DNA of 64,000 nt from Imbricaverruca yamaguchii (taxonomy: Eukaryota; Arthropoda; Thecostraca; Neoverrucidae). Both the position numbers and the translations under genes were made by a program. The DNA lies in the NCBI GenBank assembly GCA_034440575.1, contig JAOTOL010001563.1, positions 518,001-582,000 on the forward strand, read 5' to 3'. A model generated the notes under the pieces. That model had not been told where the DNA came from. It made no database searches and saw only the letters and a program-made list of their open reading frames with translations. This document shows positions 1 through 64,000 of this stretch, one piece after another. Positions within the stretch are counted from its first letter, which is position 1. Every line of letters starts with the position of its first letter.

Positions 1-1080
1 ACTTGTTCATTTATAGAAAGAGCTGGGAATGAGGTTGGTGCCATACATCCCAACCCGTTTTATTTGCGCCCATGTTGATACAACATGTGGAACGATCAGT
101 TTGTTAATTTCAAAGACTCACGCTTGGCTTTAGCAATAGCTTTTCTAACTCATGCCCTTGCCTTCTGGTACGCCATAAGTTTTCATGTGGAGCAATGGCG
201 ATTAAAGGCCTACGATGGCGTTTTTTGGGCACTGCTGACATAGCGACATTCCTCAGACCACCATGGGACTGGAATCTGCTTAGATGTACATGAGGAGCGG
301 GCAACATTATGCTCGGCACACTAGCAACATTGCAGTAAAATCCTTAATTGATAGGTCCCCATAACTCTCGCTGAACTTACCCTGTACATCAGCCTGGACG
401 AAACCCTAATCAACTTAGGAAGTCGTCGGCCTACGGCGACATCGTCTAAAAATTGCAAATAAATTGAAAAATGGTCGCTGGTAAACGGGCCGTCTGTAAC
501 ATACCGTTCAACATAAGGAGATAGCTATAGACTGCAATGAGCAATATTTTGTGTGGAAGTATGATTAGTAGGTTTTGTAAATGCGGTCGGGCACTGGCAT
601 CCAGGGTGCTAATACAATCATTATTTAGTATTCCTTCCAGCTGCCGGCCACGCCCGTAATGACCTGCTGGAGCTCCAGAGGGAATAGTGAGCATCAAAAT
701 ATCTGCAAGGTATGAATGATGCCAGAAGCTGTGCAATAATATCGTTTGCTTTGAAAACGAGAAAAGATAGTGAAGGTAGTATATACATACAGTATTTAGT
801 ACCAGCGCGGTGATTCAGTGTTGTTCTCGCCATGGGTGTAACCACGGATTCGAAATTGGGGGGCGGGGACAAGTCAGGGGCGTGGTAAGTTTGAACAGGA
901 TAGAGGTGTCTGCCACCCCCGAAAAAAAATCCTTGAAATTCAGCCACTTTTTCATTGTCACTTTCAGCCACTCCAATTCAATTTCAATGTATTAAAATAT
1001 TTTTCAGGTTTACTATTGTCAAAAAAGAGTTAATAAAAATAGCATCAAAATTAGCAAGTTTCACTACTTAACACCGCCTA
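1..1080. other. Non-coding, no gene seen
   Basis: Only short ORFs with no domain signal. A stretch near 825-880 (a G-run preceded by a 'ccatgggtgtaacca' segment) is echoed in inverted form near 3700-3810, suggesting small repeat fragments. I see no exon. Confidence 0.4.
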
Positions 1081-2290
1081 TGAACATTTAGCTTTATGTC
1101 GTATGTCCCGAACCGGGTTTCATGGATCACCATAGAGCAATGCTGTAAATATGCTAAACGTTGCCCTCCTGTAGCAGGAAAAACATAAAATATTGGACGA
1201 TGGTTTTAGTGCCATTGACCATTGACAGTCCCATTGACATGTCCCGGTTTGAAATATTACTGAAGGTGCGCCACGGGCTATTGCTTGATACAAGAGGAGG
1301 GTAGATAAGGGCGAAAAGAATGCGAGGCGACCAAAGAAATCGGTTTGACCTTTGACCTTAGAAATTAGCTATGTTGGTCAACGTTGTAATACGGTACAAG
1401 TCACGTCGAACGACACGTACTTGGTGCAAATTGAACCTATAGCGACGAATCGCGAGGACTTCGAAAAATCCAAACTAAACTTTGACCATGAGGTTTGACA
1501 TTGACATATCCAGGTTTAAAAATGCTACTCGAGGGTTCACCATGGGCTGTCACCTGACATCCATTGTTACGATTGTCTATTCGTTGTCCATTTTCTGCAA
1601 ATTCAAACCATAGCGACGAAACGCGATGGCATGGAAGAACTCAATCAACCCTTTGACCTTGAAACGTTCCGGTTTGAAATGGAGCTGGGTAGGCTTGGGG
1701 GAAACCACACAAAAATGTGAGGCGAATCTGTTAAAAATCTGTTACTGTACAACAATACAACACGAATGACACAACACGAATGACATTCATTTTCTGCAAA
1801 TCCGAGCCCTAGCGACTCAACGCGATAACATCGAAGAACTTAATCGAACTTGGACCATATCATATTCCGGTTCGAAATGTTACTCGAGTGTTTACCACAC
1901 GTTATTGTTTGATACCAAATTTGGAAAAGTTTGGGAGACAAAAAAATTGTGGACCAAAGTATCAGCTTGGCCTTTGTCCTTGACAAATAATTCGATTGCG
2001 TAGCTTTCTGTCACTCATAGCAAGACATGTCGAATGACGCTCATTTGATGGAAATTGAAGCGATACCAACCGAACCTCGCGTTCGGTCGATATCGCTTCA
2101 ATATCTCAATCTAATAAATGATGTTCACCTTTGACCTAGAAGTTTGACCTTGACATGTAACGAATTGATATGTTGCAGTATGGTTCACCACAGGCTATTA
2201 CTTGATACCAAATCTGGGCAGGTTTTGGGGAAAACGAAAAAATGGGAAGCTACCGAAGAACTTGGCTTACGTTGAACCTTGACCGTTAAA
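1081..2290. repeat. Diverged tandem-like repeat, about 300-bp period
   Basis: Phrases resembling 'ccggtttgaaat...ttactcgag...caccacgggctattacttgatacc' recur near 1250, 1510, 1870 and 2170, each followed by a G/A-rich segment and a 'tttgacctt' phrase. This looks like an old, strongly diverged tandem duplication of about 300 bp or several fragments of one repeat family. No ORF is conserved in it. Confidence 0.35.
2057..2099. repeat. Short perfect-stem inverted repeat
   Basis: The arms gaagcgata and tatcgcttc pair, followed inward by accgaac and gttcggt, around a five-base loop. It sits inside the diverged repeat block and could be a chance hairpin or a remnant of a small inverted-repeat element. 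Confidence 0.5.
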
Positions 2291-2334
2291 GTGGTAATGA
2301 GAGACCTATGTAGTTCCTTTCAGCGTGTTCAGTG

Positions 2335-3190
2335 TTAACCCGTGCCGTCTTTCCGGTCAAATCCTCCCACCCCGTCTCCGAGGGGGGGGGGGGGGGCGGT
2401 TGAAGACCCCCTCTAAAATCCAAACTAAGCATCGCACGGAAACGAAAGCGATGTCATCGAAAAGCGCTCGACGAGTAGGGTCCGGGTCCACCCTCCAAAA
2501 CAACTTCCCCCAAAAAGTGACGTCACCAGGGGGGCTAGATTTTCACGACTTTTCACGACTTACATTATGCTTTTGACTCTGGGGAGTTCATTTTGGAGGA
2601 TATATGAAAAAACAAAATTTATTTGGAATGAGAAAAGGACAGCGAAATGGACCAGGGCTATCATTTTTTTGGGGCCCCCAAAATACAAATTTCATTTTTT
2701 GTAAATTTCAAGATTTTGAGTTTTCAAGTTTTCTTTAATTTTCCTTTTCCGATGGGTAGAGCAGACCGGGGAACGTTGTTGGAATTCAACTTGCCCTGAT
2801 AAAAATGATTACTTTAGCCAGAATCCTCTATTTAAACTGTAATTTGGCAAATACGTAAAATTTATATGTAGTCAAAAACGAAAAAAAGAGAAAAAATTCA
2901 ACTAGTACGTTTTATTGCATCCCTGAAGATAAGCAAATGCTGAAAGTTTCATTAAAATATCTGAATGCGTTAAAGCGTGACGACTGGTTGAACCTTTTTG
3001 GAGGTGACCTCATTTGACCTTGAATAACTCGTTGACCCTAGATGACCTGACCAAAAAACTTTGAATCAGCATGTAAAATTGATGTGGGAAAAGGTATGCC
3101 AAATTTGGGCGCGCTGCCGCGCGCCGTTCGTCCGCTATCCGCGGAAAACCGAGGGGGCGGTTGAAGGCCCCCGGGGACGGGACGGGTTAA
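2335..3190 (+). mobile_element. TTAA-ended foldback/MITE element, copy 1
   Basis: Starts ttaacccgtgccgtc and ends gacgggttaa, so both ends read TTAACCCGT inward. Internal landmarks shared with the copies at 29069 and 55946 are 'gggtccgg.tccaccc', 'gctagattttcacgactttt', a run about regaining 'ctcgttgaccctagatgacc', and a GC-rich G-run near each end. There is no coding capacity. TTAA at both ends is the target preference of piggyBac-type transposases, so this may be a non-autonomous piggyBac-like element. That class assignment is inference. Confidence 0.65.
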
Positions 3191-4400
3191 TTCATTCGAA
3201 CGATCATAAACCCGTCGCTGAATGCCGATGCCAATACAATTGCGCCTCTGGCGAACTCGTCGCTGAATACGGATGGGAACACGACGTTAACTTGACATAC
3301 GTGCTTAAGGCTGCCCATGACTTCCCTCAGTAGTTTTGAAGATACCTGAGAACACCCAGAGTCGCATTAGTTCAATATATACATCAATATATGAACAGGG
3401 GAATGCAGCCTAAGACGTATAAAGCCTAGCGATAATGCAGATGTGTTGCCTTGCAGAGCACATTTTTTTAACCCAACCGAAAACAGAAAGTGATCAAGGT
3501 TCATGTGATTCAAGAATGGCCTGGAAGCAGAAATTTATAACGTTTGCTGATTTACTATTCGGAAATTTTGTGACGACAGATAGCCCGTGAAGCTCGTTTA
3601 TTGGCTACGTCGGCTTTTAGTATTTTTGGTGATTTTCTTGCGTATATATTTGATCCTGTAAATTATTATGTATAATCTTGCGGCGATGATACTCAGGTAG
3701 GAAGGCTCGGGGGGGGGGGGACGGAAACAAATTGGGGGGTGGGAAAAATCGAAACTTTTCGGAATTGGGGGGAACTGTCCCCCTCCGATGGCTACACCCA
3801 TGGTTCTCGCTACTACCCAATGGCTAATGAAGGGGGCCATCGTCATCCCCTGGATGATTTCGGCCCTCGCAGTACTGCTTAGACAATAGGCAGATCCCAA
3901 GACTACGTGGGTCAGGGCCGTGACTGAGAAAGCGCGTACTTCACACTTAACATATTATAATGGTTCCTGCGCCAGCCCCAAACATCTTGTCAATACCACA
4001 TTGTGTTTGGTGGAACAGCGTGATAAGAGCATTAGTGTACACAAGCCTGCAATCAGCTGATGAGCCGAAGGAGGAAAACAATCAGCGAGAGGAAAATTTG
4101 CCCAAGGCGATGGGGGTGCTTTGACGCGGTGAGGTCTGGGCCTCGTTCTTTGTTTGTACGGTTACCTTATTCGCTTAAGTCCACGGTAAGTTAACTAATG
4201 TGTGTGACATATATGCTTAGCCCTTGTGCCGCATCGTGTAAAAAGGTTGATCCAAGGCAAAGAGACCCGCTGAGCCGATTCTGGCGCATGGAAATGTCCG
4301 CCTTGTCTGTGATGGTGTCGATGACCTTCGTGTGGTTATTGACAAGTTGCATTTTACTTTCACCAATGTACCTATGTTCTGCGTGAAGGTTGTTTCCTGC
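3191..4400. other. Non-coding, repeat fragments
   Basis: No exon recognised. 3700-3810 carries a long G-run and a segment ending 'ggctacacccatgg' that matches 825-880 in inverse orientation. The short ORFs here lack domain signals. Confidence 0.35.
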
Positions 4401-6066
4401 TGACGTCTATGTATGTACATCTCGATTGCATTTGTCACTCAAGTAGTCACTTGGACTTTATAGGTAGGTAGTTGGCACTGCAATGTCGAATGGGTGCATA
4501 ACTTAGTAGGTAACTACAGCAACGTGTCCAGCTATTTTCAAGCTTCTAGTGCTTGCTATTTTAATGGCATGCAATTGCTAGGTTACTTAATAACTAGGAG
4601 GTCTTGGAATGATCACAGTAACATCTTTGTCCAGCCATTGCTAAAGTAAAATTTATTTTGGGCACTGAATGGGCACTGAATGATCCTGTAGTCAGCTTGC
4701 TCTTAAGCCCAAGTAATCAATAAATCGCTTTGCACCCTCAGCCTTTGTTTCATTCCTACCTTGCAAGAGTATTATAAATATGACATGCTCCTTGTGTTTA
4801 AATCCAGAATGTTATCCTCCAAGAAATTATGTACTTTTTTGGCAAGGGTTTGAATGAAGCTGTTTTATATTGCTCAGAAGGTTATTGCTATTTCATCAAC
4901 ATGTCAAAAACTTACTTTTGCATATAGGTAGGAGTCTGGCATCAGAAGCATGAAAGTATCCTCAAATTTGAATGTACAAAACTACCATCTCCAAATTTAT
5001 GGTTACGTAATTATTCTAATCTTGCCCCTGGGTAGCTTCATATTTGGTTGGGAGAGCTTGAGCATCCATTGTCAGTCTTGCTGAGTATTTGCATAGAGTC
5101 TATTGGCATTTACTGGGAAGGATGACATCAAAACTGTCTTTAGCCCCCTGGTCATTTTTTAGTTCCTCTGCCTATGCTCAGAACACAACTGCTACATTTC
5201 CAATGTTACTGAAGCGTAAGCATGCCAGGATACACCAGGATACACAATAACCAAGAACCAAATGTCACCACTTGGTGACTGATAATCAAACAACACACCA
5301 ATGGATGACTAATAACTGATCCATGGACCAGTAAAACCAATGCACCAATGCAATAACAATGAGCAGGGCTGGAAAATATGCTGCTGGATTTTTGCATTCA
5401 AAACATTATGCTCTCCAGAAAAGTATCTTGCGATTCATTCTCATCTGGAGATTGAATGGTGCTGTTTAACAGTTAGCCGATCTTTCATAAAGTGTTCAAA
5501 ATGGACTGGAAATGGGAATATAAGACCGATGTTGCAGCTGGTGAATATATCCACAGTATCATATTACCTCAAATTACATCTATGCATCCAGAATTACAAA
5601 GAATGAATCCCACATTGTCAATTAGTGACTAATATCTGACCTATGGGGTTTCTCTGACCTGGTTGGCTCTCCAAATTCTCAAGCATCACTCGCCCAGAGA
5701 TGAGTTCTGTGGCCGATCAAGGGGAGCCTGTATATGCAGGTATGCGAGTCCCCTAGATTAAAGAATAGTATGGTTATATGATATACAGAGCAATACACAG
5801 GAACTGGAAAGTGTACCTTAACCAAAAATTGTATGCTTAGAGTAGACACTACATCTGGTAATATGTTGTAGTCAGAAAAAAAATGTATGATGCAAGTTAA
5901 GAAAAATTAAGTATAGAGAAGTAAAGCTACTCTTCAATTTTGATTAGTATATTATCATAGAATAGGGTGTCAGTAAGACAGTGGTTAAGCTGAGCATCTG
6001 GCACACCAGATGCATGGTGTTTGATTCTTGCAATGCCTGCCCTTCCTGCCAGAATGAGAGGCATGG

Positions 6067-6118
6067 GTGCTGCATGACCAAAGCAGATGATGTGCCCATA
6101 TGCCCAAATAACCAACCA
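6067..6118 (-). repeat. Short dispersed motif, copy 1
   Basis: On the minus strand it reads GGTTGGTTATTTGGGC, then a GGGC-C-CATC block, then GGTCATGCAGC. Five further copies are at 17091, 46041, 52452, 57664 and 57899. The GGGCGCAT and ATGCAGCGCC parts of the consensus can pair as a hairpin. Confidence 0.6.
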
Positions 6119-7398
6119 GAGTGAGAGGCAGACAATGCCATATGGCCTCAATAACAGTATCACTTTCCTTCAGGATGTGATACTGATAAGATTGGCAATG
6201 GTAGCACAGTGTAACATGATTGGATTGTATGCTGAACTGACATGATTCAGTAGTATACTAGCTATATAGGGTATGCTATCCTACTAGTGTTATATTATGC
6301 TATATAGGGTGTACATAGCAATGGATTCAGCACCTTTCTTTGCGATGTGATACTGATGAGAGTGGCTATGGTGGCACAATGGTGCATGATTGGAGGAGTT
6401 TGGAATTTTTTAGTGTGTTATGCGATATCAGGTGAATGGTGCTAAGTAGGCCAGGATATATAGTTCCATTGGAACTTGGATTGATTGGGGGTATGATCAT
6501 GTACTTTTATAGGATCTTTTCTAGATAGGCTTAACCTGGATGGTCTTCTGTGGCTCTTATTAGGCCTTAACATTTTATGACTATATGACAATGCCTCAGC
6601 TGCTGAGTGCATTGAAAACTCACAATGCCAATGTAAAGTCATAGCTAACCAATGAACCAATAGATGGCAAGTAGCTATGTGATTTACAGGCAACCAACAG
6701 CAAACTGGAAGAACTTGGAAGTGAACTAGTTGATAGTGAGCATAACAAAATAGCATAGTTCATGGCAATGGTAGCTTCAGGATCAATCAATCAATCAATC
6801 ACTTACCAAGATCAGGATCAATTGGTGACCAATCATTGTACATGCTTGGATTGCAATATACAATATAGGTGCATGTTTAGTGATAATGATAGTCTGTCAG
6901 AAGTTGGTGCAATTGTGAATAGGACCCTTGTAGACAATTAGGCAACAACACTGTCATCCCAAGGAGAAAACTGAAGAAAGCAAACACTTCAGGAGAAAAT
7001 AAAACAGTGAGCATTTGTGGCTTGTGCCTCTGCATCCAATGAAGGATTCGGTATATGAGTAGTATGCAATTCATATCTTTCATAGACATATTCATACCAT
7101 GGATTATCTGATGGAATGAAATGAAAACAACATATTGCATCTCAATTGTATTGCCTTTAGAACTGGTTGCCTTATGTCCTCTGAATTCCAATTCAATAAA
7201 GCCACAGCTCAAATAATGCAAACATTCCCTTTTCCTTGGAATAACAACCTATTTCGCAGTGTGTGAAAATCGAGGCAAGGTAAAAAAAAAGAATGAACCT
7301 TTTAGTTGTATTGCCCTGCAGTATGCATGCAATATTGTATAATTTACTACTACTTCCTGATATGGCATCTGGGGCAGTGTTAAAGTAATGTTTCTTGG

Positions 7399-7865
7399 TT
7401 GTTAGGCATGAGATGTTGAAACAAGTACAGTAGGATGTCAAAATTTGCAGTGGAAACTATGCCCTGTAAGTTCTATGCATTACCTGTAAGTTCTTCATAC
7501 ACAATTTTGATCCAACAGCATACTCATACATGGACATTTTCCTTTTGCTTTGAGATACCTAATTGACATAGCTATTTTAGTGATAATCATAAAAAATACT
7601 TATGCTCATTAACTAATGTTGCATAACAGACCACATCATAGGCAATCCCCTTACCTGCACTTGTGCAAAGAGATACTCATGCTTCACAATCTACAATAGT
7701 AAACATCAGCATGATACCTATCATCAAGATTCTGTCAAAAGTCAGGCATGAAGATTTCATAATAACCCATCATGAACCACAATGTGGGACACTGTTGGCA
7801 GGGATGCCAATTTAGTGTTCTGAAAGTGGTATGCTCCACCCTATTTCATTAATAATTTATCACTG
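7399..7865 (+). repeat. Dispersed ~470-bp non-coding repeat, copy 1
   Basis: Starts near 'tgttaggcatgagatgttga' and ends 'caccctatttcattaataat...cactg'. The same order of landmarks is seen at 12714-13174 and, inverted, at 29931-30260. They include a 'aatcccctta' phrase, a 'gaagatttcataa' phrase, 'tgtccagaaagtggta'-like text and the final 'aataatttatc'. No ORF is conserved, so this looks like a non-autonomous transposable element of unknown class. Confidence 0.6.
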
Positions 7866-8371
7866 ATTTGGGGCCACCATCTCAGAATAACAAGGTTATA
7901 TAGTGTCCAGACTTAAGAATACCACAGGGATCCATCCAGTTTGATATGGAAAGGGAAGATTCTACCTGCCTGGACAATAGGTACATATGCATTGGATGTA
8001 CATATGTCTTGGTGGTACATAGTGAAACAAATTGTACTTAATTGTACAAATGTTCCAAGAATTGCCTATGGGGACAACTGTTGCAAATGTCCATTCAATA
8101 GTAGTAGAATCAGAAGTAGTATTTGGAAACACATTGGTACCATGTGTTGCCTAGATCTTTAGAGTGCAAATAGAACAAGATATCTCAAGCTATCCACCAT
8201 CATGATAGTTTTCAGCAGTGTTTTTGTCTCATGTATCCTGTAGTTAGTGATGGAGTCATATGCATTGCACTCATTTTATTTTTTTTCATATACAAAATTT
8301 TTTTTTTCATTAAAAATATTTTTTTTTTTTTAAAAATTTTTAAAAAAAAACCAAAAAAAAATAAAAATACA

Positions 8372-9425
8372 GCTTCAGGCACATGGTATTGCAGGTAGCA
8401 TCTTAAAATGGATAGAGTTGTGGCTTTCAGATAGACAGCAAAGAGTGATGCTAAATGGTACAAAGTCATCATGGCAAAATGTTCTTAGTGGAGTCCCCCA
8501 GGGGTCAGTACTGGGGCAACTACTGTTCATTATATTTGTAAGTAACATTGAAAGTGGCCTAAGCAGTAAAGTTTTGAAATTTGCGGATGATTTGAAGGTC
8601 TTCAGAGCAATAACAGGTCAAAATGAGCATTTCTCATTGCAAAAAGACTTAGACAAACTGGTGAAGTGGTCCGAAGAATGATAAATGAAATTTAATTTTG
8701 ATGAGTGCAAAATCATGCATATGAAGCAGCATATGAAGCAGCATATGAAGCAGCATATGAAGCAGCATATGAAGGCTCCATACTTGATGGGTGTCCAAGT
8801 GCTATCAGTGACTCAACAGGAGAAGGATTTAGGTGTTACTCTAAACACAAAATTGTGGGCATCAGAACAGACCAAGGAAGCCAGGAAGAAGGCACTGATA
8901 GGAACATTATGGGGCAATAAATAGGAATGTATCATACAGAAGTGAGGAAGTCATCAGGAAGCTTTACTGTGGATATATCAGGCCACATTTGAAATACTGC
9001 ATCCAAGTTTGGTTTCCTAGCTATGAAAAAGATTGTTAGCTTTTAGAGAGAGAGAGTACAAAAGAGGGCTACAAAAATTGTTAATGGTATAAGCAACCTG
9101 GGATATGAGGAAAGATTGAAGATAGAGGTCATAAATTCAAAATTAAAGTTAACCACAGCAGAACAAGGTTAAGGCAGACTGTCTTCACCAACAGGGTAGT
9201 AGAACACTGGAACCAGCTGCCAGAAAACATTGTTAGTAGCAGCACATTGAACATCTTTAAAAACAGCATAGACAATCATTATAAGAATAGAGGGCTTGCT
9301 TTTCAGCATTACAAGGAGGGCTGATTGACAGATTTGGTGGGCAACTGGTTCAGTGTACAGAGTGCAACCAAGAGGGGCCCTTGTGGCTCATAGTTGCACT
9401 AATCTTTTATGTCTTTATGTCTTAT
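8372..9425 (+). pseudogene. Decayed non-LTR retrotransposon (reverse transcriptase C-terminal half)
   Basis: The first ORF (8418-8681) carries the reverse transcriptase motif GVPQGSVLG and a KFADDLKVF active-site region. A later frame (8685-8924) gives the typical 'KDLGVTLNTKLW' segment, then stops and frameshifts break it. A five-fold 15-bp repeat at about 8715-8772 inserts HMKQ units into the frame. The N-terminal part of the reverse transcriptase and any endonuclease are missing, so this is a 5'-truncated, dead copy of the CR1/jockey-like type. The clade is a guess from motif style. Confidence 0.75.
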
Positions 9426-9454
9426 GTCTAAGAAATTGAATATGTTTTTCACTT

Positions 9455-9862
9455 AGATATAGAAGGCTGAGAGGAGATCTCATCAAGGTCTTTAAATTTG
9501 TCCATGGTCTGGAGAGGGGATATCTTGGGGAAATGTTTGAATTTAACAGATATGGTGCAATTAGAGGTCATAAATACAAAATTAAAGTTAGCCACAGCAG
9601 AACAAGGTTAAAGGCAGACTTCACCAACAGGGTAGAACAATGAAACCAGCTGCCAGAAAACATTGTCAGTAGCAGCACATTGAACATCTTTTAAAAAAAA
9701 CAGCATAGACAATCATTATAAGAATAGAGGGCTTGCTTTTCAGTATTACAGGGAGGGCTGATTGACAGATTTGGTGGGCAACTGGTTCAGTGTACAGAGT
9801 GCAACCAAGAAGGGCCCTTGTGGCTCATAGTTGCACTAACCTTTTATGTCTATGTCTTATTT
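9455..9862 (+). repeat. Second copy of the non-LTR 3' end
   Basis: Repeats the 9120-9425 sequence almost word for word (for example 'ttaaagttagccacagcag', 'cagaaaacattgt', 'gattgacagatttggtgggc', 'gggcccttgtggctcatag'). It has small indels relative to the first copy. It is either a local duplication or a second truncated insertion beside the first. Confidence 0.7.
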
Positions 9863-10550
9863 AATAGAAGATCACCTTTTTGACAGTCAAACACAGAGTA
9901 TTCTAACTGTGTTCAAAGTAATTGTGAGCACAGTATATGCATTATTAATTATAGAATAGTTGTTAGGTTATGTAGTGTTTCCACTAACAAAAAGAATCAT
10001 AGAAAATGTGCCCACAAGTAATGCAATACAAACTACATGGTGTGAAAGCACACGCACAGAACTACGTGCATGTGAATCTGATCAACTTTCTTATATCTTA
10101 TTGCTTCCTTCATTACTTTGGTCTACGTCAAATCAGCTGGCAGCTGGCACGTGATCTATTTTTGGGTTCAGAGGAATTTTCCTCATTTTGTGGTTGGATC
10201 AATTTGCAGTCAGAATTTGGTTGAAATGGCTAGTTGTTTGTGGTTCTTTAGTCAATGGCTAGCTCTCCTGAAGCTTTTAGTCACATTGCTCAAATTTCAG
10301 CTGTCATGACAAGGCATACATACTAATAAACAGACACAGTTACAAATTATAAATAGTGGAAGGTCCCATTGGAAGTCATGATGGGGAACATGATATTCCA
10401 CAATTTAGAGCATCTGAAGGCTACCATGATATGAAAGTATCGTGCCCATCAGTAGGCTACACATGCCAGAGTATTGTCTGTGCTTGCCAGCAGTGTGAGC
10501 TTGTTGGTTGTTGTGCTTGTGGGTATCAGGTGGTGTCTTGTGACATGTCT
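9863..10550. other. Non-coding, no gene seen
   Basis: Moderately AT-rich unique sequence leading into the 53-bp array. Short ORFs only. Confidence 0.35.
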
Positions 10551-12134
10551 GACCATGTGACTGTGCCATCAGATGTAGCTGGTACATCCCCTGAAGCAGA
10601 CATCTTACTGATGACTGTGCCATCAGATGGAACTGGTGCAGCCTGTGAAGCAGGCATCTGACCGGTGACTGTACCATCAGGTGGAGCTGGTATGGCCCCT
10701 GAAGCAGGCATCTGATTGGGTGACTGTGCTGTCAGATGAAACTGGTATGGCCACTTGAGCAGATATCTGACCAGGTCACTGTGTCATCAGATGGAGTTTG
10801 TACAGCCCCTGGAGCAGGAATCTGACTGGGTGACTTCTGTCAGATGGAGCTGGCATGGCCACCTGAGGAGATGTCTGACTGGGTGACTGTGTTATCAGAT
10901 GGAGTTGGAGTCACCTGGAGATGTCACCTGGTCAGATGCCCCTGAAGTGGGCATCTGACCAGGTGACTGTGCCATCAGATGGAGCTGGTACGAACGTCTG
11001 ACTGGGTGACTGTCATCAGATGGAGCTGGTACATCCCCTTGAGCAGGTGTCTGACCAGGTGACTGTGGTCAGATGGAGCTAGTACTGCTCCTGTAGCGGG
11101 CTTCTGACCAGGTGACTGTGGTCAGATGGAGCTGGTATGTCCCCTTGAGCAGGTGTCTGACCAGGTGACTGTGGTCAGATGGAGCTGGTACTGCTCCTGA
11201 AGCGGGCTTCTGACCAGGTGACTGTGGTCAGATGGAGCTGGTATGGCCCCTGAAGCAGGTATCTGACCAGGTGACTGTGGTCAGATAGAGCTGGTACATC
11301 CCTTTGGGCATGTGGCTGACCAGGTGACTGTGGTCAGATGGAGCTGGTATGTCCCCTTGAGCAGGTGTCTGACCAGGTGACTGTGGTCAGATGGAGCTGG
11401 TATGTCCCCTTGAGCAGGTGTCTGACCAGGTGACTGTGGTCAGATGGAGCTGGTACTGCTCCTGAAGCGGGCTTCTGACCAGGTGACTGTGGTCAGATGG
11501 AGCTGGTATGGCCCCTGAAGCAGGTATCTGACCAGGTGACTGTGGTCAGATAGAGCTGGTACATCCCTTTGGGCATGTGGCTGACCAGGTGACTGTGGTC
11601 AGATGGAGCTGGTATGTCCCCTTGAGCAGGTGTCTGACCAGGTGACTGTGGTCAGATGGAGCTGGTATGTCCCCTTGAGCAGGTGTCTGACCAGGTGACT
11701 GTGGTCAGATGGAGCTGGTACTGCTCCTGAAGCGGGCTTCTGACCAGGTGACTGTGGTCAGATGGAGCTGGTATGGCCCCTGAAGCAGGTATCTGACCAG
11801 GTGACTGTGGCCAGATAGAGCTGGTACATCCCTTTGGGCATGTGGCTGACCAGGTGACTGTGGTCAGATGGAGCTGGTATGTCCCCTTGAGCAGGTGTCT
11901 GACCAGGTGACTGTGGTCAGATGGAGCTGGTATGTCCCCTTGAGCAGGTGTCTGACCAGGTGACTGTGGTCAGATGGAGCTGGTATGTCCCCTTGAGCAG
12001 GTGTCTGACCAGGTGACTGTGGTCAGATGGAGCTGGTATGTCCCCTTGAGCAGGTGTCTGACCAGGTGACTGTGGTCAGATGGAGCTGGTATGGCCCCTG
12101 AAGCAGGTATCTGACCGGATGACTGCGCTGTCAG
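10551..12134. repeat. 53-bp minisatellite ending at the zinc-finger gene's 3' splice site
   Basis: About 30 units built on 'gtgactgtggtcag|atggagctggta' plus a variable 'tgtccccttgagcaggtgtc' part. The last unit runs into the exon at 12135: the true junction gcgctgtcag|atggagctggt is the same sequence as in each unit. Between about 11130 and 11880 four variant units recur in a fixed order (A A B C D), giving a higher-order repeat of about 265 bp seen three times. Confidence 0.85.
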
Positions 12135-12295
12135 ATGGAGCTGGTGCCGCCGCCCGAGCGGGTGACATTGCCAGCCGGCGCCCACTTGGTGCAGTGTTTC
12201 GTCTGCACGGCCATGTTCTACACGCGCGAGGAGCTTGAGAAGCATGTGAGAATGCACAGGAAGACGGACATCGTGAGGGCCGCCTCGGAGCACAG
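12135..12295 (+). CDS. C2H2 zinc-finger gene, first recognisable exon
   Basis: Reads MELVPPPERV and then one zinc finger, C21-X2-C24-X12-H37-X3-H41, ending at a GTGGGT donor. 53 codons plus two bases remain, which join the single base of the next exon to make Arg, so the phases match. The 5' edge is either a tcag acceptor or the start ATG itself, since the first three bases are ATG. If it is an acceptor, more exons lie upstream. The exon is GC-rich, unlike the AT-rich block before it. C2H2 fingers bind DNA or RNA, and the target is unknown. The upstream intron side is a minisatellite that copies this junction. Confidence 0.75.
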
Positions 12296-12319
12296 GTGGG
12301 TGTAGTGCCTACTGCCGAT

Positions 12320-12640
12320 TACTGAGTGGGATATGTCGCCCTGTCTAAACTGCCTGCAGACTACTGAGTGGAATATGTCACCCTGTCTCAGCCTCCCACT
12401 GAGTATGACATATTGTCTGTCTTGGCCTACAGCTGAGTATGACATGTCATGCTGTCTCAGCCTACCACTGAGTAAGATATGTCGCGCTGTCTCAGCCTAC
12501 CACTCAGTAGGACATGTCATGCCGTCTCAGCCTACCACTCAGTGTGGCATGTCATGCTGTCTCAGCTGACCACTCAGTTGGACGTGCCACACTGTCTCAG
12601 CCTACGACTCAGTAGGACATGTCGCGCCATCTCAGCCTGC
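12320..12640. repeat. 36-bp minisatellite just after exon 1 donor
   Basis: About eight units of the form 'cactgagtaggacatgtcat' plus 'gctgtctcagccta'. It starts roughly 25 bases after the exon 1 donor but does not contain that donor sequence. Confidence 0.75.
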
Positions 12641-12713
12641 TGCCTGGGAAGCAGAATACACCTGCCTTGGCTCACCACACATGTCATGTCCATACAGGGT
12701 TAAAATATTGGTT

Positions 12714-13174
12714 TTTTGTTAGGTGTGAGATGTCGAAATGGGCACCGAAGGATGCCGAATTTTGCTATGAAATTAGTGTCAATTAAAGTGCTTTTGATAT
12801 TTTTCCAACTCAAGTTTGAGCCAATGGTGTACATACTTATGACTACATTTTTCATTTGCTTTGAGATTCATAATTTAGGAAGGGTTGTATTCAGGACAGG
12901 GAGAACATGACCTATGCTATAATTTGATACCGTACGCCATATCACATAGTTAATCCCTTTACCCAAAATTACGTTGCGATATGTCCGTGTGTCACTATTC
13001 CTTATTAGGAGCATTGACATGATACGTATAAGCGAGATACTGCTAGAAAGGAGACACGAAGACTTCATAAGCACGCATCATGGAGCAAGATGTTGATACT
13101 TCTGGGAGAAGGATGTCGATTGAGTGTCCAGAAAGTGGTATTTTCCACCCTATTTGACGAATAATTTATCACTG
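12714..13174 (+). repeat. Dispersed ~470-bp non-coding repeat, copy 2
   Basis: Starts 'tgttaggtgtgagatgtcga' and ends 'caccctatttgacgaataat...actg'. It lies in the intron of the zinc-finger gene and matches copies at 7399-7865 and 29931-30260. Confidence 0.65.
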
Positions 13175-16100
13175 TGTCCATATGTCCATATTTCCATTAG
13201 GATATTTCGTCGATGGAAATATATATATAGACTGCACCTGCCTTGGCTCCCGGCCGTCAAACGCCTCTGTGCGTCGCAGCTGGTGTCAGTCCCGGAGCAC
13301 TGCTTTATTGAAAGGTAGGGCAGCGATTGGAACGTCATTTCATTTTAGTGCGTCTTTGTGTGCAGCATCTATGAGAAGAGAAGAGAGGACCAAGAAACGT
13401 TCACTCTACGGGATCGTTCTTTAAAGAATGCTTTAGACCATGTTTGTGCGCTGAAACAACCCGGAAAAGTCATCTGCCAAATTTCCAGTCAGGTCAGGGT
13501 AATATGGAATGAATTTGCTCATGAAGCTGGCGAGTATGGAACACTAAGGTCACTTGTCACTTCTTGGTACAGGAGAGCGCCAGCACCAGTTTGTTCGTAT
13601 TTAGAAACTGATGTGCGAAATAGCAAATGGAGGCAAAAATATTTCCATGTTGGACGGCCTTTCACTTGGGTGTCAGTGGGTTTCGCTGGATTATTTCCAT
13701 TACATCCCAGAGGCCCATGGCATGTGACGCGCATTCAGCACTAGTTCCCACCAGTTCCAGTTCTGTGTATTGCCGGCAGACGCTGCACTGGACTAAATGT
13801 GTCGTGTGCAGGTTTGTATATGGTACCATTTACAATTTGTTTCTTCTGCAGCAAGAATGGTTTCGTAATCACTGCCGTCACTGGCAGTATTGGGAAGAGG
13901 TATTCAGGATATACAATTTTGCACCTACTGTAATTGGTGCCAGTTATAAGTCTGGCTGCAAAGACAATGCCATTGTGTCCCCTGTACCCAGGAGTTGGCT
14001 ACGTATTTGCCATCCTATCTGCGCGTACACACACAGAACGCACTACGAGATGGAAGCACGTGTATATCAAGAACGATCTTGGAAGACGTCGGCAATTACA
14101 CATTTGCACAATTTTGAGCAGGAGTTTGTCTCCAATGGGTGCACGTTCCATCTGCCCGTGACACCGCGGGAAATTTTGCTACTGTGTGAAGGCGTATGGC
14201 CACATCATATGGATACACTGGACTACTGCCAGGATAAGTGTCTCACCATTGGCAGCTGATTCTACCAGCCGGAGAGCTGGTGAATCAGTCAGGATCAATG
14301 CCAGACCACTGCAGCTTTGTGAGTAGGATGTGAAAGGCTCTAGGAAGTCTTGGTGTTGATGTTTGTCACCACTGACCCTCGTCCTAATTGGACTCCCATT
14401 GGCACTTGCTGCGAAAAAGAGCGACTGCAGTGGAATGAACTGGTCAGTGAGGGGGAACTGAACTGGCTTGGCAGGCTCTTGCCATCCAAGTAATTATTAA
14501 TTCGGTCACACACGATTTTTTTCTAAGATCTTCGGAGTCTTAGCAGAAAGGCCGGCATTTTGTGGCACAACCAAGAGTGACAAAACAGTGACAACTTGAT
14601 GCAATGACAGAAAGTCAGTTTTGTAACGAATTGTTACCAGCATTTTTATCGTGTAGATATGTTCATTCCTTTTTTAGGGGGGGGGGGGAATAAAATATGC
14701 TTCATGATTGCTATGTATGGTCAGGTATGTTTTTTTTTAAACTGAATTCTTGGCCTCACGTCTCCCATCTGGGATAAAAATAGCCCATTTACTGATACAA
14801 TATTTCAGTCTCTTCCATAGTTCCTTCTCAACTAAAACACATTCGAACTTTAAATGAGTATAATTGTAGTTCACGCTCTGAGACAATGAAAACAACTTTA
14901 ATCATTCTTGTTTTGTGTCTCAAAGAGCAAAGGACAAATCAATTTTGTAAAGGTGTGGTTTCTTCTCAAGTTTGAAAAAAAAAACATATGGTTGTTAACA
15001 CCGATTGTGCTATCCCTGAAACCTGATCGTGACATTGCACCTGACCATGGAGGACATGTGCCAAGGGCCAGCCCCCAAATGCCTGATGACCTCTTGGAGA
15101 CGAGCCACTGCAACATGCACTAGAACAAGGAGCATACCTACCATGGCCGGCCCTTGTGCCCCTCTGAAGCCTGCGATGTCCCTGGGAAAACCACGGTTGA
15201 TCAGGAACAGAACCTCCCACATAGGAAAAAAACATCAGAGTCAAAGCTCATCCCGACAAAAAAAACCACCTGCAGCGATTCAACCATGTGTGCATAATAG
15301 ATGACATGGTGTTTGAAATTGCTTGAGGTTTTGACTACGCTTGCCCATATAGGAACCGCTGCCAAGGTCCAGGAAGAGAAGTTGGTTTGAATCAAAATAT
15401 TGTAGCTTTAGGTTTTATTCTTAGTCTGAAGGTGGAGAGGGGCACACAACAGCAAAAACGGCGTGCAAATCCTGCTTAATAAACAGAACTACCAGTTCCT
15501 CATGGAACCGCAAGGGTCTGATGACAGTAATGCACCCCTCCAAATATGCTGCCAGATTCCTTGTCTCGTAGGGATGTCAGCCCTTCTTCGAGGGTTCTCA
15601 AAAGTTGTGTCGTCCCCACTTAACATACCTTAGTTATTACTTTAATCCTGTCCTTCACATGTATACATCAACCAACATTGATGAAGCTGTGTGTATGCCT
15701 ACCTTCAAATATAAATGGGTAGTTTGGTGAAGGAAATGGCTTATGCCTTATGCTCCGAATTTTATAACTGCCTCCACCGGTTTAGTATTGTCCTCGAGTT
15801 CAGCCAGCTTTGTTGGGGAAATCCAGTTATATTTTTGTATGTATCAGTCTCAGATATATTTAAACACTGTAGTATTGCAGCTTATGTAGCCTCGAATTAG
15901 ATATAAGATACCTACCCATATGTGGAGACAAGAAGCACGCCATCCAATGGAGTGCGACAGCACACGCCCTCCCCAAATTACGCGTCAGAAGGCACTCGGT
16001 CTGGCAGACGAATTTGGTGGCCACCAGTGGCCATGTCCATGTCGATAGCTTTTTAAAGTCCGGTTCATAGCACATGTGTATGGGTGCGGGCTGAATCAGC

Positions 16101-16545
16101 AAAACACCTGATTTGGCTTGAGTGTCTGCCATCCTAACTTCTGAACAAAGTTGAAATGTTCAATAAAATATTTTTTTTTTAATATCATATCCTTCTCATA
16201 ATGTTTCAGAAAGAATACCAACAAAACCAATTTCGGTAAGGTATCCGACAGCTCTTCATGCCGCAATTTTGCACTGAATAAAAACGTTTTTCGTCTGGTT
16301 TGCCAGACTGCTTTTTGTTTGCCTGGTTTACCATGAAATACGGGTATTAGGGCATATCACAATAAGTATTTTTGGAGATTCAGGGAGTCCATTTGGCTCA
16401 ACAGAACATTTCTGGAATATCGAACAGGAACCCGAGGAACTTCATTTTATGATATTTGGCAGGCAATATGCACAAGAAGTTACTTAATGTCCTGAAGCAT
16501 ACGAATATTCCTTGTACAAATGTGCATTGGCACGGTCCACCTTGC
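13175..16545 (+). other. Zinc-finger gene intron 1, unique part
   Basis: No exon or domain found. The 210-residue ORF at 13627-14259 has no recognisable motif and ordinary intronic codon use. A G-run at 14680 and small A/T runs are the only simple sequence. The interval is spanned by the intron between 12295 and 18459. Confidence 0.4.
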
Positions 16546-16548
16546 AGC

Positions 16549-16810
16549 GTACACGTCAGCCAGCTGTCGTGTGACACCCTGCGGCGGGCTGGGGTACAGC
16601 CGGGTGGCCGTCCTCACCCTCTCAGGAGGAGAGCACCAGACCGCCAGCTGTCGTGTGACACCCTGCGGCAGGCTGGGTTACAGCCGAGTGGCCGTCCTCA
16701 CCCTCTCAGGAGGAGAGCACCAGACCGCCAGCTGTCGTGTGACACCCTGCGGCAGGCTGGGGTACAGCCGAGTGGCCGTCCTCACCCTCTCAGGAACAGA
16801 ACAGACGGCA
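16549..16810. repeat. 84-bp tandem repeat, three units
   Basis: Three near-identical units starting 'cagctgtcgtgtgacaccct' and containing 'cgtcctcaccctctcagga'. 84 is a multiple of three and two frames are open across it (16456-16860 and 16520-16825), but neither shows a known domain. It is intronic in the zinc-finger gene model. Confidence 0.8.
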
Positions 16811-18458
16811 CCAGACCTGTGCTAATTGGCATCGATCAACAGCAGCACTGGGCAGTGTAAACCATAATATTACTTTCAGAGCTAAATTTTCTATTACTTC
16901 CAAAAGAGAACAAAATATTTAGTAGCCTGACGTGATGCCGAAAGCCTGAAGGCTTTGCTTCCGATCCTGCGGCGGCGAACTATTGAGTTTGCAGACCCCA
17001 CAGTTCTTAATATGGCTATGTGTAAGACCACCCCAGAGGATACGAGACTGAATGAAAGGGCAGGCTAAGTGTCGGTAAGGTAGGGGATGGTTGGCGCTGC
17101 ATGACCAACGCAGTCGATGCGCCCGTAAGCCCAAATAACCAACCAAGGTGGGGGATGGGGCTAATCCTGCATCCTTGAACGCCGACCGGCTCGCTGGGAG
17201 GCGAGCCAGTCGTCACACAACATGGGCATGTTAGCCACCTGGCGGTAAGCATGCCGAGCACGAGAGCGTTGGAGTCGCTGCGGTAAGCGATGGAAGTGCG
17301 TCCCCGCGAACTTCGTGAGATCTAACTTCACGTCCATGGCATTGCATGGAATAAAGTCGACCCAGAACAGACTACGTAAAAACGTTCTTTCTCCCAGTCT
17401 GCCACCAAAAATCTGTGGGGACGTCCGTGCGTTTCAACACTCCTGGTCTGTTCTTGGGTTGCGGACTAAGACATCTCCCCGCAGCCTAAGAATATTTTAC
17501 CTGAAATGCATGGAATATGGGACAATATTTGACTGCTGGGGGCTTTTCCTTTGCCACATTGAGGAAAATACTTGTAGTCTCCCGATCTGCCGGGAGCCTA
17601 AATCTAGAAGGTCTGTCAGGATGCTCAAGTTGCACATCTCGGAGATATGAGGACTGGAAGGAAAAGAGACTGGGTTTGAACAAAGAGGAGAGCACTTCAG
17701 ACATGAAATGCATATTATGTAGTTCTCAAATTACAGAAGAATAAGGTTGCAGACCATTAGTGTTACATTTTAGTCTAAGGAACACATTAGGGGTGTATGA
17801 TTATGGATGATTTAGATAGGCAAGAGTGGAGAATTTTCGCCTCAGGCGTCATTACGCACGAAAATATGGACATGGTGGAGCACCGATCATATTGTAGGAT
17901 CCGCGCTCGCGTCGGTGACCTTGACCGTCTCGACCCGCCTGTTTACGGCTCCTGATTGGTCCACGTGCGTGGCGTGACCGAACCTAGCCTCCACGCTGTT
18001 CCGTCGGTGGGTTCAAGATGAGACTAGAATACAGTGAAGCGTGAGATGTAGAACGAGTCGTTTGACTTCCGGTAACGCTACGCACATCTTACAAGTTGGT
18101 GTTGATGTCACTCCTCCGGGGTCATTTCCTGTTTGTAGCGAGTGAGCACTTGACTTCTTTTCTCACGGTGGGGAATTGGTTAAACATGTCTTGTAGCAGA
18201 ACGGTTGCGAATTTTGGACTCGCGGGTGGTGCGAACTTTCGGCTGTCTGTCACATGTTACATGCGTTGTGTTACATGCTACATGTGAATAACGCGAATGT
18301 CCTGTGTAGTATCCTGGCTCACGTGGTTGCCGTGACCCGTGATGACCGTGTGATGACCTGTGACCTGTGATTGGTCGTGGCCTGTGATGACCGCGTGCTG
18401 ACCTGTGACCTGTGATTGGCCGTGCGGTGTGGTGGTGACGGCGGCATCTCCGCCGCAG
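16811..18458 (+). other. Zinc-finger gene intron 1, distal part
   Basis: Contains a short dispersed motif at 17091-17145 and a two-fold 'tgacctgtgacctgtgattg' repeat at 18355-18420 close to the exon 2 acceptor. No coding signal. Confidence 0.4.
17091..17145 (-). repeat. Short dispersed motif, copy 2
   Basis: Best-preserved copy: the minus strand reads GGTTGGTTATTTGGGC, TTACGGGCGCATCGACTGCG and TTGGTCATGCAGCGCC in order. It sets the consensus used for the other copies. Confidence 0.65.
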
Positions 18459-18812
18459 GGGTGAGCGCCACCATCGGCCGTCGGGAAGTGTGCTGCGCCC
18501 GGCTCACCTGGCCGTCTACAAGCCGGAGCCGGCCGCACCCAGCCCCGGCGCCATCCAGTGGCTGGAGCTGCCCGAGCCAGCAGCTCCGCCGCCCACACTG
18601 CCGCCGCCACCGCCGCCGCCACCGCCACCGCCACCTCCGCCACCGCCACCTCCGCCACCGCCACCGCCGCCGCCCGCGCCCCCGCCCCCGCCGCCGTCAC
18701 AGCCGCCTCCGCCGTCACAGCCGCTGCCGCCTCCGCCGTCACAGCCGCCTCCGTCACAGCCGTACATGGCGTGCCCGGCAACGCCCCAGCTGGTCTACCC
18801 AGACGTGCACGC
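18459..18812 (+). CDS. C2H2 zinc-finger gene, proline-rich exon
   Basis: Acceptor cgccgcag at 18458 and donor GC|GTGAGT at 18813. One base completes Arg from the previous exon and two bases pass to the next, so both phases fit. The 117 codons give a linker starting GERHHRPSG, a segment VYKPEPAAPSPGAIQWLEL, then a long run of proline from CCG/CCA/CCT codons broken by short SQP pieces, ending QLVYPDVHA. No zinc finger is present. Such proline tracts are typical of flexible activation or protein-binding regions, but the role here is unknown. Other frames over this stretch are low-complexity shadows. Confidence 0.75.
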
Positions 18813-19609
18813 GTGAGTAGCGCTGGTCGCCACAGACGATGCGACAGATGTGCCGTCCACCGTGTAAACCCATTGTATAGCTGATAATAGCACCTGCCTT
18901 CTCCAATATTCGACTATTGCCCAAATTCTGGTCACTCAATAAATGTAATTTCTCTCCCCATGATAGTTTTAGCATTCCATTCCTGTTATAGTTTTAACAG
19001 TTTTTAAAACTTTCCCTTCCATTTCCATTTCTTTGGAGGGGCTCAAATCCTATCTAATACTCTGTCAAGCCCATTCAATAATTCTGCATTTGTACTTCGA
19101 ATTGTATTGGCTAGTTCCTCTCATGGGCTTTATTCGAATAGTGTTGATGTTGCTTGGCTGTTCTCACCTAATATGTTTGAAGTGTATGCCAATGTTTTTG
19201 ACCAATGGCCACGCATCATTTATATATTTTAAATGTGTGTTCCTAGAATGTTTGCCGTCACTGCATCCTTCCAAAATTATGATAGGTATGCACCTTTTTC
19301 ATGGCAGTGTTGAGAATGCCTTACCAAGTCTCGGGGGAGGGCACTTTTTCCGCCCCCATGAAGTTTTTCGGCAACAGCGGGAAAACGGTGGCGCTTTGTG
19401 TCGCAAAATTCCTCGAACCCTTCCTTGGATCATTTTTGGGTCTGATGTAAAAACTAAAAACCTCGGGTTATTTATGGTCGTTAACCTAGCTCAGATCACC
19501 TTTAAGCATCTTTGGGGATAACTCGTACACATGAAGAGATGTTGAAATTAAACTCGCTACTTGAGTACAACTGGGAAGTATCGGCGAATTTCAAAGCTAT
19601 GTTTAAAAG

Positions 19610-19795
19610 GGCTTTTTTAGACCCCATTTTAGACCATTTTAGACCCCACTCGTCGAGGGCTTTTTGATGGTACCTACTCACTTGGTTTTCGTGCAACGTT
19701 TAATTTGAACATTATATGGATGTCTTTAAGGACCCCTGTACCACCAACATGGGATGTGAGGATGTGACCGAAAAGACGGCGCGTGTTGAGAATAA
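19610..19795 (-). mobile_element. Degraded TTAA foldback element fragment
   Basis: Order of landmarks matches the right end of the element at 29069-29909: 'cactcgtcgag.gcttt', 'ttcgtgcaacg', 'gggatgtgaggatgtgaccg' and 'agacggcgcg.gtt'. Strong sequence decay and no intact ends. Confidence 0.5.
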
Positions 19796-21236
19796 TGATA
19801 CAAATATATTGAAAACGCAGGGTGCCGATTGCCAGCTGTTAAACAATTTGGTGTTTTCCTTACTCAGCCCAGAACTTCGTTTTGATTTTTTTTGTGCATA
19901 TGCTTTACTGTTAAGTGGCTGAACATTGTGTACAAAAAGGTTTGCACTTGGCACAGTGCCCAGGAGGTTGCATTGTGCAGATAATGTTTCAGGAAGTGAA
20001 CATTGAATGCCACCTTGTTTACAGCAACTTTAAAGGACACTTGATTCTGTTTGAGGATAATGGTTTGAAAATTGTTTTATATAATGTGAGAGAGAAAGAT
20101 GTGCAGTTTAAACCATTTCCTGTGGTTCCTTTTCAGTGTCCCTTCCAATTTGTGGTAATTGGGACTGGTTGGGTGTCCCATAACCTATCTTGTCGGCAAT
20201 GACCAGCTAATTACACCAAGTGTTTTAAATTGCAGAACTGAGGCTTGTATTCCCCCTCGATAACCTGCAACTGCCACCTCGTCTGGGAAGGCGGCCAAAT
20301 TGTCTGCCGACTCGAAGCTGGGGGCTGTGGGTTGGGCTTCAGTCTGGTGATGTGTCCGTTCCATGGAAATTTCTGAAGTGCCGGTGCAGCAGGAATTGGC
20401 GATTTATGAATTGGCCCGGGACTTTTGACACTGAGATCCACTTCGCATTAATTGCTATTTTGATTTGGCCTCTGTGCACGCCACTGGTCTGATGTAGATA
20501 TGAAAGCTAATGGTCTCGGCGTGGAGTTTCATGTAGTCGAGGTAATATATGGTCTGTTTCATTCGCTGGCTGGTTTCTCCTGTTAAGCCATGTTTTCTTT
20601 TCATGGACAGCAGCAACACCTATGCTTGAGTCTCGCAAAACAAGGATGCTTCAACTTGCAATTAATATTGGTTTCGTGCATTTGCCTTGTTATTGTGCAT
20701 CAGACTACTGATATCGTGGCCAGTCATGGGACCCAGCAGTATGTAAATTCTGCGCCACCAACCAGTGTAAATGCTTTCGGAAGCAAACACTGACATTACC
20801 ACGTCGAGGTACGAGGGACACGTGGCGCAAAACCTCGCGAAATTTAGCATTTCGTCCAAGACGTTGCATAACAGAAACATGCACCAAAAATCCTCGTTTC
20901 TCTCGGATCCAAATCGGCGGAGACACCCATAGGGGCAGCATAGGTCGAATTATGCCCTCCGATCTCAATATTGCGAGAAAGTAATTGCCGTCTGCGATCT
21001 CAATTTATGCGAATGAGCTGCCGTCTCCAAACGCACTGCGTACAAGATTTAGATCACATTAAGATCATTAAATGGAAAACCCTTCTTCCTTCTCCGCAGC
21101 AGAACACAAAGTAAAAATCCGTCCTTGCACCTGACTGGTTGACCACCATGATCTGCACCTGCAACCATAAACTGACCACAACTCTGCACTGACCACGTTG
21201 TATTTGGCCAGTTGACCACCTGACTGGTTGACAACT

Positions 21237-21264
21237 GACACCGTGTACACTGACCTGGACGCGC
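21237..21264 (+). repeat. Exon segment duplicated in the adjacent intron
   Basis: The intron text accgtgtacactgacctgga matches exon 3 text gccgtgtacaccgacctgga 77 bases downstream (21314-21341), with about two differences in 28 bases. The acceptor of exon 3 lies between the two copies. Confidence 0.7.
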
Positions 21265-21276
21265 CGTCTCCGGCAG

Positions 21277-21517
21277 GCTGCACAGCTGGACACTGGTGGC
21301 CGCCGACGACCCTGACGCCGTGTACACCGACCTGGACGCCGGGCCGAGCGGCGGCGGCGCGCGCGACTCGACCAGCGCCGAGCTGGAGCTGCCAGCTGCC
21401 GAGCTGCTCTGTACCGAGGACTCCCTACACAGCAGCTGTCCGTCGCCAGGGCCGGCGGCTCCCGGCGAGCCCACCGTGCTGCGGCCGGCGCCCGAGTACC
21501 ACGGACCCGACTTCAGC
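21277..21517 (+). CDS. C2H2 zinc-finger gene, acidic linker exon
   Basis: Acceptor ctccggcag, donor CTTCAGC|GTGAGTG. One base completes Ala from the previous exon and the exon ends in phase 0, matching the next exon. 80 codons: LHSWTLVAADDPDAVYTD, then a Ser/Glu/Pro-rich stretch ending YHGPDFS. No finger or other domain is recognisable, so it is probably a disordered linker. The reading frame stays open past the donor for about 120 more codons because the following minisatellite has no stop in this frame. Confidence 0.75.
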
Positions 21518-21832
21518 GTGAGTGCACCGGGCGGGACCTCACTGCACTGGGTGCGGCGTCAGTGCACTGGGTGCACTGGGCGGGACCTCACTGCACTGGG
21601 TGCAGCGTCAGTGCACTGGGCGGGACCTCACTGCACTGGGTGCAGCGTCAGTGCACTGGGTGCACTGGGCGGGACCTCACTGCACTGGGTGCGGCGTCAG
21701 TGCACTGGGTGCACTGGGCGGGACCTCACTGCACTGGGTGCAGCGTCAGTGCACTGGGTGCACTGGGCGGGACCTCACTGCACTGGGTGCAGCGTCAGTG
21801 CACTGGGTGCACTGGGCGGGACCTCACTACCG
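21518..21832. repeat. 49-bp minisatellite starting at exon 3 donor
   Basis: Six or so units of 'gtgcactgggcgggacctca' plus 'ctgcactgggtgcagcgtca'. The first unit is the donor itself: CAGC|GTGAGTGCACCGGGC in the exon junction against CAGC|GTCAGTGCACTGGGC in each unit. All three forward frames are stop-free across the array. Confidence 0.85.
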
Positions 21833-22166
21833 CCGGCGCGACCACGGCCAATGACAATGTTGTCACCTGATAGGCAGAGCTGATGTCCGTGCTATTCAAG
21901 CTCAGTGAGACGTCCAGACACGCGTCGCCACCAGTGTTGGATTTTCACTTCTCAGTCTTGGATTCGGAGTGTATAATTTTTTGTTTGCCAAAGTATGGAG
22001 TGTATAATCTTGAGAAGCACTATGTTATGGGGTGTATAATTTCCCGGTTTGCTAAATTCTGGGGTGTATATTGAAGCACCAAGTAACGGAGTATATACAT
22101 TTTATACATAACGAAGTGTATGCATTTAGAAAAATGCAGTGATATTTCCTGGAATGAAGAATAAAA

Positions 22167-22330
22167 ACCCGGGGGCCTCGGTAGCTTAGATGGTGGAGCG
22201 TGGGACTCGAATCTCGCGGCCGGCGGAATTTGCAGAGTCCATCCACGACCAATCGGTGTGATAGGTTGGCGACGCTATGCAACCTTGCGGTTGAATGCGT
22301 CGGAACTTAGCCCGATAATTCTTTTTCTTC
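22167..22330 (+). mobile_element. tRNA-derived SINE, copy 1
   Basis: Head resembles a tRNA gene (ggtagcttagatggtggagc as the D-arm region). The body then shares 'cacgaccaat.gg', 'gacgctat.caa', and 'gcggttgaatgcgtcg' with the minus-strand copy at 39356-39530. Flanked by a likely 10-bp target duplication aagaataaaa (22157-22166 and 22331-22340). It lies in intron 3 of the zinc-finger gene. Confidence 0.7.
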
Positions 22331-22340
22331 AAGAATAAAA

Positions 22341-25300
22341 CGCCTTCAAGTCATTTGTTAGGTTCCTATCCTAGTGTCACACAGACAACCAGATGTGGTC
22401 CACCACAAATTTTCGTCTGAAGTCATCCACGTTACGTGAATGACTTATAAGGCAACTTCCTGAGCAATGGTAGAGAAAATGATCACAAAAGTATACTTAA
22501 TCGATGTCAACCAAGTTTATATATCAATGCCTGCCACTTCTGACATACCAACACCGCATAACTAATACAAATTCACAACATACCTCGAGAGCAGGACGTT
22601 CGTGCACCGACTGGGTCTGAAATGGGAGGGTCTAAAATGTTAATTCGGGATATGGGTTTCGGAATATATGATGGTTTAAGGAACGTTATACTAAAACAAT
22701 CCGTCTAAAATCTTTTATTCTCTCGACCACGAAATTTTCTCTTTTTTTTTCAAATGAGAAAGCTGGAAACAAAATATTGAAGTCAATTCTTATTAATATT
22801 AAATGTATTTCGATGCACTTTTTAGTTCATGTCTGGAATGTTTAGTTGAAGCAAGGAATCACTTGGAAGGATGAAAAGCGACCAGAAGGGCGGGCAAATT
22901 GCCGCTGTAAAACAGAATATCGTCAAGGACGAGCGGAAATTAGCGTCTCATTTCGCACCATGATTGCTATGAAATACCAAACAATGAAAATAAGTTAGAG
23001 AAATCTGCCAAGATAATTACAGGGAACTTTTTTCTCAATTAATAATAATCAGGATTATGGGAAGAAATTAATTATTGGATCAGAAAGAGGCTTATAAGAG
23101 TGTAGACGATTAGGTCAACACACGCACATCTGAATTTGTCCGGAGTGGGGAAACCCCGCGGTCGGAGTGGCATGAATACAACTATTCCCCCTTGTTGATG
23201 AAATTCGGAAACAATATAAGTCATGAAATCAAAAGAAGGTGAAATTTCTGGTTCTATGGATCTTCATTTTGGAGCAGTGCTAGCAGATTTTTAGGAACGT
23301 TTTGGTACTATTCAGGCAATTTTCATGGTGAAAATCCTTCCGATATATTTTATGTATATCGCTCCTGACTGCTTAATAATATAAATATGAACGGTTTTAT
23401 CCATCCCATTTGACGCAGAACATATCATTCTCCAAGGAAGCAAGAATAAATGCATTATCCATGGCTTTTCGTGGCAATGGTTTAAATAGCTCCGGCCGGA
23501 GTGGGAAATGGAGAGCGGTGAATTCATTGAATCCAAGAACGGACCTTCCTACGCGGTCGGGCTGGTAAAGGTGAATTCCTATATTTGGTCAGCGGAGCGT
23601 AGTTATTTTTTTATGCAACGAAGGATTTTCTTTAAAGCTCTTCTCTGCCAGCCGGATGGAATTGACTGCGTATTTGGCTCGAGGTATGAGAGTTGGTATT
23701 ACCTGACTATGTAGGTAGGTAGGTACCTACGTACTTACCTATATAAAATATCTTCGCTGTTATTCGAGTTATTGATTTGGATAAACCAAAACTGTAAGAT
23801 TGTGTTGTGTGACGGGCTATCTTCAGATAATACAAGGAGTAGTACATGATAATATTAATTGCTGCGATGTTTTGCCTACAAGCGTAGTAATGAACAAAAC
23901 TGATTGCTTTGCTTTTATCTGGAAAATCCTGTTTTCGCTTACCACATTCTGAAGCGTGAATGCTTTTCTTTCAAAATTGGGGCTGGGCCTCTTCAGTGCA
24001 CATTGACTGCAGATCTTATAGATATGGATGCATTCAAGCATTATTTGTGCATTCATGAAATGTTCAGGGAATTGTTAGGTGCATCCTGTCCCCAATCTCC
24101 ATTGAATACCATTATACTTTTGACATTTTTGGTCTCTGACTTTCTGAATGGACAAATTTGCAGTTTAAGATGATTTGATTTCTTGAAATTTATTTTTGTG
24201 CAATGATTATGAATGTGTTCATAATGTAGGTACTTACATGATGTGACCACACATTTTTTTTTGGCAAATGCAGTTGGGTAACAAAATGACACGAAAAAGT
24301 GGCTCGGTTTGGTTGGGAAATATACCATGAAATATAATGTTAAAAATGAAGAAAAAAGCTGCAGTCTAACTGGATGCAAGGCAACTTTTTTTAAAGGAAA
24401 TTTTCTAAGCAATTTTTTTCCTTTAAAAAAAAGTAATGGTCTATTCTAACCAAACGGCGTATGCTAGGCTGAGTGTTTTTTTAATTAAAAAAAGAAAACC
24501 TTTTTATAATCATGGATGATCCCTAAAGGAATTTGGTAAATGGCTAACTTACAAAAAAAAAATAATCTAGCATAACTTAGCTAAACCTAATACCTTTGTA
24601 TGCTTTATGGAGGTAAAATGTGTGTAAAATTTGTGTGGAAAAGTAATAGCGCCCATGAAAATTCCACTGCTGTGGCAAAACATGGCTCACATCCACCAGT
24701 ATTTTGGGGATTTGGGGGAAGTGCTACACGTTGTGGCTTACCAGTTGTGTGGATGCCACTCTAGCTCTTGGTGTTCATCCATACATTCTTCTGGGCACAT
24801 CTGGACTCTGTTCTGAGGTTTGTCCACAAATGGAGAACAGACACATGAGTGTATTCGTGGCTGTTTGTTAATTCACCTGCACTTCACCAGAAATCACACA
24901 TGCACAAATGGAATGTTATGGAATGATATGGAAGATGGAATGTTATGAAATGTGGAATGTTCAGTGGCATTAAGATCATATTCAGACTGCAGTGCTCAAT
25001 ATTTTGCCATCTGTTGGCATCTGTTGTACTTGTGCATGCTAGCAAGCTGATATTCTTCCAATCTGGCTGGCATCTTATTTTCGGCTCCACTCCTGCCTCC
25101 TCTTGGAATGTGCCTACAGATGACCTGAAATAATAAATGTGTATTATCCTCAATTATACTGGAAACTTTATGTGGTAGGGGACCCAGTATGACTGAATCT
25201 TCCTCTTCACCCAAGTTATCACTATTGTATAATGACATCTAGCTGTCTTGCTAGTTAAGCATGTCTTCATCCAGCAATGCAAGGAGTGTATTTTTTTCCG

Positions 25301-26192
25301 GAGTGTATAATTCTTTGGATGGAAAAGTTCCAAAAAAGGGCCACTTTTCCAACGCTGGTCGCCACCCGCATCCAGACATCTAAGCCCGGCTTCGGAGTTA
25401 AAACTCCCTAGGCCAGCCTCTGTAGGTGGCTGTGCTCCAGCTGAAGCTGTTCTCCCCTGCAGGTGCCTGTACTCCAGCTTAAGCTGGTCTCTACTGTAGG
25501 TGTCTGTACTCCAGATTAAGCTGGTCTCCCTTGTAGATGTATATATTCCAGCTTAAACTGATCTTTCTTAGGTGTCTATACTTCAGGTTCAGCTGGTATC
25601 TCATGTATGTGTCTATACTCTGGCTTAAGCTGGTCGTCCTGTAGGTGTCTATGCTCAAGCTTAGACTGGTCTCCCCTATAGGTGTCTGTACTCCAGCTTA
25701 AGCTGATCGCTCCTCTATATGTCTATACCCCAGCTTAAGCTGTAGGTGTACCTTAATCTGGTTTCTCCGCTGTTGGTGTCTATGCTCCAGCTTAAGCTGG
25801 TATTTCCCCTGTAGGTTTCTATACTCCAGATAAAGCCTTTCGAAGTGTTGCAGGCTTACATGCACTATTTGATCTACGTGATTTCATGTCGCAAATATCT
25901 TACGGCGTAAGCCTTCACTCTCGTGACTGTAACCTCGCTATTTTGATGATATCGCTACCTCGGTATCGAGAGGTTCTCGTTCTGGAAACTAAGAGGTTTC
26001 AGAGCCGCTGGTGACCGATTACTGTGATGGATGTGTGATGTTGAACGCCTGCTGTCATACCCGACTGCCAGCGGCGCCAAGCGCTTCCATATGGCACAAG
26101 GTGCATCGTCACGGTACGATGCGTTGAGCTCTGCCTGCTGTCTGGCGACTGGTCGTGGTGTCGGCTGATGACGGTGACGTGGTGGTTGGCAG
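22341..26192 (+). other. Zinc-finger gene intron 3, remaining part
   Basis: AT-rich unique sequence with no exon found, plus a 36-bp minisatellite at 25420-25840. The stretch at 25290-25330 echoes the 'gtgtataatt' phrases seen around 21970-22080. Confidence 0.4.
25420..25840. repeat. 36-bp minisatellite
   Basis: About a dozen diverged units of 'ctgtaggtgtctgtactcca' plus 'gcttaagctggtctcc', decaying toward the right. It ends about 350 bases before exon 4. Confidence 0.8.
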
Positions 26193-27605
26193 GTGTACAG
26201 CAGCGAGGTGGCGCCGTGTGCCTCGGCCGGCTACGGCGTGTCGTCGGCTCGCCGACCACCCCTGACGCTGCCCGCCGAGGCGACCCCCGCCGGCAGCGCA
26301 GTCTCCGACTCCAACTACGTGAGCTTCAAATGCATCCACTGCTCGCGAGAGTTCGGCACCGCCGAGGACATCCACGGCCACCTGTCGCTGATCAGCGAGG
26401 CCAGTCACGTGTGCCAGGCGTGCCACGAGGTGTGCCAGAACACCTGGCACCTGGCCGACCACATGGCGCGCCACAACTCGCCGCGGCCCTTCAAGTGCGG
26501 CGTGTGCGCGCGTGAGTTCCGCACGCCGGCTCTGCATCGGCAGCATATCCTGCAGCACATACCGCCTCGCATCAGGGACCGCGTCGGCGGCGAGCTGGGA
26601 CCGCCGGCCGAACTGCTGCCCGCGCCCGCCGACCTGCTGCCGCCGCCACCGCCTCCGCCGCCCCCGCCGCCACCGCCACCACCTCCGCCACCACCACCGC
26701 CTCCTCCGCCAGTGGCAGCGGCGGCGACAGCGACAGCGACGGCGCAGGTATCGGTGGCGCCCGTGGCACCGTCGGCGGAGCGGAAGCCGGTGTCGTGCTC
26801 TAAGTGCGGCGCGTCGTTCCGGCTGTCTGCGGCCCTGCACCGCCACATGGACACCCGACACCAGCGGCCGCGCCGGCCGGTACGCCGCATCTGCAGCTGC
26901 GACCACTGCGGCCGCATCTTCTTCAGCTATAAACAGCTGCGCTGGCACGCCGAGATCCACGGCAAGCGGCCGCGCACGTGCGGCACGTGCGGACTGCGCT
27001 TCCTGCACCAGTCGTGGTTGACTCGCCACATACGGTCGCAGCACAACCCGCGCTTCGTGGGCGGCAACAGCGGCGAGACGCGGCCCTGTCCCGTCTGTCA
27101 GAGGGTGTACATGCGTTCGTCGCTGCTCAAGCACATTCGGACGATGCACCAGGACCTGAAGCCGTACCAGTGTCCTCGCTGCGGCCGCCGCTTCGCCGCC
27201 AAGTGCAACCTGCAGTGTCACGTGCTGTCGCACCTGAGCGCGCGCGACCGGCCACACAAGTGCCAGCACTGCCGCAAGGCCTATACCACCGAGCGCGACC
27301 TGCGCGTGCACAGCGCCACGCACGAGGGCAAGAAGTTCCCGTGCAAGGTGTGCGGCCGTCAGTTCAGCCGGGTGAGCTCGATGAACGTGCACCTACGCGA
27401 GCACGGCGGCGAGAAGAACCACGTGTGCGCCTGCTGTGGAAAGCGATTCGCACGCAAGGCCTACCTCACGGCGCACCTGCGCATCCACACGGGCGAGCGG
27501 CCGCACGTGTGCACCGTCTGTGAGCGCTCGTTCGCCAGTCGCAGCAACTACAACGCGCACGTGCGCAGTCATAATCGGCGTGAGCCGATCAACGCCGAGC
27601 TGTGA
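26193..27605 (+). CDS. C2H2 zinc-finger gene, terminal exon with the finger array
   Basis: Acceptor gttggcag, phase 0, open for 470 codons to TGA at 27603. It has one degenerate finger (FKCIHC with an overlong His spacing), then eleven canonical C2H2 fingers. The first two (starting CQAC and CGVC) precede a proline run encoded near 26640-26710. Nine follow (starting CSKC, CDHC, CGTC, CPVC, CPRC, CQHC, CKVC, CACC, CTVC). Only one TGERP-type linker is seen, between the last two. Joined to the three upstream exons the product is about 722 residues and is probably a nuclear DNA-binding regulator. I cannot name an orthologue. The antisense 427-codon ORF here is a codon-bias shadow. No clear AATAAA is seen close after the stop. 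Confidence 0.9.
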   Translation: MYSSEVAPCASAGYGVSSARRPPLTLPAEATPAGSAVSDSNYVSFKCIHCSREFGTAEDIHGHLSLISEASHVCQACHEVCQNTWHLADHMARHNSPRPFKCGVCAREFRTPALHRQHILQHIPPRIRDRVGGELGPPAELLPAPADLLPPPPPPPPPPPPPPPPPPPPPPPPVAAAATATATAQVSVAPVAPSAERKPVSCSKCGASFRLSAALHRHMDTRHQRPRRPVRRICSCDHCGRIFFSYKQLRWHAEIHGKRPRTCGTCGLRFLHQSWLTRHIRSQHNPRFVGGNSGETRPCPVCQRVYMRSSLLKHIRTMHQDLKPYQCPRCGRRFAAKCNLQCHVLSHLSARDRPHKCQHCRKAYTTERDLRVHSATHEGKKFPCKVCGRQFSRVSSMNVHLREHGGEKNHVCACCGKRFARKAYLTAHLRIHTGERPHVCTVCERSFASRSNYNAHVRSHNRREPINAEL

Positions 27606-29068
27606 GACGGGCTGACGTAGGCGGCTGGTGCGGCCAGCCAAGGACGCCACCGGGCCGCTGCGGGTGGCCGCGGGCCGCTGACAGGACCTGACACGGGGTC
27701 AGAGCGGTATCGCCTCCTGGCCGGTGTGCGCCCTGTGCCGAGCGACGCTCTGGCCACTGGCTGACGATAGAGGTGCCACGCTGCATAGCCGACCACGTGC
27801 AAGTGTGTCCTGGAAAGGAAGAACGGCGGCAAAAGGCAGACCAGAGAAACTCCTGGAGGGGGTCCAGGGCCTGCAAAGAACTCAAAGCCCATTGAATTTA
27901 AAACCGTTGTGTCCAAACGGTCGGAACGGAATAATTTTCTCCATCCCGGGAATCACTAGATTTGCTCCTTTTTCCACATGTGCACTAGGCACTAGTTGAG
28001 ACCTCGGGACAACGACAGGGGTGACAGGTGACTAAGTTTCTCGTGGTTAGTTTTATGCACTTTAATCAGTTTGTCTAAAGCACAGTTTGTCCATTATGCC
28101 TGGTAGCGTAAAGTTCTACTCGTTCGTTACATATCTTTGACAAGCACTAAGCACTATTTACGACAGACGTTTTTTTCTGGATGCTTTAAATGCACCAGAG
28201 TGTACGTTCCAAAATTGTTGCTCAGAAGTCGGATGCTCCAGAAAATCGGTAAAGTGACTGGATACTGTAGGATTTCATGACACAACGGAGCCCGAGTCAT
28301 GACTCCCGAAAGGTGTTTCAGCGAGCTGGCAGTCTGACCGTCGGATGCTAACAGATCCATAGGTGGAACTGCGCCCGGATGTTCGGTTCGGAACGACCTT
28401 TCCACAAAGCAAACCCCTATAAACGGTTAACTATTGAGCGCGGCGGCACTCTTTCGTTCTTGAGTGAATATCATCAAGCAGGTCTGCCCTCAAGCACGAG
28501 CACGTATTTACTTCAGGTTTTCACACCTTCACTATCACGTATGAAAACGCAGATTTCCTGGCGTAAACTTCTAGTTATGCACCATAAGCGTGTCTCTAAG
28601 TAACACACAAGTGTCCCAGAAGCGCCACTTGGGACATTGCAGTCAATCTCGAAACATGGTATACAAACATGATAGAGGAACATCTCGGATCTTCGCCCTG
28701 AATTCCGCTGGAGCCTCCGTGAAAAGGCCCATGATATTTTCCATGCTGTATGATCATTTGACAATACGTAGGAAAAAGAAAGCATCCTGGTTGGTCTTTT
28801 AACAAGTTTGCCAATCATGGTTATGAGGCACTGGGTCTTGATCCCCCAAGATATCTTTGGGATTAAAGCACAAATGACAGGATAGTTAATGCTCTATGTG
28901 CCCACGGAGCCATAGAATAAGAGATTTATCCGCGAAGGGATTCCACAATGTTTCCTATTTCATATCGTGGTGAAAATTGTCCAGACGTAATATGCCGTTA
29001 GAGCAACATATGAATGTACTTTCATTTGTCAGTATGAAGGATCTTCCTCGTTATTTTGGCGTAATTGC
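27606..29068. other. 3' flank of the zinc-finger gene, no gene seen
   Basis: Probably begins with the 3' untranslated region. GC content falls quickly after about 27900. Short ORFs only. Confidence 0.4.
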
Positions 29069-29909
29069 TTAACCCGTCCAGTCTCGGAGGGGGGTCTTAA
29101 CCCCAATCAGGTTTTTTTCGCGTATAGTCAACGAACGGCGCACGGCAGCGCTCCGAAATTTGGCGTACCTTTTTCCGCATCAATTTGGCATTGTGTCAAA
29201 ATTTTGAAGTCGGGTCGTCTAGGGTCAACGAGTTAGTCGAGGTCAAGTGAGGTCACCTCCAAAAAAGTCCAAACCAGTCATCACGCTTTAACAGATACAT
29301 ATATTTTAATGAAACTCAGCGTTTGCTTATCTCTAGGGATGCAACGAAACGTACGAGAGGAATTTTCATTTCCACCTTTTTTTACTACATATACATTTTG
29401 TATATCTGCCTCTTGCAGTTCAAATAGAAGACTCTGGCTAAGGTAAGCATTTTTTGTTAGGGCAAGTTGACTTGCAACAACGTTTCTCGGTCTGCTCTAT
29501 CCTTTAGAAAAGGAAAATTGAAGAAAGCTTGAAAACTCAATTGGGAATCTTTAAAGGTTTATCTTTCGGGGGGCGGGAGGGGGCAGACAATTTATGGCCT
29601 TGGTCGATTGCGCTGGCCTTTTCTGATAACAAATAATTTGTATTTTCAAATATCCCCCAAAATGAATTCCCAGAGCCAAGACATAATGTAATTTGTGAAA
29701 AGTCGTGAAAATCTAGCCCCCTATAGTGACATCACTTTTTGGGGGAAATTGTTGCGGGGGTGGATCCGGACCCTACTCGTCGAGCGCTTTCCGATGACAC
29801 CTTTCGTTTCGTGCAACGCTTAGTTTGGATTTTAAAGGGGGATTACTATCCGCTCCTCCCCCCCCGAGACGGGGTGTGAGGATCTGACCGGAGAGACGGC
29901 GCGAGTTAA
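29069..29909 (-). mobile_element. TTAA-ended foldback/MITE element, copy 2
   Basis: Left end ttaacccgtccagtctcgg, right end gagacggcgcgagttaa. Compared with copy 1 it is in the opposite orientation. The internal order is the GC-rich end, 'gggtcaacgagtta', an AT-rich middle, 'gggtggatccggaccctact' and the G/C end. It has no coding capacity. Confidence 0.65.
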
Positions 29910-29930
29910 TGGGCGGACGTCTTCACCCAG

Positions 29931-30260
29931 CAATTATTAATTATTCGTAAAATAGGGTGGAATATTCGACATCCTTTTCCAAGAAGTATCGCCATCTTGC
30001 TCCTTTATGCGTGCTTATGAAGTCTTCATTTCTTATTTCTATAGTATCTCTTTTATCAGTATCATGTTCATGTTCTGGATAAGAAATGGTGATACACGAA
30101 CATTTCGCAGCGCCGGTTCAGGTAAAGGGATTACCTTTAATGTGACTTACATCATTGGCTCAAATTTTAGTAAGACATGAAAGGCGTTTTAAATAACACC
30201 AATTCCACGGCAAATTTCGACATCCTACTGTTCTCGTTTCGACATCTCACACCTAATGAA
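29931..30260 (-). repeat. Dispersed ~470-bp non-coding repeat, copy 3
   Basis: Minus-strand counterpart of 7399-7865 and 12714-13174. On the plus strand it begins near 'ttattcgtaaaatagggtgg' and ends 'cgacatctcacacctaatga'. It is shorter than the other copies and directly follows the TTAA element. Confidence 0.6.
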
Positions 30261-31165
30261 GAACTTGTTTTAACCGTGTCACCCAGTGCCCGTGCGGCTC
30301 CGCATTTTCGTTCTGCCGCAATCATTGTGCTGTGTGTTGTGTGTAGCTGTAACGTTGCACTGGTACGGCCATCATTGGACAGGAGATACCACGCTGTTGG
30401 CATGGCACCAGCGGAGCCATTAGCGGGCCCGTCTCCACACGCACAACTCAACTCTTCGGCACTGCACACCACTGCCTCGAATGTGACACTTGGTCGACGT
30501 CCGCTGCACGGACCAGACCGGCACCAGCACTTACACCGGCCCGGTGTCCAGCTAGACCTGCGTAGAGCTGACTTAGGCCAGGCCAAGAACAGCTTGCAAT
30601 GGCCTTGTACGGATTTAGGCTCGTTCCAGGTCGAGGCGGGACGGCTTGAAGCCGATGCGGATTGGTGTGGGCTTGCTGCGAGTGATGTGGGCCAGAGGGC
30701 GATGGGTAGAAGACTGGTCCGGCTGGTGTCACACTGGCGTTGTGTCGGCCGCCAGTGCCGCCTCCGACCGCTGTGCCGTGTCGGGGCCAGCAGGCGCCAG
30801 CTGGACTGAAGCGTGCCACCACACTCCGGCTCCGCAGGGCTTGGTTGTGGTATTGGGCGGACAGGGCCGGGCTGCGGCCGCGCACCTATAGCCGGTCACA
30901 GTCCGTCAGGGGCTCGGCTTACCAGCCGGCAGACCCTGACAGGCCGGCTGACGCTACCTGCACGGACGTGGCCGGCTGCGGTGGCCGGCAGAGCGCCGTG
31001 GCTGTCGGAGTGGCTGAGTGTTGAGCGGCACGTGTGGGCCCAGAATGGCGGTGGCCGGGCCAACAGGTGCTGGCCGCTCCACGTGCAGCGGGAGGTGGCC
31101 GCGCCGCCCGGCTGGGATCTAGCCAGCCTGGATGGGCCCAGCTGACCGCCCAGATAGAGCCAACT
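30261..31165. other. GC-rich unknown region
   Basis: Contains overlapping ORFs on both strands (for example 210 codons at 30177-30809, plus). All are open together, as expected from high GC, and none shows a domain. It could hold an unrecognised exon or untranslated region, but I cannot support one. Confidence 0.3.
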
Positions 31166-31169
31166 GTCT

Positions 31170-31365
31170 TGCCGACCGCGAACACTGCCGGCCGCCACGG
31201 AAGACCGCGAACACTGTCGGCCGCCACGGAAGACCGCGAACACTGTCGGCCGCCACGGAAGACCGCGAACACTGTGTCGGCCACCACGGAGGACCGCCAC
31301 GGAAGACCGCGAAGACTGTGTCGGCCGCCACGGAAGACCGCGAACACTGGTGTCGGCCACCACTG
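31170..31365. repeat. 29-bp minisatellite
   Basis: About six units of 'ggccgccacggaagaccgcg' plus 'aacactgtc', with one irregular unit near 31280-31305. Confidence 0.85.
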
Positions 31366-31614
31366 ACACTGACCGTCAGCAATACGCGTCCGGCCAGCGG
31401 TCGGCCGCCGCCGCAGCGTGTCCCACCGCCGTTGGCATTACTCTGAGCTTTATTACCGCAAACTGACGTCACCGTACGCCGTAGATCTCGTGTGGGCGCG
31501 CTGCGGCCGGCCGGCTGTCTCGGCTGCCGTCGCGCGCCACCCCGCCCTGTACATAGCTGATACCTCGACACGTACTGTGCACTTGGCCGCCCACCTGGAT
31601 GTTGTCCGAGTGTG

Positions 31615-31880
31615 TCGTGTGAGCGCCAGGGTACCCTCTGTTGAGTGTCGTGTGAGCGCCAGGGTACCCTCTGTTGAGTATCGTGTGAGCGCCAGGGTAC
31701 CCTCTGTTGAGTGTCGTGTGAGCGCCAGGGTACCCTCTGTTGAGTGTCGTGTGAGCGCCAGGGTACCCTCTGTTGAGTATCGTGTGAGCGCGTGGGTACC
31801 CTCTGTTGTGTCGTGTGAGTCCCAATGTCTCCTCTGTTTCTGTTGAGTGTCGTGTGAACGCCAGGTTACCCTATGTTGAG
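31615..31880. repeat. 33-bp minisatellite
   Basis: Seven or so units of 'gtgagcgccagggtaccctc' plus 'tgttgagtgtcgt', grading into diverged units ('tgttgtgtgagcgcgtggg') to about 32120. Each unit carries a GTGAGCGCCAG word, but no exon is found beside it. Confidence 0.85.
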
Positions 31881-32120
31881 TGTTGTGTGAGCGCGTGGGT
31901 CCACTTTGTTTGATGTTGTGTGAGCACGAGGTTACTCTGTTTGGGATTGTGCGCGCTCGTGGTTGCCCTCTGGTTGATTTTGTGTGAAGTCGTGGGTACC
32001 CTTTGTTAGGTGTTGTGTGAGTGCATAGCCACCTGATTGGTGTTGTGTGAATACGTCGCCACTTCGCGAGTGCTATGTGAATGCGTGGTTACCTTCCGTT
32101 GAGTGTTGCATGAGCACGTG

Positions 32121-32854
32121 GCCATCGTTGGCCCCAGTTGTGCGTTGGCCGATGGCGGCCTTGTGTAATGGATTGTGCTGTGCGGCGTCCGACCTGGGCG
32201 CGTCGCTTGTGCCGGCCGTCACCCTGTTGTGTCCTGTCGACTGCCGTGCGAGCATGCCTAGTGGTGTAGAGGTGGACGGATATGTGCGTCCTCGCATAGG
32301 TGCGGACACGTGTATGTTGTGAGTACGTTCTTTTGCGGTTTGCTCTGTCTTTACGGAACATAATACACTTTAATGGAGGCGGTTCGAAGTGGCGTTTCAC
32401 ATTCGTTCATTGGTGCATCCATGCAGTGTGGGAGGTCAGCCATTCGGAGATGAAGGTTAGTAATACCGAGTGGTACAAGGTCAACGCACATGTGCGCATT
32501 CGTGCAGTGTGGCGCAGACAGACAGACAGACATACTTTATTGAGGTCATCCACAATTGACTTGTGGCTATTACGACATCGCGTCAAAACACGCACTTTTA
32601 CGACATTCACACGTACTTTTGCGCAAGCGTACATTTGTGCATCTGTACTCTTGCGCTTACATACATTTGCTCATGGGTGCGTTTTCCATAGCTACGTTTG
32701 CGCTTATGTAAATTTGTCGTACGTACATCTACACTTACACAAATTTCCTTACGTGCATTTGCGTGCGTGTATTTGTCCGGTTACCTGATGTGCCTTCACA
32801 ATTGTTTTCATGGACACTTTCATGGACCTGGCGGAGGCCTCGCTCCTTCCGCGC
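32121..32854. other. Non-coding, no gene seen
   Basis: Includes a loose 'tacatttg/cgtacttttgcgc' style repetition around 32590-32780. No exon found. Confidence 0.35.
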
Positions 32855-33705
32855 CGCCAACCACCATTCTAGCCAGCTAACGCCTTCCGTACCGTCACTC
32901 ACCATTCTAGCCAGCTAACGCCTTCCGTACCGTCACTCACCATTCTAGCCAGCTAACGCCTTCCGTACCGTCACTCACCATTCTAGCCAGCTAACGCCTT
33001 CCGCACCGCCACCCACCATTCTAGCCAGCTAACGCCTTCCGTACCGCCACCCACCATTCTAGCCAGCTAACGCCTTCCGTACCGTCACTCACCATTCTAG
33101 CCAGCTAACGCCTTCCGTACCGCCACCCACCATTCTAGCCAGCTAACGCCTTCCGTACCGCCACCCACCATTCTAGCCAGCTAACGCCTTCCGCACCGCC
33201 ACCCACCATTCTAGCCAGCTAACGCCTTCCGTACCGCCACCCACCATTCTAGCCAGCTAACGCCTTCCGTACCGCCACCCACCATTCTAGCCAGCTAACG
33301 CCTTCCGCACCGCCACCCACCATTCTGGCCAGCTAACGCCTTCCGTACCGCCACCCACCATTCTAGCCAGCTAACGCCTTCCGTACCGCCACCCACCATT
33401 CTAGCCAGCTAACGCCTTCCGTACCGCCACCCACCATTCTAGCCAGCTAACGCCTTCCGTACCGCCACCCACCATTCTAGCCAGCTAACGCCTTCCGTAC
33501 CGCCACCCACCATTCTAGCCAGCTAACGCTTTCCGCACCGCCACCCACCATTCTAGCCAGCTAACGCCTTCCGTACCGTCACAGCTAACGCCTTCCGTAC
33601 CGTCACTCACCATTCTAGCCAGCTAATGCCTCCCGCACCGCCACCCACCAATCTAGCTAGCTAACGCCTTCCGTACCGTCACCCACCATTCTAGCCAGCT
33701 AACGT
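32855..33705. repeat. 38-bp minisatellite
   Basis: About 22 units of 'accattctagccagctaacg' plus 'ccttccgtaccgccaccc', with alternating variants (gtac/gcac, gtcactc/gccaccc). Highly homogeneous, so probably recently amplified. Confidence 0.9.
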
Positions 33706-36139
33706 CTTTTCTTGCTAATCACAAAATCAGTTGCACAGTTCTGGTTGCTGGAGCCAGTCGTGAAGCGGCAGATTTCCTACAAGGGGCGAGCACGACCAAA
33801 ACAAAAGGTGATCAAATTGAGAAAGCTGAGAAAGTCTCGCGAAACGCGACAAAAATGTAATTCTTGCACTGTGAAAATCAGAACATTTCTCGTTGATAAT
33901 GTATTTTCAGTTGTTTGGGGACGGGACCCCGGGCGACCCCTTCGCTGCGCCTCTGACTGCAGCTCTGAATCAGGTTAGTTGCTTTGGGGCTCCACCAAAA
34001 TAGCGTGTTTGTACTAGTATTCAAATACGTGTTGGTGCCACATACCATTGAGCTTAAACGCATCCACGATATTCTGTATCATCACTAGACGAACTCTAGC
34101 GCCGTTTTTCGCCGCCGCCCCGTTTGATCTCTAGAGGTGACGGAAGGTCAAGATACCGAATTTTGGGCTTCCTGTAACGTTTTCCCTGGTTGGCCTAGAA
34201 ACTGGATTTATGCAGACATACTCCCCAAAAGCTACTTACTATATCCTTACAACCAGAAGTTTGACCTCTCGAAATCACAGGCCAAAGTAAGGTCATAAAC
34301 TAGGTCACTTCCAGCGCGCATCGCACCCCTGTAAGACCTAGCCAAACGGAGATAGAGGAATGTAGCTTCCGCACACATTGCACAACATTCCATTGTTGTC
34401 TAAACTACTCGCTAATCTAAGGTAGATAATTTCGCCGGAAATTTGATACGCAAATCGCCGTGGAAATTACACGCCCTGTACACTGGTGCACCTAGGGAAA
34501 TTCCGGCAAAAATCGTCGCCCCATCTCTTTTGCTAGTACTCAGGCGCGCGCCCAGGATTTTTCCATGGGGGGCGGACCGAAAAGGGCACTTGACCGGCTC
34601 CAAAAGGGCACTTTGCGGCCCAGGGCACATTGGAAGGTTTATTAACCGCGGGGTGGGGGGGGGGGCGTGAATTTTCCATGCCGCATAGGACAGGAAAGGA
34701 CACAGGGGAATGTCATATTTAGGCCAAGAGGGCAGTTTTGGGCCCAAAGGGCACCTTTGGCACAGGCGGGGCACATAAGGCAGGGCTAAATTTTGTAAAC
34801 TAAATTTGGGACATTCCGGCCAAGAGGGCACGTTTCGGTCAAAAGGGCACTTTTGGCCAAAATGGAACTTTGGTCTCATGGGGGGGGGGGGCTCCCCCTC
34901 CGGTGCGCCACTGCTACTATTAAGCTGTCGCTCGCTCCATTTTTCGAAACACCACAGCGCTTCACCTCAAGAGGTGAACGAATGTCAAGTTGCTAGTAAT
35001 TGCACTCCTGTAATTATTTTCCATAATTGATCTAGGAACACTGAAGCAATGCACACATTATCCATATGCTACTCTGTCGTCACGACCCGAAGCGTAACAT
35101 CCCAAAGTCGCAGGTCAAGTTATGAAGCGTCATTCTCAACTGATCTGAGTGGAACGTGCTCAGTGCAACATCACTGATAACATCTCGTGACACATCGACA
35201 AAAATCCGGGGGCAAGGACATATAGCATTTGGATCACGTGTTGCCCTGCCCTGCCGTCCTGGCGCCAGAGTCATCAACCGATTTCAACACCAGTTAGTCG
35301 GGGTTGACCCCGTAGCAGGGGCCAGCAGAGCATAGAGAGATAGAGACCGAGTACAATCGCGCGGTACTTGCGGGGGGGGGGGAGGAGTCTGCCGCCGGCG
35401 AGGTGTGGGATGGGTGGGGATTGGAGACTGTGGTTGTCTCGCGGGTTGTGTCAAAGAGAACCTACCGAATCAGAGTGGGCTAAATCTCTCCTTTGCATTA
35501 GTGTTTGTGTGTTGGTGTTTGCTTGGTGCTCCACCACATTCACCCAATCTCAGCCGGCTTTGCGTTATGTGAACTACCCTCACCGACACGTATTTCTCGA
35601 CATGGCGAGATCAGTTTGGGAACACCACACAGACAAGCGGGCGCTACTGGCTAAATTGGAATTAATGGATAGTGTTAGAAAATTATTGAGCATATAATTT
35701 GTTTTCCGTGGTTTCAATTCCTTCCTCTCGTTGGGAGTTTTTAGGGGCTAATAGTACCATAATTTTGTGCAATGCACCTCACGAAATGGGTGCCTGTGCT
35801 GAACTGCAAGCGGCTTCCGCCGGTCCTTAAAGCTACCAACACACATTCATTCTCTTCATTCGCTCGTCCCATTCACTCTCTTCTTATTAATTAATAGAGA
35901 AATATGTAATTGTAGTGCATAATGCCAGCAAAAATTGGTCCGTTGGGGGAACGGCCCTATCGATTCCGTGGGCCCGCCACTGAGCTCAGTTTCTCACGGC
36001 TCAGCAGTGTTGCTTCGGTGTGCTACCAAAAGGAACGCCGTTTAAAATACGCTATATTACGAACACAATCAGCAGACGGCCAGCCGGCTGCATTGCGGTA
36101 CAACCTTCGGTGAAAGACACAGGCGGGGCGACCCGAATT
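33706..36139. other. Intergenic, repeat fragments, no gene seen
   Basis: 34540-34920 has loose repetition of 'aaaagggcacttt' and G-runs typical of mobile-element debris. The plus-strand ORF at 35368-35697 (109 codons) has a plausible-looking C-terminal half (VNYPHRHVFLDMARS) but no domain I recognise. Confidence 0.35.
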
Positions 36140-36315
36140 GCCTGGCAGCCATCCAATTATAGCGCCGCCATACAGCGTTGCCAGGCAACCAACCACAGCT
36201 CCGCCATATGGCATTGCAAGGCAACCAACCACAACTCCGCCACACGGCATTGCCAGGCAACCAACCACAGCACCGCCATATAGCGTTGCCAAGCAACCAA
36301 CCATAGCGCCGCCAT
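36140..36315. repeat. 36-bp minisatellite
   Basis: Five units of 'gccatatggcattgccaggc' plus 'aaccaaccacagctcc'. Just past its right end, a TTTATT at 36327-36332 could be the AATAAA polyadenylation signal of the minus-strand exchanger gene, but it lies about 1.2 kb beyond the stop codon and is unproven. Confidence 0.8.
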
Positions 36316-37200
36316 CATGCGGCGTGTTTATTTGTATTGAACTGCGAGCACACTGCCGCTCGATAGGTGCCACTGATGTCGGCGCATCCAATATCACAGA
36401 CCAGTGCACCTGGCGCTGACCTGGAGCGTATCTGGGTCTGAGTCAGTTGGACCCATCAGCCCGGGGAAGTTACCCTGCTCAAACAGGCACGCGCAAATCA
36501 TCAAACCGCACCATGCTCGCAAATATAAAACACACTAGCAGAACCAACACCAGTAGTCATAGAGACTCATCAAGATGCATTCAATCGGTGACCTAACTAA
36601 AACACTTCTGTAAAAACTCTTCGGCTATTTTAATACACATGCCATGAAAATCACGACAGCATACGAAAACTTTTAAAACCACGTCAGCTAATACTTAAGC
36701 ACGGCAGTTCGGTTTCACGTATGGTGAAGCCGCGTGCGCGTACATCAGCGTCCACAATGCAGCAGCCACTGCATCTCACACAGGCGTAGTACCTGCCATA
36801 CCATACATACTCGTCTAAAAATACTGCGAGGAGTGCTGTAGTGTAAGTTAAGAATCTTCTCCAAACACGTCAATTATCATTCCTTGAGAACCAAAGGTGT
36901 TTATACGTCTCACACTTTCCGCCAGTTCGGGAGCTGCCTAAATATGCCGCTTCGTTATCCATGCCGGCGACAAGGTTCACGATCGCAGTCGCTGTCGCAG
37001 TCACAGTCATGATCGAGTGAATCCTGTGTGAAAATGGTGGAGCTGAGCGTACACCAAGCCGGCCTTTCCCACTCCATCAGAGCTCGGCACCGTGCAGCTG
37101 CTCTTACACACGCTGCGAACCAGAGCGGTCGCCGCCTCTCCTATGCCTCGCCCCTTCACGCTCAATCGGCCCGACGCCAGGACAACATTGTGCTTTCGTC
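36316..37200. other. Unique sequence downstream of the exchanger gene
   Basis: Probably 3' flank or 3' untranslated sequence of the minus-strand gene. No ORF of note. Confidence 0.35.
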
Positions 37201-37204
37201 TGGA

Positions 37205-37508
37205 CAACTGCAGCTGCCATAATCAGCTGACCTGCGCCAGTCAGGTCCGGACCCCTGCAGCTGCCATAATCAGCTGACCTGCGCCAGTCAGGTCCGGACC
37301 CCTGCAGCTGCCACAATCAGCTGACCTGCGCAGTCAGGTCCGGACCCCTGCAGCTGCCATAATCAGCTGACCTGCCCCGGCCAGGTCCGGACCCCTGCAG
37401 CTGCCATAATCAGCTGACCAGCCCCGGCGAGGTCTGCACCCCTGCAGCTGCCATAATCAGCTGACCAGCTCCGGCGAGGTCTGCACCCCTGCAGCTGCCA
37501 TAATCAGC
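37205..37508. repeat. 47-bp minisatellite just after the exchanger stop codon
   Basis: About six units of 'agctgccataatcagctgac' plus 'ctgcgccagtcaggtccgga' and 'cccctgc'. It ends 65 bases beyond the stop codon at 37573 (minus strand), so it probably lies in the 3' untranslated region. Confidence 0.85.
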
Positions 37509-37572
37509 CCTGAGCGATTCTCGCCGCCGGACGGGCGCACTCACTCGTCGGCCGTGGGCCGCCCGTGGCCGC

Positions 37573-37898
37573 TCACAGCCGCGAGCGCTCCTCGTCGTCG
37601 CACACCGACTGGTCCATGCTAACGGCCGTGAAGTTCTTGTGGCCGGCGGCGTCCTCGGCCGCCTCGTCCACCGACGCCGGCTTCGAGTTCTGGTTGGCCG
37701 GGTGGCCGCTTGGAGCCGCCTCCGTCGCGGCCGCCTCCAGACAGATGGCGACATCGTCGGTCGGCGGCTCGGCAAAATGTCGCCGCAGCGAGGCGCGCAG
37801 CGAGCTGAGGCCGGTGCGGAACGAGCTGGTGAGCGAGCTGCGCCGCGGGCGGAACTCCTGCAGCTCGAACGAGGTCGGCGGTCCGGAGCTGTTTACTT
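37573..37898 (-). CDS. Na+/H+ exchanger tail, terminal exon
   Basis: Read on the minus strand: acceptor gtggcag|AAGTA, two bases complete Glu from the previous exon, then 107 sense codons and a stop at 37575-37573. It begins EVNSSGPPTSFELQEF, has a Ser/Arg-rich stretch (RPRRSSLTSSFRTGL, a likely phosphorylation-type region) and ends SMDQSVCDDEERSRL. No membrane segment is present, which fits the cytosolic C-terminus of an exchanger. Immediately upstream of the acceptor is a short ggtca microsatellite (37914-37930). The terminal exon is weakly conserved in this family, so its assignment rests on phase and splice signals. Confidence 0.7.
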
Positions 37899-37945
37899 CT
37901 GCCACTGGGGTCAGGTCAGGTCAGGTCATGTCAGCTCAAGTCACC

Positions 37946-38519
37946 TTCTGTCTGGCCATCTTGCCACACCAGGTCGATCATGCTAGTCTTTAAACCCTGA
38001 CTGATCTAAACACGTGATTATGACCACCAGACAATGATAAACTATGGCGCATTCGGACAGCTAACTTCAGGCAGTAGCTTTGTGACAGCCAACTCAGAGC
38101 ACAACAAAAACAGCAACTGAAGTACACTGCATCAGTCTCCACAATCGTAATGGACAGACAAACAACATTATGGTAAAGTCACGTGCTTTCAAAGTGGCGG
38201 TACGACTGCCTATCACCTTTCAGACAGCCTTCGAAAGACCAGGAGAGCATCGACGCAAAAGTATCCGTACTGAAGTTTGCTCGAGATTATGTTCAAGGCA
38301 GTCGCAAAGTTCTCACATGTACTGAGTGCACGCAGCTATGCAACTTATCTTCATCATTGCCAACCCGTACGCGAACCACAAGACGACTTGTATTCATTTC
38401 TATTTGCCGCCCAGGGGGCTGGAAGTACTCGGCCTCTTCGTACACAGATACCGGAGATGCACCACTGTATCAATGCTAATGGCGATCAGGACTCACCGAA
38501 TGGCAAGATACTCACATTG
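37946..38519 (-). other. Exchanger gene intron, unique part
   Basis: Intron between 38963 and 37898. No further exon found in this part; short ORFs only. Confidence 0.4.
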
Positions 38520-38962
38520 ACTCAACAACGACTCACACTGACCCGACAGAGGCCCACACTGACCCAACAGAGGCCCACACTGATCCGACAGAGGTCCACA
38601 CTGACCCGACAGAGGCACATACTGACCCGACAGAGGCCCACACTGACCAAAGAGAGGTTCACACTGACTCGACAGAGGCCCACACTTACCCGACAGAGGC
38701 TCACACTGACCCGACAGAGGCTCACACTGACCCGACAGAGGCCCACACTGACCCGACAGAGGCCCACACTGACCCGACAGAGGCCCACACTGACCCGACA
38801 GAGGCACACACTGACCCGACAGAGGCCCACACTGACCCGACAGAGGCCCACAGTGATCCGACAGAGGCTCACACTGACCCGACAGAGGCTCACGCTGACC
38901 CGACAGAGGCTCACACTGGCTCGACAGAGGCCCACACTGACCCGACAGAGGCTCATACTGAC
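38520..38962. repeat. 21-bp minisatellite starting at an exchanger donor site
   Basis: About 21 units; the minus strand reads GTCAGTGTGGGCCTCTGTCGG. The exon junction is CTGGCGG|GTCAGTATGAGCC, so every unit repeats the donor CGG|GTCAGT. 21 bp is seven codons and the exon's frame stays open through the array as heptads of the CGPLSGQ type. Confidence 0.9.
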
Positions 38963-39124
38963 CCGCCAGCGACTCGGGTGGTGAGGCGTAGTTGGTGTAA
39001 TCCTCATTGGAGATCCAGGCCGGAGCGCTAGTGTTGTGCCACTTGAGCGGCCGGTGGCAGACCAGCACCTCGTCGTTCCTCTTCCAGGGTAGCACGCTCT
39101 CAGTCTCCGTAATGTGGTTCGTCC
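38963..39124 (-). CDS. Na+/H+ exchanger tail, exon 6 of the visible set
   Basis: Minus strand: acceptor tgtcgccag, donor CGG|GTCAGT. It enters with two bases (completing Gly) and leaves with one, agreeing with both neighbours. Text includes HITETESVLPWKRNDE and APAWISNEDYTNYASPP. The ESVLPWKR and PAW...YSSP-like motifs recall the distal tail of arthropod plasma-membrane exchangers. That is recollection of family style, not an alignment. The donor side is a 21-bp minisatellite copying the junction. Confidence 0.75.
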
Positions 39125-40044
39125 CTGGCGACAGACACACGCAAACGTGGGACGAGTGTGTCACGTATGACACATATTACGTGTCGCCAGCGCCGGCCAG
39201 CCAACAGTAGCCAACGCGTTTTGGGGCCGCAGGCAGCCATAAAACCGCAGCGATAGGCGAAGAATTGGCCTGCGTGTGATCGTCGATCCATTCTGTTTTC
39301 TGCAGAGACCTTCCTCTTTCGATCTCGAAGAAACAAATACGCGCGCGACACTGCAGAAGAATCTTGGGTTCTTTTACGACGCATTCAACCGCTAGATTAT
39401 ATAGCGTCGACAACTTCTCACGCCTATTGGTCGCGGGTGGACTCGGTAAATGCCGTCGGTTTTAAGATTCGAACCCACAATCTTGCGATCAGGAGTCTGA
39501 CGCTCTACCAACTGAGCTACCGGAGTCCCAGCGCGCGACACTGCATGCATTCTGATAGTTGCCACTGTCTGCCGGAATACCACTGGGAGCGGGGGCGGGG
39601 GGCGTGGCCGTCAATACCGGGGCACCACTGCCCGGTGACGCCGGGCGACAACGTGTCATTCACGTGATCATTACGTCATCGGCCGAGTGCCGGTCGAGAA
39701 TACGTCAATGCCAAGTGACCATGGCCATTGTGACGCTGTGAATGTCACCAGTGTCCGCAGCTACCCAGATACTGAATGCTTGTCATGCAGACCTGCGTGA
39801 GAAAAATGGACCTAAATGTCATACTCCGTAGCTCGGCTGCTCCGGTGTTGTCAAATAATGGCACACTAGCCGTTGATACGACAGCGAAAGAGCGCCCATT
39901 ATAGGCTTAATGGCAGGATACTTCACTCGGACAGTCATTCAATTGTGACTTAATTACTACGCACTCTGGCACATCAATGCTCTTCAACCCCCATAGCATC
40001 CACAACGAGGGCGAGTCTCCCACAGTGCTGTGTGGCGCTCTCAC
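39125..40044 (-). other. Exchanger gene intron with SINE
   Basis: Between exons at 40045 and 39124. It contains the SINE at 39356-39530; the rest is unique with no exon seen. Confidence 0.5.
39356..39530 (-). mobile_element. tRNA-derived SINE, copy 2, with clear target duplication
   Basis: Minus strand starts gggactccggtagctcagtt with tRNA-like D-arm and T-arm text (gtgggttcgaat), but the anticodon stem and T-stem do not pair fully, so it is not a working tRNA. The body matches the copy at 22167. It is flanked by an exact 15-bp duplication, gcgcgcgacactgca, at 39341-39355 and 39531-39545, showing target-primed insertion and fairly recent age. Confidence 0.85.
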
Positions 40045-40194
40045 CATCGCCGGACATGGAGCACTTGCGGTCGTCTCGCGCCCGGAACACGATGCCGTCG
40101 GCGTCCTGCAAGTCGACGTCGTTTCCGTCGGGCACAGCGCCGACGCGACGCTCGCGCAACGTCGGCACAGAGTCGATCACGTCATACAGTTCGT
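40045..40194 (-). CDS. Na+/H+ exchanger tail, exon 5 of the visible set
   Basis: Minus strand: acceptor tggtgttgcag, donor GATG|GTGAGAG. It enters with two bases (completing Asp after the previous exon's G) and leaves with one. Text: ELYDVIDSVPTLRERR, then an acidic stretch DGNDVDLQDADGIVF and RARDDRKCSMSGDG. It is a charged, soluble segment with no domain of its own. Both flanks are unique DNA, in contrast to the other exons of this gene. Confidence 0.75.
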
Positions 40195-40567
40195 CTGCAA
40201 CACCAGTGACGTCAAGTTCGAAGGTTCGGACGTGGATGTCTAGATCGACCGTGGGAGGGCGAGACTTCTGGGACTTACAGCCTTATGCATCCACTGCATG
40301 GTAAATGTCGAATCAAGGACCGGCAAAACATCATACGTGTGATCTCGCTGCGTGCTGAGAGCTTGGATTGTGCAACAAGGCCTACGTGGCCCACAGCAAG
40401 GCCCACATAGACACAGTTCTATATCTGAGTAAGTGTTCTACAAAACTTGAACCATGAGCTGAATTCGCCCTCGGTGTTATGATTCAGCACTCACAGTTTT
40501 GCTAGGTTTGCTAGGTGTCGGTCAATGTAATGAAGTTGACACCTGACAACATTTCGGCGGCAGGAGC

Positions 40568-40804
40568 GCCACGGACCTGGCCTGCAGGCCGGCATTGGGT
40601 CTCTTTGTGTGAAATATTTGCAGCACTGCTGTACACTGTAGTCGCCACGGACCTGGCCTGCAGGCCGACATTGGGTCTGTTTGTGTCAAATATTTGCAGC
40701 ACTGCTGTACAGTGTAGCCGCCACGGACCTGGCCTGCAGGCCGGCATTGGGTCTGTTTGTGTGAAATATTTGCAGCACTGCTGTACAGTGTGGCCGCCAC
40801 GTAC
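40568..40804. repeat. 76-bp triplication beginning at an exchanger donor site
   Basis: Three units of 76 bp beginning gccacggacctggcctgcag at 40568, 40644 and 40720. The exon junction at 40805 (minus: GACG|GTACGTGGCGGCC) is a fourth, diverged version of the unit edge (minus: CAGGTCCGTGGCGGC). Confidence 0.85.
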
Positions 40805-40883
40805 CGTCCTTGAGCTTCACCGTCGATCCGTTGGTTTGAACGGCGAACGAGACGTTCTTGCGCGGAGACGGGCCGCTGGCGTT
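40805..40883 (-). CDS. Na+/H+ exchanger tail, exon 4 of the visible set
   Basis: Minus strand: acceptor cctctcggcag, donor GACG|GTACGTGG. Phase 0 in, one base out, agreeing with both neighbours. 26 codons: NASGPSPRKNVSFAVQTNG followed by STVKLKD. The RKNVSFAV core resembles a conserved short motif of the exchanger tail as I recall it. The intron on the 3' side is a 76-bp triplication, and that on the 5' side is a 2.6-kb minisatellite. Confidence 0.75.
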
Positions 40884-41019
40884 CTGCCGAGAGGCGGGTC
40901 AATGTCCGTCAAGTCTGCCGCTTTCCACCGTCCACCGTCCGCAGCACAGTGTACGGGGCTGAACCGTCCACGGCATGCACGCCCCGGCGGGTGGGCGCGG
41001 CCACGTGCAGACCTCGTGC

Positions 41020-43600
41020 CTCCCCCCCCCACACACACACCCACAGTCAGCACGGTCGGGCGGGACGCAACCACCACCACCACCACCCGGGGGCACGACC
41101 AGACCTCGTGTCTCCCCCCCACACACACACACCCACAGTCAGCACTGTCTGGCGGGACGCAACCACCACCACCACCCGGGACCACGTGCAGACCTCGTGC
41201 CTCCCCCACACACACACACCCACAGTCAGCACTGTCTGGCGGGACGCAACCACCACCACCACCCGGGGCCACGACCAGACCTCGTGTCTCCCCCACCCCT
41301 ACCCCCTCACACACACACACCCACAGTCAGCACTGTCTGGCGGGACGCAACCACCACCACCACCCGGGGCCACGTGCAGACCTCGTGCCTCCCCCTCTAC
41401 ACACACACACACCCACAGTCAGCACGGTCGGGCGGGACGCAACCACCACCACCACCACCACCACCCGGGGGCACGACCAGACCTCGTGTCTCCCCCACCC
41501 CTACCCCCTCACACACACACACCCACAGTCAGCACTGTCTGGCGGGACGCAACCACCACCACCACCCGGGGCCACGTGCAGACCTCGTGCCCCGCCCCCC
41601 TACACACACACACCCACAGTCAGCACTGTCTGGCGGGACGCAACCACCACCACCACCCGGGGCCACGTGCAGACCTCGTGCCTCCACCGCGCCCCCACAC
41701 ACACCCACAGTCAGCACTGTCTGGCGGGACGCAACCACCACCACCACCCGGGGCCACGTGCAGACCTCGTGCCCCGCCCCCCTACACACACACACCCACA
41801 GTCAGCACTGTCTGGCGGGACGCAACCACCACCACCACCCGGGGCCACTGCAGACCTCGTGCCCCGCCCCCTCACACACACACCCACAGTCAGCACTGTC
41901 TGGCGGGACGCAACCACCACCACCACCCGGGGCCACGGCAGACCTCGTGCCCCGCCCCCCTACACACACACACACCCACAGTCAGCACTGTCTGGCGGGA
42001 CGCAACCACCACCACCACCCGGGGCCACGACCAGACCTCGTGTCTCCCCCACCCCTACCCCTCACACACACACACCCACAGTCAGCACTGTCTGGCGGGA
42101 CGCAACCACCACCACCACCCGGGGCCACGTGCAGACCTCGTGCCCCCCTACACACACACCCACAGTCGCACTGTCTGGCGGACGCAACCACCACCACCAC
42201 CCGGGGCCACGGCAGACCTCGTGCCCCGCCCCCCTAACACACACACACCCACAGTCAGCACTGTCTGGCGGGACACCACACCACCCGGGGCCACGTGCAG
42301 ACCTCGTGCTTCCCCGCCCCCACACACACCCACAGTCAGCACTGTCTGGCGGGACGCAACCACCACCACCACCCGGGGCCACGTGCAGACCTCGTGCCCC
42401 GCCCCCCCTACACACACACACCCACAGTCAGCACTGTCTGGCGGGACGCAACCACCACCACCACCCGGGGCCACGTGCAGACCTCGTGCCCCGCCCCCCT
42501 ACACACACACACCCACAGTCAGCACTGTCTGGCGGGACGCAACCACCCACCACCCGGGGCCACGTGCAGACCTCGTGCCCCGCCCCCCTACACACACACA
42601 CACCCACAGTCAGCACTGTCTGGCGGGACGCAACCACCACCACCACCCGGGGCCACGACCAGACCTCGTGTCTCCCCACCCCTACCCCTCACACACACAC
42701 ACCCACAGTCAGCACTGTCTGGCGGGACGCAACCACCACCACCACCCGGGGCCACGTGCAGACCTCTCCCCCCTACACACACACACCCACAGTCGCACTG
42801 TCTGGCGGGACGCAACCACCACCACCACCCGGGGCCACGACCAGACCTCGTGTCTCCCACCCCTACCCCCACACACACACCCACAGTCAGCACTGTCTGG
42901 CGGGACGCAACCACCACCACCACCCGGGGGCACGACCAGACCTCGTGTCTCCCCACCCCTACCCCTCACACACACACACCCACAGTCAGCACTGTCTGGC
43001 GGGACGCAACCACCACCACCACCCGGGGCCACGACCAAACCTCGTGTCTCCCCACCCCTACCCCCTCACACACACACACCCACAGTCAGCACTGTCTGGC
43101 GGGACGCAACCACCACCACCACCCGGGGCCACGCGACCTCGTGCCCCCCCCTCCACACACACACCCACAGTCAGCACTGTCTGGCCGGACGCAACCACCA
43201 CCACCACCCGGGGCCACGACCAGACCTCGTGCCCCCCCCCCTCACACACACACCCACAGTCAGCACTGTCTGGCGGGACGCAACCACCACCACCACCCGG
43301 GGCCACGTGCAGACCTTCGTGCCTCCCCCCCCACACACACACACCCACAGTCAGCACTGTCTGGCGGGACGCAACCACCACCACCACCCGGGGCCACGTG
43401 CAGACCTCGTGCCCCGCCCCCCCCCCCCCCCGCCCGCGACTCGTGCCCCCCCCCACACACACATACCCACAGTCAGCACGGTCGGGCGGGACGCAACCAC
43501 CACCACCACCCGGGGCCACGTGCAGACCTCGTGCCCCCCACACACACACATACCCACAGTCATCACTGTCTGGCGGGACGCAAACCACCACCCCCGCCAC
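41020..43600. repeat. ~92-bp minisatellite, about 28 units, E-box rich
   Basis: Each unit contains cagtcagcactgtctggcgg, (cca)n, 'cccggggccacgtgcagacc' or 'ccacgaccagacctcgtg', a C-run and (ca)n. About 16 units carry CACGTG. All three plus-strand frames are open for hundreds of codons because the unit is nearly stop-free, so the long ORFs here (up to 1129 codons) are artefacts. A variant with 'caaccagcacgggaggacag' continues to about 43815. Confidence 0.9.
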
Positions 43601-43815
43601 GTCACCTCTGCCCCGCCCCCACCACCACCACCACCACCCGGGACCACGTGCAGACCTCGTGCCCCGCACACACCCACAACCAGCACGGGAGGACAGGAAG
43701 CAGCCACCACCACCACCACCACCCGGGGCCACGTGCAGACCTCGTGCCTCCACCGCGCCCCCACACACACCCACAACCAGCACGGGAGGACAGGAAGCAG
43801 CCACCACCACCCCGG

Positions 43816-44479
43816 GGCCACACGTCGTTCGCCACACGAACACTGAACCGAACACGAACATGAGGGAGCGTTACGAAGCCGGCTGGACGGCCGCTCTGTT
43901 CTGAACTCCTACCACGTAACAGCGTGCTGTGTTGTCGTGGAGATGCTCGATAGACACCAATAGCTGAACAGGTTTCATTTAGTGGGACTGGGCATGGCGT
44001 AGACCTTGACACACGCGCTCACACGGTGAGCGGGCTCGCTTGGCTTCCAGTTGAGACCACAATCTCCGGCCACACTGCACGTCACACTGTTCAGACTGCA
44101 GTTCGTCCGTGTGTCTTACGTCCAGTGCTCAAACAGCAGGCGATTACCTCATATTGAGAGGCACGTATAGCACCAGCGTTTGAAGCATCGTCTCAGTTTC
44201 AGAGGGTTTCAGTGTTCGAGTCATCGGTCTAGCTCCAAGAGGGTTTCAGTTTTTAAGTCATCGGTCTAGGTCCCAGACGGTTTGAGTGTTTGAGGCATCA
44301 GCCCAGTTCCCATAGGGTTTGAAGTATCTTCGATCGTGCAACGTTTGTTTTTACAATGGGCAGCAAATTACAACGGGCAGTAAAGCAGCGCCGGCTGTGC
44401 TCATACGTTTCATCCACGGTTTTGAGGAAGTGGCGATAAATAGTGTCACAATGGAGTCTGATTTCTTGTGCTGCTACAT
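43816..44479 (-). other. Exchanger gene intron, unique part
   Basis: Includes loose repetition of 'gtttcagtgtttgag.catcggtc' near 44205-44300. No exon seen. Confidence 0.4.
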
Positions 44480-45345
44480 CGCTCAACCAGTGCGAATTTG
44501 GAAACACCAACGCACAAAATTATCAGAATTCATCATTCAACTAATCAGTCTACACAGCACTATCAAGTTCACCTTGGATGCACACACAAGCAGAAATCAA
44601 TCCTTTTTTCGACACCCTGATTACTGTGGAATTTATCTGCAAATATATGACTGAACTGTACAAAAACCAAACCATCGAGGCATCCTACTTCGTCACTCAT
44701 CAACGCATCCGATGACCACTAAAAAAAATGTTTTTGGATCCGAATATACACGGGGGCCAGCCTGTCGTTAGACGAGGCTGCAACCACGAGGTCAACCAAA
44801 AGGATCGATCGACCTTTTGAACAGGACGGATATCCATCATATCTTCTACATCGACTGATACGAGAAGCTCCCCGACCAATAGACCATAGGAACATCGAAA
44901 GCCGACGAATGCGCCCAGAACACCCAAATATAGCTACATCTTGAAGAAATCCACATGTAGATGGATTTCTGGCTGTTATATATCGACAAAAAAAAAACTC
45001 AGCAAAAATCAACTCCCATCAGATCTTCAAATTCATGCGTGTGTATCGCCTGGGCGAGCTCCGCAACCATCAAAAGCTTAATGGTTTCGATATCTCCCAT
45101 CCACAATGTCCTGCGAGAACTCGGCGTTGTCCCGCGTGTTTGGTCGTAGTAGGTGGCAAGTGTCACCTATCTGGACTGGTGTACCGGAAGAATTGCAATA
45201 TTTGTCCCGACATCGGCCGAGAGTCAACTATAGTGGCGAGACGGCTCGTCCCGTTCTCTTACATTCCAATGAGCACACACGCGATGCCAAAACAAATAGG
45301 AAGTTTGACATACCGATGGGAGAACATTAAAACACACAAAAGCAC
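44480..45345 (+). pseudogene. Penelope-like element remnant with GIY-YIG endonuclease text
   Basis: Plus-strand ORF 44319-44654 ends with SEFIIQLISLHSTIKFTLD, which recalls the reverse-transcriptase end of Penelope-like elements. Further on (45035-45330, two frames) are CPACLVVVGGKCHLSGLVY and KNCNICPD, then after a frameshift YSGETARPVLLHSNEHTRDA. That is the pattern of a GIY-YIG nuclease domain (a Y-x-GE-x-RP-x...EH core). Stops and frameshifts show it is dead. It lies antisense in an intron of the exchanger gene. Confidence 0.55.
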
Positions 45346-46379
45346 CCTGAACAAAAAATCAGATTCAATGCACATTTGCGAGTTTATATATAGGGTAAAT
45401 AGGAACTATTCGCTCTGGCAATTGGTTAGATGAACAAGTTTTGCGCATCGTCATAGTAAACGGTATTTTGTTTGCTTTTTATGTTCATGGTAGTGCTCTG
45501 GTGTAACATTCACGTGTGTGGATATACACTGGCGATTTTTGCAATGCGTCGTATAATGCCCTATGTTTGGATGTATGCCATCATGGGATGCACTCGAAGT
45601 ATAGTAAGCGTAATCAAACTTCTGAGTCATTGTAAGGAGTGTCATTTTAAAAGTGCATGCTGGGTTTGAAACATCGGCTCGGTTCCCGGAGGGTCACCAC
45701 ATATGGTGCGATATCACAGCGATAGCGTCACATCACAATTAGAAATCTTAGAACGAAGTGGGTCACCTCGTCTGCGACAACACATTATCGGTGAGAGCAA
45801 AACTGAACATACCAATCGTAGGAGTGTGATAGCAGAGGTTAGCCAACGTTCGGCGACTTCGCTTCTCCTGGATTGGAGTGAACCCCAGTGGCTGGGCGGT
45901 GGGTTCAAGCGTCCAGGCGAGTTCAAGCAAGGGCATGTGATTGGACTGAGTATATCAGATCGAGCGGCCATAGCACAGCACGGATCAGGCAGGATTTCAA
46001 CAAACTACTGCACACGATCCAGGCTATCCTTTTCGGAAGATGGTTAGTTATTCGGGCGCATCGACTGCTTCGGCAATACAGCGCCCATCCTTTTCGGAAG
46101 CTACAATGCTACAATGCACACACCGCTGAATATCATTAATGTATCACATGTGTGGTCATATTAGGACGACCATTATTTCGAAGCCCAATGATAAATCGGG
46201 CATGGGCCAGAGGTTAAAACCGGTCATACTGAACCCAAAGCACATGAAAGGTATTGAAAAGCATATAACACTTCAATTATCATATAAGCACTATATATAT
46301 AAGCATTATCATATAAGCACTATATCATATAAGCATATAACACCATATATAACACTTCATTCATCACGTTCCAACCAAG
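45346..46379. other. Intronic sequence upstream of the non-LTR element
   Basis: No exon found. It holds a copy of the short dispersed motif (46041-46090) and an AT-rich 'catataagcactatatat' stretch at 46260-46350. Confidence 0.4.
46041..46090 (+). repeat. Short dispersed motif, copy 3
   Basis: Reads ggttagttattcgggcgcat, cgactgcttcggcaataca, gcgcccat. Its left part lacks the 'ggcttag' link seen in other copies. Confidence 0.55.
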
Positions 46380-48205
46380 AGAAAGAGTTGTTCGCTGACG
46401 ACCAAAACCGGCATTTTTCTTCAACTGGCAAGTGCGTGGCTGCTGCTTTGCATTCTTTAGGGGATTTAGGCCCAAATACAATGCATCAACCTCGCCCTCC
46501 GCGCGTTGTTAGCTCAGCATTCAAGCTGAAGCCCGCCACTCTTCCAGAACTCTCTCATGCCCTGCGTGATTTAAATCCTACCAGTGCTCGTGGTACCGAC
46601 AATGTGTCCCTGAAATTGCTCAATATGTCGTTTCCTTCGGTGTGTGTTCATATTTTGCACATAATCAACTTCAGTTTATCGTCATGTACTTTTCCGGAAC
46701 TGTGGAAGTTGGCTGAAATCGTACCAATCTTCAAGAAAGGCTGCCCTGACGACCCCAAGTGTTATAGGCCCATCTCGATCTTGAGTAATGTGTCAAAACT
46801 GTGCGAGAAGATAGTAGTCAACCAGCTCACTGCGTATCTCCACAGAAATTGTCTTCTTAACAACTCGCAACATGCCTATCGGCCACTTCACTCTACTGAA
46901 ACTGCCCTTGCTGATGTAGTAGCTTATATTACAAATTGCATCGAAAGGCGACGCGTTTGTCTGCTCGCATCAGTATATTTGTCTAGTGCCTTCGATTGTG
47001 TGTCTCATAGCCGACTCTTAACCAAATTAGAGTGGTACGGCATCGACAGCTCTTGGTTTAGATCTTACCTTTCAAATCGCAGACAGGTAGTTAGGCCCGG
47101 AAAACTTGCATGCAACGTATCCTGTGGTGTTCCACAAGAAAGTTTGTGCGGTCCAATTTTGTTTTTGTTGTACACAAATGATCTTCTCTCGCACATAGGT
47201 GATGTCTTTAAAGTCGTTGCTTACGCTGACGACACACAGGCAATGTTGTCATCGAAATTGGAGGACATAATGTATGCAAAACGTCGTCTCGAATCGTGCT
47301 TGGAAACTATGAGCTCGTGGTACCATGTAAATCTTCTCAAGTTCAACCCATCTAAAACGCAATTTGTGATTTTTGGTTCTCGCCAGATGATCGCGCGGCT
47401 ACCTAGCATCAACCTCTCTGTTCTTGGATCGGATATTTCACGTGTCTCATCTATCAAGAACTTGGGCGTGACCATGGACGAATCGTTAACATGGAGTGAA
47501 CAAATTGGCGATATTGCTAAGAAATGTAACCGCATTATCTTTCCTCTAGCCAAGCATGTACGTTCTCTTACTGAAGAAACGCTGTCGAAGTTAGTGCTTG
47601 CACTGGTTTTCCCCCATGTAATGTACTGTTGCTCAATCTGGTCTGCTGCATGTGACACCGAACGCGCGCGAATCCAAAAAGTCATAATGAGGGCGGCTAG
47701 GATCATAACTGGGACCTCTCGCTATGGCCATATATCGCATGTTATCGAGCGGTTGGGCTGGCCTAGCTTTCAGCGCTTTGTCGACATTAGGGATTGCTCA
47801 CTGGTTCATCTTGCAGTGCATCACTCGGGAACACCTAAAACCCTGCGTGATCTTGTGACATTGAGAAGTGATGTCAGCTCCCGATCTACGCGATCAACAC
47901 CGTTTTCAGTAGAGCGCCCACGCCTGAAAACTTCTTTTGCGCAACGCTCTTTTATGTACCGTGCTGCAGTTCTTTGGAACAGTCTCCCCGAGGAAGTTAA
48001 GGCCGAGAATATGCGACGGGCTTTTAAGTTTAAGCTGAAGGAGGCGCTGAGAAGAGCTGTACGTGAGAATGTTTAAGTATTGTATGCGTGTGTTTCTTAA
48101 TGTTTCAGCAGCCTCCTGTCCCACCCCATTTTTTTTTAGCGTTTTTGACATTTGATGCTGAGTGTCTCTTGGTACCAATACAAGGAATACAATACAATAC
48201 AATTA
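46380..48205 (+). pseudogene. 5'-truncated non-LTR retrotransposon with defective reverse transcriptase
   Basis: One long open frame (46139-48076) covers most of a reverse transcriptase: PIFKKG, YRPISILSNVSKL, AYRPLHSTETAL, a GVPQESLCGPILF motif, YADDTQAM and a C-terminal RAAVLWNSLPEE. The catalytic Asp of motif A is replaced: the codon at 46976-46978 gives Tyr in SVYLSSAFDC, where the family has an Asp. GVPQG is GVPQE. No endonuclease or ORF1 precedes it. The 3' end has a taca-type tail (aatacaatacaatacaat). It is a CR1/jockey-like element, probably inactive, antisense in an exchanger intron. Confidence 0.85.
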
Positions 48206-48511
48206 AAATAATTATTAAAATATCCCATAATCAACCCTCATGTCGCATCTCTTATACCCTCCTCCGAGTGTACAATCCCAAACCCAACAATTCACTTGAA
48301 TAATCACTCTCGTTAACAACTTTCATTCAAATATTCCCACCCGTTGCCACCAGTCATCCGAACATCCCTCTCGCTTCCACAAATATCCCTCTCGCTTCCA
48401 CAATGCATGCGAATATTCATCCCGTCATACGTCAGAATAATAGCTTCCATTGCCACCTGCCACATTGATCTAACGTCTAGCATGCCTGACCAGTGCTCTA
48501 TGTCCACTCAC
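48206..48511 (-). other. Exchanger gene intron between non-LTR element and exon
   Basis: Short unique stretch with no further coding text; 'ccctctcgcttccacaatat' is repeated two or three times at 48360-48410. Confidence 0.4.
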
Positions 48512-48640
48512 CCGCTGCCGCTTGCGCCGGTACATGTCTATCATGCGCTGTTTCATGTAGCGCTGCATGGTGTGGTTGACAGGCCGGGTATGCATATCTT
48601 CATCACAGACAGCGTGACGCGAGTAGCTCCAGCGCCTCCT
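48512..48640 (-). CDS. Na+/H+ exchanger tail, exon 3 of the visible set
   Basis: Minus strand: acceptor gtgtgaccag, donor CGG|GTGAGT, phase 0 at both ends, 43 codons. It begins RRRWSYSRHAVCDEDMHTRP, continues VNHTMQRYMKQRMIDMYRR and ends KRQR. The basic, helix-prone character fits the region of exchanger tails that binds regulators, and the YSRHAV and MQRYMK words resemble arthropod exchangers as I recall them. The intron side before the acceptor is an 11-bp repeat (48641-49010) whose units resemble the acceptor text. Confidence 0.75.
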
Positions 48641-49010
48641 CTGGTCACACAGCGGTCATACAGCGGTCATACAGCGGTCACACATCGGTCATACAGCGGT
48701 CACACGGCGGTCATATAGTGGTGATAATAGTCACACAGCGGTCACACAGCGGTCACTCGGCGGTCATATAGTGGTGATAATAGTCACACAGCGGTCACAC
48801 AGTGGTCACACATCAGTCATATAGTGGTAGCATAGAGGTCCCACAGTGGTCATACAGCGGCCATAAGTGGTCATACAGCGGCCATATGGTGATGACAGAA
48901 GTCACATAGTAGTCGCAATCGGTCAGATGGTGGTGACAGAAGTCACACAGCGGTCATATAGTGATGGCATAGAAGTCACACAGTGATCACAAAGGTTACA
49001 TAGTGATGAC
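48641..49010. repeat. 11-bp-based minisatellite at an exchanger acceptor
   Basis: Irregular units of agcggtcatac / agcggtcacac with larger blocks containing 'tagtggtgataatagtcaca'. On the minus strand the units read TGTGTGACCGC, close to the acceptor TGTGTGACCAG. Confidence 0.8.
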
Positions 49011-49574
49011 TTAGAAACTTCACAGCGATCACGCAGCGGATATGTAAATGCGGCGGAGAAATACACTGCCTATTCGAGAAGATGCTGCCTGGGGTAGTAT
49101 TGGTGTTTGACCTCCATTCTGTCCGTGCAACGCCGATGTGGCGCAATGCTGAATTACAAACAAAACATTGATGCGATCATTTCCTCATCCCCAATGATGG
49201 CACAGTTGTTGCGTCAGAGCCAAGGTAGTGCATAACGGGTTAGCATAGTTTCCACCTCGAGAGAGCAGCACCAACAGAGCCTATGCGAACCAGCAATCAC
49301 AAATAGTTACGAAAACTGCACCGATCCGCGAGTCGGAACAACAGCAAATGCTGCGCTTCAGATCTTTGCCTGATGACAAAGATTCTCAGTAGGGCAGCGG
49401 CGTAGTGGCGAGTCAGGTATCAAGTTCCCGATTACAATCAGGACGGAACAGGAACTAAGGACAAACATGAGAGAAACAAACTCTGAACCGTCACACGAAG
49501 TACATCCAGCAGAACGCGCCTAATCGGTTTGTGGTGGCCAACTCTCTCTTGACAGGTACGTATGAGGACGGCGA
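49011..49574. other. Intronic/upstream sequence of the DNase II gene
   Basis: Unique sequence, possible promoter-side DNA of the nested DNase II gene. No TATA-type element is clear. Confidence 0.35.
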
Positions 49575-50030
49575 GGTGGTGTTTCCCCACGCCGAACCCG
49601 CTGACCGGGACGTACGGGTAGCAGTGACAGGTGGCCTATCCCCACGCCGGACCCGCTGACCGGGACGTACGGGTAGCAGTGACAGGTGGCCTATCCCCAC
49701 GCCGGACCCGCTGACCGGGACGTACGGGTAGCAGTGACAGGTGGCCTATCCCCACGCCGGACCCGCTGACCGGGACGTACGGGTAGCAGTGAGGTGGCCT
49801 ATCCCCACGCCGGACCCGCTGACCGGGACGTACGGGTAGCAGTGACAGGTGGCCTATCCCCACGCCGGACCCGCTGACCGGGACGTACGGGTAGCAGTGA
49901 CAGGTGGCCTATCCCCACGCCGGACCCGTGACCGGGACGTACGGGTAGGGGCCTATCCCCACGCCGGACCCGCTGACCGGGACGTACGGGTAGCAGTGAC
50001 AGGTGGCCTATCCCCACGCCGGGCCAGCCG
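49575..50030. repeat. 55-bp minisatellite upstream of DNase II
   Basis: Eight or so units of 'gcctatccccacgccggacc' plus 'cgctgaccgggacgtacggg' and 'tagcagtgacaggtg'. It ends about 65 bases before the DNase II start codon. Confidence 0.9.
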
Positions 50031-50095
50031 CCGATAATGCGACCACCTGGCGGTGGCCGACCGGCCGCAGCTCGGCCGGCTCACCACTCGCCCCG

Positions 50096-51250
50096 ATGGC
50101 ACCGGCGCTGTTTGTGCTGCTCTCTCTGCTGGCCACGGCGCGCGCCAGAGCCGCCTCGCCGTCGCTGGGCTGCTTCGGCCAGACGGAAACCATGGTCGAC
50201 TGGTACGTGCTCAGCAAGCTACCCAAGCTCTCCGAGGACGACGACGATCTCGTGCGCGACGGCTCGGCCTACGTGCTGGCGACGAGTTCTGCGGACGACG
50301 CGTGGGCCATGTCGGAGGTGCCCATCACGGCCGCCGACTCGGCGGCCGGCCGCACGCTGGCCGCCATCTACGACCAGCCCGACCGCGCCGACCTGCTCTA
50401 CGTGTTCTACAACGACGAGCAGCCCGACGGTAGCACCACCAGCGCGCACGGCCACACAAAGGGCGTGGTGGCGTTCGACGGTGCCGCCGGTTTCTGGCTA
50501 GTGCACAGCGTCCCGCAGTTCCCGCCGGCACCCGGCGACGGCTACAGCTACCCGAGCAGCGGCCAGCGCTACGGTCAGAGCGCCGTCTGCATCACACTGA
50601 CGGCGCAGCAGGTGGAGATGGTGGCGCAGCAGCTGCTGCTCGACGACCCCTACATCTACGCCAGCCGGCTGTCGCAGCAGCAGGCTGACCAGTACCCGCT
50701 GATGGCGCTGGTGGTGCAGGGTGAGCGCGTCACACAGCCGCCCTGGCACGGCCACGTGCAGCTGGACACTGCCGACGGACAGATGTGGACCAGCTTCGCC
50801 AAGGCGCGCCAGTTTGGCGACGACTTGTACGCCGGCCTGGTGGCGCCCACGCTGCAGGCGCCCCTTCTCACGGAGACCTGGATGCGGGCGCCGACCGAAG
50901 AGCAACTGGCGTCGAACTGCTCGATCGCCTACGCGGTGCACAACGTGCGAGACGTGGTTGTGAGCGCCGGCCGTGCCGCTGGAGGCGACATCAGTGTCAA
51001 CTTCACCAGCACCATCGACCACAGCAAGTGGGCGGTCTCGCAGGACGAGACCGCGCCGTGGGTGTGCGTCGGGGACATCAACCGCTCTAGCACGCAGTAC
51101 GACAGGGGTGGTGGCACCCTCTGCAGCAGCAGCAGCCAACTGTGGCAGCTGTACTCGCAGATGGTGGACGACGTGGAGCCCTGTCCAGACCGCCGACACA
51201 CGGGGAGATCAGGTCGCCGCCAGCAGACCTGTTCCGCCTCGCCACCATAG
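50096..51250 (+). CDS. Deoxyribonuclease II
   Basis: 384 residues from the ATG at 50096, chosen because a hydrophobic signal peptide (MAPALFVLLSLLATARA) follows directly. DNase II is an acid endonuclease that degrades DNA from engulfed or dead cells in lysosomes. Two HxK catalytic motifs are visible: HTK at residues 120-122 (AHGHTKGVV) and HSK at 309-311 (TIDHSKWAV). The family's C-terminal signature follows as CVGDINR and RGGGTLCSSSSQLW, ending DDVEPC. The Cys that usually follows KW in the second motif is Ala here. The last 20 or so residues after EPC are unusual and the stop codon lies in the first unit of a 44-bp minisatellite. It is a single exon, nested antisense in an exchanger intron. 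The human enzyme is about 360 residues. Confidence 0.92.
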   Translation: MAPALFVLLSLLATARARAASPSLGCFGQTETMVDWYVLSKLPKLSEDDDDLVRDGSAYVLATSSADDAWAMSEVPITAADSAAGRTLAAIYDQPDRADLLYVFYNDEQPDGSTTSAHGHTKGVVAFDGAAGFWLVHSVPQFPPAPGDGYSYPSSGQRYGQSAVCITLTAQQVEMVAQQLLLDDPYIYASRLSQQQADQYPLMALVVQGERVTQPPWHGHVQLDTADGQMWTSFAKARQFGDDLYAGLVAPTLQAPLLTETWMRAPTEEQLASNCSIAYAVHNVRDVVVSAGRAAGGDISVNFTSTIDHSKWAVSQDETAPWVCVGDINRSSTQYDRGGGTLCSSSSQLWQLYSQMVDDVEPCPDRRHTGRSGRRQQTCSASPP

Positions 51251-52410
51251 CCTGACACACATTGGGGAGATCATGCTCCGCCTCGCCACCATAGCCTGAC
51301 ACACACTGGGGAGATCATGCCCCGCCTTGCCACCATAGCCTGACACACACTGGGAAGATCATGTTCCGCCTCGCCACCATAGCCTGACACACACTGGGGA
51401 GATCATGTTCCGCCTTGCCACCAAAGTCTGACACACACTGGGGAGATCATGTTCCGCCTTGCCACCATAGCCTGACACACACTGGGGAGATCATGTTCCG
51501 CCTCGCCACCATAGCCTGACACACACTGGGGAGATCATGTTCCGCCTCGCCACCATAGCCTGACACACACTGGGGAGATCATGCTCCGCCTCGCCACCAT
51601 AGCCTGCACACACTAGGGAGATCATGTTCCGCCTTGCACCATAGCCTGACACACTGGGGAGATCATGCCCCGCCTTGCCATCATAGCCTGACACACACTG
51701 GGAAGATCATGTTCCGCCTCGCCACCATAGCCTGACACACACTGGGGAGATCATGTTCCGCCTTGCCACCAAAGTCTGACACACACTGGGGAGATCATGC
51801 CCCGCCTTGCCACCATAGCCTGACACACACTGGGAAGATCATGTTCCGCCTCGCCACCATAGCCTGACACACACTGGGGAGATCATGTTCCGCCTTGCCA
51901 CCAAAGTCTGACACACACTGGCGAGATCATGTTCCGCCTTGCCACCAAAGTCTGACACACACTGGGGAGATCATGTTCCGCCTTGCCACCATAGCCTGAC
52001 ACACACTGGGGAGATCATGTTCCGCCTTGCCACCAAAGTCTGACACACACTGGGGAGATCATGCCCCGCCTTGCCACCATAGCCTGACACACACTGGGGA
52101 GACCATGCCCCGCCTTGCCACCATAGCCTGACACACACTAGGAAGATCATGCCCCGCCTTCCCACCATAGCCTGACACACACCGGGGAGATCATGTTCCG
52201 CCTTGCAACCATAGCCTGACACACACTAGGGAGATCATGCCCCGCCTTGCCACCATAGCCTGACACACACCGGGGAGATCATGTTCCGCCTCGCCACCAT
52301 AGCCTGACACACACCGGGGAGATCATGTTCCGCCTCGCCACCATAGCCTGACACACACTGGGGAGATCATGCCCCGCCTCGCCACCATAGTCTGACAAAC
52401 ACTGGGGATA
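51205..52410. repeat. 44-bp minisatellite overlapping the DNase II 3' end
   Basis: About 27 units of 'acacacactggggagatcat' plus 'gttccgcctcgccaccatag' and 'cctg'. The first, diverged unit forms the C-terminal codons and stop of the DNase II frame. Confidence 0.9.
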
Positions 52411-53248
52411 TTATGTTCAATTGATCAATTTATTGATCAATTGATTTATTTATTTATTATTTTGGCTTAGGGGCGCCTCAACCGTTACTGGTTCGCCACC
52501 GTATCCCCGACACGCACATACAAAGACCCCAGCTGCACAGAACGGGCGATAGACGGCTGTGTCGTCTCAAGAAGTCATGTATCGTCACTCAAAAGTATCT
52601 ATTTTCGTTCGTACTTATAGCCTTGAAGTAAGTTAGATTGCTGTTGGAACATTAGCAGTCATAGTGAACTCGAAATATGTCTGATTGCTGTTGGAACGTT
52701 CGCTATCATACCCAGTAAACTTGAAATAATAACTTGATAGGATAAATAACCTGAACTTGAAATCCTGCTCGGGTGTTCGCAGTCATAACCAGTGAACTTA
52801 AAAAAGTTAGATTGCTGTTGGATCGTTTTAGCCTGGTTGTGCCTGAATAATGCAATTTTCGTCCCTGGTGATGGGCGTTTTCCGATGATAGGTATTCCTG
52901 TATAAATATTATTTCGATGGTAGATATGTGACCGATGGCAAATATCTACGGCCGGGGATACTTCCATGGTGGTGGGCATCTCTCTGTGACAGGCACTTCC
53001 CCATGCTCGATATTTCCCCTGTGGTGAAATTCCCCTGTGGTGGGCACTTCCAATGTGCCGGACAATTTCGCTCCTGAGCATTTGCTCGCAGTGATGGCCA
53101 TTTCCCCTTGCTGGATATTTCCCCTTGCTGGATATTTCCCCAATGTCAATATTTACCTGGCAGTAGATATTTCCTCCATGGTCCGTATTTACCATGCAGT
53201 GGGCATTTTTCCTTGCTGGATATTTTCCCATGGTCGGTATTTACCCTA
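52411..53248. other. Unique intronic sequence
   Basis: Contains a short dispersed motif copy (52452-52500) and loose repetition of 'atatttccccttgctgg' at 52950-53230 leading into the 29-bp array. No exon found. Confidence 0.4.
52452..52500 (+). repeat. Short dispersed motif, copy 4
   Basis: Reads atttatttattattttggct, taggggcgcctcaaccg, ttactggttcgcc. This is the most diverged copy, identified mainly by ttggcttaggggcgcc. Confidence 0.4.
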
Positions 53249-54828
53249 CGGTGGGCACATACCCGGTAGTATGGCTGTGGTGGCCACATACCCGGTAGTA
53301 TGGCTGTAGTGGCCACATACCCGGTAGTATGGCTGTGGTGGGCACATACCCGGTAGTATGGCTGTGGTGGCCACATACCCGGTAGTATGGCTGTAGTGGC
53401 CACATACCCGGTAGTATGGCTGTGGTGGGCACATACCTGGTAGTGTAGCTGTGGTGGGCATATACCCGGTAGTATGGCTGTAGTGGCCACATACCCGGTA
53501 GTATGGCTGTGGTGGCCACATACCCGGTAGTATGGCTGTGGTGGCCACATACCCGGTAGTGTGGCTGTGGTGGGCACATACCCGGTAGTATGGCTGTGGT
53601 GGCCACATACCCGGTAGTATGGCTGTGGTGGCCACATACCCGGTAGTATGGCTGTGGTGGGGACATACCCGGTAGTATGGCTGTGGTGGGCACATACCCG
53701 GTAGTATGGCTGTGGTGCGCACATACCCGGTAGTATGGCTGTGGTGGCCACATACCCGGTAGTATGGCTGTGGTGGCCACATACCCGGTAGTGTGGCTGT
53801 AGTGGCCACATACCCGGTAGTATGGCTGTGGTGGCCACATACCCGGTAGTGTGGCTGTGGTGGCCACATACCCGGTAGTATGGCTGTGGTGGGGACATAC
53901 CCGGTAGTGTAGCTGTGGTGGGCATATACCCGGTAGTATGGCTGTGGTGGGCACATACCCGGTAGTATGGCTGGGGTGGGCACATACCCGGTAGTATGGC
54001 TGTGGTGGGCACATACCCGGTAGTATGGCTGTGGTGGCCACATACCCGATAGTGTGGCTGTGGTGGCCACATACCCGGTAGTATGGCTGTGGTGGGCACA
54101 TACCCGGTAGTGTGGCTGTGGTGGGCACATACCCGGTAGTATGGCTGTGGTGGGCACATACCCGGTAGTATGGCTGGGGTGGGCACATACCCGGTAGTAT
54201 GGCTGTGGTGGCCACATACCCGATAGTGTGGCTGTGGTGGCCACATACCCGGTAGTGTGGCTGTGGTGGGCACATACCCGGTAGTGTGGCTGTGGTGGCC
54301 ACATACCCGGTAGTGTGGCTGTGGTGGGCACATACCCGGTAGTGTGGCTGTGGTGGGCACATACCCGGTAGTATGGCTGTGGTGGGCACATACCCGGTAG
54401 TATGGCTGGGGTGGGCACATACCCGGTAGTATGGCTGTGGTGGCCACATACCCGATAGTGTGGCTGTGGTGGCCACATACCCGGTAGTATGGCTGTGGTG
54501 GGCACATACCCGGTAGTGTGGCTGTGGTGGGCACATACCCGGTAGTATGGCTGTGGTGGCCACATACCCGGTAGTGTGGCTGTGGTGGGCACATACCCGG
54601 TAGTATGGCTGTGGTGGCCACATACCCGGTAGTATGGCTGTAGTGGCCACATACCCGGTAGTGTGGCTGTGGTGGCCACATACCCGGTAGTGTCGCTGTG
54701 GTGGCCACATACCCGGTAGTATGGCTGTGGTGGGCACATACCCGGTAGTATGGCTGTGGTGGGCACATACCCGGTAGTATGGCTGTGGTGGGCACATACC
54801 CGGTAGTATGGCTGTGGTGGGCACATAC
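53249..54828. repeat. 29-bp minisatellite starting at an exchanger donor, ~54 units
   Basis: On the minus strand each unit is CCATACTACCGG|GTATGTG then CCCACCACAG. The exon junction at 54829 is CAGCCATACTACCGG|GTATGTG, so the unit spans 12 exon and 17 intron bases. Every unit has a donor and, before it, a CACCACAG that looks like an acceptor. Since 29 is not a multiple of three and no frame has a stop, all three minus-strand frames are open for 500-600 codons. Confidence 0.95.
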
Positions 54829-54967
54829 CCGGTAGTATGGCTGCATCTGGTCGTCCGTCAGCAGATGGTGGATGGTGGCGTCGTTGAGGTCCTTCATGGA
54901 CGGGTTGTAGCGCAGCTCGTTCATGTCGGGCATGTAGGTGCTGTCTAGTCGGGACAGGTTCCAGTTG
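54829..54967 (-). CDS. Na+/H+ exchanger tail, exon 2 of the visible set
   Basis: Minus strand: acceptor ccgccttccgcag, one base completes Ser from the previous exon, then 46 codons ending QMQPYYR at a GTATGT donor in phase 0. Text: NWNLSRLDSTYMPDMNELRY and NPSMKDLNDATIHHLLTDD. The xxNPSMKDLxDxxIHHLL pattern is the part I associate with plasma-membrane exchangers of arthropods. The intron that follows is a 29-bp minisatellite made of copies of this junction. Confidence 0.8.
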
Positions 54968-55009
54968 CTGCGGAAGGCGGTGCACAAGCGTCAGATGGAG
55001 TACTCACGT

Positions 55010-55510
55010 CTCAACTCGCGCTGCTGCCGACTCCACAGTACCTGCCAGAGTAGTGTGGCCGAGTTACTCAGGTCTGAACTCGTGCTGCTACCGACTCCAC
55101 AGTACCTGCCAGAGTAGTGTGGCCGAGTTACCCACATCTCAACTCGTGCTGCTACCGACTCCACAGCATCTGCCAGAGTAGTGTGGCCGAGTTACCCACA
55201 TCTCAACTCGTGCTTCTACCGACTCCCCAGTACCTGCCGAGTAGTGTGGCCAGTTACTACGTTCACTCTGCTGCTACCGACTCCCCAGTACCTGCCAGAG
55301 TAGTGTGGCCGAGTTACCCACATCTCAACTCGTGCTGCTACCGACTCCACAGCATCTGCCAGAGTAGTGTGGCCGAGTTACCCACATCTCAACTCGTGCT
55401 GCTACCGACTCCCCAGTACCTGCCAGAGTAGTGTGGCCGAGTTACCCACATCTCAACTCGTGCTGCTACCGACTCCCCAGTACCTGCCAGAGTAGTGTGG
55501 CCGAGTTTAC
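55010..55510. repeat. 64-bp minisatellite near an exchanger acceptor
   Basis: Seven units of 'tgccagagtagtgtggccga' plus 'gttacccacatctcaactcg' and 'tgctgctaccgactccccag'. It lies about 45 bases upstream (in gene sense) of the exon at 54967. Confidence 0.85.
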
Positions 55511-55945
55511 AATGCCAAGAGACGCAGATTTCATAGTAAAAACAGACAGCTCTTTGGTAGTGGAATTGCTGTCGACTTTAGCATGAGCAGAATAATTAGA
55601 AATTACTAAGTGCTAGAAGACGTCTTACCACCTGACAAGTAGAAGCGTCCAATGAGTCCCCTGAGAGGGAGGATGCTAACTTAACACCGACGACAAAACT
55701 AGATTAAAACATTTACAGCGATTCGCTTCGTGCCGAATTTTCCTCGCAGCACTAGCAGCCGCAAGGAGCAGTCCGTGGCTGCAGAATAATCGGCCTTGAA
55801 TGTGCTGCTCGTTATCGTCTAGGTTGTCCGGTTTTAGAGCTGGGACGCACTCGTTAACACGCACCCTGGACGGAAGGGGGGGGCCAAAATCCTGCCGATA
55901 TACGCCATTGTTTGTGTACCTGCTTAGAAATGGCCAGCGCGTTGC
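55511..55945. other. Unique intronic sequence
   Basis: No exon or repeat recognised. Confidence 0.4.
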
Positions 55946-57205
55946 TTAGCCCGCGCCGTCTTTAGCTCAGATGTTCACACCCCGTCTCGGGGGCGGGGGG
56001 ACAAATAGTTACCCTTCTAAAATCCAAACTAAGCGTCACACGAAAACGAAAAAGGTGTCATCGGAAAGCGCTCCACAGATAGGGTCCGGATCCACCCCAT
56101 AAAAACTATTTTCCCCAAAAAGTTACGTTACTAGGGGGGCTAGATTTTCACGACTTTTCACGACTTCCATTATGTTTTTGGCTCTGGGGAGTACATTTTG
56201 GGGGATTTTGGATAAACAAATATTTCGAATCAGAAAAGGACAGCGAAGTCGACCAGAGCCATAACATTTTTTGACCCACACAAAAAAAATCAACGTTAAC
56301 AATTTTGAGTTTTCAAGCATTTTAATTTTCCTTTCCTGATCGATAGAGCAGACCGAGAAACGTTGTTGGAAGTCAACTTGCCCTAATAAAAATGCTTACT
56401 TTAGCCATAATCTTCTATTTGAGCTGCAATAGGCAAATATGTAAAATTTGCATGTAGTCAAAAATGGGAAAAATGCAAAATTCCTCTTTTACATTTTGTT
56501 ACATCCCTAAAGATAAGCAAACGCTGAAAATGTCAGCAAAATATCTGTATTCGTTAAAGCGTGACGACTGGTTGAACTTTTTTCGAGGTGATCTCACTTG
56601 GCCTTGACTTACTCGTTGACCCTAGATGACCTGACTTCAAAATTTTGACAACATGCCAAATTGATGTGGGAAAATGCATGCCAAATTTTGTCGCGCTGCC
56701 GCGTGCCGTTCGTTCACTATCCGCAAAAAATATGAGGGGGCGGTTGAAGACCACCCCCTCAGGTTTTTCGCGGGTAGTGGACGAACGGCGCGCGGCAGCC
56801 CGCCCACATTTGGCATACTTTTTCCCACATCAATTTGGCATGCTATTTCGAAACTTTGAAATCAGGTCACCTAGGGTCAACGAGTAAGTCGAGGTCAAGT
56901 GAGGTCAGCTCCAAAAACGTTCAACCAGTCGTTACGCTTTAACGGATGCAAATATTTTACTGAAACTTTCAGCGTTTCCTTATCTTTAGCGATGCAACAA
57001 AACGTACCAGTGGATTTTTTTTGACTACATAAACTTTGCGTATTTGCCAAATCGCAGTTCAAATAAAGGATTCCGACTAAAGTAGGCATTTTTGTATTAG
57101 GTAAAGTTGACTTCCAACAACGTTTCTCGGTCTGCTCTACCCATTCGGAAAATAAAATTAAAGAAAACTTGAAAACTCAAAATTGTGAAATGTTAATTTA
57201 AAAAA
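55946..57205 (+). mobile_element. Long palindromic foldback element, copy 3
   Basis: The left half (55946 to about 56745) is related to copy 1 ('cgccgtctttagctcag', 'gggtccggatccaccc', 'ctagattttcacgac', 'ctcgttgaccctagatgac'). From about 56750 the inner part of that sequence is repeated in reverse complement ('cacctagggtcaacgagtaa', 'ccagtcgttacgctttaacg', 'acgtttctcggtctgctcta'). The centre is near gggggcggttgaagac. The TTAA left end has mutated to TTAG. It is able to form a hairpin of roughly 450 bp per arm. Confidence 0.75.
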
Positions 57206-57495
57206 ATTCGCAGCGCTGGAAAATAAAAATCGGCGCTGATGCGCTTCCAGAATATAGGCAAAAAGGAAGTGCTCTTGGCAACTCTAGCGATTTGCTCTTC
57301 TCTCCTGGGTACTGCGTATCCACGGCATGTGCCGATGTGGCAGCCCACTACCACCAGCCCGTGCGACATGTGTAAAGGTCAGCAGCACCTGGAGCTGGCC
57401 GACCACAGGCGCATATTTGCACGCGCGGGGTTGTTGCACTGATGTGCACGTACTATTTACGGCTTGCTACGCGCCAAGCGCGGACTGGTCACTAG
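57206..57495. other. Unique intronic sequence
   Basis: GC-rich stretch before the 11-bp array. A short ORF at 57239-57442 shows no domain. Confidence 0.35.
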
Positions 57496-57892
57496 CGCGA
57501 CGGTCATCGGACGGTCATCGGACGGTCATCGGACGGTCATCGGACGGACATCGGACGGTCATCGGACAGTCATCGAACGGTCATCGGACGGTCATCGGAC
57601 GGTCATCGGACGGTCATCGGACAGTCATCGGACGGTCATCGGACGGTCATCGGACGGTCATCGGTTGGTTGGTTATTGGAGTTTAGGGGCGCATCGACTA
57701 CATCGGTCATGCAGCGCCTCGGACGGTCATCGGACGGTCATCGGACGGTCATGTGACTGTCATCGGACGGTCATCGGACGGTCATCGGACGGTCATCGGA
57801 CGGTCATCGGACGGTCATCGGACGGTCATCGGACGGTCATCGGACGGTCATCGGACGGTCATGGGACTGTCATCGGACGGTCATCGGACGCA
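57496..57892. repeat. 11-bp minisatellite, interrupted
   Basis: Units of cggacggtcat, over 25 in all, interrupted at 57664-57718 by a copy of the short dispersed motif and bounded on the right by another copy. Confidence 0.9.
57664..57718 (+). repeat. Short dispersed motif, copy 5, inside the 11-bp array
   Basis: Reads ggttggttggttattggagt, ttaggggcgcatcgactaca, tcggtcatgcagcgcc. It is embedded between cggacggtcat units. Confidence 0.7.
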
Positions 57893-57898
57893 GCATAT

Positions 57899-57953
57899 GG
57901 ATTGATTATTTGGGTTTAAGGGCGCGCCAACTACTAGGTCATTTAGCGCCCAT
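57899..57953 (+). repeat. Short dispersed motif, copy 6
   Basis: Reads ggattgattatttgggttta, agggcgcgccaactactagg, tcatttagcgccc. It directly follows the 11-bp array. Confidence 0.65.
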
Positions 57954-58688
57954 TCGGACGCAACAAAAACTAAGATGTTAATATACATGCATTTATTTAA
58001 TAATTAAACCACGGAATCCAAGGCGTTGTTAAGAACATGTGGCGGAAAACTAGTGCATACCACTACCGTCTGTTTCAGGTATGTTTCACCCTTATTCATT
58101 CTGTTTTCGGATCGTCATTTTACTGCTGAAGATAACCACAGTCATTATTCCATGTTCCAGTGGCGGACATCCGACTAGTTTTCTGGAATTTCGTTGCCAT
58201 GTTCAAAAACAGACATGACAGTGGGCGATAATGCGATTAATTACCTGTCGACGGATATACATTTCACCACATTTTTGACCGTCACTTTACAGTCGAAGAC
58301 GAATACAGCCATTACCCAAAATTAGGTCGTGAATATCGTATCCCGTTGTAATGCCTTGCAACGGTAGAACACTTAAAAACATCGCGTTGACCGAGAACGC
58401 AGTTAATTAGCTTCGCCTGACGTACTTTTCACCATTCTGCCTTAACTTATCAACTGCTTAAAATTTTGAACGTTTTGATAATTCCAATGAAATGTGCTCA
58501 CATTGATAGCAATGTGGAACAATCGCCGCACCGTGCCCCACATCACAGGAAACTTCCAGAGACAGATACTCACCGTACGAGCAAACCGTGCCCATCGCCG
58601 GGTAAAACACCGTTCCATAGCCTAACGTAACCACGTGACATCAAAAGGCAGGCGCGAACGCTGCTTGGGCAGTCGTGCCATTTCAAAC
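57954..58688. other. Unique intronic sequence
   Basis: Two diverged copies of a 'cgaagacgaatacagccatta' / 'tgaagataaccacagtcatt' phrase lie at 58120-58310. No exon found. Confidence 0.35.
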
Positions 58689-58689
58689 A

Positions 58690-59510
58690 GCAGCTGACTG
58701 ATTGTTGAATACGCCGGCCATTTCAAATAGTAGCTGACTGATTGTTGAATAGGCCGGCCATTTTAAACAGTAGCTGACTGATGGTTGAATAGGCCGGTCA
58801 TTTCAAATAATAGCTGACTGATAGTTAAATACGCCGGCTATTTCAAACAGTAGCTGATAGTTAAATACGCCGGCCATTTCAAACAGCAGCTGACTGATAG
58901 TTAAATACACCGGCCATTTCAAACAGCAGCTGACTGATGGTTAAATATGTCGGCCATTTCAAACAACAGCTGACTGATAGTTAAATACGCCGGCCATTTT
59001 AAACGGTAGCTGACTGATGGTTAAATACGCCGGCCATTTCAAAGAGTAGCTGATAGTTAAATACGCCGGCCATTTCAAACAGCAGCTGACTGATAGTTAA
59101 ATATGCCGGCCATTTAAACAGCAGCTGACTGATAGTGAAATACGCCGACCATTTCAAACAGTAGCTGACTGATGGTTGAATACGCCGACCATTTCAAACA
59201 GCAGCTGACTGATGGTTAAATACGCCGGCCATTTTAAACGGTAGCTGACTGATGGTTAAATACGCCGGCCATTTCAAAGAGTAGCTGATAGTTAAATACG
59301 CCGGCCATTTCAAACAGCAGCTGACTGATAGTTAAATGCACCGGCCATTCCAAACAGCAGCTGACTGATGGTTAAATATGCCGGCAATTTCAAACAGCAG
59401 CTGACTGATGGTTGAATACGCCGACCATTTCAAACAGTAGCTGACTGATGGTTAAATACGCCGGCCATTTTCAACGGTAGCTGACTGATGGTTCACTACC
59501 CCGACCATCG
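58690..59510. repeat. 40-bp minisatellite following an exchanger donor
   Basis: About 20 units of 'ggccatttcaaacagcagct' plus 'gactgatagttaaatacgcc'. It begins about 15 bases after the donor at 59525 (gene sense) but does not contain the donor itself. Confidence 0.9.
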
Positions 59511-59524
59511 GTGGGCGCACTCAC

Positions 59525-59734
59525 GAGTTGTCCCGGATGATGTTGCCCCAGGACGGCGACGAGTGCATGCGATCGCGACTGCCCTTCCGTCCGCCGTTGA
59601 TGACGTCGTCGACGGCCGACTTCATGGCGTCCTTGAGGGCCAGCTTGCTGAAGGTCTCCATGATCTTGGGGTCGCGGGTGGTGTCCTCGTGCGTCAGCAG
59701 TGGCCGCAGATACTTGTGGTTGAAGTGCTTAAAC
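59525..59734 (-). CDS. Na+/H+ exchanger tail, exon 1 of the visible set
   Basis: Minus strand: acceptor ttctgctgcag|GTTTAAG and donor AACTC|GTGAGT; one base in, two out. Text: FKHFNHKYLRPLLTHEDTT, RDPKIMETFSKLALKDAMK, a basic linker NGGRKGSRDRMHSSPS and WGNIIRDN. FNxKYLRPLL and KLxLKDAM correspond to the membrane-proximal cytosolic part of SLC9-type exchangers (human NHE1 has a related FNKKY segment). These proteins exchange external Na+ for internal H+ at the plasma membrane. The transmembrane transport domain should be encoded upstream, beyond the right edge of this window. The seven exons together give about 398 residues and all six junctions agree in phase. Confidence 0.8.
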
Positions 59735-60404
59735 CTGCAGCAGAACTTGGTGCGTCACAACGACAGGCGTCAGTGGCGGAAACAGGCGATGGTACTGAGA
59801 ACCGGATACCGCGAGTGGAACAGCAGCAACAGCAGCAGCACCACACGCGTGAGGACGCATCGGAACAGAGAACATAAATGAAACGGAACCGGCGATGGAA
59901 AGGGAGCCAGGTGCAGACACGGAAATTAAGGCGGAGACTCGGGCAGAGACGAAACACAAAGGAGGAGATAGAGATAATCCCGGTAATTGCAGAGGAAAAC
60001 TGCGTGGGATAAGGATAGGGAAGTGCATGGGAAGGAGCACGGGGAAGGATATGGAGATGAGGATGGGGGAGTGTGTGGGATGAAGATGGGGAAGTGTATG
60101 GGGATGGGGATGGAGATGGTGATGGTGATGGAGTGATGGGAATTGTATTTCTCACTTTTATGGAACGACAATAATTGCTCATGAGAACAACGAAGTTCAC
60201 AAGCCTATGCGTTGGAGCGGAACGCAGATAGCAGACAGCTTCGTCTAGGTAAGCGGCTGTAATAATCCATACCACAGACCCAGCCGCTCGGCCCGTGCCA
60301 CGCCGAACTTCCATCTTTCCCTTCAGAGAAAGACAGTTTCAGCTGCCATTCGTGCTCTTATTTACCCCCTGATGGGTAGAGTGTCAGCGGGCAAGTGACT
60401 CCCG
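59735..60404. other. Intronic sequence with purine-rich stretch
   Basis: 60000-60140 is a loose 'gggatgaagatggggaagtg' repetition. The ORF at 59694-60314 (minus) is low-complexity there and extends over the exon only as a shadow. No further exchanger exon is seen. Confidence 0.4.
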
Positions 60405-60595
60405 AGACTGGGGACTGGGGACCCCCGAGACCGGCAGCTGACTCAATGAGGCTGGGTATCCCCGAGAGCGGCAGCTGACTCAATGAGGCTGGGTATCCCC
60501 GAGACCGGCAGCTGACTCAATGAGGCTGGGTATCCCCGAGACCGGCAGCTGACTCAATGAGACTGGGTATCCCCGAGAGCGGCAGCTATTTCGGC
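60405..60595. repeat. 37-bp minisatellite
   Basis: Five units of 'ccccgagaccggcagctgac' plus 'tcaatgaggctgggtat'. Confidence 0.85.
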
Positions 60596-60599
60596 ATGC

Positions 60600-60738
60600 T
60601 TACATGGTATACAGATTGTGTGTAGTGCCTGATGTCAGGCTATGGTGTACAGATTGTATGTAGTGCCTGATGTCAGGCTATGGTGTACAGATTGCATGTA
60701 GTGCCTGATGTCAGGCTATGGTGTACAGATTGTGTGTA
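60600..60738. repeat. 38-bp minisatellite
   Basis: Four units of 'tggtgtacagattgtgtgta' plus 'gtgcctgatgtcaggcta'. Confidence 0.85.
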
Positions 60739-60807
60739 GTTGTAGTGAGCTGGTGCTGGAGCTGGCCCTGCGCCACGCAGGGCCGCCGGCGCCGGTGGCG
60801 CCGGTGT

Positions 60808-60860
60808 CACGTGGCACTCGGCGCGTCACGTGGTCACGTGGTCACTGTCACGTGGTCACG
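60808..60860. promoter_or_regulatory. Cluster of CACGTG E-boxes
   Basis: Four CACGTG words occur within about 50 bases in tcacgtggtcacgtggtcac-type text, about 220 bases upstream of the retrotransposon gag start. bHLH factors bind CACGTG in animals. Whether this is a promoter (for example in a retrotransposon leader) is untested. Confidence 0.35.
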
Positions 60861-61069
60861 GCCGTCGGCGGTTTCTGCAGCGCGGTCTGTGGTTGGGGCG
60901 GCTAGGTCGGCGGCGCGCGGGGGTGACTGCCGGCAGTTGGTCGAGGGGACGCGTGGCCGGTGCTCGTGGCTGGGTCGCCGGACACTGCCAATACACGTCC
61001 TTCCCCGTGCTCGGCACTTACTTTCTAACCGGCAACTACAAGCTATTTCGGCCATACGTTGCGAATACG

Positions 61070-61840
61070 ATGCCGGGGCACGGGGATGAAGAGGGAGAGC
61101 CGCGGGAGGCGACGTCGGGCGCGAGTGGATCGGTGAACTTCGCGGAGGTGTCGGGGACCCTGGGTGTGGCAGGCCCGCGTGATTTCGACACGCGCCACAT
61201 ACCCGAGTTCAGCGGGACAGTGAATGTGGCCGAGTGGTTTACGCGGGCAGAGAAACTGTGCCGACGACGCGGCGTCAACTTCGTGGACGTCATCCCGGAA
61301 CGGCTGACTGGGGCAGCCTTCGCTGTCTGGGAGCAGCTACCCGACAAGGCGCAGGACTCCATGGCGGCTGTCCGCGACGCGTTATACGACGCGTTCGCGT
61401 TAAACCGGCACGCCGCGTACGCCGCCTTCCAGGACCGAGAACTGCGACCAGGGGAGTCCGTGGACGCCTACTTGGCGGACCTGCGCCGCCTCATAGCGCT
61501 GGTCTCGGACGAGAAGCTCCCCGAGTCCATCCTGGACGCCAAATTCATATCGGGGCTGCCAGCACCGGTACGGAGCCAGCTAAAGGCAGGTACGCGAGCA
61601 CAGCGGATGGCGCTGCCGAGTCTCGTCCGCTTGGCCCGGGACATCCTGAGTGATGACCATCACGAGGTGCTGGCTGCGGCAGCAGCGTCGCGGCCCGCGC
61701 CCCCGCCGTCTCGTCAGGAAGCGCGGCGGCCACGACTACCGCGACGCTGCTGGACATGCGGGAGGGAGGGTCATCTCGCCGCGGCCTGCCCAAACGCATC
61801 GGGGGACGCGTCAGCGCGAGCGCCGTCTCCGGATCAGTAG
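61070..61840 (+). CDS. LTR retrotransposon gag
   Basis: 256 codons from the ATG at 61070 to TAG at 61838. The middle has the capsid-type pattern of Ty3/gypsy gag (ALYDAFALNR, FQDRELRPGESVDAYLADL, KFISGLPAPV). The C-terminus carries one CCHC zinc knuckle, CWTCGREGHLAAAC, for binding the element's RNA. Gag forms the particle that packages element RNA in the cytoplasm. I could not identify a 5' LTR or primer-binding site upstream; two minisatellites occupy 60405-60738. Confidence 0.85.
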   Translation: MPGHGDEEGEPREATSGASGSVNFAEVSGTLGVAGPRDFDTRHIPEFSGTVNVAEWFTRAEKLCRRRGVNFVDVIPERLTGAAFAVWEQLPDKAQDSMAAVRDALYDAFALNRHAAYAAFQDRELRPGESVDAYLADLRRLIALVSDEKLPESILDAKFISGLPAPVRSQLKAGTRAQRMALPSLVRLARDILSDDHHEVLAAAAASRPAPPPSRQEARRPRLPRRCWTCGREGHLAAACPNASGDASARAPSPDQ

Positions 61841-62104
61841 ATCGCGCCCTTCCGGTCGCCCGGATGCAAGTGGACGGCAGCGAGCGACGCGTGTTGGTGG
61901 ACTCCGGATGCACTGACACGCTCGTGTACCGAGGTTGCTGTCGGCGGTGGACGCCACGGACGGTGGAAATGAGAACCGTGAACGGGGGAACGTTACGGTG
62001 CAGTGGGTCGGTCACGGTCAAGGTGGAATACCAGGGCAGGCGAGTGATGCTCGCGGCGCTGGTTGTGCCAGACCGCCCGCTGGGTGTGGACGTGGTTCTG
62101 GGGT
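61756..62104 (+). CDS. Retrotransposon pol, protease segment
   Basis: Overlaps the end of gag in the -1 frame by 85 bases, as in elements that make pol by -1 frameshifting. The retropepsin active site is LVDSGCTDTLV, and the DVVLG segment near the end is the second typical protease motif. The frame breaks at about 62103 (ctggggtatg): the text MSGITALGGI that should follow continues in another frame. This is either a real lesion or a sequencing error in a G-run. Confidence 0.75.
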
Positions 62105-62284
62105 ATGTCGGGCATCACGGCCCTGGGTGGCATCAGCCTGCGGACACCGACAGACGTGCGGGTCTGTGCGGCGGCAGTTGAGGTCAACCGTCGGGACTTG
62201 GCCGTGGATGCAGCGGACTTCACGGCGCGATTCGCCGCGCGGACGGGCGAATGGACCGTGGCATGGGTGTGGGCAGACGGGAAC

Positions 62285-63167
62285 GGTCCCGGAGCCTGCG
62301 GAACCGAGTCGCGGAGTATGCGGTACCGCCGGCGGTTCGGCCGGCGTACGACGCTGAATTGGAGCTGTGGATCCGGGAGGGGTGGCTGCAGCCGTATGAC
62401 GAGCGGGTGGATGGCCCGGTCCGTGGCCTGATCCCTCTGATGGCGGTCCGGCAGCCGAATCGGGACAGGGTGCGCCCTGTCTTGGACTACCGTGAGTTGA
62501 ATGGCCACATTACCGCACACACCGCGGACGCGGACGTTTGTGCTGCCCAGCTTCGCCGCTGGCGACGGCACGGCGCTCACGTCGCGGTGGTGGACCTGCG
62601 GAAGGCGTACCTTCAGCTCCGGTTGGACCGGCGGCTGTGGCCGTATCAGACGGTGGAGGTGCGAGGCCAGAGGTATTGCCTGACTCGCGTCGGCTTTGGG
62701 CTGAACGTCGCGCCGCTCGTCATGAAGGCCGTGGTGCGGGCCGTCCTGCTCCAGGATGCCGCGGTGAACCGGGCGGTGCTGCCCTACGTGGACGATCTAC
62801 TGGTAGACGAGGACATTGTCAGCGCAGACCACGTCGTGGAGCACTTCGCCCGGTACGGTCTGGTCTGTAAGCCGCCGGAGCGGGCGGCCGAGGGAGCGCG
62901 ACTGCTCGGGCTGCGGGTGCGCGCGGAAGACGGAGAACTGTGCTGGCGCCGCGACAACCCGGTGGCCGCGCCCCCGGAGGTGCTGACACGTCGAGCGTTG
63001 TTCGCGTGGTGCGGCCACCTGGTGTCCCACCTGCCGGTGGTGGGGTGGCTGCGTCCGGCGGCCGCGTGGTTAAAGCGGCGCGTCAACGCCCTGACGACAG
63101 GCTGGGACGACCCGACAATGGACGCCGGGCTGCGCGAGCAGGTCGACTGTGTCGCGGTGCGGGTAAG
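62285..63167 (+). CDS. Retrotransposon pol, reverse transcriptase segment
   Basis: Frame 62251-63447. Reverse transcriptase motifs in order: RNRVAEYAVPPAVRPAYDAE (lead-in), VRPVLDYRELN, VAVVDLRKAYLQLRL (motif A Asp present), VGFGLNVAPLVMK and the active site LPYVDDLLVDE. All catalytic Asp residues are intact. The segment runs to a run of G at 63167-63173, after which RNase H reads in another frame. Confidence 0.85.
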
Positions 63168-63173
63168 GGGGGG

Positions 63174-64000
63174 CCGACCCGGCACGAGGCCCCTGGCAGC
63201 TGAAGGGGGACAAGTTGGTGGTGTGGACGGACGCCAGTTCCCTTGCTGCCGGGGTCATCCTGGAGGATCCGGTCAGTGGCGCTGTGGAGGACGCGAGCTG
63301 GCTACGGCCGGAGTCGAAGGCGGCCATGCACATCAACATGGCCGAGCTGGACGCGGCGCTCAGCGGTGTCAACATGGCGGTTGCGTGGGGGATTACCACC
63401 ATCGACCTTCGTACCGACTCGGCCACGGTTCACAAGTGGATCGATGACGCCCTGAGCGGCCGCTCTCGCCTGCGGACTAAGGCGCACGGGGAGATGCTTA
63501 TCCGCCGGAGGATCGACGTCATTCGACAGCTAGTGGAGGAGTTTCGCCTGAAGATGACGGTCCGCCTGGTAAAATCCGCGGACAACCCGGCGGACGCACT
63601 CACCCGTGTGCCAAAAGAGTGGCTTCGACTGCCGGACTCATCAACTGACGCGCCACCAGGCGCCGTCGCGGCAACCGTGGCCCCGCGACCAGACGCCGAC
63701 CCCGCCCGGATACGTGAGGTGCACGAGAACACCGGGCACCAGGGGGTCCGCCGGACGCTCTGGTATGTGCGTCGGAGCGAGGACGCGCGTGCCACCCGGT
63801 CAGCGGTGCGAGCGGTGATCCAGCAGTGCGATGTGTGCCAGTCCATCGACCCGGCACCTGCGCGCTGGCAGCGCGGGTCACTGAGCGTGCCGCTGACGTG
63901 GGAACGCCTAGCCATCGACGTTACCCACTACCGGGGCCGGTCGTACCTGACGGTGATCGACTGTGGGCCTTCCCGGTACGGGATGTGGCGGCTGCTGCGC
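63174..64000 (+). CDS. Retrotransposon pol, RNase H and start of integrase
   Basis: Frame open to the window end. RNase H: KLVVWTDASSLAAGVILED (first Asp), MAELDAALSGVN (Glu) and LRTDSATVHKW (Asp). Integrase: an H2C2 zinc-binding domain (HENTGHQGVRRTL ... QQCDVCQ) and the start of the catalytic core (LAIDVTHY, TVIDCG). The rest of the core lies beyond the window. Confidence 0.85.

Follow-up and report, generated by a model that had tools for sequence, protein, structure and literature searches.

Minisatellite arrays that start at or beside exon edges recur in the genome of the barnacle Imbricaverruca yamaguchii, and where copying is clear, each unit is made of the local exon end and the adjoining intron bases, with the array on the intron side. 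On comparing sequences, we consider it probable (about 0.77) that these arrays are ‘mirages’: the outcome of local tandem duplication across the exon–intron border that is favoured by G+C and is tolerated. The arrays were noticed in a stretch of 64,000 nucleotides (nt), referred to here as the window, and for the most part the observation of splice-junction minisatellites there is real.

Arrays at exon edges in the window

Tandem-repeat scanning and sequence inspection bore out the arrays and coordinates of the initial annotation (Table 1). Exchanger exons E1–E6 join in phase and match a 966-amino-acid Na/H exchanger (P0121; 44% over 315 amino acids); when scanned against Pfam, the joined tail of the exchanger gave no match. 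The zinc-finger exons are homologous to Amphibalanus P0124 and to other proteins.

Table 1 Exons and tandem arrays of the window
Feature	Positions	Strand	Details	Basis
Zinc-finger exon 1	12135..12295	+	MELVPPPERV...SEH	81% identity with Amphibalanus P0124
53-bp-unit array	10557..12145	+	about 29.5 copies; enters exon 1 and repeats TCAG/ATGGAGCTGGT	tandem-repeat scan and alignment
35-bp-unit array	12375..12678	+	78 nt past exon 1 donor	
Zinc-finger middle exon	21277..21517	+	‘exon 3’ of the initial annotation; donor GTGAGT at 21518	homologue match
49-bp-unit array	21514..21828	+	starts at middle-exon donor; about 4 exonic nt in common	
Zinc-finger last exon	26193..27605	+	C2H2 fingers	homologue match
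Exchanger E6	37573..37904	−	C-terminal; contains stop codon	in-phase join
47-bp-unit array	37208..37508	−	64 nt past E6 stop	
Exchanger E5	38963..39124	−	donor GTCAGT	in-phase join, P0121 match
21-bp-unit array	38534..38969	−	20.8 copies; imperfect copies of 13 exonic nt + GTCAGT (E5)	
Exchanger E4	40805..40883	−	donor GTACGT	in-phase join
76-bp-unit array	40567..40805	−	3.1 copies; starts at GT of E4 donor; no clear copy of exon sequence	
Exchanger E3	48512..48640	−		in-phase join, P0121 match
11/53-bp-unit array	48643..48956	−	adjoins E3 acceptor, whose AG is uncopied	
DNase II gene	50096..51250	+	within exchanger E2–E3 intron, on the opposite strand; arrays on both sides	
44-bp-unit array	51230–52418		3′ of DNase II; includes its stop codon	
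Exchanger E2	54829..54967	−	donor GTATGT	in-phase join, P0121 match
29-bp-unit array	53250..54843	−	55 copies; carries 15 exonic nt + GTATGT of E2 donor	
64-bp-unit array	55001..55507	−	33 nt upstream of E2 acceptor	
Exchanger E1	59525..59734	−		in-phase exon join
40-bp-unit array	58677..59508	−	16 nt past E1 donor; junction copy not seen	

Arrays lay within 3, 20, 70 and 120 nt of 6, 7, 10 and 13 of 20 exon edges (among which DNase II and gene ends, though not splice sites, were counted), compared with random means of 0.16, 0.34, 0.88 and 1.47. None of 2,000 random placements reached the observed count at any of these distances, in agreement with the original contention that random placement would not give such arrays. 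The test used 26 arrays merged by hand from 92 scan rows, with small arrays and the coding run 26601–26710 excluded; in it, the zinc-finger exon coordinates deviated by 1–4 nt, and DNase II was taken to end at 51205 although its stop at 51250 lies inside an array. A rough null that also counts overlap of the edge by a unit expects 0.45 (P = 8e-6); the window was chosen for its striking look, so these values are not genome-wide.

Five arrays had been described as starting at a splice site and repeating it in every unit. Exon sequence is indeed copied at three of them (54829, 38963 and zinc-finger exon 1); for the other two (21518 and 40805), the main feature is a start at the donor. For the E2 donor we located 54 copies of the 15 exonic nt with GTATGT, the first four 100% identical. 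The 13 exonic nt of the E5 donor recur at 24 places (63–84% identity) in the 1.7 kb searched, compared with 20.8 copies in the array, so some of these places lie outside the array or are chance matches. At zinc-finger exon 1, weaker similarity extends beyond the repeated TCAG/ATGGAGCTGGT to about 27 nt into the exon, at 27 places, those printed having identities of 67–76%. Identities at these three sites refer to the exonic nt together with 6 nt of intron. The left edge of zinc-finger exon 1 (12135) had been called an acceptor, which is not established because the Amphibalanus protein begins at the same Met; the edge may equally be a start codon, in which case a translation start was copied.

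The array at 48641, previously described as acceptor-like, does adjoin the E3 acceptor. It holds no copy of the junction: its units read ACCGC where the acceptor reads ACCAG, and the single ACCAG is the acceptor itself. This edge is one of the six with an array within 3 nt.

Copying extends to exchanger sequence outside the window. At exon E0, whose end (DIVGHPGRYYLRDM/FKHF) is conserved in P0121, a 46-bp unit composed of 41 exonic nt and GTAAG is present in about 17 copies. Among five exchanger exons examined outside the window, one donor is copied and one exon has a 24-bp array beginning 17 nt away.

Assembly error is common in tandem arrays, and the gene models here were built without transcripts, so that an artefact or wrong exon edges might be suspected. 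This explanation is scarcely credible given the in-phase joins and homologue matches, the presence of junction copies on several contigs and the graded divergence that copies often have. Still less credible is the insertion of dispersed satellites, or of introner-like elements, at proto-splice sites. The arrays do sit at AG/GT-like borders, but their units resemble the local exon end and, for the one array tested, all 13 of 13 genome matches of 10400–10700 fell at the zinc-finger exon 1 locus itself, rather than at many unrelated sites as introner-like dispersal would give.

Junction copies in myosin and chaperonin genes

We sampled 149 junctions that were not picked for arrays, mostly in myosin exons and some in chaperonin exons. 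The sample was built from 72 myosin matches and 15 of 66 chaperonin matches (16 chaperonin entries were listed, one of them twice). Of these 87 matches, 83 had at least 150 nt on each side; the C1177 copy, one long uninterrupted match, was dropped. Splice sites were placed by consensus close to where homology ended, and the splice-site score left 149 of 164 possible junctions. Paralogues are included, as is one allelic-looking pair (L083/L084, 96.9% identical), which has no minisatellite, just an AT repeat in L083. At least one junction (C1082:461419) was miscalled, about 70 nt too far upstream; its array does extend to the probable acceptor and includes about 6 exonic nt.

Arrays starting at least 6 nt within an exon numbered 8, compared with 2.8 expected at the intronic rate (2.8-fold): the 77 donors account for 5 and the 72 acceptors for 3, the latter including the miscalled site. 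Starts in the zone that runs from one unit within the exon to 30 nt beyond its edge (the edge zone) numbered 28 against 6.1 (4.6-fold; bootstrap over 25 contigs, 2.8–7.1). The window is more extreme than this sample, in which 11 arrays start at or inside the 149 junctions. Clear copies are found at myosin donors (C1314, C1307, C1082 and C1274) and acceptors (C1413, C1082 and C1376, the last with 46 exonic nt), and units in exon-copying cases are 21–79 bp long.

Four paralogous myosin donors share a common exon end. Two carry arrays that copy their own version of it: ATGAACA at C1274 (67-bp unit, about 20 exonic nt) and ATGGCCA at C1135 (72-bp unit, about 8 exonic nt). ATGGCCA is also present in C1138, and neither C1138 nor C1272 has an array within 180 nt of this donor. 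Where paralogues or homologues could be compared, they indicate that the junction is older than the array. This recurrence at donors and acceptors of genes not picked for arrays, including two of four paralogous donors, upholds the suggestion that tandem junction copies are tolerated.

Base composition and seeding

Arrays make up about 20% of the sampled flanks and have a G+C content of 59%, compared with 51%. Their rate climbs with local G+C, which predicts a 1.9-fold excess. With this correction, and with the miscalled junction omitted, exon-overlapping starts numbered 7 against 5.3 expected (P = 0.28), and starts in the edge zone numbered 27 against 11.4 (about 2.4-fold; P = 6e-5). The clustering survives the correction, so exon proximity matters somewhat.

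Without the one-sided condition, 98 of 588 random intron positions lay in arrays compared with 7 of 97 junctions (threshold 18), which counts against simple enrichment. A per-array null expects 7.9 exon-overlapping starts for the 8 seen, and 15.7 for the 28 within 30 nt; since each array shortens its own flank, this null was considered biased and the rate null took its place.

Splice junctions might be true hot spots, at which a splicing-linked process, or chromatin or R-loops at exon edges, breaks or slips DNA and so seeds duplications. The clustering of starts near edges, before and after G+C correction, speaks for this, as do the 6 of 20 edges in the window and the exchanger exons outside it. 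Exon-internal starts close to the G+C-adjusted uniform expectation speak against it, as do the motif counts given below and an earlier sequence-level test (6/96 versus 53/1937; P = 0.057), and on balance we find true hot spots possible but unlikely. The original idea that junctions act as seeds is weakly supported, by the 2.8-fold excess over the intronic rate and the clustering that remains after correction, but not by the corrected number of exon-overlapping starts.

In the units of 86 arrays away from exons, GTRAGT is not in excess (1 in 3,385 nt versus 62 in 128,752 nt), and nor is AGGT (3.5 versus 3.6 per kb). CAGG and ACCT occur in such units at about twice their frequency in unique intron, a point that, like the more extreme window, weighs against the reading as tolerated local duplication. 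Seeding by splice motifs was rejected as the main cause, given the GTRAGT and AGGT counts and the nearness to the G+C-adjusted expectation.

Conservation, frame and decay of units

Selection could also keep the tandem copies, either as a reserve of splice sites or because alternative sites diversify the protein. In the five window arrays compared, the splice dinucleotide is 100% conserved in three and its mean conservation is nominally a little above that of the rest of the unit in four and below it in one; the 21-bp E5 array is, in addition, open in the reading frame of the exon. Many other unit positions are also 100% conserved, however, and the dinucleotide is not the best-conserved position in the E5 and zinc-finger exon 3 arrays. 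Unit lengths are divisible by three in 5 of 16 listed junction arrays, which is the chance level, and the E0 copies contain an in-frame stop. Selection, as raised in the initial annotation, thus has little support and is highly unlikely; frame-preserving coding repeats were rejected on the count of unit lengths.

Decay away from the exon is mixed. Rank correlations were obtained for 11 of 13 arrays: 8 were negative, 3 of them with P < 0.05 (including C1138:564602, in which just about 5 exonic nt are shared), and 3 were positive. The E0 correlation is positive (P = 0.04), with the first copy outside the searched span.

Proposed origin and significance

We propose that a mirage begins as a short tandem duplication that by chance straddles an exon–intron border and then amplifies on the intron side. 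Each birth would be an ordinary local duplication, arising by repair or replication slippage; G+C-rich DNA, and hence the neighbourhood of exons, would favour it. The array would survive because the exon-adjacent copy still works as exon end and splice site, leaving the remaining copies as intron, free to expand and decay. Splicing would have to prefer the exon-proximal copy among many near-identical ones. The junction would then be a tolerated place and not a special seed, although the residual excess of starts means that something at exon edges beyond G+C may be involved.

A bolder and more tentative view is that barnacle exon edges are hot spots of minisatellite birth beyond base composition, with mirages at several percent of junctions, and that a steady supply of duplicated junctions allows intron borders to slide and introns to be gained frequently, in a lineage whose nucleotide diversity is very high.

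If the mirage reading is true, the presence of mirages in a crustacean, with about 5% of the sampled junctions affected, would mean that repeat-rich genomes generally produce them through tandem duplication. Every mirage would be a natural experiment on which of up to dozens of near-identical splice sites the spliceosome picks, and mirages would also put to the test the idea that intron sliding and gain are fed by duplicated junctions. In genomes of this kind, exon models are also easily mistaken.

Relation to known systems

Ordinary intronic minisatellites (VNTRs) are born locally, expand in tandem and decay. The barnacle arrays share these features, with a preference for G+C, but their units overlap coding sequence and a splice site, so that one copy is under selection and the others are not.

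Intron gain by tandem genomic duplication has reportedly occurred in potato (PMC4974935). As in that process, exon sequence is duplicated here in tandem beside AG/GT; unlike it, the intron pre-existed at the one myosin junction tested, where the exon end is present in four paralogues, two of them without an array, and no new intron made of the duplicated segment was found. The Rogers model of such gain is cited in a study of amphioxus (PMC3087553), which proposes mirages as raw material for intron gain; border sliding and intron gain driven by mirages have been proposed for amphioxus globin genes.

Among the matches listed in the open-licence literature, none described mirages outside amphioxus genes, and four splice terms looked for in a genome-wide study of tandem repeats in Daphnia (PMC3152781) do not occur there. 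In amphioxus, according to two reports (PMC3087553, PMC3902484), mirages occur in Adh3, the globins Gb6 and Gb9, troponin C and PGBD5 as minisatellite-like tandem copies of the 5′ or 3′ intron–exon border, with units of 10–160 bp, many with AG/GT, and RT–PCR suggested regular splicing despite them. The barnacle arrays differ in their host, in reaching about 55 copies, in affecting about 5% of sampled junctions rather than single genes and in being known from DNA alone. They resemble amphioxus mirages in having minisatellite units of similar length (21–79 bp, within the range given in PMC3087553), in copying both donors and acceptors and in a unit that spans the exon–intron border and includes exonic nt, as at E2, E5, E0 and the myosin cases, although not at 40805 or 48643.

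Exon edges and arrays in the window

The 767-Mb assembly comprises 1,430 contigs, and the window (C1330:518001–582000) was picked for its striking appearance. Its genes are those of an animal, and we take the source to be a barnacle. A DNase II gene has Pollicipes and Amphibalanus proteins among its best matches (56%), and a C2H2 zinc-finger gene has relatives in the barnacles Pollicipes (P0123, 70%) and Amphibalanus (P0124, named Gfi-1b, 52%). The minus strand carries the C-terminal portion of a Na/H exchanger, exons E1–E6 of which align to the homologue P0121 and join in phase throughout. The DNase II stop codon falls within a 44-bp array, in its first unit, so that the gene's coding sequence ends inside a minisatellite. 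Reverse transcriptase and gag-like retroelement frames are also present, the first of those tabulated in the exchanger E3–E4 intron.

Tandem Repeats Finder recovered arrays at the places listed in the initial annotation, and the claim that random placement would not bring array edges so close to exons was borne out: 6 of 20 exon edges lie no more than 3 nt from an array, compared with 0.16 expected when the 26 arrays are placed at random (0.45 when a one-unit overlap is permitted). Three of the five arrays said to repeat a splice junction carry exon sequence in their units. The junction is copied with 15 nt of exon at the E2 donor (54829) and imperfectly, with 13 nt, at the E5 donor (38963); at zinc-finger exon 1, 15 nt are exact across the border, with weaker similarity beyond. 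The other two, at the zinc-finger middle-exon donor (21518) and the E4 donor (40805), start at the donor, but their units hold little or no exon. The array described as acceptor-like at 48641 (48643 here) abuts the E3 acceptor with no copy of the junction. The border of zinc-finger exon 1 is itself doubtful as an acceptor; because the Amphibalanus protein starts at the same methionine, the copied border may be a start codon.

Junction copies beyond the window

Extension of the contig by 30 kb and a search with P0121 revealed five exchanger exons upstream of E1. The nearest, E0, ends in ...GACATCGTGGGTCACCCTGGCCGGTACTACCTGCGTGACAT|GTAAGG and joins E1 in phase (RDM|FKHF, matching P0121). In the 0.8 kb after E0 there are about 17 repeats of 41 exonic nucleotides plus GTAAG, the cleanest junction copy that we saw. 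Because the coding sequence that makes up the exonic part of this unit is also conserved in another protein, copying at E0 is, as judged from sequence, from exon into intron. The exon preceding E0 has a 24-bp array that starts 17 nt from its donor; the edges of the remaining three upstream exons have no array.

A sample not chosen for arrays came from Pfam searches of the same genome, in which matches were mostly exon by exon. Of 72 myosin-head and 66 chaperonin matches, 72 and 15, respectively, were taken into the analysis, and flanks could be read for 83 of the resulting 87; the genes represent two families, paralogues included, with junctions called by consensus. Several myosin genes have clear junction copies. 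At the C1376 acceptor, 7 of the 8 copies found are 92–100% identical, and one exon on C1082 bears junction copies at both ends. Minisatellites make up around 20% of the intronic flank sequence around the sampled myosin exons, with 59% G+C compared with 51% elsewhere; for Pollicipes, passages of a barnacle genome paper give 3.2% repeats by RepeatMasker and 18.5% masked by WindowMasker (PMC8917513).

Features with junction copies, and other elements of the window
Feature	Location	Strand	Unit	Gene or basis
Exchanger E0 and array after it	L009 (stretch of C1330), about 2109–2269	minus		P0121 search
Donor copy	C1314		32 bp	myosin
Donor copy	C1307		39 bp, ~20 copies	myosin
Donor copy	C1082		79 bp, 31 exonic nt	myosin
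Donor copy	C1274		67 bp	myosin
Acceptor copy	C1413		34 bp	myosin
Acceptor copy	C1082		degenerate	myosin
Acceptor copy	C1376		77 bp, 46 exonic nt	myosin
Array at E5 donor	window 38534–38969	minus	21 bp	exchanger
Array with stop codon	window 51230–52418		44 bp	DNase II
Retroelement frame	window 46130–48076			
Retroelement frame	window 60749–61840			
Retroelement frame	window 62182–63447			

Four paralogous myosin donors (C1272, C1274, C1138 and C1135) have an exon end in common. The C1274 unit repeats its own ATGAACA ending (about 20 exonic nt), and a 72-bp unit at C1135 repeats its own ATGGCCA ending (about 8 exonic nt), which is also present in C1138; no array was found within 180 nt of the C1272 and C1138 donors. 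Thus, the junction seems to predate the arrays, which look young and appear to have arisen locally and independently.

Several myosin and chaperonin exon matches lie within open frames of 690–1,772 amino acids, much exceeding exon length, which are possibly in-frame arrays in introns. Two contig pairs, C1273/C207 (stretches L083/L084, 96.9% identical) and C89/C1012 (judged from the chaperonin match table alone), look like unpurged haplotypes, usable for allele-to-allele comparison of array lengths.

Junctions as possible seeds

One of the readings proposed in the initial annotation was that junctions seed tandem amplification. In a sequence-level test with a one-sided rule, 6 of 96 junctions were positive, compared with 53 of 1,937 random intronic positions (P = 0.057); without that rule, random intron positions were in arrays more commonly than junctions (98 of 588 versus 7 of 97). 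A test of array starts, in which coordinates count each array as one unit, took as its baseline how often arrays start more than 60 nt away (80 in 132 kb). Across 149 junctions, 8 arrays begin 6 nt or more into the exon, where 2.8 were expected (2.8-fold, bootstrap 1.2–5.0), and 28 begin between −unit and +30 (6.1 expected; 4.6-fold, bootstrap 2.8–7.1). Arrays are more frequent where local G+C is high, as it is around junctions, and this by itself predicts a 1.87-fold excess of arrays at junctions. After correction for G+C, with one wrongly placed junction call omitted, the excess of exon-overlapping starts is no longer clear (7 versus 5.3, P = 0.28), whereas the clustering between −unit and +30 persists (27 versus 11.4, P = 6e-5). 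In the units of 86 far arrays, GTRAGT and AGGT show no excess over unique intron, and CAGG and ACCT are about twice as common. We consider the junction copies to be mostly G+C-favoured births whose unit happens to span the border; this account does not cover a modest extra clustering of arrays beside exons.

A copy could arise if a donor-spanning segment e|i is duplicated, giving exon-e|i-e|i-intron; the first junction would stay usable and the remainder would become intron. Acceptors would be the mirror image, with the last copy the working one. A duplication entirely within an exon would alter the protein and likely be lost, and arrays might expand later. Multiples of three are not favoured among the unit lengths (5 of 16 units listed), so use of a distal copy would usually break the frame, and we infer that splicing must favour the exon-proximal copy. 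The array at the E5 donor is open in the exon's frame over its full length; splicing at its distal donors could therefore do no harm and might lengthen the protein by seven residues for each unit. This array could be a coding VNTR, its units offering alternative donors in frame.

Comparison with amphioxus

Arrays of this kind are known from amphioxus, the genomes of which are very diverse. Extreme nucleotide diversity is likewise reported for a barnacle, in the title of a genome paper (PMC8270832). The repeat and intron passages of that paper (the best 12 of 33 places) and of a second barnacle genome paper (PMC8917513; 11 of 11 places) mention nothing of this kind, and no crustacean report was among the matches listed in literature searches. 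In amphioxus, tandem repeats across exon–intron borders have been named 'mirages'; according to passages of the papers that describe them, they occur in Adh3, globin, troponin C and PGBD5 genes and apparently leave the normal mRNA undisturbed (PMC3087553, PMC3902484).
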